Made by a program: the position numbers and the translations under genes | The notes under the pieces: generated by a model | Told to the model about the DNA's origin: nothing | The model's database searches: none | What the model saw: the letters and a program-made list of their open reading frames with translations, nothing else | Part shown: piece by piece, positions 1 through 64,000 of the stretch | Layout: each line of letters starts with the position of its first letter | How positions within the stretch are numbered: the first letter of the stretch is position 1 | NCBI GenBank assembly: GCA_945872065.1 | Contig: CAMBYH010000007.1 | Span: forward strand, 1-64,000 | Direction: 5' to 3' | Length of the DNA stretch: 64,000 nucleotides | Source of the DNA: Arsukibacterium tuosuense | GTDB taxonomy: Bacteria > Pseudomonadota > Gammaproteobacteria > Steroidobacterales > GCA-2729495

Positions 1-234
1 GGCATGCCTGCCCGGATTCAGGGAAAGGCCATGAAAGCGCCGGGCCAGCTTTTGTTTCAGGCCACCCGGTCCACGGCCCGGCGGCTTCACCTGAGTAGTC
101 ACCGGAGGGGCGGTTCGGGTTCGGGCGGGCGGGGAATCAGCGGCGTCCAGCGCCCTCTGGCGCCAGAGGCGATACAGGACCGGTGCCGCCAGACCGATGC
201 TGGTGCAGAGTGTTGCCCAAAGAATGCCATTCAT
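1..234 (-). CDS. Small membrane-anchored protein, 3' part cut off by window edge
   Basis: Reading from an ATG at 234 toward position 1, 78 codons stay open to the window edge, so the C-terminus is missing. The first 20 residues (MNGILWATLCTSIGLAAPVL) form one hydrophobic helix, followed by basic YRLWRQR and a Pro/Arg-rich tail, as in a single-pass inner-membrane protein with a short cytoplasmic tail. A GGGAGG ribosome-binding site lies about ten bases upstream of the ATG, which supports this strand over the opposite one. I do not recognise a family. It is followed on the opposite side by a PspC-domain gene transcribed the same way, with about 140 bases between. No function can be given. Confidence 0.5.
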   Translation of the reverse strand, partial: MNGILWATLCTSIGLAAPVLYRLWRQRALDAADSPPARTRTAPPVTTQVKPPGRGPGGLKQKLARRFHGLSLNPGRHA

Positions 235-372
235 CGCCGCGGCCCTCCCACCAGAGCTTGCAGGCCTTTAAGAGCCTGAATTCTCTCTGAGTCCGGGGGG
301 AGGGGCGCGGTCGGCGGTCACAGTGCTACATCACGGCAGGCCCCGGGGCGCCCCCCCACGGCCCTTGAGGAA

Positions 373-576
373 TCAGTCCTCAGCCAGGGGTGTGACCAGC
401 CACAGGATCAGGTAAACGAGAAGGCCCGGGAAGGCGGCACTGAGGATGGAGAGCAGGATATAGGCCAGCCGGACAGCCGTCGGGTCCCAGCCCAGCCACT
501 CGGCTATCCCGCCGCAGACGCCCCCCAGCATCTTGTTCTTCCGGGAGCGGCGGAGGAGGGGTCTTGGAGTTTCCAT
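373..576 (-). CDS. PspC-domain small membrane protein
   Basis: A 67-residue protein that is almost entirely a PspC domain: a basic N-terminus, the signature KMLGGVCGGIAEWLGWDPT at about residues 15-33, then one long hydrophobic segment (about residues 38-62). Stand-alone PspC proteins are inner-membrane proteins linked to the phage-shock/envelope-stress response, where PspC senses stress and sequesters PspA; small free-standing homologues are common and their role is less certain. No pspA, pspB or pspF lies next to it, so a Psp-system role is not supported by context. It is divergent from the downstream EF-G gene, whose start is 60 bases away. Confidence 0.85.
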   Translation of the reverse strand: METPRPLLRRSRKNKMLGGVCGGIAEWLGWDPTAVRLAYILLSILSAAFPGLLVYLILWLVTPLAED

Positions 577-636
577 CGGTATCCCCTGACAGGCTAGAAT
601 GGCGGATTAACCAATCACACCACAAAAGACGAGATC

Positions 637-2766
637 ATGGCTAGAAAGAAAGACCTTTCCCTCTATCGCAACATCGGCATCGTGGCCCATATCGACGCCG
701 GCAAGACCACGACTACCGAGCGTGTCCTTTACTACACCGGCCGGAAGCACCAGATCGTCGAGGTGCACGACACCAAGGACGGCAAGGGCAGTACGACCAC
801 CGACTACCTCGAGCAGGAGCGCAAGCGCGGGATCACGATCCAGAGCGCCGCCGTCTCGACGGAGTGGAAGGGGCACCAGATCAACGTCATCGATACCCCC
901 GGCCACGTGGACTTCACCATCGAAGTGAACCGCAGCCTGCGGGTTCTCGACGGCGCCGTAGTTGTCTTTGACGGCGTCGCCGGCGTCGAGCCCCAGACGG
1001 AAACGAACTGGCGCCTCGCCAACCAGTACAACGTGCCCCGCATGTGCTACATCAACAAGATGGACCGCATGGGTGCGAACTTCGGCCATTGCGTCAAGGG
1101 TATCCGGGAGCGCCTCGGTGCCAACATCGTGCTCTGCCACGTCCCGCTTGGCAGCGATACGGAGTTCACCGGCATGGCGGACCTCATCGCCGGGGTCGCC
1201 TACATCTGGGCGTCCGACGACAAGGACAGCGAGTGGGAAACCGTGCCCCTCGACCAGTTGAAGGGCCGCTTCAACTTTGCGACCAGCCGGGACAATGTCT
1301 GGATCGACGACATTCCGAAGCTGCGCCAGGATGCCCTGGAGACGGCACTGGCCTTCGACGACGAAGCATTCATGGAATTTGTTGAGAACGGCAAGTTCGA
1401 TCCCGCCGTCCTCAAGGCCTGTATCCGCAAGGGCACCGTCGCCGGCCAGCTGGTGCCCGTTTTCTGCGGCTCCTCATTCAAGAACAAGGGTGTGCAGCAG
1501 TTGCTGGACGCCGTTGTCGACTACCTGCCCTACCCGGGTGAGACCGGCGGCATTGCCCTGGTGGACGAGGACGGCAAGTCGATCGGCCTTCAGGAAGTAA
1601 GCGATGAGGCCCCGGCCCGCGCCCTCGCCTTCAAGGTGATCAACGACCAGTTCGGTACGCTCACCTTCGCACGCATCTACTCGGGGACGATCAAGAAGGG
1701 TGATACCCTCCTGAACGTCACGCGGGGCAAGAAGGAGAAGGTCGGACGTATCGTCGAGGTTCAGGCCAATGCCACCAAGGACATCGACGAAGCCCGCGCC
1801 GGCGACATCTGCGCCTTTGTCTCGATGAAGGACACAGAAACCGGTGACTCCCTCAGCGATCCGGCGCATCCCGCCCTGCTCGAGCGCATGCGTTTCCCGG
1901 ATCCGGTCATCAGCGTCTCGGTGGAACCCAAGACCCGGGCCGACGTGGACAAGATGTCGACGGCGATCTACAAGATGGTGAAGGCGGATCCTTCCCTGCG
2001 ACTTGAAGTGGACCACGACACGGGTCAGACCATCCTCAAGGGGATGGGCGAGCTCCATCTGGAAGTGACCATCGACCGCATGCGCACCGAGCTGGGCGTG
2101 GAAGCTAACATGGGCAAGCCCCGGGTGAGCTTCCGGGAAGCCTTTGGTACAACGCTGGAGCGCGTTTACACCCACAAGAAGCAGTCCGGCGGATCCGGTC
2201 AGTACGCCGAGATCAAGATGATCTTCGAGCCCGGCCTGCCAGGCAGCGGCGTGCAGTTCTCCGACGAAGTGGTTGGCGGACGCATTCCCCGGGAGTTCAT
2301 TCCCTCCGTCGAGTACGCGATCCGCACCGAGTGCAAGCGCGGGCAGATTGCTGGCTACGAAGTAGTCGACTTCAATGCCCGTCTGATCGATGGCAAGTAT
2401 CACGACGTGGACAGTTCCGCGCTGGCCTTCGAGATTGCCGGTCGCGCCATGTTCCGTGAGGCTCACAAGGCCAGCAAACCGAAGCTGCTGGAGCCGATCA
2501 TGCGCGTGGAGGTGGTCCTCGATGCGGACTATCTCGGCGAGATCATCGGCGACTTCAACCGGCGCCGCGGTTCGGTAACGGAGCAAGGCCAGAAGGGCCC
2601 GTCAGCTTTCGTGCAGGGCTTCATTCCGCTGGCGGAAATGTTTGGCTACATCAACTTCCTGCGGTCTGCCACGAGCGGTCGCGGCACCTTCACGATGGAG
2701 TTTGGTCACTACGCCGAGGTGTCGGCGGGCCTGGTCGAGAAGCTGATGGAGCGCGAGACGAAGTAG
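637..2766 (+). CDS. fusA: Elongation factor G paralogue (EF-G 2 type)
   Basis: A 709-residue translational GTPase. The P-loop AHIDAGKT is at 17-24, RGITI (G2 region) near 64-68, DTPGH at 86-90 and NKMD at 140-143; domains II to V follow to a normal EF-G C-terminus, so it looks full length and active. It drives GTP-dependent translocation or, in some paralogues, ribosome recycling. Between EVHD and the switch I region it has about six extra residues (TKDGKG) compared with the usual bacterial EF-G, resembling the KDG-containing loop of mitochondrial EF-G1/spdEFG-type proteins. It is not in a str operon: no rpsL, rpsG or tuf is adjacent, and it ends at its own strong terminator. I therefore think it is a second EF-G rather than the housekeeping copy; fusA is used in the broad sense. 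Confidence 0.9.
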
Positions 2767-2781
2767 GCTTTTTGCCACGAC

Positions 2782-2806
2782 GTAGGAGCGCCTTTAGGCG
2801 CGATCC
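2782..2806 (+). repeat. REP-type palindrome, copy 1
   Basis: The core GCGCCTTTAGGCGC (2788-2801) is a perfect palindrome around TT, preceded by GTAGGA. It is a variant of the REP class GTAGGAGCGGCTTNAGCCGC found in gammaproteobacterial genomes. It sits between the EF-G stop codon and the intrinsic terminator. Related copies lie at 5984-6008 and 24695-24716. Confidence 0.7.
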
Positions 2807-2817
2807 CAAAGTTGTAA

Positions 2818-2859
2818 GGGCCGGCCTGTTTCATTCTGAATGGGCCGGCCCTTTTTTTT
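2818..2859 (+). terminator. Rho-independent terminator of the EF-G gene
   Basis: A nine-base-pair GC stem, GGGCCGGCC (2818-2826) pairing with GGCCGGCCC (2843-2851), with a 16-base loop, is followed directly by eight T residues (2852-2859). It lies about 50 bases past the EF-G stop. The convergent MerT-like gene ends at 2898 on the other strand; the upstream flank lacks an A-run, so strong termination is expected mainly for the plus strand. Confidence 0.9.
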
Positions 2860-2897
2860 ATCCCATTCAAACTGGTGGCATTGGGCTCGCTGAATGC

Positions 2898-3284
2898 TCA
2901 GGTAGCCGTCATAAGCGGCAGCAAAAAGGCAGCGAACGCCCCGGCCGCTACCAGGACGGCGGAGGCAACAAACAGCCCGCCGCTGAAACGGCGCAAACGC
3001 TGACAGGTCTCGGCCAGTGCCGGGTCGGCCGGGCACGGCAGGTACCGCGCTTGCCGCAGAGCGAGACCACTGATGGCCAGCATCCCTGCCGCTGTTCCGA
3101 AGACCAGGCCTTTGTGCTCGCTCAGCCAGATGAGCTGGGGGATGGCGGTGACCAGTCCGACCACTACCGCACCGGCGCCCAGTGATACGAGCACGGCTGG
3201 GAGGACGCAACAGACCAGCGTGGTGACGCTGGTGCATAGTGCGCCGACGGACAGCCAGACATTCCGGCGGAGGGGTTCGATCAC
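2898..3284 (-). CDS. MerT-like heavy-metal transport membrane protein
   Basis: A 128-residue inner-membrane protein with three hydrophobic segments (about residues 9-30, 32-52 and 102-125). The first helix carries the vicinal pair C25-C26 in TLVCCVLPAVLVSLGAG, and the cytoplasmic loop carries a second Cys pair in LPCPADPALAETC; both are hallmarks of MerT-type carriers, which pass a soft metal ion from a periplasmic MerP to the cytosol. I start it at the GTG at 3284, which overlaps the TGA of the upstream MerP-like gene as GTGA, giving translational coupling; a longer in-frame start would run through that gene. No merA, merR or merB is in view, so the metal is unproven (mercury, copper or another thiophilic ion). 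Confidence 0.75.
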   Translation of the reverse strand: MIEPLRRNVWLSVGALCTSVTTLVCCVLPAVLVSLGAGAVVVGLVTAIPQLIWLSEHKGLVFGTAAGMLAISGLALRQARYLPCPADPALAETCQRLRRFSGGLFVASAVLVAAGAFAAFLLPLMTAT

Positions 3285-3613
3285 TTGCCTGCTGCCTTGA
3301 CCTGCTCCCGGAGAGTGGCGATGGGCGTCTCCGTGTGCCGGATGTCCATCACGGCATATCCCGCACCTTCGAGTGCGTCCGTCAGTTCTGCGTCGGATAT
3401 TGTGGCGCCTTCCCGTAGGCCCACGGCGACCAGGCGCTGCTCCAGACTGACCAGCACGTCCGCGGTGGCCGGAAACTTCCGCAGGCGCTTTTCGATGCCC
3501 TGGGCGCAGAATCCACAAACCAGGCCATTGACGGTCACTTCAACAGTCTCTGCCGCAGACATGAGGGAAAACAGCAGGAGTACCGGGATCGACAGGAATC
3601 TGTAAGTTTGCAT
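3281..3613 (-). CDS. Periplasmic HMA-domain metal-binding protein (MerP-like)
   Basis: A 110-residue protein with a Sec signal peptide (about residues 1-21, cleavage near AAE) and one heavy-metal-associated fold. The metal-binding motif is GLVCGFCAQ with C33 and C36; the usual GMTCxxC is altered at Met. It probably captures a soft metal ion in the periplasm and passes it to the MerT-like protein encoded next. The C-terminal 30 residues (after about 85) extend beyond the normal HMA fold. It is third of four co-directional genes on the minus strand and its stop overlaps the next start by four bases. Copper chaperone is an alternative reading of the same fold. Confidence 0.8.
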   Translation of the reverse strand: MQTYRFLSIPVLLLFSLMSAAETVEVTVNGLVCGFCAQGIEKRLRKFPATADVLVSLEQRLVAVGLREGATISDAELTDALEGAGYAVMDIRHTETPIATLREQVKAAGK

Positions 3614-3629
3614 TGGAGGTCCTCCAGAA

Positions 3630-4295
3630 TCAGAAATTCACCATCACCATGGATTGCAGGTTGCCATCCTCGGTAACCCCGGCTTCCACCCATATGCTGC
3701 CTTTGAAGACCCGCAACAGTGCCGCCCACTCCGTACCCCGGTAGAGATCGCCAGTGTAGGTCCGACCCTGAACGACGAGCCAGACCGCGACCTGGTCGTA
3801 TTCGTGGGCATAGGGGGCGACGCCGAGCTGCAGAGTGTCGATGCGGTGCGTGAACTCGCTGCTGTCATAGAAGTCGCTCTTGAGCGAGCCGTAGACCCGC
3901 CGGGTCTCATAGTCCACCTGGCCTCCGGCATAGCCGGTGAAGACCTGACCGCTGAAGTCATTGCCGCTTGCACCGCCTGCGCCACCCCAGACGAACACAT
4001 TCGCCTGGGCGGCAGCCATGTTCCAGCGTTTCAGAAGGTAGTTTCCCCGGGCATAGGTGATATTGAGAACAGTGTCATCGACGTCGCTGTCGAGCCGGAG
4101 ATAGCCGCCGCCGAAGGAATAACGGTGCGAGGGCGCGTAGAAGCCCTGCACCTCTTCCATGGTCCCGGCGCCGTACTCGCCCATCAGAGTCGTTCCGCCC
4201 GCGAAGGCAATGGGTTTGGCGATGGCCGCGGTCCAGGCAGCAGTGCCCAGCAAGGTTAGCAAGACGGCAGTGCGTACGGTGGTATTGGGCATCAT
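3630..4295 (-). CDS. Predicted outer-membrane/secreted beta-rich protein in metal operon
   Basis: A 221-residue protein with a signal peptide (about residues 1-26, ending AIAKP). The mature part alternates polar and aromatic residues (for example YSFGGGYLRLD, VYGSLKSDFYD, IWVEAGV) and ends in MVNF, a terminal Phe typical of outer-membrane barrels. No known family is recognised. A GGAGGG Shine-Dalgarno lies six bases before ATGATG, supporting this start. It sits between a Cys-rich exported protein and the MerP-like gene, with 16 bases before the latter, so a role in metal passage or tolerance at the outer membrane is a reasonable inference only. Confidence 0.6.
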   Translation of the reverse strand: MMPNTTVRTAVLLTLLGTAAWTAAIAKPIAFAGGTTLMGEYGAGTMEEVQGFYAPSHRYSFGGGYLRLDSDVDDTVLNITYARGNYLLKRWNMAAAQANVFVWGGAGGASGNDFSGQVFTGYAGGQVDYETRRVYGSLKSDFYDSSEFTHRIDTLQLGVAPYAHEYDQVAVWLVVQGRTYTGDLYRGTEWAALLRVFKGSIWVEAGVTEDGNLQSMVMVNF

Positions 4296-4369
4296 GAGCC
4301 CTCCTCAGGTAGTTCAGTGACAAATGCAGCAGACCGCGCCCGGTGGGCGGTCTTGCGGTTTGGTCAGAG

Positions 4370-4708
4370 TTACCAGATAGGAGGGCGGGTAGGCGGAGCG
4401 TGAGCGTAGCTGGCAAGCGCAGCAGGCGCCTGGAAAGTCTGGCCTGCGGGAGGCGCGCTGGGCGTGACAGTGGAGAGGGACGAGATTGCCGGCGCAATCA
4501 CGCCGGTCGCCTCACAGCACGACTGTCCGGCTCCCCACTGGCAGCAGGCCTCAGCGTCAGGCACAGCTGCACCAGGAGCGCCAGCTCCGAGGTGGCCGTG
4601 GCCACAATCGCGGTGGGTGGTTGCTGCAGGAACCGCAGCCTGGAGTGGCGCGAGGCCCTGCAGGATCACCGCCGTGAGAAGCAGCAAACGGGCGAGAACC
4701 TTGCGCAT
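4370..4708 (-). CDS. Small exported Cys/His-rich protein (DUF2946/CopL-like)
   Basis: A 112-residue protein with a signal peptide (about 1-24, ending LQAA). The mature part carries DCGHGH followed by EACCQW and SCC, then a Pro/Ala-rich tail ending PPIW. Small exported proteins with CC motifs and a Pro-rich C-terminus of this layout occur in copper-resistance loci (DUF2946/CopL-like), so metal binding is likely; assignment to that family is by pattern only. It is first of the four-gene metal cluster and starts 28 bases after the end of the upstream MFS gene, so read-through is possible. Confidence 0.55.
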   Translation of the reverse strand: MRKVLARLLLLTAVILQGLAPLQAAVPAATTHRDCGHGHLGAGAPGAAVPDAEACCQWGAGQSCCEATGVIAPAISSLSTVTPSAPPAGQTFQAPAALASYAHAPPTRPPIW

Positions 4709-4736
4709 AGCGCTAGCATAGTCCCGACCATCTCGA

Positions 4737-5978
4737 CTAGCCAGTTAACGCCGCGTTGCGCCCCGCCTGAAAATCGGGATATTTCCCGAGACCGAGCAGC
4801 ATTACTGCCCCGGCGATAAACAGCCCGATGGCCACGTAGAGCATCGCGTCGTAGGTCCCCGTGGTATCCCGGACCCAGCCGTACACGGCGGGCGACACCG
4901 CTGATGCCAGCCCGAAGGGCAGGTAGAGCATCCCGTAAATCTTTCCGTAGTGGGCCATGCCGAAGTAGCGACCGGCGAGAAACGCGATGAGATCAGTCTC
5001 CGCGCCCGTTGCGATGCCGAGAATGACTGCGGATACCACGGCCAGAACCGGGGTCAGGCCGTCGCCTGCGAGCAGCCAGCAGGCAATTGCTGGTGCACTC
5101 AGTAAGGGCAACGTGACCAGGGGTGCCCAGAATCGGTCCAGCAAGTAGCCAGTGCCCACGCGGCCGACGAGGATGGCGAGGCCCTGTGTGCTGACGATCG
5201 CAGCGGCGGCCGTCACCGTGAATCCGTGCCCGATCAGCAACTGGGCCAGATGGACGAAAACACCCCCATAGGCGAAAGCCACGCACAGGATCGAGAGCCA
5301 GATCAGCCAGAAGCGATACCCGCCAAAGGCCTGGCGGAGTGTCACGCCGGGCAGCACGCCGTCCACCGTCAGTTCCGGGGGGCGTTGCTCAGGACGGGGT
5401 TCGCGGAACAGCAACAGACCGATGGGCAGGGCGAGGAACAGGGGCAGTAAAGCGAGGATGGGGAAGGTCAGGCGCCAGCCGAAATTCTCGACGCTATAGG
5501 CAGCCAGCGGTGGCACGAGGATGGCAGTCAGGCTCGTGCCAACCAGCGTGATGCCCAGCGCCAGCCCGCGCCGGCGGAAAAACCAGAGATTGACGCCCCG
5601 GGTCCAGGTGACAGGGGTGGAACCGAAGCCCACGACGCCGACCACCAGCCACAGGAGCCAGTAGCCCATCAGCGAGGCGGGGGTCAGGGCCAGTGCCGCG
5701 AAGGAAAGGCCGAAGGCCAGTAGCGAGAAGAGCGCCACAGGTCGGACCCCGTACCGGTCGCTCAACGAGCCGTACACCGGCACCAGCAGTGATCCGGCAA
5801 TACCGCAGATGGTCAGGCCCAGGCTGATGTCCCGGAACGACCAGCCGAACTCCTCGTGGAGCGGCCCGAGCAGGAAGCCGATGGAGTTGTAGGGGATGGG
5901 CGATGCGCCGCAGGCGACACCGACCATGGCGGCGACGAGGACTTTCCAGCCGAGGGTGAATTCGGAGCGGGGTGGCAT
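4737..5978 (-). CDS. Major facilitator superfamily transporter (monocarboxylate/OFA type)
   Basis: A 413-residue inner-membrane carrier with about twelve hydrophobic segments. The loop between TM2 and TM3 carries the MFS signature (GSLSDRYGVRP, about residues 69-79) and the protein resembles the oxalate/formate antiporter and monocarboxylate branch, which moves organic anions by proton symport or exchange. It follows the UbiD and nitrilase-fold genes on the same strand with 25 bases between, so I infer it carries the substrate or product of that small pathway. The intergenic bases are a REP palindrome that may dampen its expression. Substrate cannot be read from sequence. Confidence 0.85.
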   Translation of the reverse strand: MPPRSEFTLGWKVLVAAMVGVACGASPIPYNSIGFLLGPLHEEFGWSFRDISLGLTICGIAGSLLVPVYGSLSDRYGVRPVALFSLLAFGLSFAALALTPASLMGYWLLWLVVGVVGFGSTPVTWTRGVNLWFFRRRGLALGITLVGTSLTAILVPPLAAYSVENFGWRLTFPILALLPLFLALPIGLLLFREPRPEQRPPELTVDGVLPGVTLRQAFGGYRFWLIWLSILCVAFAYGGVFVHLAQLLIGHGFTVTAAAAIVSTQGLAILVGRVGTGYLLDRFWAPLVTLPLLSAPAIACWLLAGDGLTPVLAVVSAVILGIATGAETDLIAFLAGRYFGMAHYGKIYGMLYLPFGLASAVSPAVYGWVRDTTGTYDAMLYVAIGLFIAGAVMLLGLGKYPDFQAGRNAALTG

Positions 5979-5983
5979 GGCGG

Positions 5984-6008
5984 GGTCGCGGCTAAAGCCG
6001 CTCCTACC
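5984..6008 (-). repeat. REP-type palindrome, copy 2, providing a stop codon
   Basis: The perfect palindrome GCGGCTAAAGCCGC spans 5988-6001. On the minus strand the element reads GGTAGGAGCGGCTTTAGCC, and its TAG (6004-6006) is the stop codon of the nitrilase-fold gene. It lies between that gene and the MFS gene of the same transcription unit. Confidence 0.75.
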
Positions 6009-7053
6009 GGGATTTTGGCGTGAATGACCCGCGGGCGATCAGTTCCTTTACCGAGTCTTCAAACACCTTTTCGGTTCCTGCATCGTCCATGGTCGGCAGA
6101 TTCTTCGGCCAGATCGTCTGGTCATAGATTTTCCGGTAGATCTCGGTACGCAGGTAGGGCAGCCAGTTCTGGAACCGGGCCTTCTCGCGGTAATTCCGCA
6201 GTGCCTCGATGTTGATCTCGCTGGCGACGTAGCAGTCGTCCACCACGCTGCTCTGGGCCAGGACCTCGCCCTTGTAGCCGACGATCATCGATTTGCCGCC
6301 CAGGGCACCGCCAATAACGGTGGGCGGGTTGCCTGGCATGATGAGTGCGCCGCAGTTTGGAGCCACCATGTAAGCCGTGTTGTCTGCCGCGCGCGCCCGG
6401 TTCTGCACATCCCAGATCTCCCGGGACACCCAGGGCTCAGGCAGGGAGGCGCGGTAGAGAATCTCGGCGCCGTTCATGGCGAAGCCCCGGTAGCTTTCGG
6501 GGAAGGAGCCTTCCACCCCCACGCTGCCGCCGATATTGCCGATCTCCGTCTTGGCCACCGGGAAGAAGGCATCCAGCGTGTCACCGTGGGTCTTCACCCA
6601 CTGGTCGTACACGTCATGGGGGGTGGTGGAGTGCTCGACGAACAGCACCACGTTCTTCCGGTGCTTGTAGATGATCTTGCCCGCAGGATCGAGAATGAAG
6701 ACCGTGTTGAAGAAGCGATCCGGATATTCCGGCAGCTTTTCCTTGAGCTGGCCAATCAGGTAAATGCCGTGCTGCTTTGCCTTGTTGCCGAGGAACTCGG
6801 TTTCCCAGCCCGGTATCTCGGCAGCCATGGTTGCCGTGTACTCGGCTGAGGAGAGGTGCAGGATCTCGTCCGCGAAGCCCTGGATGCAGCCTTCCCCGAG
6901 CGCGATGAGGCGCACCGGCAGCTCCAGGGAGCAGATGTGGCAGACCAGGTCCACCATGTTCCCGATATGATTGAGGTTTTTCTCCACCTCACTGCGCTTC
7001 GCGCAGTGGCGCACGGTGGTCTGCAGGGCAACCGCGATATAGGGATCGATCAT
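6004..7053 (-). CDS. Nitrilase-superfamily protein lacking the catalytic cysteine
   Basis: A 349-residue carbon-nitrogen hydrolase fold. The usual Glu is in LGEG (E54) and the Lys region is IIYKHRKN (K130/K133), but the nucleophile motif, normally xxCYDxxFPE, reads GSVGVEGSFPE, so the expected Cys is Gly179. With that residue gone, normal thioimidate chemistry is not possible, so it is either a pseudoenzyme, a regulatory or scaffold partner, or a subfamily using another nucleophile. The fold is otherwise intact and long, arguing against decay. Its ATG shares one base with the TGA of the upstream UbiD gene (TGATG), so the two are translationally coupled. The TAG stop lies within a REP element. 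Confidence 0.8.
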   Translation of the reverse strand: MIDPYIAVALQTTVRHCAKRSEVEKNLNHIGNMVDLVCHICSLELPVRLIALGEGCIQGFADEILHLSSAEYTATMAAEIPGWETEFLGNKAKQHGIYLIGQLKEKLPEYPDRFFNTVFILDPAGKIIYKHRKNVVLFVEHSTTPHDVYDQWVKTHGDTLDAFFPVAKTEIGNIGGSVGVEGSFPESYRGFAMNGAEILYRASLPEPWVSREIWDVQNRARAADNTAYMVAPNCGALIMPGNPPTVIGGALGGKSMIVGYKGEVLAQSSVVDDCYVASEINIEALRNYREKARFQNWLPYLRTEIYRKIYDQTIWPKNLPTMDDAGTEKVFEDSVKELIARGSFTPKSR

Positions 7054-8462
7054 CAGGCTGCGGACTTCTTGTTGAGGTAATCAGCGAGCTGGACCTTGCC
7101 AGCCCCGGGGATGACAGGCCGGAGCAGCTTGTCCCGGTCTTCCATATCCATCGTGGCGTCCACGCCGACCCGCATGGAGCCCCGACCCTCCTTGGCGCAC
7201 CGCTCAAGCTCCCAGCTCTCCACGTTCGGGATGACCCGGAACTTGCTTGCCTCGCCGATCCGGGTCCAGATGGCCCACTCGACGTCTTCGAGGTCATGAA
7301 CGTTCACGTCGTCGTCGACCACGACGATGCGCTTGGTAATGTGGCTCACGGGGAAGAAGCCGCCGGCCATCTTGAAGGCCGCATCGATCATCTCCATGGG
7401 CTCAGCGTCACTCTTCTTCGCGATGGAAAAGACAATATGTGCCATGGAGCCAAACTTAGGGTCCAGGTACACGTTGATGTCCCGGATCTGGGGCAACTGC
7501 CTGCGCAGCGCGCCAGCCAGGCCCCGCTGTATCGAGAAGATCGCCATCGAGCCCAGCGTGTTGTGCTCGGGGTTCTTCCCCGCCAGGATCGAGTAGAACA
7601 TGGCGTCCTTGCGGTGCGTGATGGCGGTGATCTCGGTGACGGGCGCGGTCTCCGGGCCATACTGCCCGGCAAATTCGCCGAGGGTGTTGACGATTTTCCT
7701 GGAGAAGTCCACGCGACCCTCGATGATTATCTCTGCGTTCGCGGGGACCAGCAGGTCGCTGGTCTCGCATTTCACGAGATCAATGGCCTTGCCCTGGAGG
7801 GCGCCGGCGACGTCCAGTTCCGACTGGTCGGCCGGCAGCTTGCAGGCCGCCGCCATCTGGAGAGCAGGCTCCACACCGATGGCCAGGGCAATGGGCATGG
7901 AAGTGCCGTTGTTCTCGGCATGCTGATAGAAGGTCCGGAGGTCGGACAGGGAGCTGGCGTTCACGGCGACGATGTTCTTGCCCAGAATCAGGGTGCGATA
8001 GACGCCGACATTCAGGTGTCCGGTGTGGGGGTTGCGCGAAAACCCGCAGGCCGCCGTGATGAAGGCGCCGCTGTCCAGTTCGAAGACCGTGGGCACGGGA
8101 ATATCCGCCAGGTTTATCTCGCTGCCCGTGCAGACGACGTCCTTGACCGGGCCGGTGGTCACTACCCTGGGGGCAATGCGGCTGGCCTTGGCTTTTTCGA
8201 AACGGGCGTCCATGTCCTTGGCTGTAAAGGGGTCGCCCGGCCGGATACCGAGAGCCCAGCCGTAGCACTCGATGCGGTTGAGCACGCCGCCGATCACCGG
8301 AAACTTCGCGCCATTCACGTTCTCGAAGATGAAGGCCTTGCGCTGCTTCTCGATCTGCTCCATGACGGCCGGCATCTCGAACTTGGGCTCGACAGCGCGG
8401 CTGATGCGATACAGCTCGCCGCGCTCTTCAAGAATCTTTACCAGGCCTCTGAAATCCAGCAC
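7053..8462 (-). CDS. UbiD-family prenyl-FMN-dependent (de)carboxylase
   Basis: A 469-residue UbiD-fold protein. Members reversibly decarboxylate aromatic or alpha,beta-unsaturated acids using prenylated FMN. Family features include NVGVYRTLILGKN in the cofactor/phosphate region, ITHRKDAMFY, and the acidic residue in GEFAGQYG that corresponds to the conserved catalytic Glu region. I choose the GTG at 8462 because AGGAG lies eight to nine bases upstream and homology begins with LDFRGLVKIL; an upstream ATG at 8528 would add 22 residues of non-conserved sequence. It heads a unit with the nitrilase-fold and MFS genes. No ubiX is adjacent. The substrate is unknown; aromatic acid decarboxylation is an inference. 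Confidence 0.85.
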   Translation of the reverse strand: MLDFRGLVKILEERGELYRISRAVEPKFEMPAVMEQIEKQRKAFIFENVNGAKFPVIGGVLNRIECYGWALGIRPGDPFTAKDMDARFEKAKASRIAPRVVTTGPVKDVVCTGSEINLADIPVPTVFELDSGAFITAACGFSRNPHTGHLNVGVYRTLILGKNIVAVNASSLSDLRTFYQHAENNGTSMPIALAIGVEPALQMAAACKLPADQSELDVAGALQGKAIDLVKCETSDLLVPANAEIIIEGRVDFSRKIVNTLGEFAGQYGPETAPVTEITAITHRKDAMFYSILAGKNPEHNTLGSMAIFSIQRGLAGALRRQLPQIRDINVYLDPKFGSMAHIVFSIAKKSDAEPMEMIDAAFKMAGGFFPVSHITKRIVVVDDDVNVHDLEDVEWAIWTRIGEASKFRVIPNVESWELERCAKEGRGSMRVGVDATMDMEDRDKLLRPVIPGAGKVQLADYLNKKSAA

Positions 8463-8611
8463 GTGGGCGGTCTCCTGCGAATGCGGTGTCGGCTTGCATT
8501 GTAAGGGGCCGGGGTGGCATGCCGTCACTCCTTACGGCCCGGTGTCCGCAGGTCGGGGTCCGCCCCCGCCGGGAGCTTTGACCCCGGTGGCCCGCGGGCT
8601 GGCTGCCTGCG

Positions 8612-9478
8612 CTAAAGGCTCTGGATTCGCGCAGCCCAGAATGCCCGTATCAGGGGACTGCGGAGCTTCTTCTCCAGGGTGAAAAGGCCCACCTCGTAGG
8701 GCGCCAGGGCCGGTCGCACCTGCAGCTGGCGAACCTTGCCCGCCAGCGGGCTGGCCTCCAGGACGATCTCCGGCACGACGCCGACACCGAACCCCAGGCT
8801 GACCATGCTGACGATGGCCTCATTGCCTGCCACCTGGGCATAGATCCGGGGTTGCACGCCAAGTTCCCGGAACCAGTGGTCGGTGCGTTGTCGGGCCAGG
8901 CCACTCTCCGGCAGGATCATCGGCGTAGTTGCCCATTCCCGGGGGCTGGCCCGCGGTTTCCCGGCCTCCGCGATAAACACGAGTCGTGAGCGGGTGATGG
9001 GCTTGAAAGCAAGCCCTGCGGGCAGCACGTCGGGTCGCGCACCGATGGCGATATCCTCGCTGCCCGCCATGACCCGGGCGATAGCATGCTCCGGATCGCC
9101 GGTGTGCAGTTTCAGTTCGATGCGGGGATGGTCGCGCCGCAGTTTGCCCAGAAGTTCGAAGAGGAAGCTGTAGCTCGCCGTCACCGAGCAGTAGAGGCTG
9201 ACCTCACCCTGCAGGTCGCCCGACTGCTCCTGGACCGTGTGCCTGACCACGTCCCAGCCGGTCAGCACGTCCCGGGCCCAGGCCAGGAAGGTTTCTCCCT
9301 GCCGGGTCAGAGTGACGGAGCGGTTGTCCCGGTCGAAGAGCACGGCCCCGACGTCGTTCTCCAGCTGCCGGATGCTGCGGCTCAGGGCTGACGGGCTGAT
9401 GTTACCAGCCGCGCTGGCCCGGCCAAAGTGGAGGCCTTCGGCCAGGTGCACAAACTGGCGCAGTTGCCGCATGTCCAT
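8612..9478 (-). CDS. ilvY: LysR-type activator of ilvC
   Basis: A 288-residue LysR-family regulator: winged helix-turn-helix at about 1-60 (QFVHLAEGLHFGRAS, then SPSALSRSIRQLE) and a two-lobed effector domain. It matches E. coli IlvY along its length, including CSVTASYS, the GNEAIVSMVSLGFGVGVVPE block and FWAARI near the end. IlvY binds acetolactate or acetohydroxybutyrate and switches on ilvC. The gene is divergent from ilvC with 103 bases between, the classic IlvY arrangement, which confirms the assignment. Confidence 0.93.
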   Translation of the reverse strand: MDMRQLRQFVHLAEGLHFGRASAAGNISPSALSRSIRQLENDVGAVLFDRDNRSVTLTRQGETFLAWARDVLTGWDVVRHTVQEQSGDLQGEVSLYCSVTASYSFLFELLGKLRRDHPRIELKLHTGDPEHAIARVMAGSEDIAIGARPDVLPAGLAFKPITRSRLVFIAEAGKPRASPREWATTPMILPESGLARQRTDHWFRELGVQPRIYAQVAGNEAIVSMVSLGFGVGVVPEIVLEASPLAGKVRQLQVRPALAPYEVGLFTLEKKLRSPLIRAFWAARIQSL

Positions 9479-9487
9479 GAGGGAAGT

Positions 9488-10598
<1,111 letters not shown>

Positions 10599-10632
10599 GG
10601 GCCTGGGTTCTGCGTGTGCTGTAATCGGCGTC

Positions 10633-12876
10633 ATGCGGCCAGCAGCCAGAAAATCGTCGGGCCGGAGTTGGCAGCGGTGGGCCGTACGCCTGATCCTCAG
10701 CGCCCTGCCGCTGGCCGTGTTCATTCCCCACGCACTGGGCACGCGCCCGCTCGAGCCGCTCAGCCGGATCGAGAGCTATCTGTATGACTGGCGGGTGCGG
10801 GCCACGCTGACGCGGGCGGTCGATCCCCGCATCGTCATCGTGGACATCGACGAGACGAGCCTGGGCCGGGTGGGGCAGTGGCCCTGGCCCCGGGGTCAGG
10901 TGGCCACGCTGGTGGATCGGCTCTTCGACGACTACGGTGTCCGGGTCCTGGGTTTCGATGTGGTTTTCCCGGAGCCCGGGGGCGCCGAGGTCGCCGGGGT
11001 TTTCGAGGACTTGCGCCAGTCGCCGCTGGGGGCTGTTCCGGCCATCGTCCGGGAACTCACGGCCGCCGCCGACCGGCTGGACTGGGATAAGGCGTTCGCC
11101 GAGAGTCTCATCGCCCGGGACGTGGCCCTTGGCTTTGTCTTCAAGCAGCGGGTATCCCGGGACCAGCCCGCGGTGATCGGTGTTCTGCCCCCACACTTTG
11201 CCGCCGCAGATCCCCGCGTCCTGGCAGTGGACTGGGCGCGGCCTGCCGGTTACACGGGAAACCTGCCCGGGTTGCAGCAGTCGGCGGTTGCCGGCGGTTT
11301 CTTCGACACCGCCCTGGTGGACGCGGACGGCATCGTGCGGCGCAGCCCGCTGTTCCAGAGCTATCAGGGGAAGCTCTACCCGTCCCTGGCCGTCGCGGTG
11401 GCGCGGCTCGCTCGGCCGGACTCCCCCGTGCGCTTCATCTTTGCTGCCGAGAGCCCGGAGCTGCTGACCCACGTGGAACTCGGCACGAGCCGGGCCCCCG
11501 TCGACCGGAACGGCGCCGTGCTGATTCCGTTCCGCGGCCCCGTCGGCAGTTTCCCCTACGTGTCCGCGGTGGACGTACTGGATGGCACCGCACCGGCCGA
11601 TATTCTCTCGGGGGCCATCGTGCTGATCGGCACCAGTGCACCCGGCTTGCTCGACATCCGGCCGACGCCGGTGGGTCAGGAATACATCGGCGTAGAGACC
11701 CATGCCAATGTGATCGCCGGCCTGCTGGATGGGTCGTTTCCCTACCGGCCCGACAACGCGGCCCTCCTGGAGGTGGCCGGACTCCTGATCCTGGCGGTCC
11801 TGACCGCGCTGGTGGTACCCGTTCTCTCACCACCGGCAGGACTCGCCCTGGCGCTGACCCTGGCTGGACTCGCCATCGGTGCGGGCTTTCTGGCCTGGGT
11901 CCGGGCCGGCAGCGTGATTCCCGTGGGTGGCCTCGCGTTCTACACGGTGGTGGCGGCACTGCTCCAGCTGACCTACGGCTACTTTGCCGAGACCCGGCGC
12001 AAGCGCCGTTTGTCCCGGTTGTTCAGTCAGTACGTTCCGCCGGAAGTCGTCAGTGATCTGGATGCCAGCGAGGCGGAGGTGTCGCTGGAGGGCGAGACGC
12101 GGCAGATGTCAGTGCTGTTCTCCGATGTGCGAGGCTTCACCACCATTGCCGAAGGCCTGACGGCGCGAGAACTCACGCAGCTGATGAACGAGTTCCTCAC
12201 GCCGATCACCGCCGTGATCCAGGAGCACGGGGGCACCATCGACAAGTACATGGGCGATGCGGTGATGGCCTTCTGGGGCGCGCCGCTCAGCGACCCCGGG
12301 CACGCGCGCCACGCGGTGGAGTCCGCCCGGGCCATGGTGCTGGCCATGCGCGCCCTGCATCCCCAGTTCCGCGCCCGGGGCTGGCCGGAGCTGAACATCG
12401 GCGTGGGTATTTCTAGCGGCGCTATGAACGTGGGCAACATGGGCTCCCGCTTTCGCATGGCCTATACGGTGCTTGGCGACACGGTCAATCTCGGTTCGCG
12501 GCTGGAGGGTCTGACCAAGCAGTATGGCGTGGACATCATTGTCAGCGCCGCCACCGCTGCGGCGGTGCCCGACCACTTGTTCCGGGAGCTGGATCTGGTG
12601 CGGGTCAAGGGCAAGCAGGCACCGGTTGCCATTTACGAACCCCTGGGCCCCCTCGCGGAGGTTCCGGACGAGGGGCAGGCTGAGGTGGCTGCCTTCTCGG
12701 CCGTGCTCGCGCTGTACCGGGGGCAGCAGTGGGCCGCGGCCCGGGTGGCCCTCGAACGCCTCCAGGCTGCCCGGCCGCTGGCACTGTATGCCCTCTATCT
12801 GGAGCGTATCGCCCACTTCGTCGCGGCTCCGCCGCCACCGGACTGGGATGGGGTCTATGTCTTCCTGACCAAGTAG
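10633..12876 (+). CDS. CHASE2-domain class III adenylate/guanylate cyclase
   Basis: A 747-residue membrane signalling enzyme. One N-terminal membrane segment (about 20-37) precedes a periplasmic CHASE2 sensor (about 40-350, with IVIVDIDETSLGRVGQWPW and VLGFDVVFPEPG), then three membrane segments (about 372-445) and a cytoplasmic class III cyclase (about 490-680). The metal Asp residues lie in LFSDVRGFT and YMGDAVMAFWGAP, and the transition-state block is LGDTVNLGSRLEGL, so it should be active; cAMP is more likely than cGMP from the K/D pattern but this is not certain. It is first in a long co-directional run. Two cyclic-nucleotide-binding domains are encoded three genes downstream, an obvious candidate target. 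There are 97 bases before the next gene. Confidence 0.9.
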   Translation: MRPAARKSSGRSWQRWAVRLILSALPLAVFIPHALGTRPLEPLSRIESYLYDWRVRATLTRAVDPRIVIVDIDETSLGRVGQWPWPRGQVATLVDRLFDDYGVRVLGFDVVFPEPGGAEVAGVFEDLRQSPLGAVPAIVRELTAAADRLDWDKAFAESLIARDVALGFVFKQRVSRDQPAVIGVLPPHFAAADPRVLAVDWARPAGYTGNLPGLQQSAVAGGFFDTALVDADGIVRRSPLFQSYQGKLYPSLAVAVARLARPDSPVRFIFAAESPELLTHVELGTSRAPVDRNGAVLIPFRGPVGSFPYVSAVDVLDGTAPADILSGAIVLIGTSAPGLLDIRPTPVGQEYIGVETHANVIAGLLDGSFPYRPDNAALLEVAGLLILAVLTALVVPVLSPPAGLALALTLAGLAIGAGFLAWVRAGSVIPVGGLAFYTVVAALLQLTYGYFAETRRKRRLSRLFSQYVPPEVVSDLDASEAEVSLEGETRQMSVLFSDVRGFTTIAEGLTARELTQLMNEFLTPITAVIQEHGGTIDKYMGDAVMAFWGAPLSDPGHARHAVESARAMVLAMRALHPQFRARGWPELNIGVGISSGAMNVGNMGSRFRMAYTVLGDTVNLGSRLEGLTKQYGVDIIVSAATAAAVPDHLFRELDLVRVKGKQAPVAIYEPLGPLAEVPDEGQAEVAAFSAVLALYRGQQWAAARVALERLQAARPLALYALYLERIAHFVAAPPPPDWDGVYVFLTK

Positions 12877-12973
12877 ATTGAGAAGCAGGTCTCGGCTCCC
12901 CCGGCCCAAGCCGGGCACTCTTCTGGATTAACATAGTCTGGGCTGGCCAGCAGGCCTGCCGCTGGGGGGCGCA

Positions 12974-14359
12974 ATGAAACGACGGGCAAGGGGCGATTCC
13001 CGACTGGAATTCGCGGGCCGATTTACGCGGGCACTTTCGGGCGTCTTGTGCGCACTCTGCCTGGGGCTTTCCGGGCCACCCGCCCGGTCCGCCGGGACTG
13101 ACTTCGGTGGAGTGCTGAAGCAGGCCCAGGTCCTGCTTGCAGCGGGGCAGGCACGGGAAGCCTGGGAGTTGCTGGCGCCCCTGGAGCTGGACGCGGCAGG
13201 CAGCCCTGACTTCGACTACCTCTACGGTCTTGCCGCTCTCGATAGCGGTCGGCAGGCAGACGCGATTCCCGCCCTGGAGCGGGTGCTGGCCCGGGAACCC
13301 GACTTTGCGGGCGCCCGGATGGAGCTGGCGCGGGCCCGCTTCGAGCTGGGCGACTACCGGTTGGCCAGGGTGCAATTCGATTACCTGCTGACCCAGTCGC
13401 CGCCACCGGCCACCCGGGCAGTCATCGACCGTTACCTGCTGGCGATGGATCAGGGCCTGGTGCCGACGGGTAGCGGCCGCAGCCGCTTCCTGCCCTACGT
13501 CGAGATCGGCTCGGGCTGGGACAGCAACGCGAACGCCTCGACCGACAGCACTACCTTTGGCCCCGTCGATCTCGACTCGAACAACGTGGAGACGGACTCG
13601 ACCTTCGTGGAACTGGCCGGTGGCTTCCAGCACGCTCTGGCCACCGGGCCGGATGGCGTGGTGATCTCCGCCGGCCGGGCGAGCTACCGGTTGAATCCGG
13701 ATGCCCGTTTCGTCGATCAGGCCCTGGTCTCGCTGGGCACGGCGGGCCAGAAGAGCTGGGGCGCTACCCGTGCGACCCTCGGGGCAAGCGGGTACTACAG
13801 CTGGCTCGACGGCAGCCCCCAGGCCTTGAGCGCCGGACTGGACCTGGGCCTCGCCCGCCAGCTGGGCCCGAACTGGGAGCTGGCATCCGTGGCGCGGGTC
13901 GGCAGCCTCCGTTACCAGCAGGACGATCTCGAGATTCTTGACGTCGACCGCTACCTGGGCACTCTGTCGGTGGTCCGCGCAGGCCTCGGCACCGCTGGTG
14001 GCCGGATGGGAGTGTCGGCCCTGTTCGGTGCCGACTCCGCGACGGAGAACGACTCGCCCTACGGCAACAACCGCCTCGGCGGCCGGTTCTTCACCGGCTG
14101 GCCGCTGGGCGCCCGGGGCAACCTGTTCTTCGATGCGGGCTACCTCGTCACCGACTACGACAGTCCGCCGGATTTCTTTGGCGAAGACCGGGAAGACCGG
14201 CAGTGGACGGCGGCTCTGAGCACGGAGTACCGGGACTGGCCGGCCCGGGGCTACAGCCTGGTGCCAACCCTGCGGTTTACCAACACCGACTCCACGGTGT
14301 CCCTGTACGAATACGACCGCCTTGAACTCGGCGTGTACCTGCGCCGGTCGAAGCGCTGA
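12974..14359 (+). CDS. TPR plus outer-membrane beta-barrel protein (Slam/DUF560-like)
   Basis: A 461-residue exported protein: a signal peptide after a long basic start (cleavage near residue 39), TPR-like helical repeats at about 43-165 (AREAWELLAPLE, ALERVLAREPDFAGARMELARA), then a beta-barrel from about 175 with PYVEIGSGWDSNANAST and alternating strands to the C-terminus (YEYDRLELGVYLRR). TPR followed by a DUF560-type barrel is the layout of Slam proteins, which move surface lipoproteins or secreted TbpB-like proteins across the outer membrane. The next gene encodes a protein with a TbpB-like C-terminal region, supporting that idea. It is not a close match that I can name; the Slam assignment is inference from architecture. 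Confidence 0.7.
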   Translation: MKRRARGDSRLEFAGRFTRALSGVLCALCLGLSGPPARSAGTDFGGVLKQAQVLLAAGQAREAWELLAPLELDAAGSPDFDYLYGLAALDSGRQADAIPALERVLAREPDFAGARMELARARFELGDYRLARVQFDYLLTQSPPPATRAVIDRYLLAMDQGLVPTGSGRSRFLPYVEIGSGWDSNANASTDSTTFGPVDLDSNNVETDSTFVELAGGFQHALATGPDGVVISAGRASYRLNPDARFVDQALVSLGTAGQKSWGATRATLGASGYYSWLDGSPQALSAGLDLGLARQLGPNWELASVARVGSLRYQQDDLEILDVDRYLGTLSVVRAGLGTAGGRMGVSALFGADSATENDSPYGNNRLGGRFFTGWPLGARGNLFFDAGYLVTDYDSPPDFFGEDREDRQWTAALSTEYRDWPARGYSLVPTLRFTNTDSTVSLYEYDRLELGVYLRRSKR

Positions 14360-14373
14360 AGGAGGCTCTGGTC

Positions 14374-16011
14374 ATGAAATTCCTCGCTGTCATCCTGTTG
14401 TCCCTCGCTACATTCAGCACAGCCTTCGCCTCGGCGGGCAAGGTGCTGTTCGTTTCGGGGCCCGTGAGCATCGAACGCACGACGGTAGCTGTTGCCCGGG
14501 CGGGCGATGCGGTCGAGCAGGGCGATGTCATCGCCACGGGAGATAACGCCCGGGCGCAACTGCTGATGAATGACGGCGCCCGCATCGCTCTGCGCAGCGG
14601 TTCGCGCTTTCGCATTGACGAGTTTTCCCTGCCAGCTGCTGTCAGTGCCCCCGTCCAGGCCACCACAGCCAATGCCGCCGGGAGGGCGGTGTCGAGCCTG
14701 CTGAAGGGTGGCTTTCGCACCACCTCGGGGGTCATTGGCAAGAACGACCCTGCCGCTTACGCGGTGCGGACCCCGGTGGGGACCCTGGGCATCCGTGGCA
14801 CGCGCTACGTGGCGGTCTGGTGTGCCGGTGACTGCCGCGATGTTCCGGGGCAGAAGCCCGGGGACGTGATTCGGGACGGGCTCTATCTGGGCGTGGAGGA
14901 GGGCGTGGTGGTATTCCAGTACGGAGCGCGTGAGTTCCGTCTGACCGCCGGCCAGAACCTGTTTGTCCCCGCTGACGGTGGCGAACCGGAGTCCCTGGAC
15001 CTGCCACCGGCGTGGTTTGGCCAGGATGGCGCCGGCAAGTTTGAACTCGCTGGCGGCGCCGTCACCGGCAAGGCCAACAACGTCCGGCTGCCGGGCGTGA
15101 ATGAGCGCCGCGGCCCGGCGAGTCAGAATACTTCTGGCCAGGACGGGGAACCGGCAACCGGTGAAGCGGGCGTTGACCAGCCCATCCTGGGTACCTTCGA
15201 CGGGGAGACCATCGACCTGACACCCGGCAGCGTCCGGCCCAACCAGCCCCAGACCGCGGAGCGTCGTGATCAGGCCTGGTCGGTGGCGAATCTCGCGCTG
15301 GCACCGGCGGGCGTCGCCTCCGGCGAAGTGCTGCTCCCCGGCGCATACACGGTAGACGCGGTTGGGAACCTCGTGGGTTTCGACGGCGTGTATCCCACGG
15401 GTTCGATACCCCTGACAGTCGCCTATGCCATCGGGACTGCCACCGGCCTGGAAAGCGCAGGCAATCCTGTGGCGCTACTCCGCTGGGGCCGCTGGTCTGG
15501 CGGGGACATGAGCGTCGCAGTGAACGGGACTCCCGGGGCCACCAGCCTCGCCCAGCAGAGCCTCCACTGGATACTCAGCGGCAACGCGGCCGTGGCGCCG
15601 GTGCTGCCCATTACCGGCAGCGTGACCTATACGCTGGTGGGCGCTACCAGCCCGACGGACGGTGTCGGTAATGTTGGTACGCTGGGCAGCGCCAGCCTGA
15701 CCGCAGATTTCACCAATAACCTGATAGCCACCACTCTTGATGTCAGCATGGCCGGCAACAACTGGATCGCCTCGGGCCTCGGTCCGATTGGCGCCCAAGC
15801 GGGCCTTCCTGCACACCAGTTCGAGGGTGTCTATAACAGCGTGCAGATCAATCCCATCCAGGGCACTGGCACCGGCACGTTCAGCGGCTTCTTCAGTGGC
15901 CCGGCGTCCGGCCCGGGCGGTGCGCCCGCGGGGGCCGGGCTGTCCTTCAACCTCAACGACGATCTGGGACTGATCCAGGTCAACGGCGTGGCGGCATTCG
16001 TCGCCCCATGA
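14374..16011 (+). CDS. FecR-domain secreted protein with TbpB-like C-terminal region
   Basis: A 545-residue protein with a cleavable signal peptide (about 1-20, no lipobox Cys), a FecR domain (about 35-200: GDAVEQGDVIATG, GARIALRSGSRFRID, TPVGTLGIRGTRYVA), a linker, and a C-terminal part (about 320-545) of Gly-rich strands (SVTYTLVGATSPTDGVGNVG, GTFSGFFSGP, VNGVAAF) resembling the eight-stranded barrel of transferrin-binding-protein-B type handles. FecR domains outside sigma-factor systems are common in such surface proteins. AGGAGG precedes the ATG. Fourteen bases separate it from the TPR barrel gene, and its stop overlaps the next start as ATGA. I propose it is the cargo of the TPR barrel protein. 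Confidence 0.75.
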   Translation: MKFLAVILLSLATFSTAFASAGKVLFVSGPVSIERTTVAVARAGDAVEQGDVIATGDNARAQLLMNDGARIALRSGSRFRIDEFSLPAAVSAPVQATTANAAGRAVSSLLKGGFRTTSGVIGKNDPAAYAVRTPVGTLGIRGTRYVAVWCAGDCRDVPGQKPGDVIRDGLYLGVEEGVVVFQYGAREFRLTAGQNLFVPADGGEPESLDLPPAWFGQDGAGKFELAGGAVTGKANNVRLPGVNERRGPASQNTSGQDGEPATGEAGVDQPILGTFDGETIDLTPGSVRPNQPQTAERRDQAWSVANLALAPAGVASGEVLLPGAYTVDAVGNLVGFDGVYPTGSIPLTVAYAIGTATGLESAGNPVALLRWGRWSGGDMSVAVNGTPGATSLAQQSLHWILSGNAAVAPVLPITGSVTYTLVGATSPTDGVGNVGTLGSASLTADFTNNLIATTLDVSMAGNNWIASGLGPIGAQAGLPAHQFEGVYNSVQINPIQGTGTGTFSGFFSGPASGPGGAPAGAGLSFNLNDDLGLIQVNGVAAFVAP

Positions 16012-18416
16012 CGGGAACCCGCTACAGAATTGCCATTATTGGCGGCGGACCCGGTGGCCTCAGTGCTGCCGCGCACGCCGCCCGGCTGGGCATATCCCAT
16101 GTGCTGCTGGAAGGCAGCCCCGCCCACGCCAACACGATCCAGCGGTACCAGAAGGGCAAGCACGTCATGGCAGAGCCCGCTGCTTTGCCCCTGCGGAGCG
16201 ATCTGGAGTTCGACGCCGGTACCCGGGAGGCCATCCTGGGGGCCTGGGAACAGGGCCTGGCCAGGCAGCAGATCAACGTGCGGTACGGTGCCGAGGTCAC
16301 CGGTATTCAGGGTGCCACTCCGGAGTTCTCCATCACTCTCAGGGACGGCACCGCTGTGTCGGCGGAACAGGTCATTCTGGCGATCGGCGTGCAGGGCAAT
16401 CCCCGCCGGATCGGTGTCCCGGGTGAGGACCTGCCGGTCGTGCAGTACACACTGGACGATCCCGATGAGTACCGGGACGAGACCATTGTGGTCATCGGCG
16501 CCGGCGATGCGGCCATCGAGAATGCACTGGCGCTCGCCCGTCAGAACCGGGTGCTGATCGTCAATCGCAGTGACGAGTTCAACCGGGTGAAGGAGGGCAA
16601 CCTCAAGCTGGTCATGAAAGCGATCGAGGACCAGCGCCTTGAGTGCGCCTACAAGTCGTCCTGCACACGCATCGAGCCTGCAAGCGATGGACGGCGCCAT
16701 GTCCTGACGCTGGCTGGCGACCAGGGGGAGTCCCGCATCGAGTGCGACCGGATCATCGCGCGCATTGGCGCTACTCCTCCCCGCCGGTTCGTGGAGAGAT
16801 GTGGCATCGCCTTTCCCGGCCCGGAGCCGGCCGCCCTGCCGGTGCTGTCCTCCCGCTACGAATCCAGCGTGCCCGGGCTCTATGTGATCGGAGCCCTGGG
16901 GGGCTATCCTCTGATCAAGCAGGCCATGAATCAGGGCTACGAGGCGGTTGAGTACGCCCTCGGCCACACCATCGAGCCGGCCGACGAGCCACTGTTGGCC
17001 GCCAAGTTCCAGGTCCTGCCCTTCATCCTTGGCGTGGACGACACGCTGGCGCTGATGCAGGCCAGGATACCCGTGTACTCGGCGATCAACCCGCTGAACT
17101 TCCGGGAGCTGATTCTGGGCAGTCGCATTGCCGCGCCCGCAGCGGGCGAGGTGATCTTCCTCAAGAACGACTACACGAACAGCTTCTTCACCATCCTGGC
17201 CGGCACCGTGGAGATCGAGGTGGGCGAGGAGCGCAAGAGCCGGCTGACGCTCGGGCCGGGCCAGTTCTTCGGGGAGATGAGTCTGCTGTCGGGTCGGCGG
17301 CGCTCGGCGACGACCCGGGCCGGTGCGGGTTGCGTACTGATCGAAGCGCCGCGCCGGGAGATCAACCGGCTGATCAGTTCGGTGGAGGGTGTGCGCCGGG
17401 TTATCGACGAGCACTTTATTGCCCGGGCCATCCAGACCAGCTTTGCTCCGGAGGCCAGCTATGACGACCTCAAGGCCATCGCTGCCAGTGCGAGGCTGCG
17501 CCGCTACAAGCCTGATGAGGTGATCTTCACCGAGGGTGACGAAGCCGACAGCCTGCACCTGATACGGAGCGGCTCCGTGGCGGTAGCCCGGGACATTGGT
17601 GGGCGAGACGTCGTTACTTCCTACGTGGCGGCCGGGAACTATGTGGGGGAAATGGGCCTCGTGAGCCGCACGGGCAGGACTGCCACGGTACGGGCGACTG
17701 TCACTACCGAAACTGTCAGCCTGGACGCCGCGACCTTCCATCAGTTGCTGGAGAAGAATCCGACCCTGCGCGATCAGGTGCAGGCCACGGTGCGCCGCCG
17801 CCTCGCGGAGAACACCCGCATGGCGGGTCAGCCGGAGAGTGGCGACCTTATTTCCTTCCTCATGCAGCAGGGCCTCGGCGAGGCGACGGACGTCCTGCTG
17901 ATCGACGAGACGCTCTGTATCGGCTGTGACAACTGTGAACGGGCCTGCGCCGAAACCCACGCCGGGACGTCCCGGCTCGACCGGGAGGCCGGCCCAACTT
18001 TCGCCCACATCCATGTGCCGACCTCCTGCCGGCACTGCGAGGATCCCCACTGCATGACGGACTGCCCGCCGGACGCGATCGGTCGGGCGCCTAACGGCGA
18101 GGTCTACATCCGTGACAACTGCATTGGCTGCGGCAACTGCGAGCGCAACTGTCCCTACGGCGTGATCCAGATGGCAGCTGCCGCACCGGAAAAGCCGGGG
18201 CTCCTCAACTGGCTGCTGTTTGGTGCCGGCCCCGGACCGGGCCAGGCAAGGCATGGGTCTGACCAGGGCGACAAGGGCCCCAAGAAAGCCGTGAAGTGCG
18301 ATATGTGCCGGGATGTCGGCGGCGGGCCGGCCTGCGTGCGGGCCTGTCCGACCGGAGCCGCAATTCGCATCTCTCCCGAGAAGTTCGTCCAGCTGATCCA
18401 CGACACGACGCGCTGA
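16008..18416 (+). CDS. Flavin oxidoreductase / two cNMP-binding domains / 4x[4Fe-4S] ferredoxin fusion
   Basis: An 802-residue three-part protein. Residues 1-325 form a thioredoxin-reductase-like FAD/NAD(P)H domain with GGGPGG at 12-17 and a second nucleotide motif VIGAGDAAIENA near 162, but no redox CxxC, like YpdA-type reductases. Two cyclic-nucleotide-binding domains follow (about 365-450 and 490-585), each with a phosphate-binding cassette: GEMSLLSGRRRSATTRA and GEMGLVSRTGRTATVRA. From about 637 to 785 is a ferredoxin module of the NrfC/DmsB/HybA kind with sixteen Cys in four groups (CIGCDNCERAC, CRHCEDPHCMTDC, CIGCGNCERNC, CDMC...CVRAC), enough for four clusters. No signal peptide: it is cytoplasmic. 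I infer NAD(P)H oxidation gated by cAMP/cGMP with electrons leaving to the membrane partner encoded three bases downstream. Confidence 0.88.
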   Translation: MTGTRYRIAIIGGGPGGLSAAAHAARLGISHVLLEGSPAHANTIQRYQKGKHVMAEPAALPLRSDLEFDAGTREAILGAWEQGLARQQINVRYGAEVTGIQGATPEFSITLRDGTAVSAEQVILAIGVQGNPRRIGVPGEDLPVVQYTLDDPDEYRDETIVVIGAGDAAIENALALARQNRVLIVNRSDEFNRVKEGNLKLVMKAIEDQRLECAYKSSCTRIEPASDGRRHVLTLAGDQGESRIECDRIIARIGATPPRRFVERCGIAFPGPEPAALPVLSSRYESSVPGLYVIGALGGYPLIKQAMNQGYEAVEYALGHTIEPADEPLLAAKFQVLPFILGVDDTLALMQARIPVYSAINPLNFRELILGSRIAAPAAGEVIFLKNDYTNSFFTILAGTVEIEVGEERKSRLTLGPGQFFGEMSLLSGRRRSATTRAGAGCVLIEAPRREINRLISSVEGVRRVIDEHFIARAIQTSFAPEASYDDLKAIAASARLRRYKPDEVIFTEGDEADSLHLIRSGSVAVARDIGGRDVVTSYVAAGNYVGEMGLVSRTGRTATVRATVTTETVSLDAATFHQLLEKNPTLRDQVQATVRRRLAENTRMAGQPESGDLISFLMQQGLGEATDVLLIDETLCIGCDNCERACAETHAGTSRLDREAGPTFAHIHVPTSCRHCEDPHCMTDCPPDAIGRAPNGEVYIRDNCIGCGNCERNCPYGVIQMAAAAPEKPGLLNWLLFGAGPGPGQARHGSDQGDKGPKKAVKCDMCRDVGGGPACVRACPTGAAIRISPEKFVQLIHDTTR

Positions 18417-18419
18417 GCC

Positions 18420-19310
18420 ATGCACCAGTCAGTTCTGGCCTACGGCAGATCCCGCTACCTGTGGGCGGCCCTGGCGGTTTGCGCCACCGCGATTGGCGCT
18501 TACGTCCTGGATTCACCCGGGGTTCCGCGCAACGGGGGCACCTGGCTGGGCTACACCCTGGGCACCCTCGGCGCGGTCCTGATTCTGTGGCTCATGTCCT
18601 TTGGAATCCGCAAGCGTGCCTATGCGTCCCAGGCGGGGACTGTGCAGGGCTGGCTCTCTGCCCATATCTACCTGGGCGTCAGCCTGCTGGTGGTGGTGAC
18701 GCTGCATACCGGTTTCCAGGTGGGCTGGAATATCCACACGCTGGCCTACGTTCTCCTGTGGATCGTGGTCGCCAGCGGAGTTTTCGGGGTCCTGGTCTAT
18801 CTGCGCTATCCCCGCTTGCTGAGCAGCAACCGCGGCTCCCAGACCAAGGATCAGCTCCTCAGTGATCTGGCCGATCTGGACGCACGCTGCCTCCGCGTGA
18901 CGGCCGGGATGCCTCCGGAATTCGGGGAAGCACTGCTGGCCAACCGGGACCGGACGCTGCTTGGGGGCACCGCCTTTGCCCTGCTGGCCGGCCAGGATCG
19001 TTCACAGATTCTGCTACCGGTAGTGGGCGGCGCGACGGTTCTCTACCAGGCCTTGCCCAACCCGGACCAGTCGGCGCTTCTCGACTGGCTGGGCCAGCGC
19101 CTCGCCGCCAGTAGCGATGGGGGGGTGTCGCGGCAGTTGCAGGAATTGCTCGGTCTGGTGGGTGCCCGGCGAACTCTGCTCGGCCGGCTCCGGCGGGACG
19201 CGCAGCTCAAGGCCTGGCTAGAAGTCTGGCTCTATGTGCACGTGCCGTTGTCCTTCGGGCTGCTGGCTGCGCTGATTGCCCATGTCCTCTCAGTCTTCAT
19301 CTACTGGTAG
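18420..19310 (+). CDS. Cytochrome-b-like integral membrane protein
   Basis: A 296-residue protein with five predicted membrane segments (about 13-31, 42-62, 82-98, 106-130, 272-295) and a soluble loop at 135-265. Histidines lie in or at the ends of helices: H82, H96, H106, H274 and H288, positions suited to ligating one or two b hemes. It has no named family that I recognise. It begins three bases after the iron-sulfur fusion and ends immediately before the FHA-decaheme gene, so it likely connects cytoplasmic electrons (or quinol) to the periplasmic hemes. The heme assignment is inference from His placement; a non-heme anchor protein is the alternative. Confidence 0.65.
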   Translation: MHQSVLAYGRSRYLWAALAVCATAIGAYVLDSPGVPRNGGTWLGYTLGTLGAVLILWLMSFGIRKRAYASQAGTVQGWLSAHIYLGVSLLVVVTLHTGFQVGWNIHTLAYVLLWIVVASGVFGVLVYLRYPRLLSSNRGSQTKDQLLSDLADLDARCLRVTAGMPPEFGEALLANRDRTLLGGTAFALLAGQDRSQILLPVVGGATVLYQALPNPDQSALLDWLGQRLAASSDGGVSRQLQELLGLVGARRTLLGRLRRDAQLKAWLEVWLYVHVPLSFGLLAALIAHVLSVFIYW

Positions 19311-20945
19311 TTGCCTGTGCGTGTCCTGATCCGCTTTCTCCGCGCCGGCCCTGCAGGGGCCGTCGAGCAGAAGGACAAGCTCTACGACGGCGAGTCGGTA
19401 ACGCTGGGGCGCGCCACTGACCAGGTTGTGCAGCTGAAGGACCGGCGCGTCGCGCTCGCCCATGCCCAGATCATCTTGCGCAACGGCCACCCGGTCCTGA
19501 TCAGCCGCGTGCCGGGCGGTGTGCTGGTCAACGGCACCCTCCAGCGCGAGGCGCGGCTGCGGGCTGGCGATGTGGTCACCCTGGGCGCCAATGTACTGCG
19601 GATCCTGCCGCCTCCGGCCGGTTGCGAACTGGCCTTCAGCTTCGAGCTGGACCCGGACGCCCGGCCCCAGAGCGTGGCGCTGGACTTGCCCAGGCTCCGA
19701 CTGGCGGAGCTGGGTTTCGGGAAGCGGCGCTGGTCCTGGGCGTTGTTCCTTGGAGTCTTCCTGCTGGCCCTGGCCATTCCGTCCGCCGGGTTGCGCAGTC
19801 CGCAAATCCAGGAAAGCTTGCGGGCGAGTCTGTTGCCGGATGACCACTGGTGGTCGCCCGGGCCACTCAGTCGGGTGCATGAGGTCCTGGGAACCCGCTG
19901 TGACGCCTGTCATCAGAAGCTGTTCCAGCGGGTCCGGAATGACGCGTGCCTCACCTGTCACGCCAGCAATCTGCATCAGCACTGGCCGCACCCTGGGATT
20001 GGTGCGGCCGCGCCAGAAATGCGCTGCGCCAGCTGTCACGCGGAGCACCACGAGCCCGCCACCCTGGTGCGCCAGGATCCGGCTGTGTGCATCAACTGTC
20101 ACCGGGACCTGAAGGCCCTTGCGCCTGCCACCCTTATTGCCGCGCGGGTGACGGATTTTGCTGCTGACCACCCTGGCTTCGCTGTGCCAGTTACGGACGA
20201 ATCGGGCCTCAAGTTTCCTCACGACGTCCACCTGGCGAAGGACGGTATCCGCTCACCAGTGGGCGATACGGTACTCGGGTGCAAGGACTGCCACGCCCTC
20301 GAGCCCGGCGGCGCGCGCTTTCGTCCGGTACAGATGCAGCGCGACTGCGGTGGGTGTCACCTGCTGGATTTCGACCCAGCATACCCGGAGCGCACTGTGC
20401 CCCACGGCGACGCCAAAGTGATCTCCGGGTTTCTGGTGGACTACTACAGCCGCCGCTATCTGGAGGCCTACGCGGACCCCCTGGCTGTTCCCGGCACTGC
20501 CCGGCGCACCGGGCCGAAGCTGACTGCACCAGAGCGGGAGCGTCTCCTGCGCACGGCCCGGGAACAGTCGGCGATGGTGACGCGGGATCTGTTTGAGCGC
20601 CGCAGCTGTGCCCAGTGCCACGACGTGACGCGGGATATCTCCAAGGTGCCTGACGAATGGCAGGTCAAGGCCGTCAAACTCAGGAGCGCGTGGCTCAAGG
20701 GTGCCACCTTCAACCATGCTGCCCATTCCACGGCGCTGACCAGCTGTGAAAGCTGCCACGGGGCGTTGGATTCAAAAGCAGCATCCGATGTGCTGCTCCC
20801 GGACATCGCCACCTGCCGGGAGTGTCACGCGGGTGGTGACGCCCACGCCACTCCTCCGGACCGTCTCACCAGCACCTGCAATCTGTGTCACGGCTTTCAT
20901 GGCGACGAGAACCCCTTGTGGCAGGCGCGGGGCGTGGCCCCATGA
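19311..20945 (+). CDS. FHA-domain inner-membrane decaheme cytochrome c
   Basis: A 544-residue protein that joins a cytoplasmic forkhead-associated domain (about 20-90: SVTLGRATDQVVQL, HAQIILRNGHP, VNGTLQ, LRAGDVVTLG) to a membrane helix (about 141-162) and a periplasmic multiheme part. Ten CXXCH motifs are present (CDACH, CLTCH, CASCH, CINCH, CKDCH, CGGCH, CAQCH, CESCH, CRECH, CNLCH). FHA domains bind phosphothreonine peptides, so this architecture would let Ser/Thr phosphorylation touch a respiratory cytochrome. The start is a TTG at 19311 abutting the previous stop, or a GTG two codons later; no strong ribosome site decides. Its stop overlaps the lipoprotein start as ATGA. Confidence 0.88.
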   Translation: MPVRVLIRFLRAGPAGAVEQKDKLYDGESVTLGRATDQVVQLKDRRVALAHAQIILRNGHPVLISRVPGGVLVNGTLQREARLRAGDVVTLGANVLRILPPPAGCELAFSFELDPDARPQSVALDLPRLRLAELGFGKRRWSWALFLGVFLLALAIPSAGLRSPQIQESLRASLLPDDHWWSPGPLSRVHEVLGTRCDACHQKLFQRVRNDACLTCHASNLHQHWPHPGIGAAAPEMRCASCHAEHHEPATLVRQDPAVCINCHRDLKALAPATLIAARVTDFAADHPGFAVPVTDESGLKFPHDVHLAKDGIRSPVGDTVLGCKDCHALEPGGARFRPVQMQRDCGGCHLLDFDPAYPERTVPHGDAKVISGFLVDYYSRRYLEAYADPLAVPGTARRTGPKLTAPERERLLRTAREQSAMVTRDLFERRSCAQCHDVTRDISKVPDEWQVKAVKLRSAWLKGATFNHAAHSTALTSCESCHGALDSKAASDVLLPDIATCRECHAGGDAHATPPDRLTSTCNLCHGFHGDENPLWQARGVAP

Positions 20946-22918
20946 ATAAGCCGGCCACTCTCGTTGTCATCGCCCTGGTGCTGACCGGTTGCGGGGGCGG
21001 TGGGGACGGTTCCCCCGCTGGTGCCGAGGCGCCAGGTCCGGCGCCCTGCGCCGGCAGTTGCGCAACAGCGAGCAGCCTGCTCTCCGGCGCCGACGTGGAG
21101 CGGGTGATCAGTCAGGCCGTTGCTGAGGCCGCCGCCCGGGGCCAGCCCTCGACCATTGCGGTGGTGGACCGGGTGGGGAACGTGCTCGCCGTCTTCCAGA
21201 TGACGGGTGCGCCCACGAGCGTGACGATCACGTCGGGCACCGGCGTAACCGGTGGACTTGAGGGCGTGAATATCGTGCCCGCCACCATGGCCGCCATCGC
21301 CAAGGCCATTACGGGTGCGTACCTCTCCAGCGAAGGCAACGCCTTCAGCACCCGCACTGCCAGTCAGATCGTGCAGCAGCATTTCAATCCGGGTGAGCTG
21401 CTGGCGCCCAGTGGGCCTCTGTCCGGCGTGCAGTTCAGCCAGCTGCCCTGCTCTGATCTGGCAGGCCGCTTTGGCGGCGGCCCTGCGGACGCGGGGCCTA
21501 AACGTTCACCCCTGGGTCTGGCCGCTGACCCCGGTGGCTTTCCCCTGTACAAGGCAGGCACACCGGTCGGCGGCGTTGGCGTCATCGCAGACGCCATCTA
21601 TGGCCTTGATCTGAGCATCAGCGATCAGGACTCGGCTGTGGACGAACTGGTCGCCCTGGCGGCCACCTTCGGGTTTGCAGCTCCCAGCGACCGGCGTGGC
21701 GACCGGATCAGCGCCGACGGCAAGACCTTTCGCTTCAGCGATGCGGGATTCAACGACCTGCTCACCGCGCCCGCCAGCGCTCCCGCCTTCAGCGCCATTA
21801 ATGGTGTGGATGGAATACTTCTCGCCGTCCCCGGCTATGCCGCCGCGACGGTCCAGGCTGGCGTGGCCTTCGGTCAGCCGAACTCAGGCGTGCAGGCCGA
21901 CCCGGCAGGCTTTCCGGGCCTGGATGCATTCGTGCTGGTGGATGATGCGGGTCAGCCCCGCTATCCGCCGGTGGCTGGCAGCGAGGCGCTGGGGGCACTC
22001 ACCGCCGCCGAGGTCCGGGAGCTCCTGAGCAGTGCCCTCAGCGTAGCGAACAGGGCCAGAGCGCAGATTCGCCGGCCCCTTGAAACCGCCGCACGGGTCA
22101 CGATCAGCGTGGTGGATTCAGCGGGTAATGTTCTTGGCATCGTGCGCAGCCGGGACGCGCCGGTCTTTGGCATCGACGTTGCCCTGCAGAAGGCCCGCAG
22201 CGCTGCCTTCCTGTCATCTGCTGTAGCGGACGCCGCGGTGACGGGGGTACCCGACGCGGTGTATCTGGACGGCGGACTGGTGGTGCTGGCGAGCAGTTCG
22301 CCGTCGGCCTACCTCCCAGCCGCGCAGGCGTTTCTCGGTCTGCCTGCCGCCTTTACGGACGGCGCCCTGGCCTTCTCCGCGCGTTCAATCGGCAATCTGT
22401 CCCGGCCCTTTTACCCGGACGGGGTCGACGGGCAGGGACCCGGCCCCTTCAGCAAGCCCCTCAGTGCCTGGAGTCCGTTTTCCACGGGCCTGCAACTGGA
22501 TCTGGCCTACAACGCCGTGATTCAGCACGTGGCGTTCGTGCTCGGCAGCGCACCGGACGTGCCACCCAACTGCACTGGCATCAGCGGCTTCAACACGGGA
22601 TTCGCCGTGGTATCTCCCATTGCTGGGCTGGCCAATGGTCTGCAGATCTTTCCTGGCGGTGTGCCGGTATATCGGGGTGCAACGCTGGTGGGGGCTGTGG
22701 GGGTCTCCGGGGACGGCGTCGACCAGGACGACATGATCGCGTTTCTGGGCGTGGCCGAGGCCACGGTTGCACTCGGTGGCTTGGGCGCGCCCGGCAATGC
22801 ACCCCGGGCCATCCGCTCGGACACGCTCCTGCCGTCTGGTGCGCGGCTGCGCTATGTGAACTGTCCCCAGGCCCCGTTTCTGGACTCCACAGAGCAGAGC
22901 GCCTGTGGTGGGCTCTAG
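20942..22918 (+). CDS. Lipoprotein with two GlcG/HbpS-type (DUF336) domains
   Basis: A 658-residue protein starting at the ATG that overlaps the previous stop; this start gives a lipoprotein signal with lipobox LTGC (Cys17), followed by a Gly-rich tether. Two related alpha/beta units are visible, each opening with a helix and the strand pattern of the GlcG/HbpS family (QPSTIAVVDRVGNVLAVFQM near 80-100; AARVTISVVDSAGNVLGIVR near 382-402). HbpS-type proteins bind heme or act as extracellular redox/heme sensors; GlcG itself has no firm role. Between two decaheme genes, heme binding or a structural role at the outer leaflet is a fair inference. After Cys17 comes Gly, compatible with outer-membrane sorting. 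Confidence 0.75.
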   Translation: MNKPATLVVIALVLTGCGGGGDGSPAGAEAPGPAPCAGSCATASSLLSGADVERVISQAVAEAAARGQPSTIAVVDRVGNVLAVFQMTGAPTSVTITSGTGVTGGLEGVNIVPATMAAIAKAITGAYLSSEGNAFSTRTASQIVQQHFNPGELLAPSGPLSGVQFSQLPCSDLAGRFGGGPADAGPKRSPLGLAADPGGFPLYKAGTPVGGVGVIADAIYGLDLSISDQDSAVDELVALAATFGFAAPSDRRGDRISADGKTFRFSDAGFNDLLTAPASAPAFSAINGVDGILLAVPGYAAATVQAGVAFGQPNSGVQADPAGFPGLDAFVLVDDAGQPRYPPVAGSEALGALTAAEVRELLSSALSVANRARAQIRRPLETAARVTISVVDSAGNVLGIVRSRDAPVFGIDVALQKARSAAFLSSAVADAAVTGVPDAVYLDGGLVVLASSSPSAYLPAAQAFLGLPAAFTDGALAFSARSIGNLSRPFYPDGVDGQGPGPFSKPLSAWSPFSTGLQLDLAYNAVIQHVAFVLGSAPDVPPNCTGISGFNTGFAVVSPIAGLANGLQIFPGGVPVYRGATLVGAVGVSGDGVDQDDMIAFLGVAEATVALGGLGAPGNAPRAIRSDTLLPSGARLRYVNCPQAPFLDSTEQSACGGL

Positions 22919-24680
22919 GTTTCTTCTTTTCAGTTTCCTGTTGTCCGGGACGTGCCTGGCGGGCGCGGGTGTGGCAGGGGAGCACTGTCCGGCCGAGACG
23001 CCTGTCGATCCGGACCGGCTCCGCCCTGGCGAACAAGTGCAACCCTTTGTCCCGACCCCGTGCAATCCTGCCGCTCTCCCGCTGCTCCCGGAGGCTGTGC
23101 CGCCGGCCTACACCGCCTACCCCGATCGCTGGCGCCTGGTCGATGTGCTGGGCTATGCCAATAACCTGTGGAATCCCTACCGGGGAAACAACTGGCTGAA
23201 GGGCGACCGCCCGGCCTTTGGCAAGGACTGGTTTGTGAGTCTCACGGGCATATCCGATACGGTGGTGGAACCGCGGCGCTTTCCCGTACCAGTCGGCGGC
23301 CCGGTCACGGAGAATCCCGGCAGTCTTGATGTCCTCGGTGAAGGTCAGCAGCTGGTACTGGCGGAAACAATTCTTCTGGAGGGAGTCCTTTACAAAGGGG
23401 ACACCGTCTTCATGCCGCCCGAGTGGGAGTTCCGGATCATTCCGGCCTTCAACGTCAATTACGCCCGGTCCGAAGAGCGGGGCTTCCTGCAGGCGCCCGC
23501 CGATGCGAGTACGACGCGGCGGGATGCCACGGTTGCCCTGCAGGGCCTTTTCGTTGACCGGCATCTCCGGGATGTTTCAGCGAACTACGATTTCGATTCC
23601 CTGCGCGTGGGTATCCAGCCGTTCACGGCGGACTTTCGCGGCTTTCTGTTCCTCGACAGTCCGGTCGGCGTCCGGCTCTTCGGGAACCGGCAGAACAACC
23701 GCTATCAGTACAACCTGGCCTGGTTCCGGCGCCTCGACAAGGACACCAATAGCGGACTCAATGCCATTCTTGAGGACGGGCTACCGAGTATCCGCAGTGA
23801 CGACGTCTTTGTGGCTAACCTGTATGCCCAGGATCTGCCGGTTCCAGGCTTCACGTCCCAGGTGATTGCGGCCTATAACCGTAACCGGGAGTCCGACGAT
23901 GTGCAGTACGATGACAACGGTTTTATTCAGCGGCCAGCTTCGATCGGGATCGAGTTGGGCAGGGACTACGATGTCGTCTATCTGGGCTACAACGGTGATG
24001 GTCATTTCGATGAGTTCAACCTGAGCATCTCGGCCTATGGGGCGGTTGGGGATGAGACGCGCAGCACCTTCACGACCGCCGGTGGCGACATCCGGGCCTT
24101 CTTTCTGGCTGCGGAAGTGTCCAGGGACTTCGACTGGATCCGCCCACGCCTGTCAGCACTCTACGCCAGCGGCGATGACGATCCCTTCGACGGCACCGCC
24201 GAGGGGTTTGACGCGATCTTTGAGAACCCTCTGTTTGCCGGCGCCGACACCAGCTTCTGGATTCGCCAGCCCGTGCCGCTGATTGGCGGTGGGCGCGTGG
24301 GCTTGTCGGGACGCAACGGGATACTCAACTCCCTGCGGTCCTCCAAGGAATTCGGGCAGTCCAACTTCAGTAATCCGGGCACCGTACTCCTGGGACTCGG
24401 CGCCGACCTGGACCTGTCGCCGCAATTGCGCCTGAGTGGCAACGCCAATGAGCTCTGGTTTGCCGATACCACCACCGTGGAAGTGGCGCGGAATCAGGGT
24501 GGAATTGACGAGCACCTCGGGCTCGACTTGTCTCTGGCCCTGACCTGGCGGCCGCTGGCCATTCAGAACATCGTCTTCCGGTTATCCGCGGCGGCGCTGA
24601 TTCCGGGCAAGGGTTACGAGCAGCTGTATGGCGATGAAACAGCCTACTCGATTCTGGGCAACCTGGTGCTGACGTACTGA
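22905..24680 (+). CDS. Outer-membrane beta-barrel protein of the cytochrome locus
   Basis: A 591-residue exported protein (signal peptide about 1-24) with a short Pro-rich, Cys-containing N-terminal part and a long run of alternating amphipathic strands ending in LGNLVLTY with a terminal Tyr, as in outer-membrane porins. Strand-rich repeats such as FNVNYARSEERG, YQYNLAWFRRL and FNLSISAYGAVG support a barrel of 16 or more strands. It starts at a GTG (22905) 14 bases inside the previous gene. Lying between two decaheme genes, it is the natural candidate for the porin sheath of a porin-cytochrome conduit, although I see no clear match to MtrB or PioB. Alginate-export-type barrels are another possible relative. 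Confidence 0.75.
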   Translation: MVGSRFLLFSFLLSGTCLAGAGVAGEHCPAETPVDPDRLRPGEQVQPFVPTPCNPAALPLLPEAVPPAYTAYPDRWRLVDVLGYANNLWNPYRGNNWLKGDRPAFGKDWFVSLTGISDTVVEPRRFPVPVGGPVTENPGSLDVLGEGQQLVLAETILLEGVLYKGDTVFMPPEWEFRIIPAFNVNYARSEERGFLQAPADASTTRRDATVALQGLFVDRHLRDVSANYDFDSLRVGIQPFTADFRGFLFLDSPVGVRLFGNRQNNRYQYNLAWFRRLDKDTNSGLNAILEDGLPSIRSDDVFVANLYAQDLPVPGFTSQVIAAYNRNRESDDVQYDDNGFIQRPASIGIELGRDYDVVYLGYNGDGHFDEFNLSISAYGAVGDETRSTFTTAGGDIRAFFLAAEVSRDFDWIRPRLSALYASGDDDPFDGTAEGFDAIFENPLFAGADTSFWIRQPVPLIGGGRVGLSGRNGILNSLRSSKEFGQSNFSNPGTVLLGLGADLDLSPQLRLSGNANELWFADTTTVEVARNQGGIDEHLGLDLSLALTWRPLAIQNIVFRLSAAALIPGKGYEQLYGDETAYSILGNLVLTY

Positions 24681-24682
24681 GT

Positions 24683-27600
24683 ATGAGGATGGAATCGCGG
24701 CTGAAGCCGCTCCTACTGGTAGTGCTCGCGACCGTGGCGCAGGCGTCGCCGGAAGAGCCGGCTGTGGAACGAGGCTGGGTAAGCGCGCCGGCAGCGCCGA
24801 AATCCCAGCCCGCTGCAGCGGCGGACCGCAAGAGTGCAGGATGCCTCGACTGTCACACCCGGACGGACCAGCCGACGATGCACGCGAGCCCTGCGGTAGT
24901 GCTGGGCTGTGCCGACTGTCATGGCGGTGACGCTGCCGTCCGGCGGTCATCAGTAATCCTCGATAAGACAGAGCCTTATGAGTTATTGCTAAGGCAGGCT
25001 CACATTCTGCCCCGCTACCCGGAGGCCTGGGCAAAGCAGGGCAGCGCCAACCCGATCCGCAGCTACACGCTGCTGAACCGGGAAGCCCCCGAGTTCATCC
25101 GCTTCATCAACCCCGGGGACTACCGGATCGCCCGGGAGTCCTGCGGCAGCTGCCACCTGCCAGTGATCGAGGCAGCAGAGCGCAGCCTGATGGCGACGAA
25201 CGCGATGTTCTGGGGTGGCGCGGCCTATAACAACGGGATACTGCCTCTCAAGAACTATGTCCTCGGCGAGGGCTACACCCGGGAGGGGCAACCAGCCATC
25301 CTGAACAGCGCACCTCTGGACACGCTGGGTCTTACGCCCGAGCAGGCGCAGGACCGGGGCGTGCTGACCAGGCTTTACCCGCTGCCCCGGTGGGAAAACC
25401 TGCAGCCGGCCGATGTCTTCCGGGTCTTCGAGGACGGCGGGCGCAATGTGCTCAACACGTTCCCTGAAACCGGCATTCCCAATGCACTCGGCCAGCTGCA
25501 GCGTCTCGAGGAGCCGGGCCGCCCGGATGTGAAACAGTCCAGCCGCGGTCCTGGGACTGGCGCGCGCATCGCTGTGCCGGTCCTCAACATCCACAAGACC
25601 CGGCTGAACGACCCGCTGATGTGGTATCTCGGGACCAACGACCAGCCGGGCGACTACCGGTCGTCGGGCTGCTCCAGCTGTCATGTGGTGTACGCGAACG
25701 ACCGCAATCCGTTTTCGGCCAGTGTCTACGCAGCTGCAGGCCATCGGGGGCTTACCCAGACCACAGATCCAACCATTTCCCAGGACCAGAGTGGCCACCC
25801 GATCCGGCACGCCTTCTCCCGGTCCATTCCCACCAGTCAGTGCATGACCTGCCACATGCACCAGCCCAACATGTTCATGAACTCCTTCCTCGGCTACACG
25901 ATGTGGGACTACGAGTCCGACGCGCCGGCCATGTGGCCTGCCGAGCAGCAGTACCCGGACGCGGAGCAGATGCGCAAGGTGCTGGACAGGAATCCGGAAG
26001 GGGCTGCGCCAAGGGGCAAATGGGCCGACGAGGACTTCCTCGCCCGCGTCTCGGAGCTGAATCCGCAACTGAAGGACACCCAGTTCGCCGACTATCACGG
26101 GCACGGCTGGAACTTCCGCGGGGTCTTTAAACGTGACCGGAAGGGCAATCTGCTGGACAAGGACGGTGCCCTTGTCACCCCTGACGATCCGCAGAAGTGG
26201 GGCAAGGCGGTACACATGCAGTCCGTGCACGTGGATGCCGGTATGCAGTGTGTGGACTGCCACTATGCACAGGATGCCCACGGTACGGGGCACCTCATGG
26301 CCGAGGTGGCTCAGGCCGTAGAGATCGACTGCAAGGATTGCCACGGTACGACCCGCGCCTACCCGACGCTGCGCACATCGGGCCCTGCGTCGCCACCTGC
26401 TGGCACCGATCTCAGCACCCTGCGGAATCCGGACGGCCGCAAGCGCTTCGAGTGGCGGGGTGAAGTCCTCATCCAGCGCTCGGCTGTTGACCCGGAGCTC
26501 GAGTGGCAGGTCTCCCTCGTCAAAGCGTCGGTCACGCCCGGTAACGCGGGGTACAACCAGAAGGCAGCGCGCGCGAAGCTGATGTCGCGCGATACGCAGA
26601 CCCAGCGTTACGGTACCGATGTGGCCTGGGACCAGCTCGCCCACAACGACGACGAACTGGAGTGCTACACCTGTCACACCTCCTGGACTACCAGTTGCGG
26701 CGGCTGCCACCTGCCCATCGAGGCCAACTGGAAGACCGAGCGTCACCGGCCCGAAGGGGGCGCGTCCCGCAACTATGCAACCTACAACCCGCAGGTCGCC
26801 CGGGAGGAGATCTTCATGCTGGGCCGTCGCGGTCCCGCCGAGGGCAACAAGATTTCTCCCGTGCGCTCGTCCTCCGCTCTGGTGCTGTCCTCCACCAACG
26901 CCAACCGTGAGCGCATCTACGTGCAGCAGCCTCCGGTCTCCGCCTCGGGCTACAGCTCCCAGGCCATGAACCCCCACTATCCCCACACGGAGCGGAAGAC
27001 GGAGACCAAGGTGTGCTCGGACTGCCACCTGAGTGCCGCCGGAGACAACAACGCCATCCTCGCCCAGACGCTGGGGCAGGGGACCCAGTTCATCAATTTT
27101 CTCGGGCTTAACGCCTGGGTCGGTGAGGAGCGGGCGGTCAGCGCGGTGCAGGTCACCGAGTGGGAGGAGCCCCAGGCAGTAATCGGCAGCTACCTCCAGC
27201 GCTACGCCTACCCGGACTTCTACGCGGCACATCAGAAGCGGGGCATGGTGTTGCCGGTCATGGAGTCCCGCCGGTCCGGTCCCGCGGAGTGCCTGCAGTT
27301 GCGTGGCGAGTATCTCTACACGGCAGAGCGCGGCAAAGGGTTTCGCGTCTACGACGTGGCCGGGATCGCCAACAAGGGGCTCAGCCAGAAGATCCTGACG
27401 GGACCTTTCGGGCCGCTGGGGCAGGACACCCACGTGGCCACGGCCGACGCCACCTGCGTAGCACTCGCCACCACCCAGCCCGTGCATCCGCCCCGCAATG
27501 AGGGCGAGCTGATGCGGAAGGATAATCTGGAGCAGCCTTTTGCCTCGATCTACAACTACGCGGTGATCACCGATAGTGTCGAGGGTCTGATCCTCGTCGA

Positions 27601-28402
27601 TATCAATACGCTGGCAGACGGTGAGTTCCGCAATAACTTTCTGCGCCGCGCACTGACCTGGAATGCGGACGGAGTACTACGGGGCGCCCGTCACGTGACG
27701 GTGGCGGGAAGCACACTGTACGTCACCACGCCCGCGGGTGTCGCCGTGGTGGATGTGACCACGGCACTGCAGCCAAAGCTGCTGACGGTCGTGCCATTGC
27801 CTGGCGCGCGAGCCAGCATGCAGCAGTTCCGCTATCTGTTTGTGACCGATGGTGAGGGGCTGAAGGTCATCGACATTACGCGGCCTGCCCAGGCGCAACT
27901 CGTGGCCGGCGCGGTCGTGCCCCTGAAAGACGCCCACAAGATCTTCGTCTCCCGCACCTATGCTTTTGTGGCAGCCGGGGCGGAGGGACTAGCGATCATT
28001 GATGTGGAGAGACCGGAAGCACCGAGGCTCTACCAGCTCTTTAACGACGGTGGCAACCTGCGGGATGTGCGGGATGTGGTCGTCGCCTCGACCAACGCCT
28101 CGCTGTTTGCCTACGTTGCCGACGGTGCAGACGGTCTCAAGGTGCTGCAGCTGACCGCGCCCGACACCCAGCCAAACTTCTACGGCTTCAGCCCGGAGCC
28201 AAAGCCCCGGGTCATTGCCCGGCGCACTACCAGCTCCCCCGCGCTGGCGCTCTCCCGGCCCCTCGAGCGGGACCGGGCGGTCGACGAAAGCGGGGACCAG
28301 GTGGCGGTGTTTGGCCGGCGGGGTTCCCGGCCGTTCCAGGCCGGCGAGATGCAGCGGCTGTATCTCAACGACCAGCTGCTGCCCTGGGTCGTCCGCGACT
28401 GA
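24683..28402 (+). CDS. Exported decaheme cytochrome c with LVIVD beta-propeller
   Basis: A 1239-residue protein with a signal peptide (1 to about 22), a multiheme region (about 50-790) with ten CXXCH motifs (CLDCH, CADCH, CGSCH, CSSCH, CMTCH, CVDCH, CKDCH, CYTCH, CGGCH, CSDCH), and a C-terminal region (about 860-1160) of LVIVD-type repeats (GFRVYDVAG, GLILVDINT, GVAVVDVTT, GLKVIDITR, GLAIIDVER, GLKVLQLT) that should fold as a beta-propeller. Wide spacing between hemes and the propeller suggest an enzyme or a surface-exposed terminal reductase rather than a simple wire. It starts two bases after the barrel gene. Residues 5-11 of the signal peptide are encoded by a REP palindrome. Confidence 0.88.
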   Translation: MRMESRLKPLLLVVLATVAQASPEEPAVERGWVSAPAAPKSQPAAAADRKSAGCLDCHTRTDQPTMHASPAVVLGCADCHGGDAAVRRSSVILDKTEPYELLLRQAHILPRYPEAWAKQGSANPIRSYTLLNREAPEFIRFINPGDYRIARESCGSCHLPVIEAAERSLMATNAMFWGGAAYNNGILPLKNYVLGEGYTREGQPAILNSAPLDTLGLTPEQAQDRGVLTRLYPLPRWENLQPADVFRVFEDGGRNVLNTFPETGIPNALGQLQRLEEPGRPDVKQSSRGPGTGARIAVPVLNIHKTRLNDPLMWYLGTNDQPGDYRSSGCSSCHVVYANDRNPFSASVYAAAGHRGLTQTTDPTISQDQSGHPIRHAFSRSIPTSQCMTCHMHQPNMFMNSFLGYTMWDYESDAPAMWPAEQQYPDAEQMRKVLDRNPEGAAPRGKWADEDFLARVSELNPQLKDTQFADYHGHGWNFRGVFKRDRKGNLLDKDGALVTPDDPQKWGKAVHMQSVHVDAGMQCVDCHYAQDAHGTGHLMAEVAQAVEIDCKDCHGTTRAYPTLRTSGPASPPAGTDLSTLRNPDGRKRFEWRGEVLIQRSAVDPELEWQVSLVKASVTPGNAGYNQKAARAKLMSRDTQTQRYGTDVAWDQLAHNDDELECYTCHTSWTTSCGGCHLPIEANWKTERHRPEGGASRNYATYNPQVAREEIFMLGRRGPAEGNKISPVRSSSALVLSSTNANRERIYVQQPPVSASGYSSQAMNPHYPHTERKTETKVCSDCHLSAAGDNNAILAQTLGQGTQFINFLGLNAWVGEERAVSAVQVTEWEEPQAVIGSYLQRYAYPDFYAAHQKRGMVLPVMESRRSGPAECLQLRGEYLYTAERGKGFRVYDVAGIANKGLSQKILTGPFGPLGQDTHVATADATCVALATTQPVHPPRNEGELMRKDNLEQPFASIYNYAVITDSVEGLILVDINTLADGEFRNNFLRRALTWNADGVLRGARHVTVAGSTLYVTTPAGVAVVDVTTALQPKLLTVVPLPGARASMQQFRYLFVTDGEGLKVIDITRPAQAQLVAGAVVPLKDAHKIFVSRTYAFVAAGAEGLAIIDVERPEAPRLYQLFNDGGNLRDVRDVVVASTNASLFAYVADGADGLKVLQLTAPDTQPNFYGFSPEPKPRVIARRTTSSPALALSRPLERDRAVDESGDQVAVFGRRGSRPFQAGEMQRLYLNDQLLPWVVRD
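24695..24716 (-). repeat. REP-type palindrome, copy 3, inside a signal peptide
   Basis: GCGGCTGAAGCCGC (24697-24710) flanked by TC and TCCTAC matches the same REP class in inverse orientation. It lies within the coding sequence of the decaheme-LVIVD protein and encodes SRLKPLLL, the basic-to-hydrophobic transition of the signal peptide. Confidence 0.7.
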
Positions 28403-28427
28403 GGGCCGGTGCGCTAAGCTCCCGGCC

Positions 28428-29087
28428 ATGACTCTCGACCGCCTCGCACCCTGGTCCGCTGCCGTCATTGCGGCGGCCTTCGCCATGCACAACCTCAACG
28501 GCGCCTGGATCGAGCCCCGCTACCTGGGCTTTGGCAGCTACGCGGATTACGCGGACCTGGCCAAACTGCAGGCAGCCAGCCGGGCCTGGCCCTGGTTGCT
28601 GTCAGGAATCGGCCATGTGGCCAGTGGCTTTGCGGTGGTCGTCCTGGGGCTCGCGACATGGCGCCGCTACCAGGCACGACTGCCCGAGGCTGCGCTGGTG
28701 GCGATGGCTGCGGCGCTCCTTGCTGGTACCGGGTTCCTGCTGGTGGGCATTTCCCACGTCATTGGCCGGCAGACGCTGTTCCTGCTGGCGGACGCCAACT
28801 CCAGCGCGCTGCGGGATGTGGCCTACACCGCGGCGACGGTAATCCGCATCTGGGTAAACGCACTCGCCCAGATCGGCCTCGGCTGGTTTACGGTGCAACT
28901 CGCCTGGTGCGGCCGCAAGACCGGTGAGCTGCCCCGCAGTTTCATCGGGTTCAGCTTTGTCTCCGGTGCCTGCGGCCTGCTGATGGCAGTGGCCTACATT
29001 CCCGTCTACCTCTACACGGTGCTCATCTGGGCAGCATGGCTGGCGGTTGCGTGGCCCCGGCGCCAGGCTGGGGCGGCGCGTGCCTGA
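28428..29087 (+). CDS. Multi-pass membrane protein of unknown function
   Basis: A 219-residue protein beginning at the ATG 25 bases after the decaheme gene; a longer in-frame reading would overlap that gene and is not supported. About six hydrophobic segments are visible (roughly 8-24, 55-75, 85-110, 125-145, 158-176, 184-206). One segment contains a His (GISHVIGRQTLFLLAD) that could bind a cofactor, but no family is recognised. It belongs to the same run as the cytochrome genes and its stop overlaps the next reading frame, so it is probably co-expressed. A quinone- or heme-interacting membrane subunit is possible but not shown. Confidence 0.65.
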   Translation: MTLDRLAPWSAAVIAAAFAMHNLNGAWIEPRYLGFGSYADYADLAKLQAASRAWPWLLSGIGHVASGFAVVVLGLATWRRYQARLPEAALVAMAAALLAGTGFLLVGISHVIGRQTLFLLADANSSALRDVAYTAATVIRIWVNALAQIGLGWFTVQLAWCGRKTGELPRSFIGFSFVSGACGLLMAVAYIPVYLYTVLIWAAWLAVAWPRRQAGAARA

Positions 29088-29922
29088 CGCAGGGCTGCGC
29101 TGGCGCGTGCCTGACGTGCCTGGCGTCTTCGAGGCGGCCAGCGCCTGGCGGCATCCCCAGCCCTTTCTCGAGGTGGTACGCCAGACCTATGGCCATCTGC
29201 TGCTGGAGAGTCTGGGCGGCACCTACAGCTGGACTATTCGCCCCGCCAATCGCGACCAGTTCCGGCGTGCGGGCCTCACCACCCTGGGTGAGTACATCGA
29301 CCGCTTTCTGCAGGATGATCCGCGGCCGTTGCCCTACCTGGCCCACGTGTCAGTGCATCGCAACCTGCCGGCCCTGAAGCGCTACCTGGTACCGCCGCCG
29401 GAGTTCGGTCCGAACTGGGTGGACGAGCCCCGCTATGACCGCTGGAGTGGGCCGGAGATTTATGTGGGCCGCCGCGGCTGCTACTTTGCGGGACTCCATG
29501 TGGACCACTGCAACGTGCACGTGGGGTTCGTGCAGCTGTCCGGTCGCAAACGCTTCACGGTGTTCCCGCCTGCTGACGGTCAGTACCTCTACACCTGGCG
29601 AGGCGTCCAGTTTCCTTATCAGCGGCGCAACTCGGCAGTGCGGCTGTTCCAGCCGGACTGGGCGGAGCGCTGGCCTGACGCCTGCAAGGCCAGCCCCAGG
29701 GTCATTGACGTCGGGCCGGGACAGGGGCTCGTTCTGCCCGCGAACTGGTGGCATGTCACCCAGGTGCTGGAGGCGGGAGTCACGTGGAATGTCCGCATCG
29801 TCAACCACACGAACATCGCGCCGTTTATCCGGGAGCACCTGCTGGGTATTCCCCGGGGTATCGGTTTGGCTGCGAGTCGTCTGCGGGACAGAGTCGCGGG
29901 TCGCAAGCCGGCGTGGCCTTAG
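29080..29922 (+). CDS. Cupin-like / JmjC-type Fe(II) oxygenase-fold protein
   Basis: About 280 residues with a cupin_8/JmjC-like core. The metal-binding pattern is present: HVDH in FAGLHVDHCNVHVGFVQL (HxD), and a distal His in NWWHVTQV, as in 2-oxoglutarate-dependent protein hydroxylases and tRNA wybutosine-type hydroxylases. YEIVGR-like residues are replaced by YVGRRGCYF. The start is uncertain: GTG at 29080 overlaps the previous stop by eight bases, a TTG at 29047 would overlap more, and a GTG at 29107 is a shorter option. It is last in the long run; whether it modifies one of the locus proteins is unknown. The fold call is good, the substrate unknown. Confidence 0.75.
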   Translation: MPDAGLRWRVPDVPGVFEAASAWRHPQPFLEVVRQTYGHLLLESLGGTYSWTIRPANRDQFRRAGLTTLGEYIDRFLQDDPRPLPYLAHVSVHRNLPALKRYLVPPPEFGPNWVDEPRYDRWSGPEIYVGRRGCYFAGLHVDHCNVHVGFVQLSGRKRFTVFPPADGQYLYTWRGVQFPYQRRNSAVRLFQPDWAERWPDACKASPRVIDVGPGQGLVLPANWWHVTQVLEAGVTWNVRIVNHTNIAPFIREHLLGIPRGIGLAASRLRDRVAGRKPAWP

Positions 29923-30047
29923 AGCCGACTGCCGCATCAGCCGGCGATTGACCGCCGCCGCAACAGTGGCCGGACAACCCGGCGAGGCACTAGACTCAAT
30001 GCCTGTGAAGGCCTGGAGAGTTACAGTGCAGCAATCCCACCGCCAAC

Positions 30048-31504
30048 GTGGCGACGAGTGCAGAGGCCTGCGTAACCCTCTACCGCAAGGGCGTGATCAC
30101 GCTCCCGTTCAATCCTGCCTTTCTGCACGTCGCTGCGTTTCCCACCGCCAAGGGTCAGGAAAGCCGGGACGCGCTGCTGATGTCGAGTTTCTTCAACGTG
30201 GAGCGGGACGACGCCGGTGACAAAGTCACCCGCGTCTTCGAACGGGACCTCGCTGCCTGGATTCCGGACCTTCCCGGGCTGAATCCGGCGACTTTCAACC
30301 CCGTTACAGACGTCGAGATCCTCACGGACCGGGCTGGTGAGCCTTTCAGGCACGTCTGGCCCAACGAATCCGACCGTGTGCCGGATGGGGTGGTGCCCTT
30401 CGAGGCAGTGGTAGTGCCAGGAGGTTTCCTGGCCACCCCGGGGCCGGGTCGGATCACGCTCGTCAATCTGGACGATCCGAAGCGCGGGGAGTATGTGGTG
30501 GTGAAGTCGGGGACGGGCAGAAGGACCTCATCACCGCCCGGGCCAGCCTGATGCCCTTCAAGTATCAGTGCCCCCGTCGGTTAGCTGGTGTACTGCCGCA
30601 ATCCCGGGGCGGCGCTCAAGGCCGATGTGCCCTGGGAAGTCCGGGTCCTTGTCGGGTTACCGCTGGAGACCAGCGGCCCCGAAGTCAATATGGCGCTGGC
30701 CGACCTCGACGGAGATGGGGTTCCCGAGATCATCGCCTCCCACTTCTTCAACAGCGACCACATCACGGTGTTCGGTGCGCCAGCAGGCGGGCAGTGGAAA
30801 GACGTGGATGCGGAGCGCCGCCCGATCCGGCGCAAGACGATCATGACCGGCCAGGGCCGGCCCTTTGCCGTTGAACCGGAGGATCTGAATGGCGACGGGC
30901 ACCTTGAGATCCTCACCAGCAATCACCAGGGTGACGGCTGCTTCGACGTCACCCGGGATGCGATTCCCGGTCGCGTGATTGCCCTGCAGCAACCCGCCAG
31001 CGGGAGGTTGTTCGACGACGACTGGACCACCCACGTCCTCAAGGACAACATCCGGCCGCATCCCACCTTTCCCAAGCCGGTGCGGGGACCGGGCAGGCTG
31101 GCGCCGAATCGTGCCATTGCTTTCTGGCCGGAACGGCGACTGGAGTCGCGGACCAGACCCTGGATTGTGGTCGGGGGCGACGAAGTCGCCCGGGTCTGGG
31201 TCCTCAGGCCAGTGAGCCAGAACAAGGACGACTGGCGATACGAGTCTGTGACCATTTTCGACATCAATGACCACTATGGCCCGAACACCACGCAGACCAT
31301 TGCCCGGGACCCCAAGGGTGAGGTGATTTCCACCATTGGTGGCCTCGCGTGGCGCTATGACCGGCCGGGTAGCGATGGCAAGGCCGAGCTGTACATTCCC
31401 GTCTGCGAGGCCGGCAGGTCCATATCTTCAGTTTCCGCAAGGGCAGGCGCGCGAATCGCGTGGTGTGCACCGGGGACGCGGCGCTCCCGGGTCCCTCATC
31501 CTGA
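30048..31504 (+). pseudogene. Frameshifted FG-GAP/VCBS-repeat protein gene
   Basis: Protein-like sequence continues across about 1.45 kb but switches frame at least three times. The first part runs from a GTG at 30048 to about 30500 (ending near GEYVVVKS). The frame then shifts to read GDGQKDLITARASLMPFKY, and shifts again near 30585 to YCRNPGAAL, followed by clear FG-GAP repeats (LADLDGDGVPEIIASHFF, DLNGDGHLEILTSNH). Near 31415 it shifts again to VHIFSFRKGRRANRVV and stops at 31502-31504. FG-GAP repeats form extracellular propellers. The many breaks mean an inactivated gene, or a poorly sequenced stretch; no signal peptide remains. No other gene is seen in this interval. Confidence 0.75.
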
Positions 31505-31635
31505 GGGCGGAGGTCGTGCAGGTCAGGAAGTGGCTGCCGATGGTGCCAGACGGCGCAGGCAGACTAGAATAACGGCAGGGTCGTGGATTACTCTTCACGA
31601 CGTTGAATTGTCCTTAATTGCCCCCGGGGGTTCTG

Positions 31636-32325
31636 ATGACTGCGCAAAAGACTCTTACCTGCCTTTCTCTGGTTGCGGCCGCTGGCCTCCTCAGTGGTCA
31701 GGCCGCGCTCGCTGATGGCGGTCCCCGCTACACCTATGCTGAAGGTGGCTGGCAGTACAGCGAGAAGTCAGGGACGGGTATTCCTGGTGATGACAGTCCC
31801 GATGGGGATGGTTTCTTTGGTGGTGCTTCCTACGCCGTTACAGACCTGTTCCACGTATTCGCCAGCTACGGTGGCTCCACTATCGATGTGCGGAGCAGTG
31901 ATCCGGATATCCTGAACACCGACGTCGATTTCACACAGCTGGATGTGGGCGCTGGCATCAACTACGGGGTAACCGATGCCATCGATGTAGTCGCGCGTGC
32001 GGCCTATGTGGACACTGATGCCGATGTGGACGGCGGTGGCTCGTCGAGCGACGGCGGTTATCGACTCGAGGCCGGTGTGCGGGGTATGGCGACGCCGTCC
32101 CTCGAGATCAATGGTGGCCTCAGCTACCAGGGCCTCGGTAGCCTGAGGTTTAAGGCGGCGGGCGAAACCGGCGATGCCAAGCCAGACCCCAGCCAAAATC
32201 TCGCCGTACAGTTTGGAGCGCTCTACAGCATCACGGACTGGCTTGCTGTGGGTATTGGCGGGTCCATCAGTGGCGAGACAAAGCTCTACGGCGCAACTCT
32301 TCGCGCCTATTTTGGTAGTCGCTAG
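31636..32325 (+). CDS. Small outer-membrane beta-barrel protein
   Basis: A 229-residue protein with a signal peptide (about 1-27, ending ALADGG) and an eight-to-ten-stranded barrel pattern (GGWQYSEKSG, FFGGASYAVTD, QLDVGAGINYGVTD, YRLEAGVRGMA, LYGATLRAYF), similar to the general OmpA-like/OmpW-like beta-barrel group. It starts at the second possible codon, ATG 31636, because the longer reading (31618) would put polar residues before the signal peptide. It stands alone between the FG-GAP pseudogene and darP. Role unknown; a small porin or adhesin is likely. Confidence 0.7.
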   Translation: MTAQKTLTCLSLVAAAGLLSGQAALADGGPRYTYAEGGWQYSEKSGTGIPGDDSPDGDGFFGGASYAVTDLFHVFASYGGSTIDVRSSDPDILNTDVDFTQLDVGAGINYGVTDAIDVVARAAYVDTDADVDGGGSSSDGGYRLEAGVRGMATPSLEINGGLSYQGLGSLRFKAAGETGDAKPDPSQNLAVQFGALYSITDWLAVGIGGSISGETKLYGATLRAYFGSR

Positions 32326-32334
32326 ACGGAATTC

Positions 32335-32973
32335 ATGTCCCGGAAATCCCGCAAGGGCTATTACGTCGAGGGTGAGTTTGTCGCCGCGGGCAGCGACCTG
32401 GACCAGCAGTTCCGGACCGAACAGAAGGGTACCGATGCCCCCAGTCGTACCGAGCTGAAAACTGCCAGCGGAGCACTACAGAAACTCGGAGAAGACCTGC
32501 TGACTCTCCGGGAGGATCTGTTTGTGGCCCTCCCGCTCCCGGAGACGCTGCAGGACGCCATCCTGCTCGCCAAGCGCATTACCAACTTCGAGGGCAAGCG
32601 CCGCCAGAAGCAGTACATCGGCAAGCTCATGCACCGTCTGGATGCCGAAGCTCTGGAGGCCGTGGCTGCGGCGCTGCGGCTCCAGCACAGCCAGTCTGCC
32701 CAGGACACCCTTCTGTTGCACCGGGCCGAATGCTGGCGCGACGCACTGATCGCCGACGACGGCCAGTTCGGGCAGTGGCTGCAGGAATTCCCGGCTGCGG
32801 ACGCACAGCAGCTCCGCGCCCTGGTTCGCCAGGCCCGCAAGGAGGCAACGCTAGCCCGGGAATCCGGGGCTGAGTCCGGAAGCGGTGTCCCACGCCAGGG
32901 GCGCGCCTATCGCCAGATTTTTACCCTGGTGCGGGCACAGCTCCTCAGCTTTTCAGCCGATAGCCCGTCCTGA
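32335..32973 (+). CDS. darP: Dual-action ribosomal maturation protein DarP
   Basis: A 212-residue DUF615 protein (formerly YjgA). DarP promotes maturation of the 50S subunit, near the peptidyl-transferase centre. Family marks are GYYVEGEF near the N-terminus, SRTELK, the block [20 protein letters not shown] and the C-terminal [10 protein letters not shown]. Length and start are typical, though the tail after AQL runs about eight residues past the usual end. Its 3' end overlaps the convergent ABC permease gene by 29 bases. In many gammaproteobacteria yjgA sits near pmbA; that neighbour is absent here. Confidence 0.92.
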
Positions 32974-33702
32974 AGATCCACCAGACCAGGGTCAGGCAGA
33001 CGATCAGAAAAGCCAAGATCATGACCAGACTGACCCCGGCACCGATGTCAGCCACCCCGTAGAAGCTCCAGCGGAAGCCACTGATCAGGTATACGACCGG
33101 GTTGAACAGGGCGATGGTCTGCCAGACGGGCGGCAGCATGCTGATCGAGTAGAAGCTGCCGCCGAGAAACGTCAGCGGCGTGATGATCATGAGTGGAATG
33201 ATCTGCAGCTTCTCGAAACCGTTGGCCCAGATACCAATGATGAAGCCAAAGAGGCTGAACGTAATCGCCGTCAGCACCAGGAACCCGAACATCATGAACG
33301 GGTGCGCGATCTCGTAGGGCACAAACAGCCGGGCAGTGACCAGGATCAGCAGCCCGAGCAGCACTGATTTGGTGGCTGCGGCACCCACGTAGCCAAGGAC
33401 TACTTCTGCAGCAGAAACCGGCGCGGACAGTACCTCATAGATTGTCCCCGAGAACTTTGGCATGTAGATGCCGAAGGAAGCATTGGAGATGCTTTCATTC
33501 AGCAGGTTCAGCATGACCAGGCCCGGAATGATGAACGCCCCGTAGCTCACCCCATCGATGCTGCCCATCCGGGAGCCTATGGCCGCGCCGAAGACAACGA
33601 AATACAGCGAGGTCGAAATGACGGGGGAAATGATGCTCTGGCCCAGGGTGCGGAACCAGCGTGACAGCTCGAAACCGTATATGGCCCTGATGGCGTGCAG
33701 GT

Positions 33703-33706
<4 letters not shown>
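32945..33706 (-). CDS. yadH: ABC-2 type transporter permease (YadH-like)
   Basis: A 253-residue permease with six membrane segments and the ABC-2 signature region ([16 protein letters not shown] near 210-225). It matches the YadH group in length and in [22 protein letters not shown]. Its ATG overlaps the stop of the ATPase gene by four bases, so the two form an exporter made of two half-pairs. The substrate of YadGH is not established; related systems export drugs, lipids or polysaccharide precursors. Its 3' end overlaps darP. Confidence 0.85.
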
Positions 33707-34629
<923 letters not shown>

Positions 34630-34657
34630 ACCCGGACCTCAATTAGCATGTGCTGCT

Positions 34658-35080
34658 GTGGAACGCATCATCTATTCATCCCCGATCTACGACAAGCTCG
34701 TTGTAGGGCCAAGCAGAATTACAGGTCGGGGGCTCTTCGCAGGCACTGCAGTTGCTGCCCGGGCCAAGATCGGTGAGTTTGAGGGCGAGGTGATCACCAT
34801 CCGGGAGGCGCGCCGGCGGGCGAAGGGCCGCAGAGTAGTCGCCATCATCGAACTCGACCGCAAGGCAATCGATGCCACGGCCACCGGGCGGGGGTTCCGG
34901 TACATCAATCACTCTTGTGCGCCGAATACCTTTACGCGCTTGACGCAGGATCGGGCGGAGTTCTACGCCCTGCGCAGGATTCGCGCCGGAGAGGAACTGA
35001 CTGTGGACTACGGCCTGAGCCATCACGACGGGCAGCTGCCCTGCCAATGCAGCGCAGCGCAATGTCGGGGCTGGCTCTAG
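34658..35080 (+). CDS. SET-domain protein (lysine methyltransferase-like)
   Basis: A 140-residue protein that is essentially a SET domain plus post-SET motif. It shows GRGLFAGT near the start (substrate/cofactor loop), RYINHSCAPN at 81-90 (the knot motif), EELTVDYG at 112-119 with the catalytic Tyr118, and a C-terminal zinc motif C129, C131, C136 (CQCSAAQCRGW). SET proteins transfer methyl groups from S-adenosylmethionine to protein lysine. All key residues are present, so activity is likely. I start at the GTG at 34658 just before homology begins; an upstream start would overlap the divergent ABC gene. The bacterial target is unknown; ribosomal or chromatin-like proteins are possibilities. 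Confidence 0.85.
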   Translation: MERIIYSSPIYDKLVVGPSRITGRGLFAGTAVAARAKIGEFEGEVITIREARRRAKGRRVVAIIELDRKAIDATATGRGFRYINHSCAPNTFTRLTQDRAEFYALRRIRAGEELTVDYGLSHHDGQLPCQCSAAQCRGWL

Positions 35081-35158
35081 ACTCCGCCAAGTCCATTACA
35101 CTGCCGCCCTGAGCGTGATCCGTGCACTGAATCCATCACCCTCCAGGAAGGACCCAAC

Positions 35159-35530
35159 GTGCCACCGACCCCGGATGAACAAGCCAACGAAGACCTCGTC
35201 AACCGCTTCTGCCAGGACTGGGCCAAGCGGGATGCAGCGCTGCTGACGACCTACTTTGCCCAGCCCTTCGAGTACATGGTGTGGGAAGGGGGGCCAGTCA
35301 TTACGACCAACGAGGCCTTTATCGAGCAGATGGGACCGTTTCTGACGAAGCTGAAGGCCGTCGACTGGGTGGTGGTACGGTCCCAGGTGATCGGCCCCAT
35401 GGTCGTCAATGAGCGCATCGACCACTTCTACGCCCACAACAGCAAGTTCGATAATCACCCGCACATCGCCGGCATGTTTATCGTCCGCAACGGGAAGATC
35501 GCCGTCTGGCGGGACTACAACATGCGCTGA
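35159..35530 (+). CDS. SnoaL / limonene-epoxide-hydrolase-like protein
   Basis: A 123-residue NTF2-fold protein of the SnoaL/LEH group: an N-terminal helix (NEDLVNRFCQDWAKRDAALL), a middle block YFAQPFEYMVWEGG, and the C-terminal strands VVNERIDHFYAH and GMFIVRNGKIAVWRDYNM, where Arg and Asp residues resemble the epoxide hydrolase pocket. It begins at a GTG after GGAAGGACCC. Members hydrolyse epoxides, isomerise polyketides or have no known reaction. It is upstream of the Tat-signal UbiD gene by about 100 bases on the same strand, so a shared pathway is possible. Confidence 0.75.
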   Translation: MPPTPDEQANEDLVNRFCQDWAKRDAALLTTYFAQPFEYMVWEGGPVITTNEAFIEQMGPFLTKLKAVDWVVVRSQVIGPMVVNERIDHFYAHNSKFDNHPHIAGMFIVRNGKIAVWRDYNMR

Positions 35531-35631
35531 GGCGCGCCCGTCCGCTGGCCGGTCCTGGGGGCTCAGAGAGCGCCTTGTGCGCTACCTTGCCACGTACACT
35601 CCGGGGACCAGGCTGGTAAAGGATTGATGGC

Positions 35632-37281
35632 ATGAAGAGTGATGATCCCGGGCAGTTGACCCCGGCACTGTCCCGCCGGGAGGTCCTCGCTACGGCGGGC
35701 GTCGTGGCCGCTGCCGGACTTGTTCTCGCTCCACCTGCCCAGGCCAGCATCGACCGACCGGCAGGCATACAGCGGCCCAAGCGTCCCTCGGCGGTGCCCC
35801 CCTTTGACAGCATTCGCGACTACCTCGCGGCGATGGAAGACTGGGGCCTGCTCACGCGCTTCAAGGATGTGGACCAGGACGCCTGGGAAGCCACGGCGAT
35901 CATGTACCACCTCACCGACCAGTTCGGCATCTACGGTGCCCCGGTGGTCCTGTTCGAGAACATCCGCATCAATGGCAAATGGACCCGGGGTACGGTGGTG
36001 GGCAACTACCAGAGCCACTATCACCAGGAAGCGATCGTCTGGGGTCTGGAGCCGGATCTGGTTGAGCCCAGAAACTCCTATCGCATCGGCCTGCGGCACA
36101 TGGTGAAGCTGCTCGAGGCCAACAAGGGAGACTATCCCCAGATAGCCCCCATTGAAGTACCGAGAGACAAGGCCGCTTGCAAGGAGATCGTTCTCGAGGG
36201 CGACGCCATTGATCTGGAATCGTTTGCCTTCATCCAGGGCAATCCCGGGGATGCGGGCCGCTACATCAACACCGCCTCGACGGTCTCGGCCGACCCGGAG
36301 TGGAAGCAGAACATCGGTACTTACCGGTGCCAGATACTCGGACCGCGCCTGATACACCTGAATTCGGAGCCCAACCAGACTGGCAACCGGATGTTTCTCC
36401 GGGCGAAGGAGCGGGGCGAGAAGACGATGCGCATCGCGCTGATCCTCGGGCAGGACCCGGTGACCTGGATGGTCAGCGGCTCCCGGGTGCCCATTACGCC
36501 GCGGAAGCCCGTGGACGAGCTGGCTTATATCGGTGGCCTGCGGGGCAAGCCTCTGGAGGTGGTGAAGTGCGACCTCAGTGACCTGCTGATCCCTGCCTGG
36601 TCGGAGATGGTCATCGAGGGCGAAATCGATCTGACCCAGCTTGTGCCGGAGGGACCGTATCACGAGACCTACGGCTATCTTGGTGACCGGAACACAGACC
36701 GCTTCCTCTTCAACGTCCTTAGGGTGACCCACCGGAAAAACCCGATACTCATGAACTCCTTCACGAGTATCGGCGGCGGCTTTGTCCGGGCGCCCATGGA
36801 CGCTTACTCGGATGTCCTGTGGAAGCAGCGCTTCCCGCAGATCACCGGCTTGTACTATCACGACGACACCAAGGGCATTACCTTCGTCAGCATCAAGAAG
36901 GATCGTCCGGGTCAGGGTCTGGAGATTGCCAAGGCCGTCGTTGAGCGTGCATTGATCGCCAAGATCGTGGTGGTCGTGGACGACGATCTGGACATCATGA
37001 ATCAGTCCGAAATGCTGCTGGCGCTGGGCAGCCGCTGGCAGCCCGCGAAGGCCAGCGAGATCTACGCGTCCAAGCCCGCATCGTTTTTCGAGCCCAGCTC
37101 ACCCGACGGCAAAGTCACCAGCAAGATCGCCATCGACGCGACGATGCAGTGGCCGGAGGAGGGCGGTCCGAAGGAGTTCCCCGCCCTGAACCGGAATTTA
37201 TTTGACCAGGCGGCGAGCGACGACATCACGAGCCGGATCCTGGCAAAGTGGCCCGCACAACTGACCCGAAAGCCCTGGTAA
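35632..37281 (+). CDS. UbiD-family decarboxylase with Tat-like signal peptide
   Basis: A 549-residue UbiD-fold protein with an N-terminal extension SRREVLATAGVVAAAGLVLA (about 14-33) followed by PPAQAS, the shape of a twin-arginine (Tat) signal with an AxA cleavage site. The body keeps the family blocks IGTYRCQILGPR and EGPYHETYGYLGDR, the latter carrying the catalytic Glu region, and VTHRKNPILMNSF. Most UbiD enzymes are cytoplasmic; Tat export would allow prenyl-FMN to be loaded before folding and export. AAGGA precedes the ATG. Its TAA is immediately followed by the ATG of an NmrA-like reductase. Substrate unknown. Confidence 0.83.
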   Translation: MKSDDPGQLTPALSRREVLATAGVVAAAGLVLAPPAQASIDRPAGIQRPKRPSAVPPFDSIRDYLAAMEDWGLLTRFKDVDQDAWEATAIMYHLTDQFGIYGAPVVLFENIRINGKWTRGTVVGNYQSHYHQEAIVWGLEPDLVEPRNSYRIGLRHMVKLLEANKGDYPQIAPIEVPRDKAACKEIVLEGDAIDLESFAFIQGNPGDAGRYINTASTVSADPEWKQNIGTYRCQILGPRLIHLNSEPNQTGNRMFLRAKERGEKTMRIALILGQDPVTWMVSGSRVPITPRKPVDELAYIGGLRGKPLEVVKCDLSDLLIPAWSEMVIEGEIDLTQLVPEGPYHETYGYLGDRNTDRFLFNVLRVTHRKNPILMNSFTSIGGGFVRAPMDAYSDVLWKQRFPQITGLYYHDDTKGITFVSIKKDRPGQGLEIAKAVVERALIAKIVVVVDDDLDIMNQSEMLLALGSRWQPAKASEIYASKPASFFEPSSPDGKVTSKIAIDATMQWPEEGGPKEFPALNRNLFDQAASDDITSRILAKWPAQLTRKPW

Positions 37282-38136
37282 ATGATTCTGGTTACTGGCG
37301 TCACCGGCAAAACTGGTGGAGAAGTTGCCCGGCTGCTCGCTGCGGCCAGGGTGCCATTTCGCGCGCTCATCCGTAACCGGGCCAAGGCGGACGCGCTCCA
37401 ATTCAGGCCGGCGGAGGTCGTCGTTGGCGATGTAGCTGATGACGCGGTACTGGCCCAGGCTCTGCAGGGTGTGGAGCGTGCGCTGCTGGTCATGCCGAAT
37501 GGCGAGGACCAGCTCAAACTGGAGAAACGCTTTACGGAGCAGGCGGCGCGGGCGGGGGTTCAGCACCTGATCAAGCTGTCGTCTCTGGAGTCAGTTCCTG
37601 GGTCCACGACCCCCTTTACGCAGGTGCATCTGGCATCGGAACAATACATCCGTGACTCGGGCATGAACTGGACCATGATTCGCCCGACGTTCTTCACCCA
37701 GACCTTCCTGACCTCAGCGCCCAGAATCCGGGAGCAACAGGTGATCTCCATGCCGGCGGGGAAGGGCACGATTGCCCCGACTGACCTTCGGGATGTAGGT
37801 GCGGTAATTCTTCGGGTACTGACTGAACCGGGGCACGCGAACCAGAGCTATGACCTGACCGGCCCCGAGCTCCTGACCCTGGAGCAGGTCGCTGCACGCT
37901 TCTCTCTCGTGCTCGGGCGGGAGATTCGCTACGTCGACCAGCCACCGGAAGAACTCCGGACACGCCTTGCTGCGATAAATCTGGCCCCCTGGCGCATCGA
38001 TGGGGTCTGCAAGGAGTTTAAAGCCATTGCGGCCGGGGTTATCGATCACACCACTGGGACCATTGCCCGCCTCCTGGGCCGGCCACCGCTCAGCCTGGAG
38101 CAGTTCATTCGGGATCACCTCGCAGTCTTCCGCTAG
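37282..38136 (+). CDS. NmrA-like atypical short-chain dehydrogenase
   Basis: A 284-residue NAD(P)-binding protein of the NmrA/atypical-SDR group: GVTGKTGGEVARLL at 6-19 is the Rossmann motif, HLIKLSSLES the central strand, and MNWTMIRPTFF a characteristic block. It lacks the classical YxxxK pair, so it may be a redox sensor or quinone oxidoreductase (QorB-like). It starts directly after the UbiD stop codon and is therefore translationally linked to it. A reductive step acting with the UbiD product, or an NADPH sensor for the pathway, are both possible. Confidence 0.8.
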   Translation: MILVTGVTGKTGGEVARLLAAARVPFRALIRNRAKADALQFRPAEVVVGDVADDAVLAQALQGVERALLVMPNGEDQLKLEKRFTEQAARAGVQHLIKLSSLESVPGSTTPFTQVHLASEQYIRDSGMNWTMIRPTFFTQTFLTSAPRIREQQVISMPAGKGTIAPTDLRDVGAVILRVLTEPGHANQSYDLTGPELLTLEQVAARFSLVLGREIRYVDQPPEELRTRLAAINLAPWRIDGVCKEFKAIAAGVIDHTTGTIARLLGRPPLSLEQFIRDHLAVFR

Positions 38137-38158
38137 GAGCCGCAGCTATACTCGGGGC

Positions 38159-39502
38159 ATGACCCCAATCGCCCGTCCCCGCCGGTGTCTGCTGGCTCCT
38201 GTGGCACTCGCGGTGCTCGCGTCGTGGACTTCCGTTACGGCAGCGACCCCATCGCCGCCCCGTCACGAAGGTGTTGCCAGCTGTGCCTCGACGACCTGCC
38301 ACGGAGCTGCCCGGCCACTGGCCGGCAGTTCCGTGTTGCAGAACGAGTACGTCACCTGGTCGGAGTTCGACCCTCACGCCGGAGCGTTTCGCACTCTGCA
38401 GAACGAGCGCTCCGCAGTCATGGCCCGGCGGCTGGGACTGGGCCCGGCAGAGCGCGCTCCGGCCTGCCTGGCCTGCCATTCGGAAGTCGTCCCGGCCGCC
38501 GCGCGCGGGGCACGCTTCCAGCAGGACGACGGGATTGGCTGCGAGGCCTGCCATGGCCCTGCCAGCGGCTGGCTGGCCACCCATGATGACGGCACTCCCG
38601 CCACCCACGAGCAAAGCCTCCGCGCCGGACTACGGGCGCTGAACGAACCTGCAGAGCGCGGGGCCCTGTGTATAGGCTGCCATGTGGGGAGCGGGGATCG
38701 CCTTGCGAACCACACCATGCTGGCGGCTGGTCATCCCCGCCTGAGCTTCGAACTGGATACCTTCTCCGAGTTGTGGCGGACCAGTGGCGGCCGGGAACAC
38801 TACCGGCGCTCTGCGGAGGACAACGCCCGAAGAGCCGAGGAAGGGGCCACACAGGTCTGGCTGACCGGGTTGGCCGTGGCGAGCCTGGCCAGTGTGGACC
38901 AGCTGCAGGCCGGTGTCGGCGGCGCTGCGCTCCCCGAGTTCTCCGCGTTCAACTGCTATTCCTGTCACCGGAGCATGGGGCGTCCGGATGGAGACAGGTC
39001 CGAGCCGCTGCCGAATGCTGTCGTTTCGGGTGGGCCGCCGGGGGCGCTGCGACTGAATGACAGCGCGTTGCGTCTGCTGGTCACCGCACTTCGCGTGCAG
39101 TATTCCGGAGAGGCGACGGCCCTGGCGGAGCAAGTGGCAGCACTCCAGAGGGCCGCTAATGAAGACCGGGGTGCGGTGCCAGAGGCAGCAGCTGCCTTGC
39201 GGAAACAGCTTGTTTCCCTCGTCCCTCTGCTTGCACAGTCGCCAATCCGGGCTGCGGACAGGCAGGCCATGCTGGCGGCGATCCTCAAGGCCTCGGGTAG
39301 CGGGGCGTACCCCGACTACGCCACGGCGGAGCAGGCGGCGATGGCGGCTGTCGTGCTCCTCGGGGACACAGGCACAAGCCCGCGTCAGGCGGCAGATATC
39401 GCCGCACTCTTTGCGGTGCTGGATGACGACACGGCCTTCGACCAGCAGCGGTTTGCCCGTCTGCTGGGCCGTCTGACGGGTAAAGGGGAGCCGCGCAAAT
39501 GA
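38159..39502 (+). CDS. Exported pentaheme cytochrome (c554-like) with a CX4CH site
   Basis: A 447-residue protein with a signal peptide (about 1-29, ending VTAA). Five heme-binding sites: an unusual CX4CH (C42-ASTT-C47-H48), then CLACH, CEACH, CIGCH and CYSCH. The segment QNEYVTWSEFDPHAGAFRTL and HPRLSFELDTF are typical of the cytochrome c554/cytochrome-c-family proteins found in metal- and nitrogen-respiring bacteria. The C-terminal 150 residues are helical and lack hemes. I start at ATG 38159 because it gives a proper signal peptide; the longer frame overlaps the previous gene. Its stop overlaps the next start as ATGA. Partner or substrate is unknown. Confidence 0.83.
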   Translation: MTPIARPRRCLLAPVALAVLASWTSVTAATPSPPRHEGVASCASTTCHGAARPLAGSSVLQNEYVTWSEFDPHAGAFRTLQNERSAVMARRLGLGPAERAPACLACHSEVVPAAARGARFQQDDGIGCEACHGPASGWLATHDDGTPATHEQSLRAGLRALNEPAERGALCIGCHVGSGDRLANHTMLAAGHPRLSFELDTFSELWRTSGGREHYRRSAEDNARRAEEGATQVWLTGLAVASLASVDQLQAGVGGAALPEFSAFNCYSCHRSMGRPDGDRSEPLPNAVVSGGPPGALRLNDSALRLLVTALRVQYSGEATALAEQVAALQRAANEDRGAVPEAAAALRKQLVSLVPLLAQSPIRAADRQAMLAAILKASGSGAYPDYATAEQAAMAAVVLLGDTGTSPRQAADIAALFAVLDDDTAFDQQRFARLLGRLTGKGEPRK

Positions 39503-40338
39503 CGGGTTGGCAACAGGTGCTTCGCGTAACTACGCTCGCGTTATCGACTGCGCTGGGATCAATCGCCCTAGCTCAATCAGTGGCGCAACCAGTGCCATCC
39601 GGACACACCCTGACCGGCGAACTGACGAAGCCCCAGGCCAGTGGCCCCGCTGTGGTCCTGGTCGCGGGCGCGACCGGGAGAACGGGCCGGCTGCTCCTGG
39701 AGCAACTGCGCAAGGATCCCCGCTATGCCCTGCGGCTCATGGCCAGGGATGTGGAGGCCGCCCGCAGGAACGTCAGCAAGGACTACCTCTGGGTGGCAGG
39801 CGACGTAACCCGCCCCGAGACGCTGGCGCCCGCGCTCTCAGGCGTCAGTCTCGTGCTCGTGGCGATCGGCGGCACCGAGCGCTCCGGACCCAACAGCCCC
39901 GAGTTCGTCGACTTCGGCGGCGTGAAGAATCTGACTGATGCAGCCCGCACTGCCGGCGTGCGCCAGCTCGTCCTGGAGTCTTCCATGGGCGTTGGCAGTG
40001 GCGGTGGGCTGCTGGGCATGATGCTCAATCTGCTCTCAGGCGATGCCCTGAAGTGGAAGGCGAAAGGGGAAGCTCACCTCAGGGCCAGCGGCGTTCCGTA
40101 CACCATAGTTCGCCCGGGTGGGCTCACGGACGACCCGGGCGGTCAGACCGGGCTGGTCCTGCAGCAGGGCGACGAGGGCTCGGGGCGTATCGCGCGGGCC
40201 GACGTGGCTGCCGTGATGATCGCGACCCTGGACAACCCGGACGCACTGGACAGGACCTTTGAGGTCATCGAGGACGACAAGGCGCCCCGGGAGGCCTGGC
40301 GCACGGGATTCAGCGCCCTCAAGCCCGATCCCCGCTGA
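39499..40338 (+). CDS. NAD(P)-binding atypical SDR with signal peptide
   Basis: A 279-residue Rossmann-fold protein (GATGRTGRLLLEQL at 57-70, VRQLVLESSMGV, VPYTIVRPGGLTDDPGG) of the NAD(P)H-binding/NmrA group, preceded by about 26 residues that look like a cleavable Sec signal (LALSTALGSIALAQS). An exported dinucleotide-binding protein is odd, because NAD(P)H is not normally available in the periplasm; a membrane-anchored cytoplasmic form is the alternative. It overlaps the pentaheme gene by four bases, so the two are co-translated. The next gene converges on it from the other strand with three bases between. Confidence 0.75.
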   Translation: MTGWQQVLRVTTLALSTALGSIALAQSVAQPVPSGHTLTGELTKPQASGPAVVLVAGATGRTGRLLLEQLRKDPRYALRLMARDVEAARRNVSKDYLWVAGDVTRPETLAPALSGVSLVLVAIGGTERSGPNSPEFVDFGGVKNLTDAARTAGVRQLVLESSMGVGSGGGLLGMMLNLLSGDALKWKAKGEAHLRASGVPYTIVRPGGLTDDPGGQTGLVLQQGDEGSGRIARADVAAVMIATLDNPDALDRTFEVIEDDKAPREAWRTGFSALKPDPR

Positions 40339-40341
40339 GGG

Positions 40342-41010
40342 TTATCTGGCCAGCCAGTCCCTCACTACCGTCCAGGGTTCCACATCGGCGTACTTGAGCA
40401 TCAGGTCGCACAGATTCGCAAAGTGAGGAATCTCGTGCCTGTCGGCCACGCACTCTTCTGGAACGATCACGCGGAAATTGCGGGACAGCGCATCCACCGC
40501 ACTCGCCCGCACGCAGCCGGAGGTGCTGCCGCCAGTCAGGATGACCGTGTCCACCCGGTGCCAGTTGAGCAGCGAGGAGACTGGCGTCTCGTGAAACACG
40601 CTGGCCATGCGCTTGTTGAAGACGGCGTCCCGCTGCCTGTCGATGACCAGCCGGGGATCAAGCGCTGCCCGGTCCGAACCCTCCTTGATGTTCTGCAGGG
40701 AATCGACTGTGTTGGTCCGCGTGCCCCAGAGACCCGCATCTGACCCGTCCGGCAGGTACGCGATGTAGGTCCAGATCACCGGCCAGTTTCGCTGGCGGGC
40801 AAGCACTGCCAGGGTATTGATGTACTCCAGCTGGCGCGGATCCGTCTCGTAGGCCGTGGAGAACGTCTCTACATCAGTGTAGGCACGCTGCAGGTCGATG
40901 TTAATCAGCGCGGCCTTGGTGCCGAAGCCGAAGCGGGCCCGGGTGGGGTTCGCCCGGACCTGGGCCCAGTACTGGCGCGGCGTGAGATTTGAGGTTTCCA
41001 TTGCTGCCAT
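40342..41010 (-). CDS. Isochorismatase-family cysteine hydrolase
   Basis: A 222-residue protein of the isochorismatase-like amidohydrolase family. The catalytic triad is recognisable: D39 in INIDLQRAY, K133 in FNKRMASVF and the nucleophile C166 in GGSTSGCVRASAVDAL. The nearest functional types are N-carbamoylsarcosine amidase and maleamate amidohydrolase, so it probably hydrolyses a C-N bond of a small carbamoyl or amide compound. Its stop is one base from the gluQ start region (it follows gluQ on the same strand with one base between), so it is likely cotranscribed with gluQ. Confidence 0.85.
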   Translation of the reverse strand: MAAMETSNLTPRQYWAQVRANPTRARFGFGTKAALINIDLQRAYTDVETFSTAYETDPRQLEYINTLAVLARQRNWPVIWTYIAYLPDGSDAGLWGTRTNTVDSLQNIKEGSDRAALDPRLVIDRQRDAVFNKRMASVFHETPVSSLLNWHRVDTVILTGGSTSGCVRASAVDALSRNFRVIVPEECVADRHEIPHFANLCDLMLKYADVEPWTVVRDWLAR

Positions 41011-41011
41011 G

Positions 41012-41881
41012 CTATCCCACTCCTAACTGGCGGCGAATTTCTGCAGGGGTCACCCCGGACTCCCGGAGCGCCGCCAGGGCCTGGGCCTGATCCCGCTTGG
41101 CGAGGCGTTGGCCTGCCGCGTTCCGGATCAGGGGGTGGTGCCGATAGCGGGGCACAGGGAGGCCCAGCAGGGCCTGCAGTAGCCGCTGCACGTGGGCTGC
41201 CGAAAATAAATCATTGCCTCGGGTCACCAGCGAGACGCCCTGGTCCGCGTCGTCCACCACCACGGCAAGGTGATAGCTCACTCCCAGGTCCTTGCGGCCA
41301 AGTACCAGATCGCCGAGCAGGGCAGGCTGCGCGGCGATGCGCCCGGTTTCCCCCGCCGGTCCCTGACCCGTTTCTTCAAAGCACAGTTCACCAACCGGCA
41401 ACTGCGCAACCGCGAGGCCGATATCCAGCCGCAGCGCGTGGGCTGCGCCCTCGGCCAGGCGGGCTTCCCGCTCGTGGTGGCTCAAGTATCGGCACGTTCC
41501 GGGGTACAGCGGCCCGTCCGGTCCCTGAGGAGCCCCAGCGAGGCCCTTGATTTCCCTGGCGATGGCGCCTCGCGTACAGAAGCACGGATAGACCAGGCCA
41601 CGGTCCGTCAGGCAGTCAAGGGCTGTCCGGTAGAGGGGCAATCGCTTTGACTGGCGGCAGACCGGAGCATCCCAGTGGGTGCCCAGCCAATTGAGATCTT
41701 CAAAGATCCGGTCCTCGCAGAGCGTCGAGCAGCGTCCCCGATCCAGATCCTCGATCCGCAGCAGAAAGCGGCCACCGGTTTCCCGGGCGGCCTGGTGTGC
41801 CAGCAGAGCGGCGTAGGCGTGACCCAGATGCAGGGGCCCGGTGGGACTCGGTGCAAAGCGCGTCGTTTCAGGCCCTCCCAT
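41012..41881 (-). CDS. gluQ: Glutamyl-Q tRNA(Asp) synthetase
   Basis: A 289-residue glutamyl-tRNA-synthetase paralogue that lacks the anticodon-binding domain. GluQ activates glutamate and attaches it to queuosine at position 34 of tRNA(Asp). The HIGH motif is HLGH (18-21), the KMSKS-like loop is LAKRD near 260, and zinc ligands C100, C102 and C130 are present. FAPSPTGPLHLGH at the start fixes the reading frame. In many gammaproteobacteria gluQ follows dksA; here it does not. TATAAT lies just upstream of the ATG but no -35 is evident. Confidence 0.95.
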   Translation of the reverse strand: MGGPETTRFAPSPTGPLHLGHAYAALLAHQAARETGGRFLLRIEDLDRGRCSTLCEDRIFEDLNWLGTHWDAPVCRQSKRLPLYRTALDCLTDRGLVYPCFCTRGAIAREIKGLAGAPQGPDGPLYPGTCRYLSHHEREARLAEGAAHALRLDIGLAVAQLPVGELCFEETGQGPAGETGRIAAQPALLGDLVLGRKDLGVSYHLAVVVDDADQGVSLVTRGNDLFSAAHVQRLLQALLGLPVPRYRHHPLIRNAAGQRLAKRDQAQALAALRESGVTPAEIRRQLGVG

Positions 41882-41998
41882 CCGTCCGGATTATACTGCC
41901 GGGTCTTGAACGCTTCCCCTCCCCACGCTGCCCGTCCCAAGGCAACGCCGGCCAATCCTTTGCCGGGCGTCCTTGGTCGACTGGGCCTGAATTTCGGT

Positions 41999-43783
41999 GT
42001 GCTTCGTTTCAGTCGCCGGGCGTTGACGCTGGTCTGGTCAACTAACCGCCAGCTGACCGTCCTGCTGACCTTTTTTACCCTGGCGGCAGGCATGCTGCCC
42101 GCGGCCGCGGCCTGGATCGGCAAGCTGGTGATCGACGCCATCGTGGCCCAGATGGCCGTGGGCACCGCGGGTGGTGCCCCGGATTACGTTCCCGTGCTGA
42201 AACTGGTGGTGGCAGAGGCGGGGATTATCGGCCTCCTGGGCGCGGCCCAGCGGGGCATCGCCGCGTGTCAGTCACTGCTCCGGGCGCAGCTGGGCCAGCG
42301 GGTTAACGAGATGATCCTGGAGAAGGCGCTGACCCTGGATCTCACCCAGTTCGAAGATGCGGAGTTCTACGACAAACTCACCCGGGCCCGCCGGGAGGCC
42401 TCCAGCCGCCCGCTCAGCCTGGTCATGCGCAACTTCTCCTTGTTCCAGCAGCTTGTGGCGCTGTTCAGCTTCTCGGTACTGCTGGCCGGATTCTCACCCT
42501 GGGCTATGGCGCTGCTCGTCCTGGCCGGCCTGCCGGCCTTCGTGGCGGAAACCAAATTCTCCGGTGATGCGTTCCGCCTGTTCCGGATGCGTGCGCCCGA
42601 GTCCCGCCTGCAGCTCTATCTGGAAACCGTGCTGGCCCGGGAAGACAACGCCAAGGAGGTGCAGCTGTTTCAGCTGGGACCGATGCTCCTGGGCCGCTAC
42701 AAGGCGATCTTCCAGAAGCTTTACGGCGAGGACCGCGCCCTGACGATGCGGCGGGAAACCTGGGGCCTGTCACTGACCCTGTTCAGCACGGCGGCCCTGT
42801 ACTCGGCCTACGGCTGGATTGCGGTCACCGCCGTCAAGGGCGGCATCTCCCTGGGTGAGATGACGATGTACCTCATGCTCTTCAAGCAGGGCCAGGCGGC
42901 GGTCGCTGCGAGTCTGGCGTCCATCGGCGGCATGTACGAGGACAATCTCTACCTCAGCAACCTCTACGAGTTCCTGGAGCAGGCGCCGGCGTTTCAGTCC
43001 GGGGATGCGCCTCGGGGTCCCAACCCGGCGGACGGCGTGCGCTTCGACGCGGTGTCTTTCAGTTACCCGGGCGCGCGCGAACCCGCCCTCAGCGCGATCA
43101 ACCTGCACATCAGACCGGGCGAGAGTCTCGCCTTGGTGGGGGAGAATGGGGCTGGTAAATCGACACTTATCAAGCTTTTATGCGGGCTTTATCAGCCCAC
43201 CTCTGGGCGGATACTCCTGCACGGCCTGGATGTCAGGGAGTGGGAGCGGGACGCCCTGCGGCGGCAGATCGCGGTGATTTTCCAGGACTTCAATCGCTAC
43301 CAGTTCACCGTGGGCGAGAACATCGGCGCCGGGGACATTGAGGGCTATACCGACGAGAGTCGCTGGGAAGAATCCGCCCGCAAGGGCATGGCACTGCCTT
43401 TCATCCGCACGCTGGAGCGGGGCTTCGGCACGCAGCTCGGCAGCTGGTTCAAGGGTGGCAAGGAACTCTCGACGGGGCAGTGGCAGAAAGTCGCGCTGTC
43501 CCGGGCGTTCATGCGGACGTCGGCGGATGTGCTGGTGCTGGATGAGCCCACGGCGTCCATGGATGCGGCGGCGGAAGCCGAATTGTTTGCCTACTTCCGG
43601 GAACACACCGTGGGACGGATCTCGATCCTGATCTCCCACCGCTTCTCCACCGTGCGCCAGGCAGACCGGATTGCGGTCCTGGAGCACGGCCGCATCATCG
43701 AGTACGGCACCCACGCGGAGTTACTGCAGGCGAATGCTGAATACGCCCGCCTGTTCAATCTCCAGGCCCTGGGTTATCGCTAG
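41999..43783 (+). CDS. ABC exporter with fused membrane and ATPase domains
   Basis: About 594 residues: six membrane helices (about 15-325) followed by an ATPase with Walker A GENGAGKST near 380, signature LSTGQWQKVALSRA near 490, Walker B VLVLDEPTASMD and the switch His in ISHRFSTVR. This is a complete half-transporter that should work as a homodimer exporting a lipid, peptide or hydrophobic compound. The start is uncertain: the GTG at 41999 gives a normal length; TTG codons at 41906 and 41960 are alternatives. The gene is divergent from gluQ, and its TAG shares the palindrome CTAG with the stop codon of the convergent subtilase gene. Confidence 0.85.
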   Translation: MLRFSRRALTLVWSTNRQLTVLLTFFTLAAGMLPAAAAWIGKLVIDAIVAQMAVGTAGGAPDYVPVLKLVVAEAGIIGLLGAAQRGIAACQSLLRAQLGQRVNEMILEKALTLDLTQFEDAEFYDKLTRARREASSRPLSLVMRNFSLFQQLVALFSFSVLLAGFSPWAMALLVLAGLPAFVAETKFSGDAFRLFRMRAPESRLQLYLETVLAREDNAKEVQLFQLGPMLLGRYKAIFQKLYGEDRALTMRRETWGLSLTLFSTAALYSAYGWIAVTAVKGGISLGEMTMYLMLFKQGQAAVAASLASIGGMYEDNLYLSNLYEFLEQAPAFQSGDAPRGPNPADGVRFDAVSFSYPGAREPALSAINLHIRPGESLALVGENGAGKSTLIKLLCGLYQPTSGRILLHGLDVREWERDALRRQIAVIFQDFNRYQFTVGENIGAGDIEGYTDESRWEESARKGMALPFIRTLERGFGTQLGSWFKGGKELSTGQWQKVALSRAFMRTSADVLVLDEPTASMDAAAEAELFAYFREHTVGRISILISHRFSTVRQADRIAVLEHGRIIEYGTHAELLQANAEYARLFNLQALGYR

Positions 43784-45672
43784 CCACGCCTCCCGGCAAG
43801 CTGCCGGCGCCGAGTAGCCAGAAGCCCCAGAGTCAGCAGCACCAGGGGGTGAGTTGCACCACCGCCGCCGCCACCACTGGCGGCCGAGCCCAGCGTTACC
43901 TCCTGCGCATCAGTTCCACCGAAATTATCAGTTACCTGCAGACGCACTGTGACCAGCCCGGAGGCGGGGACAGCCACAGCCGCAGTCGAGCCAGTCGTTG
44001 GTCCCAGGAAGACGGGGCTGCCACTGACCGGCGACCAGGAATAAACGCTGATACTCCGGCCCGAAGCTGCGTCACTGGCGCTGCCGTCCAGCGTGACGTT
44101 CTGGCCGGCGCCGGAGCCGGCTGGGTCGGCAATGCGGGCCATTGGGCGCAGCGCTTCGGCCAGGGCTCCGGGTGCATCGGCCATGCCGGCGCCGCAGGTG
44201 CTGGTAGTGCAGTTGCACTGGCCAGTGGCGCTATCGAGGTTTGGGCAGGTTGGCAGACCGGCCTGAGGATCTGGAAATGGGCGGGCGCTGTTCTTGATGC
44301 GCGCTGTCAGTTCCTCCGGCGTCAGCCCGCCATTCACGGCAGTCATCAGTCCGGCGATGGCGGCGACGATCGGCGCTGAGAAGCTGGTCCCGATGCTGTC
44401 CTGGCTGTCGGTGGTCGTCGTATAGGTCGAAGTGGTTGGAAAGGTTGGTCCCGCATTGGTGGCCGTGATCAGTGCGTACTCGCAGAGCAGGGGTGTGCTG
44501 GGGCAGTTGCCGGCGGGTGCCGAGATGCCGACCTGGGGACCAAAGCTGCTGTACCCCACCTTGGTACCTACATGACGGAGTCCAGCAACAGCCAGCGTAC
44601 CGGGGCAGTTGGCAGGCGCGCCAACCGGGCCGCTGCCATTGCCCGCTGCAGCCACCACCAGCCCACCGGCCGCGGTCACTTCCGCCACGGCGTTGCGGTA
44701 GGCGGAACTGCAGTTGCCCCCGCCCCCAAGGCTCATGTTGAGGATTTTCGCGGGGTTCGGGTTGGTCGGCACGCCGGCAACGGCCAAGCCCGCCGCCCAG
44801 CGCATCCCGACGATGATATCGGAGTCGAAGCCGCCGCACTTGCCCAGGACGCGCACCGGCAGGACATTGCCATTCCAGGTGCCACCGGAAATGCCGGTGC
44901 CGTTGTTCGTGGTAGCACCAATCATGGCGGCCACGCGCGTGCCGTGCCAGGAGCTCGGCTCGACCCGACAGCCATCAAGGGGGCCGCTCAGGCTTTCGGC
45001 GCCGGTCACCCAGTCACCCGGATCCGACGCGTCCGCATCCCAGTCATTGCCGTCATTGGCGCTGACAAAAGAGCTGCCGGATTCCCCTGAAACGAAGTCG
45101 TAGCCTGGCAGTACCCGGCCAACAAGATCCGGATGATCGAAGCGGATACCGGTGTCGAGCACGGCGATGACCGTGCCGGCATCGCCCGAGGTGGTGTCCC
45201 AGGCAGCGGTGAACCTGGCGGCGCTGGTTTCCACGGCCTGCTGGTACCACTGGCTGGCGTAGAGCGGGTCATTTGGCAGGGCGCGGATGTAGCGGCGCTG
45301 ATCGACTTCCGCAAACTCAACATCCGGATCGGCGCGCAGGGTGGCCAGCGTTTCTTCCATGCTGCTACCAGTGAGTGCGTCCCGGAGGGAGACGGCAACC
45401 ATCCCGTAACCGAGGTCGCGCAAGCCCCCGAGACGCAGCGCAGAGCGCTCGGCCAGGCGACGGACGCGGTCCGGTGCCTTGGCGTCCTCTGCCTGCCTTG
45501 CGGCCTGGGTCTGGCGCTGGGTCGGGGCGAGAGCGGTGGCTGCAGGCCGGAGCTGAATGATCAGGCGGCCAGAGGCGCCGGGAACAACACTGCTTGCTGC
45601 CCAGGCGGAAGGCGCGATGACAGCCGCGACCAGCGCTGCCGCTGCTACCCAGGCGGCACGTTTGATTTCCAT
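43780..45672 (-). CDS. Secreted S8 subtilisin-like protease with GlyGly-CTERM-like tail
   Basis: A 630-residue protease starting at ATG 45672, where a basic signal peptide (MEIKRAAWVAAAALVAA...) begins; the longer frame adds an unlikely 28 residues. A propeptide (about 30-125) precedes the S8 domain with Asp in AVLDTGI (near 172), His in SSWHGTRVA (near 243) and Ser in GTSFSAP (near 430). A PKD-like segment (about 535-595) follows. The end is GGGGGG, a hydrophobic stretch (PLVLLTLGLLA) and a basic RRRQLAGRRG tail, the three-part pattern of GlyGly-CTERM proteins processed by rhombosortase. It should be secreted and perhaps surface-attached. Confidence 0.9.
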   Translation of the reverse strand: MEIKRAAWVAAAALVAAVIAPSAWAASSVVPGASGRLIIQLRPAATALAPTQRQTQAARQAEDAKAPDRVRRLAERSALRLGGLRDLGYGMVAVSLRDALTGSSMEETLATLRADPDVEFAEVDQRRYIRALPNDPLYASQWYQQAVETSAARFTAAWDTTSGDAGTVIAVLDTGIRFDHPDLVGRVLPGYDFVSGESGSSFVSANDGNDWDADASDPGDWVTGAESLSGPLDGCRVEPSSWHGTRVAAMIGATTNNGTGISGGTWNGNVLPVRVLGKCGGFDSDIIVGMRWAAGLAVAGVPTNPNPAKILNMSLGGGGNCSSAYRNAVAEVTAAGGLVVAAAGNGSGPVGAPANCPGTLAVAGLRHVGTKVGYSSFGPQVGISAPAGNCPSTPLLCEYALITATNAGPTFPTTSTYTTTTDSQDSIGTSFSAPIVAAIAGLMTAVNGGLTPEELTARIKNSARPFPDPQAGLPTCPNLDSATGQCNCTTSTCGAGMADAPGALAEALRPMARIADPAGSGAGQNVTLDGSASDAASGRSISVYSWSPVSGSPVFLGPTTGSTAAVAVPASGLVTVRLQVTDNFGGTDAQEVTLGSAASGGGGGGATHPLVLLTLGLLATRRRQLAGRRG

Positions 45673-45837
45673 AGCCTGATCCCTCGTCGCTGCCCTGGCG
45701 ACCCCAAGGCTCATTATGCCCCCTGTCCCGACTTCCCCGCAGGGGACCCCGCTCACAGTTTGGCGGCGCTGCAGTCTGGCAATGCAGGCCCCTGCTAATA
45801 TTCCTCCTCCCCATTACCCCATTGAGGAGTTCCAGGT

Positions 45838-46143
45838 ATGGCCAGGAAGACGGCAAGCGAGAAGCTGATGCGGGACCTGCAGACGGTAGTTGAGGATGCT
45901 GAGGCACTTCTACAGGCTACTGCGGCGCAGACCGGCGAGCGGGTTGACGGTATCCGGGCCCGGGCCCAGGCGTCTCTCAAGCAGGCCAAGACCCGGCTTC
46001 TCGAAGCTGAAGACGAGGCCCTGGAGCAGGTTCGAGCCGCAGCTGCGACCACCGATGAATACGTTCACGAGAATCCCTGGCAGGCCGTTGGCGTCGCCGC
46101 GGGTGTTGGCCTGCTGCTGGGTCTGCTGCTTGGTCGCCGGTGA
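45838..46143 (+). CDS. yqjD: DUF883 membrane-anchored ribosome-associated protein (YqjD/ElaB-like)
   Basis: A 101-residue protein: a long amphipathic helix rich in Ala, Glu and Arg (about 5-75), then YVHENPWQAVGVAAGVGLLLGLLLGRR, the typical DUF883 end with a single membrane anchor. YqjD/ElaB proteins tether ribosomes to the inner membrane in stationary phase. GAGGAG lies eight bases before the ATG. It is first of a three-gene run with four-base overlaps. The symbol is by family and gene order; ElaB is the alternative. Confidence 0.87.
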   Translation: MARKTASEKLMRDLQTVVEDAEALLQATAAQTGERVDGIRARAQASLKQAKTRLLEAEDEALEQVRAAAATTDEYVHENPWQAVGVAAGVGLLLGLLLGRR

Positions 46144-46547
46144 GTAACGGCAACCCTGATCAGTCCCGGGGACCTGCGGGCCAGTTGCTGGCCTCAGTCC
46201 GTGGACTGCTCGCTACGGCGGTAGAGATCGGGCGTACCCGTCTGGAACTCCTCAGTGTTGAGTTGCAGGAAGAGGTGCACCGGACCGCTGGCATGCTGGT
46301 CCTTGGTCTCGTTGCGGTTCTGGCGGCCAGTATGGGCGTGCTCTTTGCGGGTCTTGCCGTGATCTTCGCGTTCTGGGACACCCACCGGATTCTTGCTTCT
46401 GTGCTCGTGACCGGGGCGTTCTTCCTGGTGGCCGTGGTCGCCGCTTTGCGGTTGCGTTCCCGCCTGCAGTCACGGCCTCCGTTTCTCCAGGGGACCCTTG
46501 CTGAACTGGAGCACGATGAAAGCCGGCTTCGGAATACTTCTACATGA
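46140..46547 (+). CDS. yqjE: YqjE-like membrane protein (phage-holin-like superfamily)
   Basis: A 135-residue protein with an N-terminal helix (SVRGLLATAVEIGRTRLELLSVELQEE; the RLELLSVE motif is characteristic) and two membrane segments (about 50-72 and 80-102). It belongs to the YqjE/DUF1469 group, whose role is unknown but which is almost always next to YqjD. The GTG start overlaps the yqjD TGA as GTGA, which indicates translational coupling. Confidence 0.85.
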   Translation: MSNGNPDQSRGPAGQLLASVRGLLATAVEIGRTRLELLSVELQEEVHRTAGMLVLGLVAVLAASMGVLFAGLAVIFAFWDTHRILASVLVTGAFFLVAVVAALRLRSRLQSRPPFLQGTLAELEHDESRLRNTST

Positions 46548-46819
46548 GCCGCAAGACCCGCCAGCTGGAGCTTCGTCGTGCGGCGCTGCGCCGGCGGAGC
46601 GCGATTGAGCGGTCGGCGTGGCAGGCACACCTGGAGAAGATTGAGGGTGTGTTTGCCGGAGTGGATCGGGGGCTGAGCGTTCTGCGCCGCGCTGCCACCC
46701 CGCCCGTGCTACTGGCAGGCGGCCTGCTGGCCACCCTGCTGCTCGGGCGCCGGCGCAGCGGAAAGTTGCTCCTGACCGGGCTTGCCCTTGCGGCTCAACT
46801 GGTCAGGCGGTCCCGGTAG
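46544..46819 (+). CDS. YqjK-like small membrane protein
   Basis: A 91-residue basic protein: an Arg-rich amphipathic helix (LELRRAALRRRSAIERSAW) followed by a hydrophobic segment (about 52-68) and a second short one, ending in LVRRSR. Position after yqjE with an ATGA overlap and the basic helix are as in YqjK, but sequence similarity in this group is weak. Function is unknown. The 3' end overlaps the convergent MFS gene by 25 bases. Confidence 0.7.
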   Translation: MSRKTRQLELRRAALRRRSAIERSAWQAHLEKIEGVFAGVDRGLSVLRRAATPPVLLAGGLLATLLLGRRRSGKLLLTGLALAAQLVRRSR

Positions 46820-48009
46820 CGCAGTTCCGGGAACCAGCGCATCCAGAGGCCACAGACCACCAGAGTTCCCACCCCGCCGACCACCACAGCCGGCACCGTG
46901 CCGATGGCCGCTGCCATGGCGCCCGATTCGAACTCTCCCAGCTCGTTCGATGCCCCGATGAACACTGAATTGACAGCTGCCACCCGCCCGCGCATCGCAT
47001 CCGGGGTGTCGAACTGGACCAGTGTGGAGCGGACAAACACGCTGATCATGTCAGCCGCGCCCAGCACGAACAGAAAGACGCAGGACAGGAACAGGCTCTC
47101 GGAGAGGCCGAAGCCAATGGTGGCGATGCCGAAGAGGGCGACGCCCTGAAACATCCGCAGGCCGCTGCGGGATTGCAACGGTCGCTGTGCCAGCCAGAGT
47201 GCCACCAGCAGGGCCCCCACGGCCGGCATACTCCGCATCAGCCCAAGGCCGCCGGGACCCGCATCAAGGATGTCCCGGGCATAGATCGGGAGCAGGGCAG
47301 TGGCCCCGCCGAGCAGTACAGCGAAGAGATCGAGGGAGATGGCACCAAAGATGGCAGGCCGGGAGCGGATAAAGCGAATCCCGGCCAGTAGTGTTTCCCA
47401 GGACACCTCGCCGGGCGGCGGCTGGGGTCGGCTGCGGATGAGGCCAAAGAGCAGGCAACAGGCCAGAAAGCAGAGTGCCCCAGCACCGAAGGCCACGGAG
47501 GCGCCGAAGTAGTAGAGCAACCCCCCGAGTGCGGGACCCGCGATCGTGGCGGTTTGCCAGGCTGTTGAATTCCAGGCGATCGCGTTGCCCAGTTGTTCTG
47601 GCGGCACGAGATTGGGGACCAGCGCCTGGCCGGCGGGATTCGCGAAGGCCCGGCTGATGCCAAAGACGAGCAGCAGCCCGTAGATAAGCAGGACCTGCCC
47701 GGAGCCTCCGACTGCAATGGCAAGGAGACCCAGCGCAGTACCCAGAGTAACGACGTAGCAGACCACCAGAATGGCCCGGCGGTCGTACCGGTCGGCCGTG
47801 TGTCCGGTAACCAGGGCCAGGGCTACCGCCGGCAGGAACGAAGCCAGGCCGACCAGGCCGAGAGCGAGGGGGTCCCGGGTCAGGTCATAGACCAGCCAGC
47901 CGATCGCCACGTTCTGCATCTGGATGGCAAGCGCGGACAGAAACCGCGCGGCCAGATACAGGCCAAAGTCACGACTCGCAAAGACAGCCGTTGCGGGCAG
48001 GACCCTCAC
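46795..48009 (-). CDS. MFS exporter (EntS/MFS_3-like)
   Basis: A 404-residue carrier with 12 predicted membrane segments, an MFS loop GHTADRYDRR (near 67-76) and the region QALVPNLVPPEQLGNAIAWNS typical of the MFS_3 group that includes the enterobactin exporter EntS. Such proteins export siderophores or drugs; no siderophore genes are nearby, so the substrate is not set. The start is the GTG overlapping the stop of the upstream epimerase gene as GTGA; both genes are therefore in one unit. Confidence 0.85.
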   Translation of the reverse strand: MRVLPATAVFASRDFGLYLAARFLSALAIQMQNVAIGWLVYDLTRDPLALGLVGLASFLPAVALALVTGHTADRYDRRAILVVCYVVTLGTALGLLAIAVGGSGQVLLIYGLLLVFGISRAFANPAGQALVPNLVPPEQLGNAIAWNSTAWQTATIAGPALGGLLYYFGASVAFGAGALCFLACCLLFGLIRSRPQPPPGEVSWETLLAGIRFIRSRPAIFGAISLDLFAVLLGGATALLPIYARDILDAGPGGLGLMRSMPAVGALLVALWLAQRPLQSRSGLRMFQGVALFGIATIGFGLSESLFLSCVFLFVLGAADMISVFVRSTLVQFDTPDAMRGRVAAVNSVFIGASNELGEFESGAMAAAIGTVPAVVVGGVGTLVVCGLWMRWFPELRYRDRLTS

Positions 48010-48872
48010 GGGGCAAGCAGGTCGTCACCCTCCCGTGCACCCACCGGATCGGCGAACGTAAACCCGGTGCCCTTGATGCGCGCATTGGAGACGCCTTTGG
48101 GACCCTTGACGACGCCGAGCCAGATGACCGGCTCCAGTCCTTCCCGCTGGGCGACCCTGGCGAAAAAGTCTTCCTTGTTCTCTGGAATGTCGTTGAACAG
48201 GTTGAACAGCCCGGATAGCTGCTTCTCAATGGCAAAGGCAATGCCGCGGACCACGTCATCCCGGTGAATGAGCATGGCGTCTGACTTGCCGTCGAAGGGG
48301 ATCTGCTTGCCGGCAATGTGCCGTAGTTCGTTCCGATGTTCCCGGCCGGGACCATAGATCGTGCCCGTGCGGAAATTGGCTATGCGCAGAGCATCGGTAC
48401 CCAGAGCTGCCAGTTTCTGTTCGGTCTCGATAAACACCTGCGCCGCGGGGGACACTGCATTGGGTGGGGTTGTCTCGAGGACGGGTGTGACCCCATGGGC
48501 ATCGCCGTAAGCATTCAGGGAACTGCAGAAAACGATCTGCCGGAGCTTCGGGGCTGAGGCAAGGGCGCCGATCAGGCCGTCGGCGGTGCCGACATAGGAG
48601 TCCCGGTAGGCCACGGGATCCATGAATGGCTTGCCATCCTTGAAGCCGAGACCGCCGGCCATGGTCAAAACGACGGCGTCGACACCATCAATGAGCTTTT
48701 TCATCCCGGCGACGTCACTGCCTTTGGTCACAACAACCTGATGCGCCACGGCAGCCAGTTCCGCAGCCCGGTCTGCCCGCGTCGTGGTGACCCGGACCTC
48801 GTGCCCCTGGGACTTGAAGTAGCGTGCAGCAGCCATGCCCGTGTATGCGGCGCCAACGATTGCGATCTTCAT
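48006..48872 (-). CDS. NAD-dependent epimerase/dehydratase-family protein
   Basis: A 288-residue Rossmann protein (MKIAIVGAAYTGMAAARYF) of the NAD-dependent epimerase/dehydratase group. The Gly-rich loop is GAAYTG rather than the usual GxxGxxG, a mild change, and the typical YxxxK is not obvious; ETEQKLAAL lies at its position, so catalytic status is unclear. I start at ATG 48872; the upstream frame lacks coding character and runs under the divergent gene. It is coupled to the MFS gene by a four-base overlap. The role may be sugar-nucleotide or quinone chemistry. Confidence 0.78.
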   Translation of the reverse strand: MKIAIVGAAYTGMAAARYFKSQGHEVRVTTTRADRAAELAAVAHQVVVTKGSDVAGMKKLIDGVDAVVLTMAGGLGFKDGKPFMDPVAYRDSYVGTADGLIGALASAPKLRQIVFCSSLNAYGDAHGVTPVLETTPPNAVSPAAQVFIETEQKLAALGTDALRIANFRTGTIYGPGREHRNELRHIAGKQIPFDGKSDAMLIHRDDVVRGIAFAIEKQLSGLFNLFNDIPENKEDFFARVAQREGLEPVIWLGVVKGPKGVSNARIKGTGFTFADPVGAREGDDLLAP

Positions 48873-48974
48873 GGAATTCAATCCCTCATCCCGTGTAAAA
48901 CGTAATTCTAGCAGCCGCCGCAGGGCTATCACCTTCAGCGCAGGCCTGCCCACCACTGGACGGAGCGGAGGACC

Positions 48975-50078
48975 ATGAATCGGAGCGTCGCTGGAGTCGT
49001 CAGGACTGGCCTTGGCCAGGCGGCCGCTTTCACGACATTGCCCTGGGTGCAGCAGCAGGTCCGGCGAACTCTGGGCATGGATACCTACCCAGGCACGCTC
49101 AATCTCGTTGTGGGCCGCGAGGAAATTGCCGAGTGGGGAGCGCTCAGCCTCCAGCCGGGTCTGCCTATGGCGCCGGAGCGGCCTGGGGAATGCGCAGCCC
49201 GATGCTATCCCGTACTCGCCTGCGTGCCGGGCCGGGCGCCGGTGACTGCAGGCATTCTCGTCCCCGAAGTCCCGGGCTATGCCCCGGACCAGATCGAAGT
49301 CCTGGCCGCCGTTCCGCTTCGGCAGTTGCTCCGGGTTGCGGATGGCGACATGGTGATGCTGCGCACCGTCCCCGTCCCGGCCCTGCGCGCCGCGCTGTTT
49401 GATGTGGACGGGACTCTGGTCAACTCCATCGCAGGCTATCGGCTGGCGGCCCAGCGGGCGGTCGAGCCCTACGGCTGGTCGGTGTCCCAGGGAGCGGTCA
49501 GCGCAGCGATGAACTTCGGGGAGCCGTTCTGGGATCTGGTGGTGCCCCCGGAGTCTCGCGGTGACCTGGAACTCATCGCGAAGCTCCGCCGGGACACTCT
49601 GGCCCACTGGCCGGCGATCCTTGCTGACTCGGTCCTCCTGTATCCGGAAACTGGTGCAATGCTGGCCACGCTGAAGGCTGCCGGCGTCCGTCTGGGGATC
49701 TGCACGGCATCCCACGGTGAGTCGTTCCTGCCCCTCGAGCAGTCTGGCCTCCTGGACCTCTTTGACCAGGTGGTTACGGCGAAGGATGTGACCCACCGGA
49801 AGCCGGACCCGGAAGGGCTGCTGCTCTGTCTGGACCGGATGGGAGTAGCAGCTGCCGAAAGCGCCTACATTGGCGATACGGTGGCGGATGTGCGCGCCAG
49901 TCACGCTGCGGGGCTGTATGCAGTCGGCATGCTGACCGGAGCTGGCGACTCTGCGTTGCTGTCGGCCGCAGGTGCCCACCGGCTGCTTGCCGATCTCCGG
50001 TACTTGCCTGAGCTGCTGCTGGGGTCCCGTCAGATGACGCCGTCCCGGGACAGCGTCGAAATCTCGGCCGGCTTGTAA
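48975..50078 (+). CDS. Fusion of CTP-dependent riboflavin kinase-like domain and HAD phosphatase
   Basis: A 367-residue two-domain protein. Residues 1-132 match the archaeal-type CTP-dependent riboflavin kinase (DUF120): GVVRTGLGQAAAF near 7-19, TYPGTLNLVV at 37-46, CYPV, and AAVPLRQLLRVADGDMV near 111-127. The domain should form FMN from riboflavin using CTP. Residues 138-345 are a HAD phosphatase: LFDVDGTLVNS with nucleophile D143 and D145, CTASHG, KPDPEGLLL and YIGDTVADVRAS. HAD enzymes dephosphorylate small sugar phosphates and, in the riboflavin pathway, ribitylaminouracil phosphate or FMN. GGAGG precedes the ATG. DUF120 is uncommon in bacteria. Its end overlaps the convergent CoA-transferase gene by 49 bases. 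Confidence 0.85.
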   Translation: MNRSVAGVVRTGLGQAAAFTTLPWVQQQVRRTLGMDTYPGTLNLVVGREEIAEWGALSLQPGLPMAPERPGECAARCYPVLACVPGRAPVTAGILVPEVPGYAPDQIEVLAAVPLRQLLRVADGDMVMLRTVPVPALRAALFDVDGTLVNSIAGYRLAAQRAVEPYGWSVSQGAVSAAMNFGEPFWDLVVPPESRGDLELIAKLRRDTLAHWPAILADSVLLYPETGAMLATLKAAGVRLGICTASHGESFLPLEQSGLLDLFDQVVTAKDVTHRKPDPEGLLLCLDRMGVAAAESAYIGDTVADVRASHAAGLYAVGMLTGAGDSALLSAAGAHRLLADLRYLPELLLGSRQMTPSRDSVEISAGL

Positions 50079-51238
50079 CCCAGCAGATCGCCAAGCACCT
50101 CGGCGTTGTGGGCCCCCACGGTGGGCCCCGGCCAGTCCGTGCGACCTGGCGTGCCGCTCAGGAACGGCATCATGGCGGGAATCTTCAGGGACTGGCCGTT
50201 GACCTGAACCTCCTCGAATAGGCCACGGGCGTTGAAGTGAGGGTCCGTGAACATGTCCGCCACGCTGTAGATGGGGCCGGAGGGCACATCGGCCTTGCCC
50301 AGGATCTCGAGCACGCCGGCAGCCGTCAGGGAGCTGGTCCAGTGGCCAATGGCTTGGTCGAGCTCCTTCTCATGGACCACCCGCCCCGCATTGTTTGCCA
50401 TGCGGGGATCATCGGCCAGCTCCGGGCGGTTGATCGCCTGCATCAGGCGCTTGTAGATGGAGTCGCCATTCCCGCCGATGATCACGAACTTGCCGTCCTT
50501 GCACCGGTAGGTATTGGTCGGCACGATGCCGGTCAGGGTTGACCCCGAGGGTTCGCGAATGACGCCTGCCCCGGAGTACTCCGGCACTACGCCTTCCATC
50601 AGGTTGAACACTGATTCGTAGAGTGCGGCGTCGATCACCTGGCCCCGCTTCTGCGGGTCCCGCGAACGCTGAATGCAGGCCAGCAGGACGCCGATGACGC
50701 AATGAATGCCCGCCAGGGTGTCCCCGATGCTCAGATTCGGCCGGACCGGCGCGTCGCCTGGAAAGCCATTCACGTACCGAAACCCGCCGACACCTTCACA
50801 GACCGAGGCAAAGCCGGGCTTGTTGGCGTAGGGGCCATTCTGGCCGTAGCCCGAAATCCGGCCGTAGACGAGGCCGGGATTTTCCGGCCACAGGTCTGCA
50901 GGACCCAGGCCCCACTTCTCCAGTGTGCCGGGGCGAAAGTTCTCGATCAGTACGTCGGACTTGAGGGCGAGTTCCCGGGCTATGGCGCGTCCCTTGGGGG
51001 TGCGCAAATCCAGAGTCACGGACTTCTTGTTGCGACCCAGGCTGTGCCACCAGAGAGAGACACCGTCTTTCATGACCCGCCAGGTGCGGATCGGGTCACC
51101 CTCGCCGGGGGGCTCGATCTTGATGACCTCCGCGCCAAAGTAGCCCAGCATGCTCGCCGCGAACGGGCCTGCGAGCAACTGGCCCATTTCGAGTACGCGG
51201 TAGCCATCGAGGGGGCGTTGCCCCTTGGTTTTATCCAT
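50030..51238 (-). CDS. CaiB/BaiF-type class III CoA-transferase
   Basis: A 402-residue class III CoA transferase. N-terminal VLEMGQLLAGPFAASMLGYFGAEVIKIE is the family start, and NLSIGDTLAGIH carries the conserved Asp that forms the acyl-anhydride. These enzymes move CoA between carboxylic acids, such as formyl-, succinyl- or aromatic acyl-CoA, or racemise acyl-CoA esters. The full length and all blocks look intact. It is followed on the other strand by the riboflavin kinase/HAD gene with overlapping ends. No acyl-CoA dehydrogenase or other partner is adjacent, so the acid is unknown. Confidence 0.9.
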   Translation of the reverse strand: MDKTKGQRPLDGYRVLEMGQLLAGPFAASMLGYFGAEVIKIEPPGEGDPIRTWRVMKDGVSLWWHSLGRNKKSVTLDLRTPKGRAIARELALKSDVLIENFRPGTLEKWGLGPADLWPENPGLVYGRISGYGQNGPYANKPGFASVCEGVGGFRYVNGFPGDAPVRPNLSIGDTLAGIHCVIGVLLACIQRSRDPQKRGQVIDAALYESVFNLMEGVVPEYSGAGVIREPSGSTLTGIVPTNTYRCKDGKFVIIGGNGDSIYKRLMQAINRPELADDPRMANNAGRVVHEKELDQAIGHWTSSLTAAGVLEILGKADVPSGPIYSVADMFTDPHFNARGLFEEVQVNGQSLKIPAMMPFLSGTPGRTDWPGPTVGAHNAEVLGDLLGYKPAEISTLSRDGVI

Positions 51239-51376
51239 CTGGAGTACTCGCTGAAGCGGCGGAAGTTATTGCGGTTTCTGGCTCAAACCTTTGGGCGTCT
51301 CGGGGACTATTCTGCCACGGCCTGACCGCTGAAATGGCGGCAATCAGGCGGGGCATCACCTGGCTGGAGTAGAAGC

Positions 51377-52228
51377 TCACCGGTTCCCGCGCCGCTGGAT
51401 TGCGCCGACCACCAGTTGCAGAAAGTCCTGTTCGTCGCGAATGTCCGGGATATCCCGGGCCTCTACGGTATAGCCGTACTGGCCAGCCAGTGCCTCGTAG
51501 CGGGGGCGCCGGTGCTGCACGAGTCTGGGGAAGATCCAGCGCACGAAATGGTCCGGGTCTATCTCATCCGGATGCCCTGCACCCGTTTCCTGCAAATAGA
51601 CCTTCATCTCCCGGTCCAGGAAATCGTCACGGTAGTAGAGGGGCTTGGGAGTGGCCACCGCCCGCCGGATCAGCTCCTGCTCCATGTCATCGCCAGCCCG
51701 GAGGTAAAGGATCAGCGTGTGATCGGTGAGCACCTTGAGCATGCCGGGGTCGTCAAGCTCACAGAGACTGCCACCCGCGTCGTTAAGGAAGTGGTCGTAG
51801 CCGTAGATGTCCTTGGCCTTGACGATAAAGTCCGCGACGTCCTTCATGGCGCTGACTTCAGCCGAACCGTGCAGGCGCTGATGGAGTTTGAACGTCTCCA
51901 TGGAGATCCCGCCCCGGCTGGGCGTGCCAATCTTGCCCAGGAACGTGGAGACCGGTTCCAGGTTGTTCACCGTAATATTGCTGGCGATGTAGATAGAGTC
52001 ACTGCGCAGAAGGCCCCCTAGGAATTCCACCTTCATGGCCTGCCGCTTGATGTTGTCGAGGATCGGCTCCTCGAGGTACTTGGTGCCGATGCGGTAGTCG
52101 CCGGAGTAATGGAACCACGTGGAGCGGGGCAGCTTGTTGGCCAGAGTCGTCTTGCCCACTCCGGACATCCCAAGGAGCGTGATAGCCCGATTGGGCGAGG
52201 CGAGAAACTCGGCAGGTGTCTTCAGCAT
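51377..52228 (-). CDS. P-loop NTPase of unknown function
   Basis: A 283-residue protein with a Walker A motif GMSGVGKTT (20-28) at the end of the first strand and a kinase-like layout; a later Asp (DHFLNDAGGSLCELDD) and the basic block QHRRPRYEAL may help bind nucleotide. I recognise it only as a member of a widespread proteobacterial ATPase/kinase-like group without an assigned function. It is transcribed with the HNH endonuclease gene (24 bases after it). It could be a small-molecule or protein kinase; nothing in context decides. Confidence 0.7.
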   Translation of the reverse strand: MLKTPAEFLASPNRAITLLGMSGVGKTTLANKLPRSTWFHYSGDYRIGTKYLEEPILDNIKRQAMKVEFLGGLLRSDSIYIASNITVNNLEPVSTFLGKIGTPSRGGISMETFKLHQRLHGSAEVSAMKDVADFIVKAKDIYGYDHFLNDAGGSLCELDDPGMLKVLTDHTLILYLRAGDDMEQELIRRAVATPKPLYYRDDFLDREMKVYLQETGAGHPDEIDPDHFVRWIFPRLVQHRRPRYEALAGQYGYTVEARDIPDIRDEQDFLQLVVGAIQRRGNR

Positions 52229-52252
52229 GAAGGGCAGTATACCGGGCCGGGC

Positions 52253-53260
52253 TTAAAGTCCGGCGAGTCGGCGGTGCAGGTCCAGCGCCTCGTTGCTGGG
52301 CCGGTGTTCTTCCTCCTTCGGATAGCGGAGGGGACGGCCCGCCAGGAGCCGGTAGCTGGTCTGCATCAGGTCATCGGTCAGGACCACCGACATGCTGCCG
52401 GTGTCGATCGCGATCTTGCCCAGATCGAAGAGGGAGTGAATGTCCGAGCGCAGAAGGAGGCCATTGGACGGGTGGTGGGTGAATTTCCCCCGGAACGGCA
52501 CGATGCAGGCGGCCTCGAGCGCATCCACCGCGTTGAAGCTGGTGATCGCGCACCGGGATTCGTAGGCCTGCAGCAGTGCATTCCGGAAGTGGGGATGGCC
52601 CCGCCTCTTGATGATCGTATCGATGATGGCTTGTCGTCCGTCCTTGCTGTTCTGCGGTTCGCTGACCTGCAGTCGCGCCATGTCCCGTTCAGAGATCCAG
52701 ATCATGCCGCTCATGTCGAGGATCGGGCCTCCTACGCCGGTGTTCAGGAGTCGCTGCCGGGCGAAGCGTTCGACGCTGCCAAAATCCGCCTCGATCCGGT
52801 CCATGGCTTCAGCCGGTACCTGGGTTATCTCGCTAAACTCGACCGTGAGGTAGTCGGCCATCTCGCTGAAGGGCAGGCCCAGGGCAATGGGTTCGGACAG
52901 GAAGAACAGGTACTCCCGCGCTTCCGCGTCGGGGGTCTCAGTACCCCAGATGGCCCGGGCCGCCTTGGCGTTCTCGTAGCGACCGAGGACCTTCGCGTAG
53001 TGCCGGTAGGCGTCCTTCTGGCCCAGCAGGACGAAATCACCCACGTTCATCTGGAACCAGTTCTCAATGTTCTGTGGGGTGCCCCGGAGGCCCCATGCAT
53101 AGAAGCCGTGGCCACGCCGCTCGATATCGATGAGTTCGGGGTAGGTCGCGTCACTGAAGCTGCGGATGATGAGTTGGCGCTCGATGGGGGCCGCGACGGA
53201 CCTTTCCAGATCAGACCGGTCCCGCTGGGACTCGATGGCGGCGATGAATATTCTGGCCAT
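52253..53260 (-). CDS. EVE-like domain plus HNH endonuclease, altered HNH motif
   Basis: A 335-residue protein. Residues 45-135 (FYAWGLRG, NVGDFVLLG, YAKVLGRYENAKAARAIWG, YLFFLSEP) look like an EVE/PUA-fold reader of modified bases. The C-terminal third is an HNH_2 nuclease: RCAITSFNAVDALEAACIVP, then SNGLLLRSDIHSLFDLG. In HNH_2 the first motif normally reads EAAHI; here the His is Cys252, while N266 and H275 are kept. This may weaken activity or change the metal ligand. Proteins joining a modified-DNA reader to HNH act as modification-dependent restriction enzymes; here it may act in phage defence. No methylase lies next to it. Confidence 0.78.
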   Translation of the reverse strand: MARIFIAAIESQRDRSDLERSVAAPIERQLIIRSFSDATYPELIDIERRGHGFYAWGLRGTPQNIENWFQMNVGDFVLLGQKDAYRHYAKVLGRYENAKAARAIWGTETPDAEAREYLFFLSEPIALGLPFSEMADYLTVEFSEITQVPAEAMDRIEADFGSVERFARQRLLNTGVGGPILDMSGMIWISERDMARLQVSEPQNSKDGRQAIIDTIIKRRGHPHFRNALLQAYESRCAITSFNAVDALEAACIVPFRGKFTHHPSNGLLLRSDIHSLFDLGKIAIDTGSMSVVLTDDLMQTSYRLLAGRPLRYPKEEEHRPSNEALDLHRRLAGL

Positions 53261-53370
53261 GGCCAGAAGATACTAGCCCGCGGCCCCGGACGGTAGTCTG
53301 GTCGCTGTAGCCGCAGGTCAGAACGGGTATGATTGGGCGCCGTTTTTCCTGACCTCTTGATGGCTTGTCC

Positions 53371-55890
53371 ATGGTGTCCAAGTTGAACAATTCCACCGAT
53401 CCCCGTGCCTGGCATGTCCACAAGTTTGGTGGCACCAGCCTTGGCGATGCGGACTGTTTTCGCCGTGTAGCAGACATCCTTCTGGACGAAGCCGTCTCCC
53501 GCCAGGCGGTCGTCGTCTCGGCCATGGCCAAGACGACGGATGCGCTTCTGGGCCTGGTTTTGGCTGCGGAGCAGTCCGCGCCCGACGTCGCCTCCCGCAT
53601 GGATGCCATTGCCACCCGTTATCGCACGACGGTCGCAGCCCTTCTCAGGAAGAAGCAGTCTGCCGACGACATCCTGAAGGTCTTTGCCGCCGATCTGGCT
53701 GACGTGCGCGACGTGCTGCGGGCCATTGCGCTGGTGCGCCAGGCGGGTGAGCGCAGTCGGGATCTGATAGCCGGCTACGGCGAACTGTGGTCCTCGAGGC
53801 TGCTGGCCGCTTACCTGGTCGAACGCACCCAGTCCGGAGCGCCCGGCCGCCCCGTGCACTGGGTTGACGCGCGGGATCTCATCATTATCGAGCGGGGCGA
53901 GATGGGGCCAGCCGTTCAGTGGGAAGAATCGAGGGCCAACGCGCGCCGGATCTTCGCTGATACCACCGTCGGTATCGCCGTGGTCACAGGGTTCATTGCC
54001 AGCGAGCGCAACGGCCTGCCGACGACCCTGGGCAGGAATGGCAGTGATTTCTCCTCGTCCATCGTGGGGGCTTTGCTGGACGCCGAGAAGATCACGATCT
54101 GGACCGATGTGGACGGTGTGATGAGCGCTGACCCCAACCGCGTTCCCGAGGCGGCCATCATCAGCTCCCTGTCCTACAGCGAAGCCATGGAGCTGGCATA
54201 CTTCGGAGCCAAGGTCATACACCCCCAGACGATGTCGCCCGCCGTCCAGCGGTCGATTCCCATCTGGATACGCAATACCTTCAACCCGTCTGTTCCGGGC
54301 TCCCTCATCGGACCGAACTCTGATTCCAGCCAGCCCATCAAGGGCGTGACTGCCGTTGACGATGTGGCCCTGGTGAACATCGAGGGGGCGGGGATGATCG
54401 GTGTGCCTGGCACGGCTGATCGCCTGTTCGGGGCCCTCCGGGAGGCGGGGATTTCCGTCATTCTCATTTCCCAGGCCAGTTCCGAACACTCCATCTGCAT
54501 TGGCGTTCCCAGCCGGATGGCTGCCGAGGCGGAGCGGGTAGTTCAGCGCGCATTCGCGGCCGAGTTGAAGCAGGGGCTCGTGCAGAGCATCACGATAAAG
54601 AATCCCTGCAGCGTGATTGCCGTGGTTGGTGATGGCATGGCGGGAATGCCCGGGGTTGCCGGCCGCTTTCTCGGCACCCTTGGCAGTGCGGGTATCAACG
54701 TCAAGGCCATTGCCCAGGGTTCTTCGGAGCGCAATATATCCGCCGTTGTTGCCCGGCAGGACTCCACCCGCGCACTTCGCGCCGTACATTCAGGTTTCTA
54801 CCTTTCGGCTGAAACGATCTCCATTGGCCTCATCGGACCGGGGAACGTCGGCCAGGTACTGCTGAAGCAGATGGCCACCGAATTTCCGCGCCTCAAGTCC
54901 CAGTTCAATCTCGATCTGCGGGTGCGGGCCATTGCCGGTTCCCGGCGGATGCTCCTGAGTGATCGCCCCATCAGCCTGGCGACGTGGCGAGAGGACTTTG
55001 AGAAATCCTCCGTGCCGCTCGACTGGGCCCAGTTCACTCATCACGTCCACGCTGAGCATCTGCCCCATGCGGTGGTCGTGGACTGCAGTTCCAGTGAGGA
55101 CGTCGCGGCACGGTACGTCGAGTGGCTCGGTGGTGGAGTTCATGTAGTTACACCCAACAAGAAGGCACCCAGCGGCCCGCTCGGCATGTATGACCAGCTG
55201 CACGAGGTCCGGCGCCGCAGCAACACCCGGTTTCTCTACGAGACCACCGTGGGCGCCGCGCTGCCCATCCTTGGAACGCTCCGCGATCTCCGGGAAACAG
55301 GCGACGAGATCCGGAGTATCGAGGGCATCTTCTCCGGGACGCTGGCCTACCTGTTCAACGTCTTCGATGGCACCAGGCCGTTTTCCACCATCGTCCGTGA
55401 GGCTCGGGATGCGGGCTACACAGAACCGGATCCGCGGGATGACCTGTCCGGACTCGACGTGGCCCGCAAGCTGATCATTCTCGGGCGTGAGATGGGCATG
55501 CGGCTGGAGATGCGTGACCTCTCGGTGGAGAGTCTGATTCCTGCCGGTCTGGAGGCGGGTAGTGCGGACGACTTCCTCGGCGCCCTGCAGGCCCACGATC
55601 AGGCGATGGCAGAGCGCTGGTCCCGCGCCAACGACGCTGATCAGGTACTGCGCTATGTGGGCCGGCTCGATCGCCGTTCCGGTACGGCGACGGTGCGCCT
55701 GGAGTCCCTGAGCCGCCGTCACCCCTTTGCCAACATCAACCTCACCGACAACATCGTCCGGTACGCTTCAGCCCGCTACAGCGAGAACCCCCTGGTAGTG
55801 CAGGGCCCTGGAGCCGGACCTGCCGTGACCGCCGCCGGGGTTTTCGCCGACATTCTGCGGCTCTCCACGTACCTCGGCGCGGCTCTCTAG
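53371..55890 (+). CDS. thrA: Bifunctional aspartokinase / homoserine dehydrogenase I
   Basis: An 839-residue fused enzyme. Aspartokinase (about 15-300) starts with KFGGTSLG at 18-25; two ACT regulatory domains (about 320-465) follow, which in this family bind threonine; homoserine dehydrogenase (about 480-839) has the NAD(P) motif GLIGPGNVGQVLLKQ and the catalytic Asp/Lys region in DPRDDLSGLDVARKL. It makes aspartyl phosphate and then homoserine. I use the ATG at 53371; a TTG at 53365 is in frame. thrC follows by nine bases. A weak -10 (TATGAT at 53328) lies upstream; no threonine leader peptide or attenuator is visible. Confidence 0.96.
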   Translation: MVSKLNNSTDPRAWHVHKFGGTSLGDADCFRRVADILLDEAVSRQAVVVSAMAKTTDALLGLVLAAEQSAPDVASRMDAIATRYRTTVAALLRKKQSADDILKVFAADLADVRDVLRAIALVRQAGERSRDLIAGYGELWSSRLLAAYLVERTQSGAPGRPVHWVDARDLIIIERGEMGPAVQWEESRANARRIFADTTVGIAVVTGFIASERNGLPTTLGRNGSDFSSSIVGALLDAEKITIWTDVDGVMSADPNRVPEAAIISSLSYSEAMELAYFGAKVIHPQTMSPAVQRSIPIWIRNTFNPSVPGSLIGPNSDSSQPIKGVTAVDDVALVNIEGAGMIGVPGTADRLFGALREAGISVILISQASSEHSICIGVPSRMAAEAERVVQRAFAAELKQGLVQSITIKNPCSVIAVVGDGMAGMPGVAGRFLGTLGSAGINVKAIAQGSSERNISAVVARQDSTRALRAVHSGFYLSAETISIGLIGPGNVGQVLLKQMATEFPRLKSQFNLDLRVRAIAGSRRMLLSDRPISLATWREDFEKSSVPLDWAQFTHHVHAEHLPHAVVVDCSSSEDVAARYVEWLGGGVHVVTPNKKAPSGPLGMYDQLHEVRRRSNTRFLYETTVGAALPILGTLRDLRETGDEIRSIEGIFSGTLAYLFNVFDGTRPFSTIVREARDAGYTEPDPRDDLSGLDVARKLIILGREMGMRLEMRDLSVESLIPAGLEAGSADDFLGALQAHDQAMAERWSRANDADQVLRYVGRLDRRSGTATVRLESLSRRHPFANINLTDNIVRYASARYSENPLVVQGPGAGPAVTAAGVFADILRLSTYLGAAL

Positions 55891-55899
55891 GTTTCTGCC

Positions 55900-57201
55900 A
55901 TGCGCTACGTGAGTACCCGTGGCGGCCAGGCCGTCAGCATAGAAACTGCCATCATGGGTGGGACGGCCGCTGACGGTGGGCTCTATGTCCCCGAGGTGCT
56001 GCCCGGTTTCGCGCCCGCTGATTTTTCCACTCCTTATTCCTTTCCCGAGGTGGCGACTACCTTCCTAACGCCGTTCTTCGCCGGGTCTACACTGGCCGGC
56101 CGCCTTGATGAAATCTGCCAGGCAGCTCTGAACTTTCCCTTGCCGCTGCGGCAACTGGAAGCATCCCCCGGCGTACTTTCGCTACTGGAGTTGTTCCACG
56201 GACCCACAGCAGCCTTCAAAGATGTAGGGGCGCGCTTTCTTGCCCACTGCATGGAGCAGATCATTCGCGACGGCGTGTTCGCGACCGCGCCGGTAACCGT
56301 TCTGGTGGCGACCTCCGGGGACACTGGCGGCGCTGTGGCAGCGGCCTATTACCGCCGGCCGGGCACACGGGTGGTCGTTCTCTTTCCGGAAGGGCGTGTG
56401 TCACCCCGCCAGCAGCACCAGCTCACCTGCTGGGGCGGCAACGTGTTGTCACTGGCTGTCCGGGGCGAGTTCGACGATTGCCAGCGCCTGGTCAAGGCAG
56501 CCTTTGCCGATGCCGGGCTCAGGTCCCGGTACCGGTTGTGTTCCGCCAACAGCATCAACGTCGGCCGTCTCCTGCCCCAGGCCGCTTACTACGCTCTCGC
56601 CAGCCTGACGCACTGGCGGGCGACGGGGAGACCCTTAAGTTTCATCGTCCCGACAGGCAATCTTGGCAACGGGTTTGCCTGCGTCTGGGCACGCCGGGTC
56701 GGACTGCCCATCGACCGGATAGTCCTCGCTACCAATGCCAACGCCACGATTCCCGACTATCTGGCCACGGGGCAGTGGCTGCCCCGGCCGAGTGTTCCGA
56801 CGCTTGCATCCGCGATGGACGTGGGCAATCCGAGCAATATGGAACGCCTTCAGGCGTTGTGCACAGATGTCGCTGCTCTCCGCCAGGAAGTCTCCGCAGT
56901 GCCGGTCTCTGATGCCGAGATTCGCACGACCATCGTGGACGAGTTCCGCCGCTACGGCCTGCCCTGGTGCCCGCACACTGCTGCCGGCCTGCGCGTGTAC
57001 CGGGAGCTGCCAGAGGTCGAGCGGACCCGGCGCGACTGGGCGGTCGTTGCCACAGCCCACGCTGCCAAGTTCGACACTATCGTAGAGCCCCTGCTGGGTA
57101 CTGCAGTGGAGCCACCAGCTGAACTCACGGAGCTGCTCACGCGGCCTGCCCACTTTGAGACTATCGCGCCCGAGCTCGATGCTCTGGCCGCGCGGCTCTA
57201 A
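55900..57201 (+). CDS. thrC: Threonine synthase
   Basis: A 433-residue PLP enzyme that turns O-phosphohomoserine into threonine. FHGPTAAFKD places the PLP Lys at K107; SGDTGGAVAAAY binds the cofactor phosphate; NLGNGFAC and IRTTIVDEFRRYG are further family blocks. It begins nine bases after thrA, so the two are cotranscribed. thrB (homoserine kinase), which in enteric bacteria lies between them, is missing here and must be elsewhere or replaced. Confidence 0.95.
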   Translation: MRYVSTRGGQAVSIETAIMGGTAADGGLYVPEVLPGFAPADFSTPYSFPEVATTFLTPFFAGSTLAGRLDEICQAALNFPLPLRQLEASPGVLSLLELFHGPTAAFKDVGARFLAHCMEQIIRDGVFATAPVTVLVATSGDTGGAVAAAYYRRPGTRVVVLFPEGRVSPRQQHQLTCWGGNVLSLAVRGEFDDCQRLVKAAFADAGLRSRYRLCSANSINVGRLLPQAAYYALASLTHWRATGRPLSFIVPTGNLGNGFACVWARRVGLPIDRIVLATNANATIPDYLATGQWLPRPSVPTLASAMDVGNPSNMERLQALCTDVAALRQEVSAVPVSDAEIRTTIVDEFRRYGLPWCPHTAAGLRVYRELPEVERTRRDWAVVATAHAAKFDTIVEPLLGTAVEPPAELTELLTRPAHFETIAPELDALAARL

Positions 57202-57204
57202 CCC

Positions 57205-57816
57205 ATGCTGGACACCACAACCCCGTTCACGGAAGGTCCGTTGCTGCTTCTGGGGGTCGCACTGCTTGCGCTGGCTGTCGTCGCCGGCGGCTGGTACTGG
57301 CGCGTGCGTCAGCGCCGGCGCCGGAACATCGATCGTCGGCTCCGGGATGCAAGCCGTGGCGTGCTGGCCAACTTCATCATCCCCGACGGCAATGGCGAAG
57401 AGATCCAGCTGCAGTACGCGCTGCTTACGGCGCGGGGAATCCTGGTCATCGACATCAAGGACGTCGAAGGCCATGTCTTTGGCAGCGAAGGCATGCAGGA
57501 CTGGACCGTCATAGCCGACAACCGGCGCTTCACCTTCCCTAACCCCCAGCCCGGACTCTGGGACCGGGTCGCTGCGGTCAAGCGCCTCACGCCGGAGGTC
57601 CCCGTAACGGGCTTCGTTGGCTTTACGGGCCGCGCCCGTTTTAGCAAGGGCCAGCCCCGGAGCGTGACCCTCCTGGAGCCGCTATTGCAGGAACTGGAGA
57701 AGGAGGCGTCGGGAGTCACCGCCAGCCCCGACGTGTATCAGCTGGCCTGGGAGCGACTGCGCCAGTCAGCAATCGCCGCCCGCATGGATAACCTGCTTAC
57801 CGAGGGCCGGAGCTGA
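57205..57816 (+). CDS. Membrane-anchored NERD-domain protein
   Basis: A 203-residue protein with one N-terminal membrane helix (about 13-33) followed by an Arg-rich stop (RVRQRRRR) and a NERD (nuclease-related) domain (about 45-160). NERD signs are QYALLTARGILVIDIKDVEGHVFG, where Asp and Lys fill the nuclease-like D-x-K site, and WTVIADNRRFTFPNP. NERD proteins are suspected DNA-processing nucleases but have little direct evidence. It starts three bases after thrC and so may be cotranscribed with it; its end overlaps the convergent tatD by 20 bases. Confidence 0.82.
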   Translation: MLDTTTPFTEGPLLLLGVALLALAVVAGGWYWRVRQRRRRNIDRRLRDASRGVLANFIIPDGNGEEIQLQYALLTARGILVIDIKDVEGHVFGSEGMQDWTVIADNRRFTFPNPQPGLWDRVAAVKRLTPEVPVTGFVGFTGRARFSKGQPRSVTLLEPLLQELEKEASGVTASPDVYQLAWERLRQSAIAARMDNLLTEGRS

Positions 57817-58600
57817 GACCAAAGAGGGTTTCAGCGTTCCGGGTGGTGGCCTCGGCTACCGCCTCGGGGCTGTGCCCCATGAAGCCCGCCAGGGTCTGAA
57901 CGACCTCCGGAAGCGTTGCTGGTTCGTTACGCCGGCTCCGGGGCAATGGCCGCAGGCTTCTCGGCAGCAGGTAGGGGGAGTCGGTCTCGACAACGATCCG
58001 GTCGAGCGGAATACAGGCCACAGCCGCGCGCAACTCGCTGGCCCGCCGCTCGTCACAGATCCAGCCAGTAATGCCGATGTACAGGCCGATGCTCAGGTAG
58101 TCAGCCACCTCGGCCGGGCCATTGGTAAAGCAGTGAGCGACACCGCCCGGCAGGCGGGAGCCCTGCTCGCGCAGCAGGGCGAGGAAGTCCTCGTGGGCGT
58201 CGCGCTGATGCAGAAACAGCGGCTTGCCGCTGGCGGCCGCCAGTTCCAGCTGTCTGGCAAAAGCCCGCCGCTGTACATCCCGCGGCGCATAGTCGCGGTG
58301 GTAGTCCAGCCCGCACTCGCCCGTCGCCACGACCCGCGGATCCCTGAGCAGAAGCCTCAGTGCATCCTCGACAGCGTCGTCATAGTCGGCCGCGGCGTGG
58401 GGGTGGACGCCTGCGGTGGCCCACAGCGTGTCTGGCCACAAACGTGAGAGGGCCACGGCCGCTTCGGACGCTGCCAGGCTGGTCCCGGTAACGATCAGGC
58501 GCCGAACCCCGCTCCCCGCGGCCCGTTCGATGACCTCCGCAAGGTCGTCCCTGAAGCTGTCGTGGGTGAGGTTCGCTCCGACGTCAATCAGTTCGGCCAC
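57797..58600 (-). CDS. tatD: TatD family 3'-5' DNase
   Basis: A 267-residue metal-dependent nuclease with the TatD fold. It matches E. coli TatD itself, not just YcfH/YjjV: ATAGVHPHAA, GECGLDYHRDY, LFLHQRDAHEDFL, GVAHCFTN, GLYIGITGWICDERR and VVETDSPYLLPR, which together supply the His, Glu and Asp metal ligands. It acts on DNA ends in repair. I choose the GTG at 58600 (VAELIDVGANLTHDSF), where homology starts; an ATG at 58648 would overlap the acnA end. It is the last gene in the acnA unit, only seven bases after acnA. Confidence 0.9.
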   Translation of the reverse strand: MAELIDVGANLTHDSFRDDLAEVIERAAGSGVRRLIVTGTSLAASEAAVALSRLWPDTLWATAGVHPHAAADYDDAVEDALRLLLRDPRVVATGECGLDYHRDYAPRDVQRRAFARQLELAAASGKPLFLHQRDAHEDFLALLREQGSRLPGGVAHCFTNGPAEVADYLSIGLYIGITGWICDERRASELRAAVACIPLDRIVVETDSPYLLPRSLRPLPRSRRNEPATLPEVVQTLAGFMGHSPEAVAEATTRNAETLFGLSSGPR

Positions 58601-58607
58601 GTCTCCA

Positions 58608-61289
58608 CTAGGCCGCCGCACCAGCCGCTGCAAGCTGCCGGAGAACATAGTGCAGAATGCCCCCGTGAGCGAAGTACTCGCCCTCCTTGGGCGTGTCGAT
58701 GCGCACCCGGGCCTGGAAGGTCTGTCGGGATCCGTCATCCCTGTGAGCGACCACGGTCACTTCCCGGGCACGACCCCCGTCCAGTCCTGAGATGTCGAAC
58801 ACCTCGCGCCCAGTAAGGCCGAGGGAGGCGGCGCTATCGCCGGGGTGAAACTCGAGGGGCAGCACCCCCATCCCGATCAGATTTGAGCGGTGGATGCGCT
58901 CGTAGCTCTCGGCGATCACAGCGCGTACACCGAGCAACTTCGTACCCTTGGCGGCCCAGTCGCGGGAGGAGCCGCTGCCGTACTCCTTGCCTGCCAGGAT
59001 CACGAGGGGAACCTTCTCGACGGCGTAGCGCATGGCGGCGTCGTAGATGGACATCGGCTCCCCACCCGGCAGGTGCAGGGTGTGGCCACCCTCCGTGCCG
59101 GGTACCAGCTGATTGCGCAGCCGGATGTTGGCGAACGTGCCGCGCATCATCACCTCATGATTGCCTCGGCGGGCACCATACTGATTAAAATCAGATACCT
59201 GCACGCCTTTGCTGAGAAGGTATTTGCCTGCCGGTGTGTCCTTGCCAATCGAGCCCGCCGGGGAGATATGGTCCGTGGTCACGGAGTTCCCCAGCATTGC
59301 CAGGACCCGCGCACCGGAGATATCGGTCACGGCTGCAGGCTGGCGAGTCATGCCCTCAAAGTAGGGCGGGTTGCGCACGTAGGTGGAGTCGTCCGCCCAG
59401 GCAAACCGGTCGCCCTTCGGCACCTTGATCGAGTTCCAGTTGCTGTCACCTGCAAACACGTTGGCGTAGCTCGCCTGAAACATGGCGGAGTCCAGGTTGC
59501 CGGTGACGGCGGCCTGGATTTCCTTCTGGCCCGGCCAGATATCCTTCAGGTACACGGGCTTGCCGTCCTTCCCGGTGCCGAGGGGTTCCGTGGCGAGATC
59601 AAGATGCAGCGTGCCGGCCAGGGCGTAGGCCACCACCAGCGGCGGTGAAGCCAGGAAGTTGTTGCGGACCAGGGGGTGAATGCGGCCTTCGAAGTTGCGG
59701 TTGCCCGACAGGACACTGCAGCCAATCAGCTTACCCTCCCGGACGGCCTTCTCTATTGGCGGGTCCAGAGGGCCGGAATTACCGATGCAGGTTGTGCAGC
59801 CGAAGCCCACGACATTGAAGCCAAGAGCATTCAGGGACTGCATCAATCCCGATTTGTCGAGATAGCTGCTCACCACGCGGGAGCCGGGCGCAAGACTGGT
59901 CTTCACCCAGGGCTTGGTGCTCAGGCCGCGCTGGACCGCGTTCCGGGCGAGAAGTCCTGCAGCCATCATCACGTAGGGATTCGAAGTGTTGGTGCAGCTG
60001 GTAATGGCCGCAATCAGTACCGAGCCATTGGCCAGGTCGAAGGTCTGGCCCTTGGTCGTTACGCGCACCGGAGCTGTGCCCGTCTTGCCGTCGGCAGTCT
60101 GCTCGGTTTCGACCTTGCGGTAAGCCACCGCCAGATTACGGAGGCCAATGCGGTCCTGGGGCCGGCTCGGGCCCGCCATGCTGGGCTCGACCGAGGCGAG
60201 ATCGAGGGAGACAACATCCGTGAAGAGTGGCTCGGCCTGGCCATCCTCGCGCCAGAGCCCCTGGGCCTTGGCGTAGGCTGCGATCAGCGCGATTTCCTGC
60301 GCTGGCCGTCCCGACAGTTCCAGGTAGCGGATGGTTTCCCCATCGATCGGGAAGATGGCGACCGTACTGCCAAACTCCGGCGACATATTCCCGATGGTGG
60401 CCCGGTCGGCAAGCGGCAGGTTCGACAGGCCATCGCCGAAGAACTCGACGAACTTGCCGACGACGCCCTTCTTGCGCAGGATTTCTGTCACCGTGAGCAC
60501 CAGGTCAGTGGCCGTCGTGCCCTCCCGCAGCTGGCCCGTGAGCCGGAAGCCGATGACCTCGGGTATGAGCATGGTGACCGGCTGGCCGAGCATGGCCGCT
60601 TCAGCCTCAATACCGCCGACGCCCCAGCCCAGGATGCCGAGACCATTGATCATGGTCGTGTGGGAGTCCGTACCCACGACCGTGTCCGGGTAAGCAACGC
60701 GTCGTCCCTTGGTCTCAACGCTGAACACCACCCGGGACAGGTACTCCAGGTTGACCTGGTGGACAATGCCCGTATTCGGCGGGACCACCTTGAAATTACG
60801 GAAGGCATCCTGGCCCCACCGCAGGAAGCCATAGCGTTCCTGGTTGCGGGAGAACTCGACGACGGTATTGGCTTCGAGAGCGCCCGGGCTGCCGTAGTTG
60901 TCCACCTGCACCGAATGGTCAATAACCAGTTCGGCGGGGGACAAGGGGTTGATCGCATCGGCCTTGCCGCCGAGTTTTACGACGGCATCCCGCATGGCGG
61001 CGAGATCGACCACCGCCGGGACCCCCGTGAAGTCCTGGAGTACGACGCGGGCTGGCGTGAAGGCTATCTCGTGCTCGTCCTTTGACTTGGGATCCCAGTT
61101 CGCCAGGGCGCTGATATCTGCCGCCCGGACATCGCCACTGGCCGCATGGCGCAACAGGTTTTCCAGAAGAATCTTCAGGGAGTAGGGGAGGCGACTGACA
61201 TGACCCTCCTTGACCGCGGCGAGGCCATAAATGTCGTAGTCCGTGCCGTTGACGGACAGGGTGGTCTTTGCATCGAGCATTTTCGCCAT
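58608..61289 (-). CDS. acnA: Aconitate hydratase A
   Basis: An 893-residue aconitase of the AcnA/IRP type. It interconverts citrate and isocitrate in the TCA cycle. The [4Fe-4S] cluster ligands are C in ITSCTNTSNP (about 434) and two Cys in GCTTCIGNSGPL (about 497-500); the substrate Arg region is GSSRDWAAKGTKLLGVRAVIAES near the C-terminus. Length and start (AGAGAG before the ATG) are typical. Expression is often stress- and iron-linked but no regulatory site was found. tatD follows on the same strand. Confidence 0.97.
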   Translation of the reverse strand: MAKMLDAKTTLSVNGTDYDIYGLAAVKEGHVSRLPYSLKILLENLLRHAASGDVRAADISALANWDPKSKDEHEIAFTPARVVLQDFTGVPAVVDLAAMRDAVVKLGGKADAINPLSPAELVIDHSVQVDNYGSPGALEANTVVEFSRNQERYGFLRWGQDAFRNFKVVPPNTGIVHQVNLEYLSRVVFSVETKGRRVAYPDTVVGTDSHTTMINGLGILGWGVGGIEAEAAMLGQPVTMLIPEVIGFRLTGQLREGTTATDLVLTVTEILRKKGVVGKFVEFFGDGLSNLPLADRATIGNMSPEFGSTVAIFPIDGETIRYLELSGRPAQEIALIAAYAKAQGLWREDGQAEPLFTDVVSLDLASVEPSMAGPSRPQDRIGLRNLAVAYRKVETEQTADGKTGTAPVRVTTKGQTFDLANGSVLIAAITSCTNTSNPYVMMAAGLLARNAVQRGLSTKPWVKTSLAPGSRVVSSYLDKSGLMQSLNALGFNVVGFGCTTCIGNSGPLDPPIEKAVREGKLIGCSVLSGNRNFEGRIHPLVRNNFLASPPLVVAYALAGTLHLDLATEPLGTGKDGKPVYLKDIWPGQKEIQAAVTGNLDSAMFQASYANVFAGDSNWNSIKVPKGDRFAWADDSTYVRNPPYFEGMTRQPAAVTDISGARVLAMLGNSVTTDHISPAGSIGKDTPAGKYLLSKGVQVSDFNQYGARRGNHEVMMRGTFANIRLRNQLVPGTEGGHTLHLPGGEPMSIYDAAMRYAVEKVPLVILAGKEYGSGSSRDWAAKGTKLLGVRAVIAESYERIHRSNLIGMGVLPLEFHPGDSAASLGLTGREVFDISGLDGGRAREVTVVAHRDDGSRQTFQARVRIDTPKEGEYFAHGGILHYVLRQLAAAGAAA

Positions 61290-61347
61290 GGTTTTCTCTC
61301 TGAATCAGGACCGACGCGAGGCGGAAATTATAGCGGATCGATTCCCT

Positions 61348-62481
61348 CTACGCCGTGGCCAGAGTGGCCGGAAGGGCAGTAGCCAGCATCGCGCCCGACT
61401 CCAGAATGACACCGCCCCCAAGGCATTCCTCGCCGCGATAGAGGACCAGGTACTGACCCGGAGTTGGGGCCCGCTGTGCGGTGTCGAAGGCCACGTCAAC
61501 CTGGGCAACCGGGACCGAGCGGACGTGGCAGCGGGCCGGGACCTGACGATGCCGGATGCGGGCGTGGAGTTCGAGGCCGCTATCGAGCCCATCAGGCTCA
61601 CCGGCCAGCCAGCGAAGTTCGCCGGCGCGCAGTTCCCGCCGCAGGAGCCAGGGGTGATCGCGGCCCTGAACAACGATCAGCGCGTTGCGGGCGAGGTCCT
61701 TGGCTGCAACGAACCAGGGCGACTGCAGGCTGTCACTGCGTCCTCCAACCTTGAGTCCTTCCCGCTGCCCCAGGGTGTAGAACGGCAGTCCTGTGTGCTC
61801 ACCAAGCTGCTGGCCCGCCTGATTGAGTATGGGTCCCGGCTTCGCGCTCACGTGCTCTGCCAGGAACTGTCGAAACGGCCTCTCGCCGACAAAGCAGATG
61901 CCTGTGCTGTCCTTCTTCGCGTGATTGGCCAGCCCATACTCGCGGGCAAGTCGACGTACAGCCTGCTTCTCAAGGGAACCCAGTGGGAAGAGAGTCCTGG
62001 CCAGGGCCGTCCGCTCGATCGAGTGAAGGAAGTAGGTCTGATCCTTCTCCCGGTCAGCGGACTGGAACAACCGGGGTTCCGGGTCATGGGTCACACGAGC
62101 GTAGTGCCCCGTAGCGATCAAGTCTGCGCCGAGACGTGTGGCATGTTCGAGGAACACTCCGAACTTGATATGCCTGTTACAGGCCACATCGGGATTCGGT
62201 GTACGGCCCGCTTCGAGTTCCCCGAGAAAATCCGCGAAGACCGCAGCGCGATACTGACTGGCGAAGTTGGCTTCATGCAGGTGAATGCCCAGGTCTGCGG
62301 CTACCCGACGGGCATCGGCCAGATCAGCACCTGCCGTGCAGTGCTCGTTGGCGTCATCCCAGTTCGTCATGTGCAGGCCCTGCACCCGGTAGCCTGCCCG
62401 CAGGAGGCACAAGGCGGCCACGGCGGAATCCACACCACCGGATAGCCCGACGATAACCAGTTTCTGGGGAACCTCGGCCAT
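61348..62481 (-). CDS. mnmA: tRNA-specific 2-thiouridylase
   Basis: A 377-residue enzyme that adds sulfur at C2 of uridine 34 in Lys, Glu and Gln tRNAs. The PP-loop ATP motif is SGGVDS (14-19); the two catalytic Cys are in DVACNRHIKFG (near 101) and STGICFVGERPF (near 200). TPGQYLVLYRGEECLGGGVI closes the protein as usual. It sits after nudJ with 50 bases between, in the order nudJ-mnmA known from enteric bacteria; hflD does not lie next to it. Confidence 0.96.
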   Translation of the reverse strand: MAEVPQKLVIVGLSGGVDSAVAALCLLRAGYRVQGLHMTNWDDANEHCTAGADLADARRVAADLGIHLHEANFASQYRAAVFADFLGELEAGRTPNPDVACNRHIKFGVFLEHATRLGADLIATGHYARVTHDPEPRLFQSADREKDQTYFLHSIERTALARTLFPLGSLEKQAVRRLAREYGLANHAKKDSTGICFVGERPFRQFLAEHVSAKPGPILNQAGQQLGEHTGLPFYTLGQREGLKVGGRSDSLQSPWFVAAKDLARNALIVVQGRDHPWLLRRELRAGELRWLAGEPDGLDSGLELHARIRHRQVPARCHVRSVPVAQVDVAFDTAQRAPTPGQYLVLYRGEECLGGGVILESGAMLATALPATLATA

Positions 62482-62531
62482 GGCGCAAAGTCTAGCAGCC
62501 GCTGGCGATTCCCCGGGGAAGCCTCAGAGCC

Positions 62532-63026
62532 TCAGAGCCTGAGCGCCTGGAGCAGGAGCCCCTCCCGGGTCATGGCTTCGTAGCGGTCGATGGGTTGCCG
62601 GACGCCGCTCACGTAGTCATCCACAGCCCGAAGCACCATCGGGCTGCGCAGCTGCCAGGTCCCCGCGAGAATCTCGGCACGGGGCAGCCACACCACCCGT
62701 TCTATGCCCTCATCAAGGGGTCGGTGCGGGTCGTGAGCGGTCAGTCGACCGCAGAAGGTAACGCGCAGGTAGCGAAGGCCAGCCCCTTCGCGGCCCCACA
62801 GGTAGACCCCGAGTACAGCCTCTGGAACAAAGGTGAACGCGGATTCCTCGAGAGTCTCCCGGATCACCGCAACCTGCAGCGTTTCGCCCGGGTCTACATG
62901 TCCTGCTGGCTGATTGAGTACCAGCCGGCCATCGATACGCTCCTCGACGAACAAGAACAGGCCGTCGCGCTCAACCACAGCCGCAACTGTGAGTACGAGG
63001 GTGGGCTCTGGAGGTATTGCAGTCAC
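62532..63026 (-). CDS. nudJ: Nudix phosphatase NudJ
   Basis: A 164-residue Nudix hydrolase. The Nudix box starts GHVDPGETLQVAVIRE and continues TLEESAF, with all Glu/Arg residues present. NudJ removes phosphate from thiamine pyrophosphate precursors (HMP-PP) and nucleotides. The first strand TVAAVVERDGLFLFVEE and RYEAMTREGLLLQALRL end block match the family. It lies upstream of mnmA on the same strand as in E. coli. The stop region contains two tandem copies of CCTCAGAG (plus-strand sense). Confidence 0.9.
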   Translation of the reverse strand: MTAIPPEPTLVLTVAAVVERDGLFLFVEERIDGRLVLNQPAGHVDPGETLQVAVIRETLEESAFTFVPEAVLGVYLWGREGAGLRYLRVTFCGRLTAHDPHRPLDEGIERVVWLPRAEILAGTWQLRSPMVLRAVDDYVSGVRQPIDRYEAMTREGLLLQALRL

Positions 63027-63047
63027 CGGGGGATGTTACCCCCTGGC

Positions 63048-63620
63048 CTAGATCCGCAGCTGACGGAGTTCCTGGGACGTTTCGGAAGCGGTCCAGATTT
63101 CCTCAAACAGGTTGAGGTAGCGGCGGGCAACGGCGGGCTCATAGGTGTCGGCGATACCTTCCCACCGGGCATGGTTGATGCGGTAGAGCAGGGCGACGTC
63201 ATCAGCGAGCAGGAACGCCTCACGGTGCTCCCGGTAGTCTTCGTGAACATTGCGAAACTCGATATAGGTGTTGAGCCGTCGTCCCAGGCCCACCAGTCGA
63301 TTGCCCAGGCGGATGGTGCGCTGGGGCTCCGCAATCAGCACCCGAACCCGGGCGAAGCGCTTGGCCAGTACCAGACGTTTGACGATTTCGAGAAAGCGCT
63401 CGTGATCGTAGACACCCGGCTCCAGATCCGGCGTGAGTATGGCGAGGCCCCGCTGAGCTACTCCAGCGATCTCGATGGCGGCGGCCAGCGTGTCTTCCTT
63501 GGCTGCCAGCACCCAGCGGCGACCCTGGGTTCGCTCCGTAGGCAATCCGTCTGGGGGGTTCATCTCGGCCACGCTGAATTGTACGAAGCCGGCCCCGGCA
63601 GGAAGTGCCAACTCGATCAC
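63048..63620 (-). CDS. Conserved protein of unknown function between purB and nudJ
   Basis: A 190-residue soluble protein with no signal peptide or membrane segment. It shows alternating strands and helices (AQRGLAILTPDLEPGVYDHERFL, RVRVLIAEPQR, LADDVALLYRINHARWEG). The His/Asp pattern and layout hint at a phospholipase-D-like or related fold, as in DUF7931-type proteins found near purB or GNAT genes in gammaproteobacteria, but I cannot confirm this. It lies 33 bases after purB and 21 before nudJ, so it belongs to that transcription unit. No function is proposed. Confidence 0.7.
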   Translation of the reverse strand: MIELALPAGAGFVQFSVAEMNPPDGLPTERTQGRRWVLAAKEDTLAAAIEIAGVAQRGLAILTPDLEPGVYDHERFLEIVKRLVLAKRFARVRVLIAEPQRTIRLGNRLVGLGRRLNTYIEFRNVHEDYREHREAFLLADDVALLYRINHARWEGIADTYEPAVARRYLNLFEEIWTASETSQELRQLRI

Positions 63621-63653
63621 GTTTATCGACGGCTGAGCCGCACCGGCCGGGTA

Positions 63654-64000
63654 TCAGGGCTCTGACTCGGCAGCTCGGCGAGCGAGAACAGCAGCGTCCC
63701 CTGTGTAGTCCTCGGGCGCCAGCGCCAGCAGGCGTTCGCGCTCGCTCCCGGGCAGATCGACGGAGCGCAGGAACGCCGTGAGGGTTTCCCGGTTGATCGC
63801 TGAACCCCGCGTGAGGGCCTTGAGCTGCTCATAGGCGTCGGCGTGCCCGTGGCGGCGCATGACCGTCTGGACGGCCTCGCCCAGGACCTCCCAGGCTGCC
63901 TGCAGTTCAGAGCGCATGCGGGGAGCATCGGCTTCAAGCTTGCGCAGACCTGTGAGCAGTGACTGGACGGCAAGGGTGCTGTGCCCCACGGCAACGCCGA
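63654..64000 (-). CDS. purB: Adenylosuccinate lyase, C-terminal part (5' end outside window)
   Basis: The last about 115 codons of PurB, which makes AMP and AICAR by releasing fumarate. The fragment begins GVAVGHSTLAVQSLL and holds AWEVLGEAVQTVMRRHGH and EQLKALTRG, both standard C-terminal PurB blocks; it ends with ARRAAESEP and the TGA at 63654-63656. The frame is open to the right edge, so the start and active site are off the window. In E. coli purB follows nudJ-mnmA-hflD; here the order along the transcript is reversed, purB first. Confidence 0.93.
   Translation of the reverse strand, partial: GVAVGHSTLAVQSLLTGLRKLEADAPRMRSELQAAWEVLGEAVQTVMRRHGHADAYEQLKALTRGSAINRETLTAFLRSVDLPGSERERLLALAPEDYTGDAAVLARRAAESEP

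Follow-up and report, generated by a model that had tools for sequence, protein, structure and literature searches.

Does a compact run of genes encoding flavin, iron-sulfur and heme proteins for every layer of the cell envelope constitute a conserved electron chain, and is that chain under the control of a second messenger? To address this question, we examined a 64,000-nucleotide stretch of contig CAMBYH010000007.1 (hereafter, the window), in which a sequence-only reading had pointed to ten co-directional genes at 12974-29922 and proposed a signal-gated conduit for extracellular electron transfer. We found the observation itself to be sound: all ten ORFs exist, and the gaps between them, with corrected start codons, are 14, -4, 3, 0, -4, -14, 2, 25 and -41 bases. 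The first eight, at 12974-28402, form a tight operon. Searches against Pfam confirmed the domain content, namely SlipAM, FecR, Pyr_redox with two cNMP_binding domains and 4Fe-4S, FHA with cytochrome c7/c3, HbpS-like, and LVIVD with cytochrome c3. The last two genes, a membrane protein (28428-29087) and a Cupin_8 protein (29047-29922), were tested as members and dropped, as they had no counterpart in the relatives.

We next asked what each conserved gene, all on the forward strand, is predicted to contribute. The first, C (16008-18416), combines an NAD(P)H/FAD domain, two CNB domains and four [4Fe-4S] clusters, for which 16 Cys are invariant in 67 homologues, and is the putative point of electron entry and cyclic-nucleotide receptor. 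It is followed by D (18420-19310), a predicted diheme cytochrome b of the inner membrane, with two WX3HX13H motifs and one SGXXG (residues 78, 270 and 119) that are found in 68 of 69 homologues; 14 of 20 members hit cytochrome b561 (PF01292), whereas a sequence search of the PDB gave only chance hits for D. E (19317-20945, with a GTG start at 19317 in an ORF that opens at TTG 19311) carries a cytoplasmic FHA domain (PF00498), one transmembrane helix (143-161) and a periplasmic decaheme c region (PF14522), with 10 CXXCH in 66 of 70 homologues. F (20942-22918, ATG at 20942) is a lipoprotein with HbpS/GlcG domains (PF03928, 80.5 bits) and the lipobox LTGC. G (22905-24680) is predicted to be an 18-strand outer-membrane beta-barrel of the AlgE/OprD type, based on an AlphaFold2 model (mean pLDDT 83.7) whose best Foldseek hit is AlgE (E 1e-17); it has no sequence relative in the PDB. 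H (24683-28402) is an exported decaheme cytochrome of 1239 aa with a C-terminal LVIVD beta-propeller. It carries 10 CXXCH in 86 of 86 homologues and 13 further invariant His, enough for bis-His ligation of all ten hemes, and is 62-65% identical over its full length in relatives. The predicted propeller matches 1l0q (Z 27.1, 275 residues, 2.4 A), whereas the fold of the heme region was not resolved: the whole model has a mean pLDDT of only 64.7, structural hits cover mainly the propeller, from about residue 660 of the model onward, and a PDB sequence search returned nothing for H.

To determine whether these genes form a genuine unit, we examined their neighborhoods in other genomes, since an absence of conserved synteny had been named beforehand as grounds for rejecting the proposal. 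Synteny was conserved. The order C-D-E-F-G-H recurs in genomes of the same order, and at least 588 related H loci exist in public genomes; among the best 80 loci from other genomes, across proteobacterial classes, the same order recurs in dozens, and C-D-E-F-G-H(-TH) is seen in most loci long enough to show it, far beyond chance. Two partners belong to the system but lie outside the ten-gene stretch. TH (38159-39502) is a periplasmic pentaheme cytochrome (4 CXXCH and 1 CX4CH; PF13435), displaced from its usual place right after H; it is the only homologue in the genome (E 2e-90), and its hemes and five further His are invariant. The other (10633-12876) encodes a CHASE2 sensor with a class III nucleotide cyclase (PF05226 and PF00211; active-site motifs FSDVRGF, KYMGD and GDTVN), a likely cAMP source. 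Among the related loci (numbered with L), this cyclase is adjacent to the operon in L018, L020 and L021 and downstream of it in L022, and a CHASE2 cyclase also lies near the Sphingobium operon.

We then considered whether the chain is likely to be gated. In the 67 C proteins, the cyclic-nucleotide-contacting residues are largely intact: in CNB1, Gly is kept in 67, Glu in 66 and Arg in 67, and in CNB2, Gly is kept in 67, Glu in 51 (replaced by Gln in 13) and Arg in 66. The window's protein has all of them. In addition, cyclases and cyclic-nucleotide phosphodiesterase-like genes are repeatedly linked to the operon, PP2C phosphatases accompany it in 24 loci and canonical double-FHA proteins in 20, and a kinase gene also recurs. 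These linked genes vary by lineage, however, and near the window's operon only the cyclase was recognized. Overall, this supports the proposed second-messenger control, although binding of a cyclic nucleotide to C and its effect on activity remain inferences from sequence. The possible phosphorylation control suggested by the sequence-only reading probably does not act through E's own FHA domain: only 1 of 70 E proteins has the S-R-x-H motif, compared with 19 of 20 neighboring double-FHA proteins that have the corresponding one.

Comparison with known and predicted conduits revealed that the closest are the porin-cytochrome clusters PCC3 and PCC4 (He et al. 2017, PMC5566968). D is homologous to the inner-membrane proteins of four PCC3-like loci (hhalign 99.4%, E 6e-22) and carries the motifs published for PCC3 and PCC4. 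The FAD domain of C is homologous to a FAD/Fe-S flavoprotein divergently adjacent to PCC3 in the loci examined (99.9, E 2e-37). Those PCC3 loci encode 21-24-heme and 23-66-heme cytochromes, with no CNB, FHA, GlcG or propeller seen, and PCC3 is described as heme-dense (median 21 periplasmic and 34 extracellular hemes), compared with 10, 10 and 5 hemes here. With PCC4, the system shares the presence of a porin, though possibly one of a different family, several periplasmic multiheme cytochromes, the inner-membrane protein motifs, and a pfam13247 Fe-S protein upstream of the inner-membrane protein, as in PCC4 subgroup II (C carries PF13247, E 3.2e-9, directly upstream of D). In a PCC4-like locus that we found, the order tetraheme, CNB/Fe-S protein, inner-membrane protein, decaheme equals TH-C-D-E. 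The sensory domains are thus not foreign to all porin-cytochrome systems, which qualifies the remark in the sequence-only reading that they are not part of the Mtr, Pio or Omc systems. Relative to PCC4, the present system adds the FHA domain on the decaheme, the FAD domain fused to C, the GlcG lipoprotein and the decaheme-propeller H, and its heme set is 5/10/10 instead of 4/5/10; BLASTP of G against the barrel of a single PCC4-like locus detected no similarity. MtrCAB, MtoAB and PioAB share the general plan of inner-membrane entry, periplasmic decaheme, outer-membrane barrel and a further decaheme. However, E scored 28.3 bits against the DmsE/MtrA model TIGR03508 (cut-off 192.2), G did not match the MtrB/PioB model among NCBIfam families and is predicted to be AlgE-like (a whole-genome MtrB search lacked a working positive control and was uninformative), and electrons would enter from NAD(P)H, Fe-S and cytochrome b instead of CymA. 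An assignment to the Geobacter ext selenite/tellurite cluster was likewise rejected, as H hits the ExtM model over only 54 residues with 58 bits against a cut-off of 800, reflecting heme-motif similarity only.

We consider it somewhat more likely than not that these genes encode a cyclic-nucleotide-gated, NAD(P)H-linked trans-envelope electron chain, related by descent to the predicted PCC3/PCC4 conduits. In this view, electrons would pass from NAD(P)H to FAD and the four [4Fe-4S] clusters of C, across the inner membrane by two b hemes in D, through the ten hemes of membrane-anchored E and the five of TH in the periplasm, and on to the ten hemes of H at the outer membrane, assisted by F and G. 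H would act as a substrate-specific terminal redox protein for an extracytoplasmic partner. Binding of cAMP, made by the linked cyclase, to the two CNB domains would be the switch, tuned in other lineages by a linked phosphodiesterase or a PP2C/FHA/kinase set. Sequence and synteny establish the parts, their co-inheritance, the cofactor ligands and the relation to PCC3/PCC4, whereas electron flow, its order, cyclic-nucleotide binding and gating are inferred without experiment. The sequence-only interpretation is therefore upheld only in part: one conserved system with redox parts in the layers of the envelope, the entry route and second-messenger control are supported, but G, with fewer strands than the 24-32 transmembrane regions reported for MtoB/PioB (PMC5566968), is probably too small for an MtrA-type insert, no surface anchor or exporter for H was identified, and H evolves like an enzyme rather than like a surface wire, so electron passage across the outer membrane is not shown. 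Outward flow, from NAD(P)H to the outside, is judged the more likely direction.

Known electron conduits are, as far as is known, controlled mainly by transcription, and a cyclic-nucleotide receptor fused to the electron entry enzyme would be a direct allosteric gate on one; no paper describing such a gate was found. Literature searches for FHA or CNB domains with multiheme cytochromes, or for LVIVD, yielded no description of this widespread system; one table lists a 10-heme "Forkhead-associated protein" in 27 Gallionellaceae genomes (PMC10734462), with no comment on it in the parts consulted. The operon is common in bacteria that respire oxygen, where such a chain would not be expected, and is carried by cultured, non-pathogenic aerobes such as Parahaliea, Steroidobacter, Duganella and Sphingobium, making it amenable to testing. 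It also offers NAD(P)H:FAD/Fe-S proteins as likely cytoplasmic partners for the PCC3/PCC4 inner-membrane protein, which was proposed to face the quinone pool. A bolder reading, which we regard as unlikely though compatible with the data, is a new class of ligand-gated extracellular electron transfer in strictly aerobic Proteobacteria, in which the entry enzyme is itself the cAMP receptor, export is switched at the protein level by a dedicated cyclase/phosphodiesterase pair, and the conduit ends in a previously unknown substrate-specific outer-membrane multiheme enzyme.

Of the alternatives, the one that survives best, although we consider it less likely, is a periplasmic enzyme system, in which the same NAD(P)H-C-D-E-TH chain feeds or drains a periplasmic H that reduces or oxidizes a specific soluble substrate entering through G, and no electrons cross the outer membrane. 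Consistent with this, G resembles the small-substrate and polysaccharide channels AlgE, OprD and Occ, and G and H are nearly always adjacent. H has about 124 residues per heme, not a dense wire, and is the most conserved component (mean pairwise identity 0.65 versus 0.34 for E), unlike the high mutation rates reported for Geobacter multiheme cytochromes, where enzymatic periplasmic cytochromes had lower dN/dS (PMC12977616). Against it, the invariant His suffice for all ten hemes of H to be bis-His, so that no open catalytic heme is evident, and the inner-membrane module belongs to predicted extracellular electron transfer conduits; that the propeller is nearest to that of a surface-layer protein is a further but weak point. 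Electron uptake, in which H would oxidize an extracellular donor (Fe(II), Mn(II) or a reduced organic) and electrons would flow inward through D to C, reducing NAD(P)+ or joining the quinone pool, appears improbable. PCC3 and PCC4 were proposed as uptake routes in iron oxidizers (PMC5566968), the FHA-annotated 10-heme protein occurs in Gallionellaceae, and one Haliea relative is a MAG labelled Biocath. However, the cultured named hosts (Steroidobacter, Parahaliea, Duganella and Sphingobium) are mostly heterotrophs, and NAD(P)+ reduction from such donors is strongly uphill without energy input.

Least likely is an assimilatory system, in which NAD(P)H-driven reduction at the outer membrane would serve iron or heme acquisition with F and the Slam/FecR pair as heme or metal handlers, since, despite the HbpS-like domains of F, the Slam-client pair beside the operon in several relatives and the resemblance of the D motifs to those of ferric reductases (PMC5566968), no TonB-dependent receptor or siderophore gene was found among the recurring flank families that we identified in the 80 loci, and Slam/FecR is missing from most loci. 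The pair is an accessory of a subset of relatives. The Slam-like outer-membrane translocator (12974-14359; PF04575, 28.8 bits, cut-off 22) is present in L017, L018, L020 and L021, and the FecR protein with a Slam-client-like C-terminus (14374-16011; PF04773, 33.4 bits, cut-off 24), which also gave a weak slam_lipo hit, is found in L028, L056 and L067 as well.

The ten co-directional open reading frames described in the sequence-only reading are present, separated by 14, -4, 3, 0, -4, -14, 2, 25 and -41 bases after start correction, and this observation was confirmed. The window lies in a genome assembly of 2.71 Mb in 130 contigs. Searches against Pfam and NCBIfam confirmed the domains, and ten CXXCH motifs were counted in each of the two decaheme proteins, E (the FHA-decaheme cytochrome) and H (the decaheme-propeller protein).

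To test whether these genes form a conserved unit, we searched related genomes with E and found relatives in 9 of 99, the window included. The distribution was patchy, with relatives in 2 of 8 genomes of the genus. In the eight regions retrieved, C (the NAD(P)H/FAD, CNB and Fe-S protein), D (the predicted diheme-b membrane protein), E, F (the lipoprotein), G (the predicted outer-membrane barrel) and H follow one another in the same order up to the contig ends. We next scanned named genomes with an alignment of H, which revealed at least 588 loci, of which the best 80 were retained. Among these, G is present in 78, F in 67, E in 64, C and D in 61, and the pentaheme cytochrome TH in 57, numbers that are limited by contig ends. 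Neighboring genes abut, with median gaps between -4 and 26 bases. The hosts include Parahaliea, Haliea, Steroidobacter, Pseudoteredinibacter and Duganella, as well as megaplasmids of Sphingobium and Sphingopyxis. The operon, or its TH-F-G-H half, sits on plasmids typed as conjugative in Sphingobium herbicidovorans (pMSHV, locus L105) and Sphingopyxis indica (pMC4, L106), a route for horizontal spread. MAGs labeled Klebsiella pneumoniae and Bordetella parapertussis (L030, L088 and L093) also carry the operon, but these labels look like misassignments. H was found in 10 of 370 gammaproteobacterial genomes, and D was found strongly (E below 1e-60) in 18 of 397 genomes of the phylum sample, half of them from one family (f211). 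One gammaproteobacterial genome carries two full H genes on separate contigs (G193, contigs C12 and C14), and in another (G416, contig C6, locus L137) the H reading frame is open for 2187 codons, a possible fusion or artefact.

Examining the relatives revealed members that the sequence-only reading had missed. In most relatives, a cytochrome gene overlaps the end of H by 4 bases (median). Its product, TH, has four CXXCH motifs, one invariant CX4CH and five further invariant His, and is therefore a pentaheme. The window’s only homologue of this gene is displaced to 38159-39502, where it lies between two NmrA/NAD-binding genes and downstream of a UbiD-family decarboxylase (window 35632-40338); a second UbiD gene is found at 7053-8528. 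In addition, a CHASE2 cyclase precedes the operon in the window and in the related loci L018, L020 and L021, and follows it in L022. In contrast, the last two of the ten genes initially grouped together have no counterpart in the relatives.

Inspecting the individual proteins, we found that all 16 Fe-S cysteines of C are invariant in 67 homologues, and that both of its CNB cassettes keep Gly and Arg and mostly Glu. The residues after the second Rossmann strand (NRSDEFNR) resemble the HRR motif of NADPH-dependent thioredoxin reductases, a tentative hint to NADPH. D carries two WX3HX13H motifs and one SGXXG in 68 of 69 homologues, and 14 of 20 members hit cytochrome b561. E combines an FHA domain, one TM helix and ten hemes; however, the phosphothreonine-binding S-R-x-H motif is present in only 1 of 70 E proteins, so its FHA is probably a plain protein-contact domain. 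F is a lipoprotein with HbpS-like domains. The structural model of G has 18 strands, most at high confidence, and is nearest to AlgE and OprD/Occ channels. H has ten hemes in 86 of 86 sequences, 13 further invariant His, and a predicted beta-propeller whose best structural match is an archaeal surface-layer protein (Z 27.1, 275 residues, 2.4 A), although the heme part of the model has low confidence.

Putative control genes were found beside the operon in several lineages. Immediately after TH, 24 loci have a PP2C phosphatase and 20 have a tail-anchored double-FHA protein, with the canonical motif in 19. One locus (L138) has a Ser/Thr kinase and a PP2C above its curated cut-off beside E, and another (L135) has a soluble class III cyclase beside E. 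In 11 alphaproteobacterial loci, a metallophosphoesterase lies in the cluster, next to E in those checked; for the two that were scanned, the best NCBIfam hits are cyclic-nucleotide phosphodiesterases, below cut-off. Thus, different lineages place different cyclic-nucleotide or phosphorylation genes beside the same redox operon. An NADP-specific glutamate dehydrogenase recurs in gamma- and alphaproteobacterial loci, compatible with NADPH supply, and the Sphingopyxis plasmid locus L106 has gdhA and putA beside it.

We then compared the operon with known systems. Weak relatives of D (L139-L142) lie in loci with the published PCC3 layout, that is, an IMP with 21-24-heme and 23-66-heme cytochromes (PMC5566968). 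D and the PCC3 IMP are homologous (hhalign 99.4), and so are the FAD domain of C and a flavoprotein divergently next to PCC3 (99.9). In PCC3 loci, a FAD/4Fe-4S flavoprotein gene is often divergently or closely adjacent (clear in L141, L142 and a further PCC3 locus, L171, with short hits in L139), which suggests an NAD(P)H link rather than only a quinone link for PCC3. A third group of loci (L168-L170) has, in L168, a barrel-like protein, an NAD/2Fe-2S protein, a tetraheme, a CNB/4Fe-4S protein, an IMP and a decaheme. This matches much of the PCC4 description, and its TH-C-D-E order equals that of the loci L134, L135 and L138. These PCC4-like loci carry two to three CNB domains fused to the pfam13247 Fe-S protein (L168:3790-5541 and L169:7223-9043), so cyclic-nucleotide sensing may be general to this conduit family. 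C-D-E-TH can also occur without F-G-H, as genome G175 has no H match in the class search. The system is therefore a sister of PCC3/PCC4 with a new outer module, and not an Mtr-type conduit. No description of the cluster was found in the library searched, although a large survey of multiheme gene clusters reports 440 novel clusters whose lists were not part of this comparison (PMC11475568), and one table lists a 10-heme Forkhead-associated protein in 27 Gallionellaceae genomes.

The proposal that these genes encode a signal-controlled route for extracellular electron transfer was partly supported. While the genes, their order and their conserved residues are read directly from the sequences, electron flow and its gating are inferred from them. 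In the best-supported reading, electrons would pass from NAD(P)H to FAD, Fe-S, heme b, E, TH and H, gated by cyclic nucleotide on C. The weak step is the outer membrane. An 18-strand AlgE-type barrel, as predicted for G, is smaller than the 24-32 transmembrane regions reported for MtoB/PioB (PMC5566968), and H, the supposed outermost part, is the most conserved component, with a mean pairwise identity of 0.65, compared with 0.57 for F and G, 0.55 for C, 0.46 for D, 0.41 for TH and 0.34 for E. Geobacter multiheme cytochromes show raised mutation rates, with lower dN/dS for enzymatic and porin-complex periplasmic ones (PMC12977616). We therefore read H as a substrate-specific terminal protein at the outer membrane, without assigning it to either side. 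Outward flow is judged likelier, because the cultured hosts are mostly aerobic heterotrophs and the entry enzyme is NAD(P)H-linked.

Follow-up and report, generated by a model that had tools for sequence, protein, structure and literature searches.

Cyclic nucleotides in bacteria are known chiefly through CRP-type control of transcription, and through a few enzymes and channels. Cyclic nucleotide-binding (CNB) domains are likewise fused to a non-transcriptional protein in the mycobacterial Pat acetyltransferase and in family 2B encapsulin (NCBIfam matches), neither of which is an electron-transfer enzyme. Trans-envelope electron conduits such as Mtr (MtrCAB) and Pcc (OmbB-OmaB-OmcB) are encoded by gene clusters and combine a porin with two multiheme cytochromes, on the inner and the outer side of the envelope (PMC4245776), the arrangement that is also predicted here. 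That Pcc survey mentions neither cyclic nucleotide nor FHA nor NADPH, and a decaheme FHA protein was recorded in a cytochrome census with no function assigned to it (PMC10734462). In the window analysed here, a 64,000-nucleotide stretch of Arsukibacterium tuosuense DNA, cNMP sensors are built into a redox enzyme genetically tied to a set of envelope cytochromes (Table 1). Neither this reductase nor its six-gene unit was found described in a search of mostly open-access published papers.

Table 1. Predicted genes of the reductase locus (positions within the window).
Feature	Position	Strand	Basis
CHASE2 + class III nucleotide cyclase, adenylate-type signature residues	10633..12876	+	Pfam, motifs
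TPR protein with SlipAM-like barrel; accessory	12974..14359	+	Pfam, neighbourhood comparison
FecR-domain protein	14374..16011	+	Pfam; stop overlaps reductase start by 4 bp
Reductase: FAD/NAD(P)H domain - CNB-A - CNB-B - 4 x cluster motif	16008..18416	+	Pfam, homologue alignment
Five-helix membrane protein, predicted diheme cytochrome b	18420..19310	+	Invariant His, AF2
FHA domain - one TM helix - decaheme c-type cytochrome	19311..20945	+	Pfam, sequence features
HbpS/GlcG-like repeat protein, predicted lipoprotein (LTGC)	20942..22918	+	Pfam, lipobox
Predicted outer-membrane porin	22905..24680	+	Signal-like N-terminus, weak profile match, position
Secreted decaheme cytochrome with LVIVD repeats	24683..28402	+	CXXCH count, Pfam

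The reductase gene is an intact reading frame of 802 amino acids with no internal stop, and it looks translationally coupled because its start codon overlaps the FecR stop by 4 bp. An antisense frame at 15831-18425 (864 aa) was put down to the high GC content of the DNA (a shadow ORF) and not counted as a gene. Pfam placed Pyr_redox_2/3 at residues 6-310, followed by two cNMP_binding stretches (1.7e-37) and several Fer4 models. The preliminary description had read this single protein as a flavin reductase with two cNMP sensors and four iron-sulfur clusters, specifying a YpdA-like FAD domain without redox Cys, two complete phosphate-binding cassettes and 16 cluster Cys in DmsB/NrfC-like order, and judged from the sequence this reading is right in each detail open to testing. 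A total of 579 relatives were confirmed by tblastn, the best 80 of which gave near full-length matches (55-72%), and residue conservation was scored over 93 full-length homologues. In the AF2 model the FAD and CNB parts were usable, while the cluster part was mostly below pLDDT 50.

The FAD domain is similar to YpdA, thioredoxin reductase (TrxR) and ferredoxin-NADP reductases (FNRs), and Foldseek matched it to the FNRs 3ab1, 6gar and 3lzw. Its likeness to FNR (3ab1, 3lzw) and to YpdA/Bdr comprises the fold, the GxGxxG motifs for FAD and NAD(P), and the absence of CxxC. Both Rossmann motifs are kept across the 93 homologues (G12/G14/G17 and G164/G166). The NAD(P) half contains no CxxC, residues 130-160 included, and no Cys pair is conserved in that stretch. 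Thioredoxin reductase was ruled out, as the redox CxxC of that family is missing. Bacillithiol disulfide reductase (YpdA) was also ruled out, since the active-site Cys of that family (GGGPCG) is replaced by Gly and the score against its family model was 118.9 bits, far below the curated cut-off of 339.9. The protein does show the structural marks of a TrxR-type ferredoxin-NADP reductase: two Rossmann motifs, a TrxR-like fold and the lack of redox Cys. R187 (93/93) and R193 (90/93) occupy positions that would suit NADPH, and NADPH-driven reduction of ferredoxin is predicted. Unlike FNR, YpdA and Bdr, this reductase carries two CNB domains and a four-cluster ferredoxin part of its own within one polypeptide.

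The phosphate-binding cassette of CNB-A reads FFGEMSLLSGRRRSAT, with E423 and R432 present in all 93 homologues, and that of CNB-B reads YVGEMGLVSRTGRTAT, with E548 in 93/93 and R557 in 92/93. Cassette Glu and Arg were thus kept in 371 of the 372 alignment cells, which rules out degenerate CNB domains, and in most cases the Arg is followed by Ser or Thr, fitting cAMP or cGMP alike. The two domains are predicted to bind a cyclic nucleotide, most likely cAMP in this genome because an adenylate-type cyclase shares the operon. This cyclase (Pfam CHASE2, 4.9e-56; Guanylate_cyc, 2.8e-19) displays the adenylate-type motifs LFSD at 495, K538YMGD and LGD616TVNLGSRL and is one of only two PF00211 cyclases in the genome. 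A cyclase also adjoins the reductase in G304 and G340, and a long CHASE2-cyclase match lay near it in only 7/80 related loci, several of them from related lineages; at some loci the cyclase gene is accompanied by the TPR/SlipAM-like gene. Given the invariant cassette residues and the presence of an adenylate-type cyclase in the operon, both in this genome and in a few relatives, we infer a direct effect of the cyclic nucleotide on electron transfer by the reductase.

The C-terminal part carries 16 cluster Cys (637/640/643/647, 674/677/682/686, 705/708/711/715 and 764/767/776/780) in four motifs, all invariant in the 93 homologues and ordered as in the four-cluster subunits DmsB, NrfC, HydN and FdhB. 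It differs from these in being fused behind CNB domains, and every named curated cut-off of the DmsB/NrfC-type subfamilies was missed by far (DmsB, 54.9 against 214.1; NrfC, 45.6 against 377.6). Subunits of this type exchange electrons with a membrane cytochrome subunit, and the next gene encodes a membrane protein of 296 aa predicted to be a diheme cytochrome b. Two of its helices each hold a bc1-like pair of His 14 residues apart (H82/H96 and H274/H288) and, together with His106, these are invariant in 73/73 sequences. No Pfam family was assigned to it, a profile search against PDB sequences gave zero matches and Foldseek gave none below E 0.5. Its AF2 model (pLDDT 91) was matched by VIA to cytochrome b6 (2e74_A; Z 7.9, rmsd 4.5 over 139 residues), a hit listed amid unrelated helical bundles. 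In L111 the reductase and membrane protein are fused in one polypeptide of 1118 aa.

The reductase is the first of six tightly packed genes, followed by those for the membrane protein, the FHA-decaheme cytochrome, the HbpS-like lipoprotein, the predicted porin and the decaheme-LVIVD protein. Where both flanks of the reductase extended for 9 kb or more (36 loci), all five partners were found in 29, four in 5 and two in 2. The decaheme-LVIVD protein was detected in 7 of 299 sampled genomes, all seven of which encode the reductase (Fisher p=3e-12), and among relatives it was found in 6/6 reductase genomes (Fisher 1.4e-7). The membrane protein was present in 10/10 reductase genomes and in only 2 others, weakly (p=5e-17). 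Even in G183 and G295, where the halves of the unit (triads) lie more than 600 kb apart, both are present; in G034 and G001 the reductase and FHA-decaheme cytochrome are present and the outer decaheme was not detected. Gene neighbourhood and co-occurrence rule out a stand-alone enzyme, which is how the preliminary description had handled the reductase.

Among the envelope proteins, the FHA cytochrome scored 28.3 against the DmsE-family decaheme model (cut-off 192.2). The HbpS-like protein (Pfam, 1.4e-22) has a lipobox pattern (50 of 61), and the putative porin combines a hydrophobic signal-like N-terminus and a conserved gene position with a weak match to the DESULF_POR1 profile. The decaheme-LVIVD protein (LVIVD, 9.1e-13) contains 10 CXXCH motifs in 39/39 sequences; neither it nor the porin had a sequence match in the PDB.

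We slightly favour a trans-envelope electron conduit fed by NAD(P)H and controlled by a cyclic nucleotide, with the reductase as its cytoplasmic entry point; the cyclic-nucleotide gating and the terminal acceptor are what we infer. Judging from fold and motifs, NAD(P)H would reduce the FAD, and electrons would pass to the enzyme's own cluster part and then to the diheme membrane protein, a step suggested by invariant adjacency and the one gene fusion. The membrane-anchored periplasmic FHA cytochrome would follow and, as the anatomy of the unit suggests, deliver them, by way of a module of porin, decaheme-LVIVD protein and HbpS-like lipoprotein, to an acceptor on or beyond the outer membrane. 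The two cNMP domains, placed between FAD domain and cluster part, are predicted from their invariant cassettes to bind the nucleotide, which may alter FAD-to-cluster geometry or docking and so switch electron outflow by a signal. Counting against this reading are the scarcity of cyclase neighbours, the weak porin assignment, the low-confidence cluster part of the AF2 model, the carriers G034 and G001 with no outer decaheme detected, and a sister protein in L122 that lacks the FAD domain. More tentatively, this might be a form of respiratory control not described before, in which a second messenger gates the entry enzyme directly and reversibly, with cAMP setting electron export without transcription in lineages that include cultured heterotrophs. 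The best reading of the conduit is as analogous to, not homologous with, Mtr/Pcc. Gene inventory and co-occurrence would fit an Mtr/Pcc-type conduit, but the porin is assigned by a weak profile match, and the family-model search of the unit left MtrB and OmcA/MtrC unmatched, with no Mtr/Pcc model above its cut-off. Unlike in Mtr/Pcc, the inner decaheme has an FHA domain and a membrane anchor, and an NAD(P)H reductase with cNMP-binding domains would serve as donor.

It is rather unlikely that, in a real conduit, the cNMP domains govern assembly, membrane docking or oligomerisation instead of catalysis, or bind another ligand. Their tandem layout recalls PKA regulatory subunits, which act by docking, most loci have no cyclase neighbour, and a sister protein without the FAD domain (L122) has a degenerate second cassette; however, the Glu and Arg in both cassettes of nearly all homologues argue for a cyclic nucleotide. 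That the decaheme-LVIVD protein is a periplasmic or outer-membrane reductase of a specific soluble substrate and not a wire is unlikely, although the heme number is fixed, 13 non-motif His are also highly conserved and Betaproteobacterial loci carry an additional tetraheme C554-like protein. Against it, its gene has those for the predicted porin and lipoprotein as conserved neighbours, and all its heme motifs are ordinary CXXCH, with no CXXCK site and no extra conserved Cys pair making one. Inward flow, from an extracellular donor oxidised by the outer module to NAD(P)+ reduced at the reductase, seems improbable. Porin-cytochrome complexes can conduct in either direction and a decaheme 'Forkhead-associated protein' occurs in 27/87 iron-oxidiser genomes (PMC10734462). 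Transfer from c-type hemes to NAD(P)+ would nevertheless be uphill without energy input, and the unit shows no ion-pumping component. Named carriers such as Dokdonella, Solimonas and Sphingobium are heterotrophs, which also counts against inward flow; cultured environmental examples are Dokdonella immobilis and Sphingobium herbicidovorans.

If the favoured conduit reading is true, the unit would define a new system for exporting electrons, in bacteria that have not been studied from this angle, with a direct second-messenger control of respiration testable on one purified protein. The reductase and its envelope cytochrome set are spread over the Gamma-, Beta- and Alphaproteobacteria, and are also found on large Sphingobium plasmids.

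The reductase is encoded by an intact ORF, and its Pfam matches run in order from Pyr_redox_2/3 through two cNMP_binding stretches to several Fer4 models, confirming the single protein with flavin, cyclic nucleotide-sensing and iron-sulfur parts proposed in the preliminary description. Among solved structures, its N-terminal domain is nearest in fold to YpdA/Bdr (7a7b; target TM-score 0.86); TrxR and ferredoxin-NADP reductases of the TrxR type come next. As that description had stated, this YpdA-like domain has no redox Cys: it differs from YpdA/Bdr by a Gly at the YpdA Cys position, and no CxxC was found in the FAD/NAD(P) domain. For these two reasons, we infer that it would pass electrons onward like a TrxR-type FNR rather than reduce disulfides. 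The CNB tandem of PKA regulatory subunits aligns with one ~205-residue CNB stretch of the reductase, and in Sphingobium the protein is annotated solely as a 'cyclic nucleotide-binding domain-containing protein'. An antisense open frame covering the reductase is probably just a shadow ORF of GC-rich coding sequence.

Coordinates of the reductase domains, its partners and other features (window positions unless stated; L numbers denote fetched loci of relatives)
Feature	Position	Description
Reductase	16008-18416 (+)	802 aa
FAD/NAD(P) domain	reductase residues ~6-320	
CNB-A	reductase residues ~370-470	
CNB-B	reductase residues ~485-600	
Cluster part	reductase residues ~628-795	
Antisense frame	15831-18425 (-)	864 aa
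Membrane protein (i)	18420-19310	296 aa; no Pfam family match
FHA-decaheme (ii)	19311-20945	FHA domain, one TM helix, ten CXXCH
HbpS-like (iii)	20942-22918	predicted lipoprotein
Porin (iv)	22905-24680	predicted, weak call
Decaheme LVIVD (v)	24683-28402	secreted; exactly ten CXXCH in 39/39
UbiD-like	35632-37281	
Tetraheme C554-like	38000-39502	
Second UbiD-like	7053-8528 (-)	
Natural fusion	L111:8850-12206	one 1118-aa ORF
Sister system	L122:2794-8498	
34-CXXCH locus	L121:4844-10909	
Tetraheme C554-like neighbour	L054:8589-9983	

The preliminary description had stated that similar proteins occur in databases, and 579 relatives were confirmed by tblastn, the best 80 of the 579 matching at 55–72% across nearly the entire reductase length. 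In a residue alignment of 93 sequences, distant ones at 46–50% included, the 16 cluster Cys noted earlier are all invariant, and both cassettes are complete as described (Glu423, Arg432 and Glu548 each in 93/93; Arg557 in 92/93). Only 11% of CNB positions reach at least 98.5% identity, all four cassette residues among them. Since CNB-like domains that have ceased to bind cNMP lose the cassette Glu/Arg, whereas these are kept here, both CNB domains are predicted to bind cyclic nucleotide. The position following each cassette Arg is mostly Ser or Thr in the alignment, which suits cAMP and cGMP alike.

Genes upstream of the reductase in the window encode a class III cyclase with a CHASE2 domain, a TPR/SlipAM-like protein and a FecR protein, the FecR gene overlapping that of the reductase by 4 bp. 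The cyclase retains the metal Asp, Lys538 and Asp616, which we take to be the residues expected of adenylate cyclases. The source genome has two such cyclases in total, and the probability of one falling within 5.5 kb by chance is ~0.8%; the cyclase-reductase arrangement recurs in two other genomes (G304 and G340). A cyclase was found inside the fetched stretch at only 15/91 loci, so most family members must depend on cyclic nucleotide from elsewhere.

The observation in the preliminary description is sound, and its real extent is larger than claimed there, the reductase being the first of six genes spaced by -4 to +3 bp (-14 bp for the HbpS-like/porin pair). Membrane protein (i), with a confident helical AF2 model, has five invariant His (73/73), including two pairs at 14-residue spacing on two helices, the spacing known from bc1-complex cytochrome b. 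Where 9 kb or more was available on each side (36 loci), all five partners occur in 29, four in 5 (where the unit is rearranged and runs past the end of the fetched stretch) and only the inner two in 2. Across 299 genomes spread over the phylum, the reductase occurs in 10 and decaheme LVIVD in 7, all 7 inside the 10 (p=3e-12, a descriptive value only, as shared ancestry is ignored), and membrane protein (i) was found in all 10. Among 60 relatives the counts are 6 and 7, with both in 6; the single genome with decaheme LVIVD and no reductase is 82% complete. Only 2/8 same-genus genomes have the unit, which therefore seems to be gained or lost whole. Two sampled genomes (G183 and G295) have both halves of the unit, although at sites >600 kb from each other: an inner triad made up of reductase, membrane protein and FHA-decaheme, and an outer triad made up of HbpS-like protein, porin and decaheme LVIVD. 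The natural reductase-membrane protein fusion speaks for docking of the cluster end on the membrane protein and for a cytoplasmic N-terminus of the latter. The reductase is carried by 12 Sphingobium plasmid records; on the large Sphingobium herbicidovorans plasmid pMSHV (L120), typed conjugative, the unit is present with its outer triad divergent.

We read the unit as a trans-envelope electron conduit, a known kind, with a putative cNMP-sensing entry enzyme as an added feature. Electrons would pass from NAD(P)H to FAD (fold and motifs), to the clusters (domain fusion), to the candidate cytochrome b (a step supported by co-occurrence in all 10 sampled reductase genomes and by the one fusion), to the decaheme (conserved association and topology) and, given the predicted porin and secreted decaheme protein, presumably across the outer membrane. 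Cassettes and cyclase together predict cNMP gating of this flow, and the FHA domain suggests a possible further phospho-dependent input. A Pcc survey (PMC4245776) mentions neither cyclic nucleotides, FHA nor NADPH, and no precedent for a cNMP-sensing entry enzyme of an electron conduit was found in the literature searched. A Gallionellaceae census (PMC10734462) lists a 10-heme 'Forkhead-associated protein' in 27/87 iron-oxidiser genomes, under 'Other' and uninterpreted, which is probably partner (ii).

In the sister system, a tetraheme C554-like protein is followed by a 584-aa protein that lacks a FAD domain and has two CNB domains (the second cassette degenerate) and the four cluster motifs, and then by a membrane-protein relative and a decaheme cytochrome. 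The CNB domains are therefore more likely to act on the cluster/membrane end; CNB, cluster part, cytochrome b and decaheme may form an older core, with the FAD domain serving as an exchangeable donor module. At L121, a distant membrane-protein relative lies near an ORF with 34 CXXCH motifs, the reductase being absent. A tetraheme C554-like gene adjoins the reductase at L054 and ~20 related loci, mainly betaproteobacterial and some gammaproteobacterial, at times as tandem pairs. The window also encodes a tetraheme C554-like cytochrome, adjoining UbiD-like and NmrA-like genes, and a second UbiD-like gene.

Follow-up and report, generated by a model that had tools for sequence, protein, structure and literature searches.

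An FHA-domain decaheme cytochrome in a respiratory-type gene set of alpha- and gammaproteobacteria, with possible control by cyclic nucleotides

The window, a stretch of 64,000 nucleotides, encodes at 19311-20945 a protein (FHA-decaheme) that unites an FHA domain, a membrane helix and ten CXXCH heme sites. The FHA domain has lost residues that contact phosphothreonine (pThr), and the gene belongs to a conserved set that also encodes a cytosolic FAD/4Fe-4S oxidoreductase with two cyclic-nucleotide (cNMP)-binding domains. Our tentative reading, put at slightly less than an even chance, is that the gene set specifies a cNMP-responsive trans-envelope conduit in which the non-canonical cytoplasmic FHA domain would dock the oxidoreductase at the membrane. 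The features of the window are as follows.

10633..12876, + strand: CHASE2 domain with class III adenylate/guanylate cyclase (CHASE2 190.6, Guanylate_cyc 69.9 bits)
12974..14359, + strand: TPR/Slam-like protein (TPR_19 36.6, SlipAM 28.8 bits)
14374..16011, + strand: FecR-domain protein (FecR 33.4 bits), with a 4-base overlap with the next gene
16008..18416, + strand: cytosolic FAD/NAD(P) oxidoreductase with two cNMP-binding domains and 4Fe-4S (Pfam)
18420..19310, + strand: CYTB, five-helix membrane protein, probable diheme b-type cytochrome (His pairs, model)
19311..20945, + strand: FHA-decaheme cytochrome (open reading frame, 544 aa)
19398..19586, + strand: FHA domain of the FHA-decaheme (Pfam-matched stretch, PF00498, residues 30-92; found there again in the genome search)
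19722..19796, + strand: single membrane helix of the FHA-decaheme (hydropathy; model helix 136-160, numbered from 19317)
19899..20891, + strand: ten CXXCH heme sites of the FHA-decaheme (CXXCH count; ten in nearly all complete relatives)
20942..22918, + strand: HbpS-like lipoprotein (HbpS-like 80.8 bits; lipobox-like LTGC by eye)
22905..24680, + strand: porin-like outer-membrane barrel (DESULF_POR1 26.9 bits, NCBIfam, and Alginate_exp 16.2 bits, both below cut-off)
24683..28402, + strand: decaheme cytochrome with LVIVD repeats (LVIVD 47.8, Cytochrom_c3_2 35.7 bits)

The FHA-decaheme protein and its gene set

The genes from 14374 to 28402 lie on one strand and overlap or almost touch. The CHASE2-cyclase gene has the same location in gammaproteobacterial relatives, and the porin-like gene is a conserved neighbour of the FHA-decaheme. 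No match was obtained in the PHROG search, and no Rfam match was found within the window. After the operon, at 29047-29922 (+), lies a cupin/JmjC-type hydroxylase-like frame with an HVD motif, as read by eye.

The combination of an FHA domain, a membrane helix and ten CXXCH sites in one protein, proposed by the first-pass annotation, was confirmed by Pfam, hydropathy and motif count. The FHA match (PF00498) scored 29.1 bits against a cut-off of 20.7. Exactly ten CXXCH sites are present, the first at residue 197 and the last at residue 523; on its above-cut-off Pfam matches to Cytochrome_C7 (52.5 bits) and Cytochrom_c3_2 (45.7 bits) this part is a c7/c3-like multiheme c-type cytochrome. The hydrophobic helix spans residues 141-161 approximately (numbered from 19311) and is preceded by KRR; hydropathy gave no comparable stretch on the N-terminal side of the FHA domain. 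The GTG at 19317 is more likely to be the start codon than 19311, because the Met of the relatives aligns there. In the structure model the FHA part reached a pLDDT of 92-98 over residues 1-110; the heme part, predicted without heme, was of lower quality. The top fold matches were FHA domains, among them EmbR (Z 10.9, rmsd 2.5 Å, 92 residues aligned) and GarA (Z 10.5, 2.5 Å, 94 residues aligned).

The oxidoreductase at 16008-18416 is matched by Pyr_redox_2/3, by cNMP_binding (127.7 bits, two stretches) and by Fer4 models. The Glu and Arg of its phosphate cassettes are both present in 61 of 61 sequences in domain 1 and in 60 (Glu) and 59 (Arg) of 61 in domain 2, and the two cNMP sites look functional.

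The model of CYTB consists of five long helices and a soluble insert. His 82, 96, 274 and 288 form two H-x13-H pairs that are present in 73 of 73 members and are also kept in the sister-cluster proteins described below; two such pairs are the expectation for two stacked b hemes. A b561 match (PF01292, E<=1e-3) was found for 23 of 51 CYTB members. The window's own CYTB gave no Pfam b-type match, and none of the fold searches with CYTB reached significance (best Foldseek E 0.27); VIA returned helical sensor domains at Z <= 9.5, a range common for helical models. CYTB is probably a diheme b-type cytochrome, and the assignment is kept at that level because the window copy has neither a b561 match nor a fold match. 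The LVIVD protein carries ten CXXCH sites in 44 of the 45 relatives scored and has no sequence relative in the PDB.

State of the FHA site, topology and kinases

In canonical FHA domains, as known from Rad53 and other FHA work, Arg, Ser and Asn residues serve pThr binding. The FHA-decaheme shares its fold, the Arg and the His with GarA/OdhI, FhaA, EmbR and Rad53; unlike these, the family is without the phosphate-binding Ser and the pThr Asn. In the alignment with solved FHA domains the Ser is replaced by Ala and the 'TNG' loop by 'PGG'. Numbered from 19317, R32 is kept, A46 stands for Ser three residues before the His, and G67 stands for Asn. Among the signature positions named in the first-pass annotation, GR (31-32) and H (49) were correctly placed; NG (72-73) was misassigned, as in the alignment it falls on the 'vNG' found further along in FHA domains, away from the 'NGT' that contacts pThr.

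The family alignment comprises 77 rows, drawn from named and unnamed collections, 74 of them with FHA sequence. Two rows that repeat the window and G462 (L119, L120) and members with identical last 200 residues were left out of the counts, which refer to mutually related sequences and not to independent events. Most of the 74 sequences have the Arg (70) and the His (69), only 5 have the Ser, and none of 73 has the Asn. GR is altered in four rows that still have an FHA domain. All five other FHA domains of the window's genome, read by eye from the translations, have the Ser, and four of them have the Asn. The claim of the first-pass annotation that the FHA domain reads pThr is thus not borne out, the key residues being degenerate, and a role as canonical pThr reader was rejected on the loss of Ser and Asn. 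The phospho-site of the FHA domain was lost and the cNMP sites were preserved, opposite fates within one gene set.

No other part tested diverges as much as the FHA domain, whose mean distance is 0.67 compared with 0.28-0.59 for the rest. The domain occurs in 74 of the 77 aligned members, across alpha- and gammaproteobacteria; two of the three FHA-less rows (L057, L093) are at contig ends, and only G352 is genuinely without it. The protein of G352 (L135:11011-12453, -) is a natural FHA-less decaheme whose frame begins about 20 bases past the end of the CYTB frame, directly before the helix region; the remaining gene set is kept, cNMP domains included. The FHA domain is therefore not strictly needed, since this genome retains everything else.

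Averaged over 75 rows, the 15-residue segment ahead of the helix has 3.5 Lys/Arg and 0.5 Asp/Glu, and the one following it 1.8 and 1.7; attachment of c-type hemes takes place in the periplasm. Because of this charge bias and the site of heme attachment, the FHA domain is placed in the cytoplasm and the hemes would face the periplasm. The same orientation had been assumed in the first-pass annotation, and the topology signals (charges, absence of a hydrophobic stretch N-terminal to the FHA domain) agree with it.

Five Ser/Thr kinases above the Pfam Pkinase cut-off were found in the window's genome, and at least one Pkinase in 25 of 30 carrier genomes of the family. Near the gene they are rare: a kinase gene lies within the fetched flanks (of unequal length) in 2 of 80 loci. 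Three carriers rated 100% complete (G537, G658, G703) gave no Pkinase match; a fourth carrier, G103 (62% complete), gave none either. The two nearby kinase genes (L133:1-2523, -, and L127:10094-11509, -) belong to two gammaproteobacterial genomes, the best candidates for lineage-specific phospho-control; the FHA domains of both loci likewise lack Ser and Asn. Because three complete carriers gave no Pkinase match and just 2 of 80 loci have a kinase gene in their flanks, the data suggest that little room is left for an obligatory kinase input to the FHA-decaheme; phosphorylation may still act in particular lineages.

Conservation of the gene set and sister clusters

Full-length relatives of the FHA-decaheme, 39-48% identical, were found in 8 of 98 other genomes. 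The family occurs in 16 of 369 genomes of the class (the window's own and the FHA-less G352 included), in 9 of 299 genomes of the phylum (own included) and on 12 plasmid records, all from Sphingobium, one of them typed conjugative. A contig search with the single protein as query returned no relatives; with the family alignment it returned 54 loci, reduced to 53 after removal of one (L097) that matches in the FHA part only. These 53 relatives belong to Woeseiaceae and other gammaproteobacteria, Panacagrimonas, and many Sphingomonadales and Caulobacteraceae/Phenylobacterium. Carriers available in culture include Sphingobium chungbukense DJ77 and Panacagrimonas perspica DSM 26377. The pairing of FHA and decaheme, for which the first-pass annotation had advised a search in other genomes, is accordingly conserved in many alpha- and gammaproteobacteria, and its description of the cytochrome as respiratory agrees with the respiratory-type gene set in which the gene sits.

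The core gene order is kept across two classes, the FHA-decaheme taking third place after the FAD/cNMP/4Fe-4S gene and CYTB. Wherever a named locus extends far enough, the FAD/cNMP gene precedes the FHA-decaheme (47 of 47), and 47 of 50 such loci have CYTB no more than 400 bases away; in the set of 369 class genomes, all 16 with the decaheme family fall among the 19 with CYTB. The genes beyond this core are found near the FHA-decaheme less regularly: of 43 loci, 36 have the LVIVD decaheme, 32 the porin and 29 the HbpS-like gene, and these are missing nearby in 7, 11 and 14, respectively. A cyclase or a CpdA-like gene is present in 33 of 37 loci (cyclase 8, CpdA-like 26, both 1), neither in 4 of 37. 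Gammaproteobacterial loci typically have the cyclase, alphaproteobacterial loci the CpdA-like gene, which by Pfam is a general metallophosphoesterase.

Two variants of the cluster were noted. One genome (G209) contains two FHA-decaheme clusters (L136, L138); in each, GR has become GA and the genes for the cyclase, TPR and FecR proteins lie on the strand opposite to the cluster. In Sphingobium herbicidovorans (L140) the cluster is carried by pMSHV, a megaplasmid typed conjugative, and is accompanied by a c554-type cytochrome, a ShlB-type transporter, a CcmH-like TPR protein and a very large protein without Pfam match in the scanned part.

A profile of distant CYTB relatives and the window copy matched 59 of 369 class genomes, FHA-type carriers included. 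The sister set comprises 44 loci, some of whose stretches stop at contig ends, around CYTB genes outside the FHA set in 41 genomes: 40 from the profile search and 4 others. Eight further non-FHA places (G360, G130, G198, G287, G188, G336, G112, G314) were left out. In most sister loci a cytochrome with 18-24 CXXCH sites adjoins CYTB, with more multihemes and an FAD protein. The shared core thus consists of an FAD/FeS protein, CYTB and a periplasmic multiheme. Of the 44 sister loci with this core, none had an FHA or cNMP match; five (L195, L201, L204, L208, L210) have no FAD gene in the stretch, which makes the cNMP count 0 of 39. Control loci of the FHA family gave cNMP matches in 8 of 8 and FHA matches in 7 of 8, and Pfam searches on three sister FAD proteins and four sister cytochromes agreed, with no cNMP or FHA. 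From this distribution it seems that the shared core either gained the FHA and cNMP modules together or lost them together.

Very large multiheme frames lie beside the sister CYTB in three loci: 2341 aa with 77 CXXCH (L193, G309:C17:31000-50000), 1721 aa with 69 CXXCH (L147:660-5822, -) and 1703 aa with 67 CXXCH (L203, G445:C38).

Within the FHA family, 61 rows were compared for the state of both modules: both were intact in 55, only FHA was altered or absent in 3, only cNMP in 1 and both in 2, too few altered rows for the comparison to be used. In a distance-correlation (mirror-tree) test, FHA correlated about equally with every part of the FAD/cNMP protein (partial 0.38-0.51, 60 rows); the cNMP domains did not stand out as its partners.

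The conduit reading, its alternatives and related systems

In the preferred reading the FHA-decaheme would be the inner-membrane-anchored periplasmic wire of a trans-envelope conduit. Electrons would run, in one direction or the other, between the cytosolic FAD/4Fe-4S oxidoreductase, CYTB, the ten periplasmic hemes and the porin/decaheme-LVIVD module, and a cyclic nucleotide would control how they enter or leave the heme wire. Such a signal is likely because two intact cNMP sites are present and a cyclase or phosphodiesterase-like gene lies alongside. The FHA domain would most likely offer a phosphorylation-independent docking surface for the cNMP/FAD/FeS protein or for the cytosolic insert of CYTB; that it docks the complex at the membrane is our best guess. 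The link between FHA and cNMP modules is supported chiefly by their co-distribution, and a strict link is weakened because the FHA-less locus L135 keeps its cNMP domains and the correlation test was uninformative. The conduit reading starts from the observed domains, the residue losses, the gene set and the joint distribution of FHA and cNMP modules, and from these we infer the topology, the binding of hemes by CYTB, the docking and gating, and the flow of electrons. A narrower version, in which cAMP or cGMP, formed or degraded by the neighbouring enzyme, switches the FAD/FeS oxidoreductase and the non-phospho FHA domain acts as its clutch to the membrane, is rated on the unlikely side.

Recruitment or docking of the cytochrome by binding of the FHA domain to kinase-written pThr on a partner would fit the FHA fold with its widely kept Arg and His, the five kinases of the genome, their presence in 25 of 30 carriers and the kinase genes near two clusters (L127, L133). 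It is highly improbable, given that 69 of 74 members lack the Ser and all 73 lack the Asn while other FHA domains of the genome retain the Ser in every case and the Asn in four of five, that G537, G658 and G703 are without Pkinase match, and that the two loci with a nearby kinase encode members without Ser and Asn. The FHA domain could instead be a remnant or a mere stabilising cap without partner. That it is the fastest-changing part, is absent from G352 and has an altered GR in four more rows accords with this; its excellent predicted fold and its retention in 74 of 77 aligned members of two classes, with only G352 truly lacking it, argue against it, and the idea is considered improbable.

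A low probability is likewise given to a scaffold function, in which the FHA domain would self-assemble or array the cytochrome, as in type III secretion systems (T3SS), without binding the oxidoreductase. In the T3SS inner-ring proteins YscD, MxiG and PrgH a cytoplasmic degenerate FHA fold is followed by one membrane helix, and the FHA-decaheme resembles them in its layout of cytosolic FHA fold, single helix and periplasmic part. A weak Yop-YscD_cpl match (PF16697) points the same way but stays below its cut-off (23.5 against 33.2 bits), and self-assembly alone does not predict joint presence and absence with the cNMP domains. No T3SS domains were among the 50 fold matches listed, which does not count against the scaffold. 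Finally, the genes could be a coincidental assembly of redox genes and an unrelated regulator, not one conduit: the outer-membrane half is on the other strand in most alphaproteobacterial loci and is missing from some loci. The core order conserved over two classes, the complete co-occurrence with CYTB in 16 of 16 genomes and the repetition of the core in the sister clusters make this very unlikely.

If the narrower version with cAMP or cGMP as the switch is true, a second messenger would act directly on an electron-transfer protein and not via transcription. Trans-envelope electron conduits are known mostly from metal-respiring or iron-oxidising bacteria; the present gene set, with apparent direct second-messenger control, occurs in many sphingomonads, other alphaproteobacteria and gammaproteobacteria including Woeseiaceae. 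It makes the switching of a heme wire by cyclic-nucleotide binding a testable question, and the FHA-decaheme provides an example of an FHA fold retained without pThr contacts.

Decahemes of the MtrA/DmsE type, which have a conduit role, share the number of ten hemes with the FHA-decaheme, which differs from them by its inner-membrane anchor and FHA domain; the DmsE/MtrA model TIGR03508 scored 28.3 bits, below its cut-off of 192.2. PCC3, a porin-cytochrome complex of iron oxidisers, is described as having a periplasmic subunit of 21-27 hemes (PMC10734462). From that description we infer that the sister clusters correspond to PCC3. These PCC3-like clusters have the CYTB superfamily and the FAD(/FeS) protein in common with the FHA-decaheme set, which has ten hemes instead of the 21-27 of PCC3 and carries FHA and cNMP modules that are absent from all 44 sister loci. 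Candidates for the outer-membrane porin and the extracellular multiheme of a PCC3-type conduit would be the porin-like gene, with its matches below cut-off, and the LVIVD decaheme; CYTB would be the candidate for the conserved inner-membrane protein.

No description of the FHA-decaheme gene set was found in the literature searched in full text, where the set is nearly unmentioned; its kind, a multiheme electron conduit, is already known. The sole mention of an FHA-type decaheme in that literature is one row of Table 1 in PMC10734462. This row, under 'Other', names a 'Forkhead-associated protein' with 10 CXXCH (cluster 403) in 27 of 87 iron-oxidising Gallionellaceae and gives no gene set, residues or function. 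Judged by the two common features, cluster 403 is probably the FHA-decaheme family.
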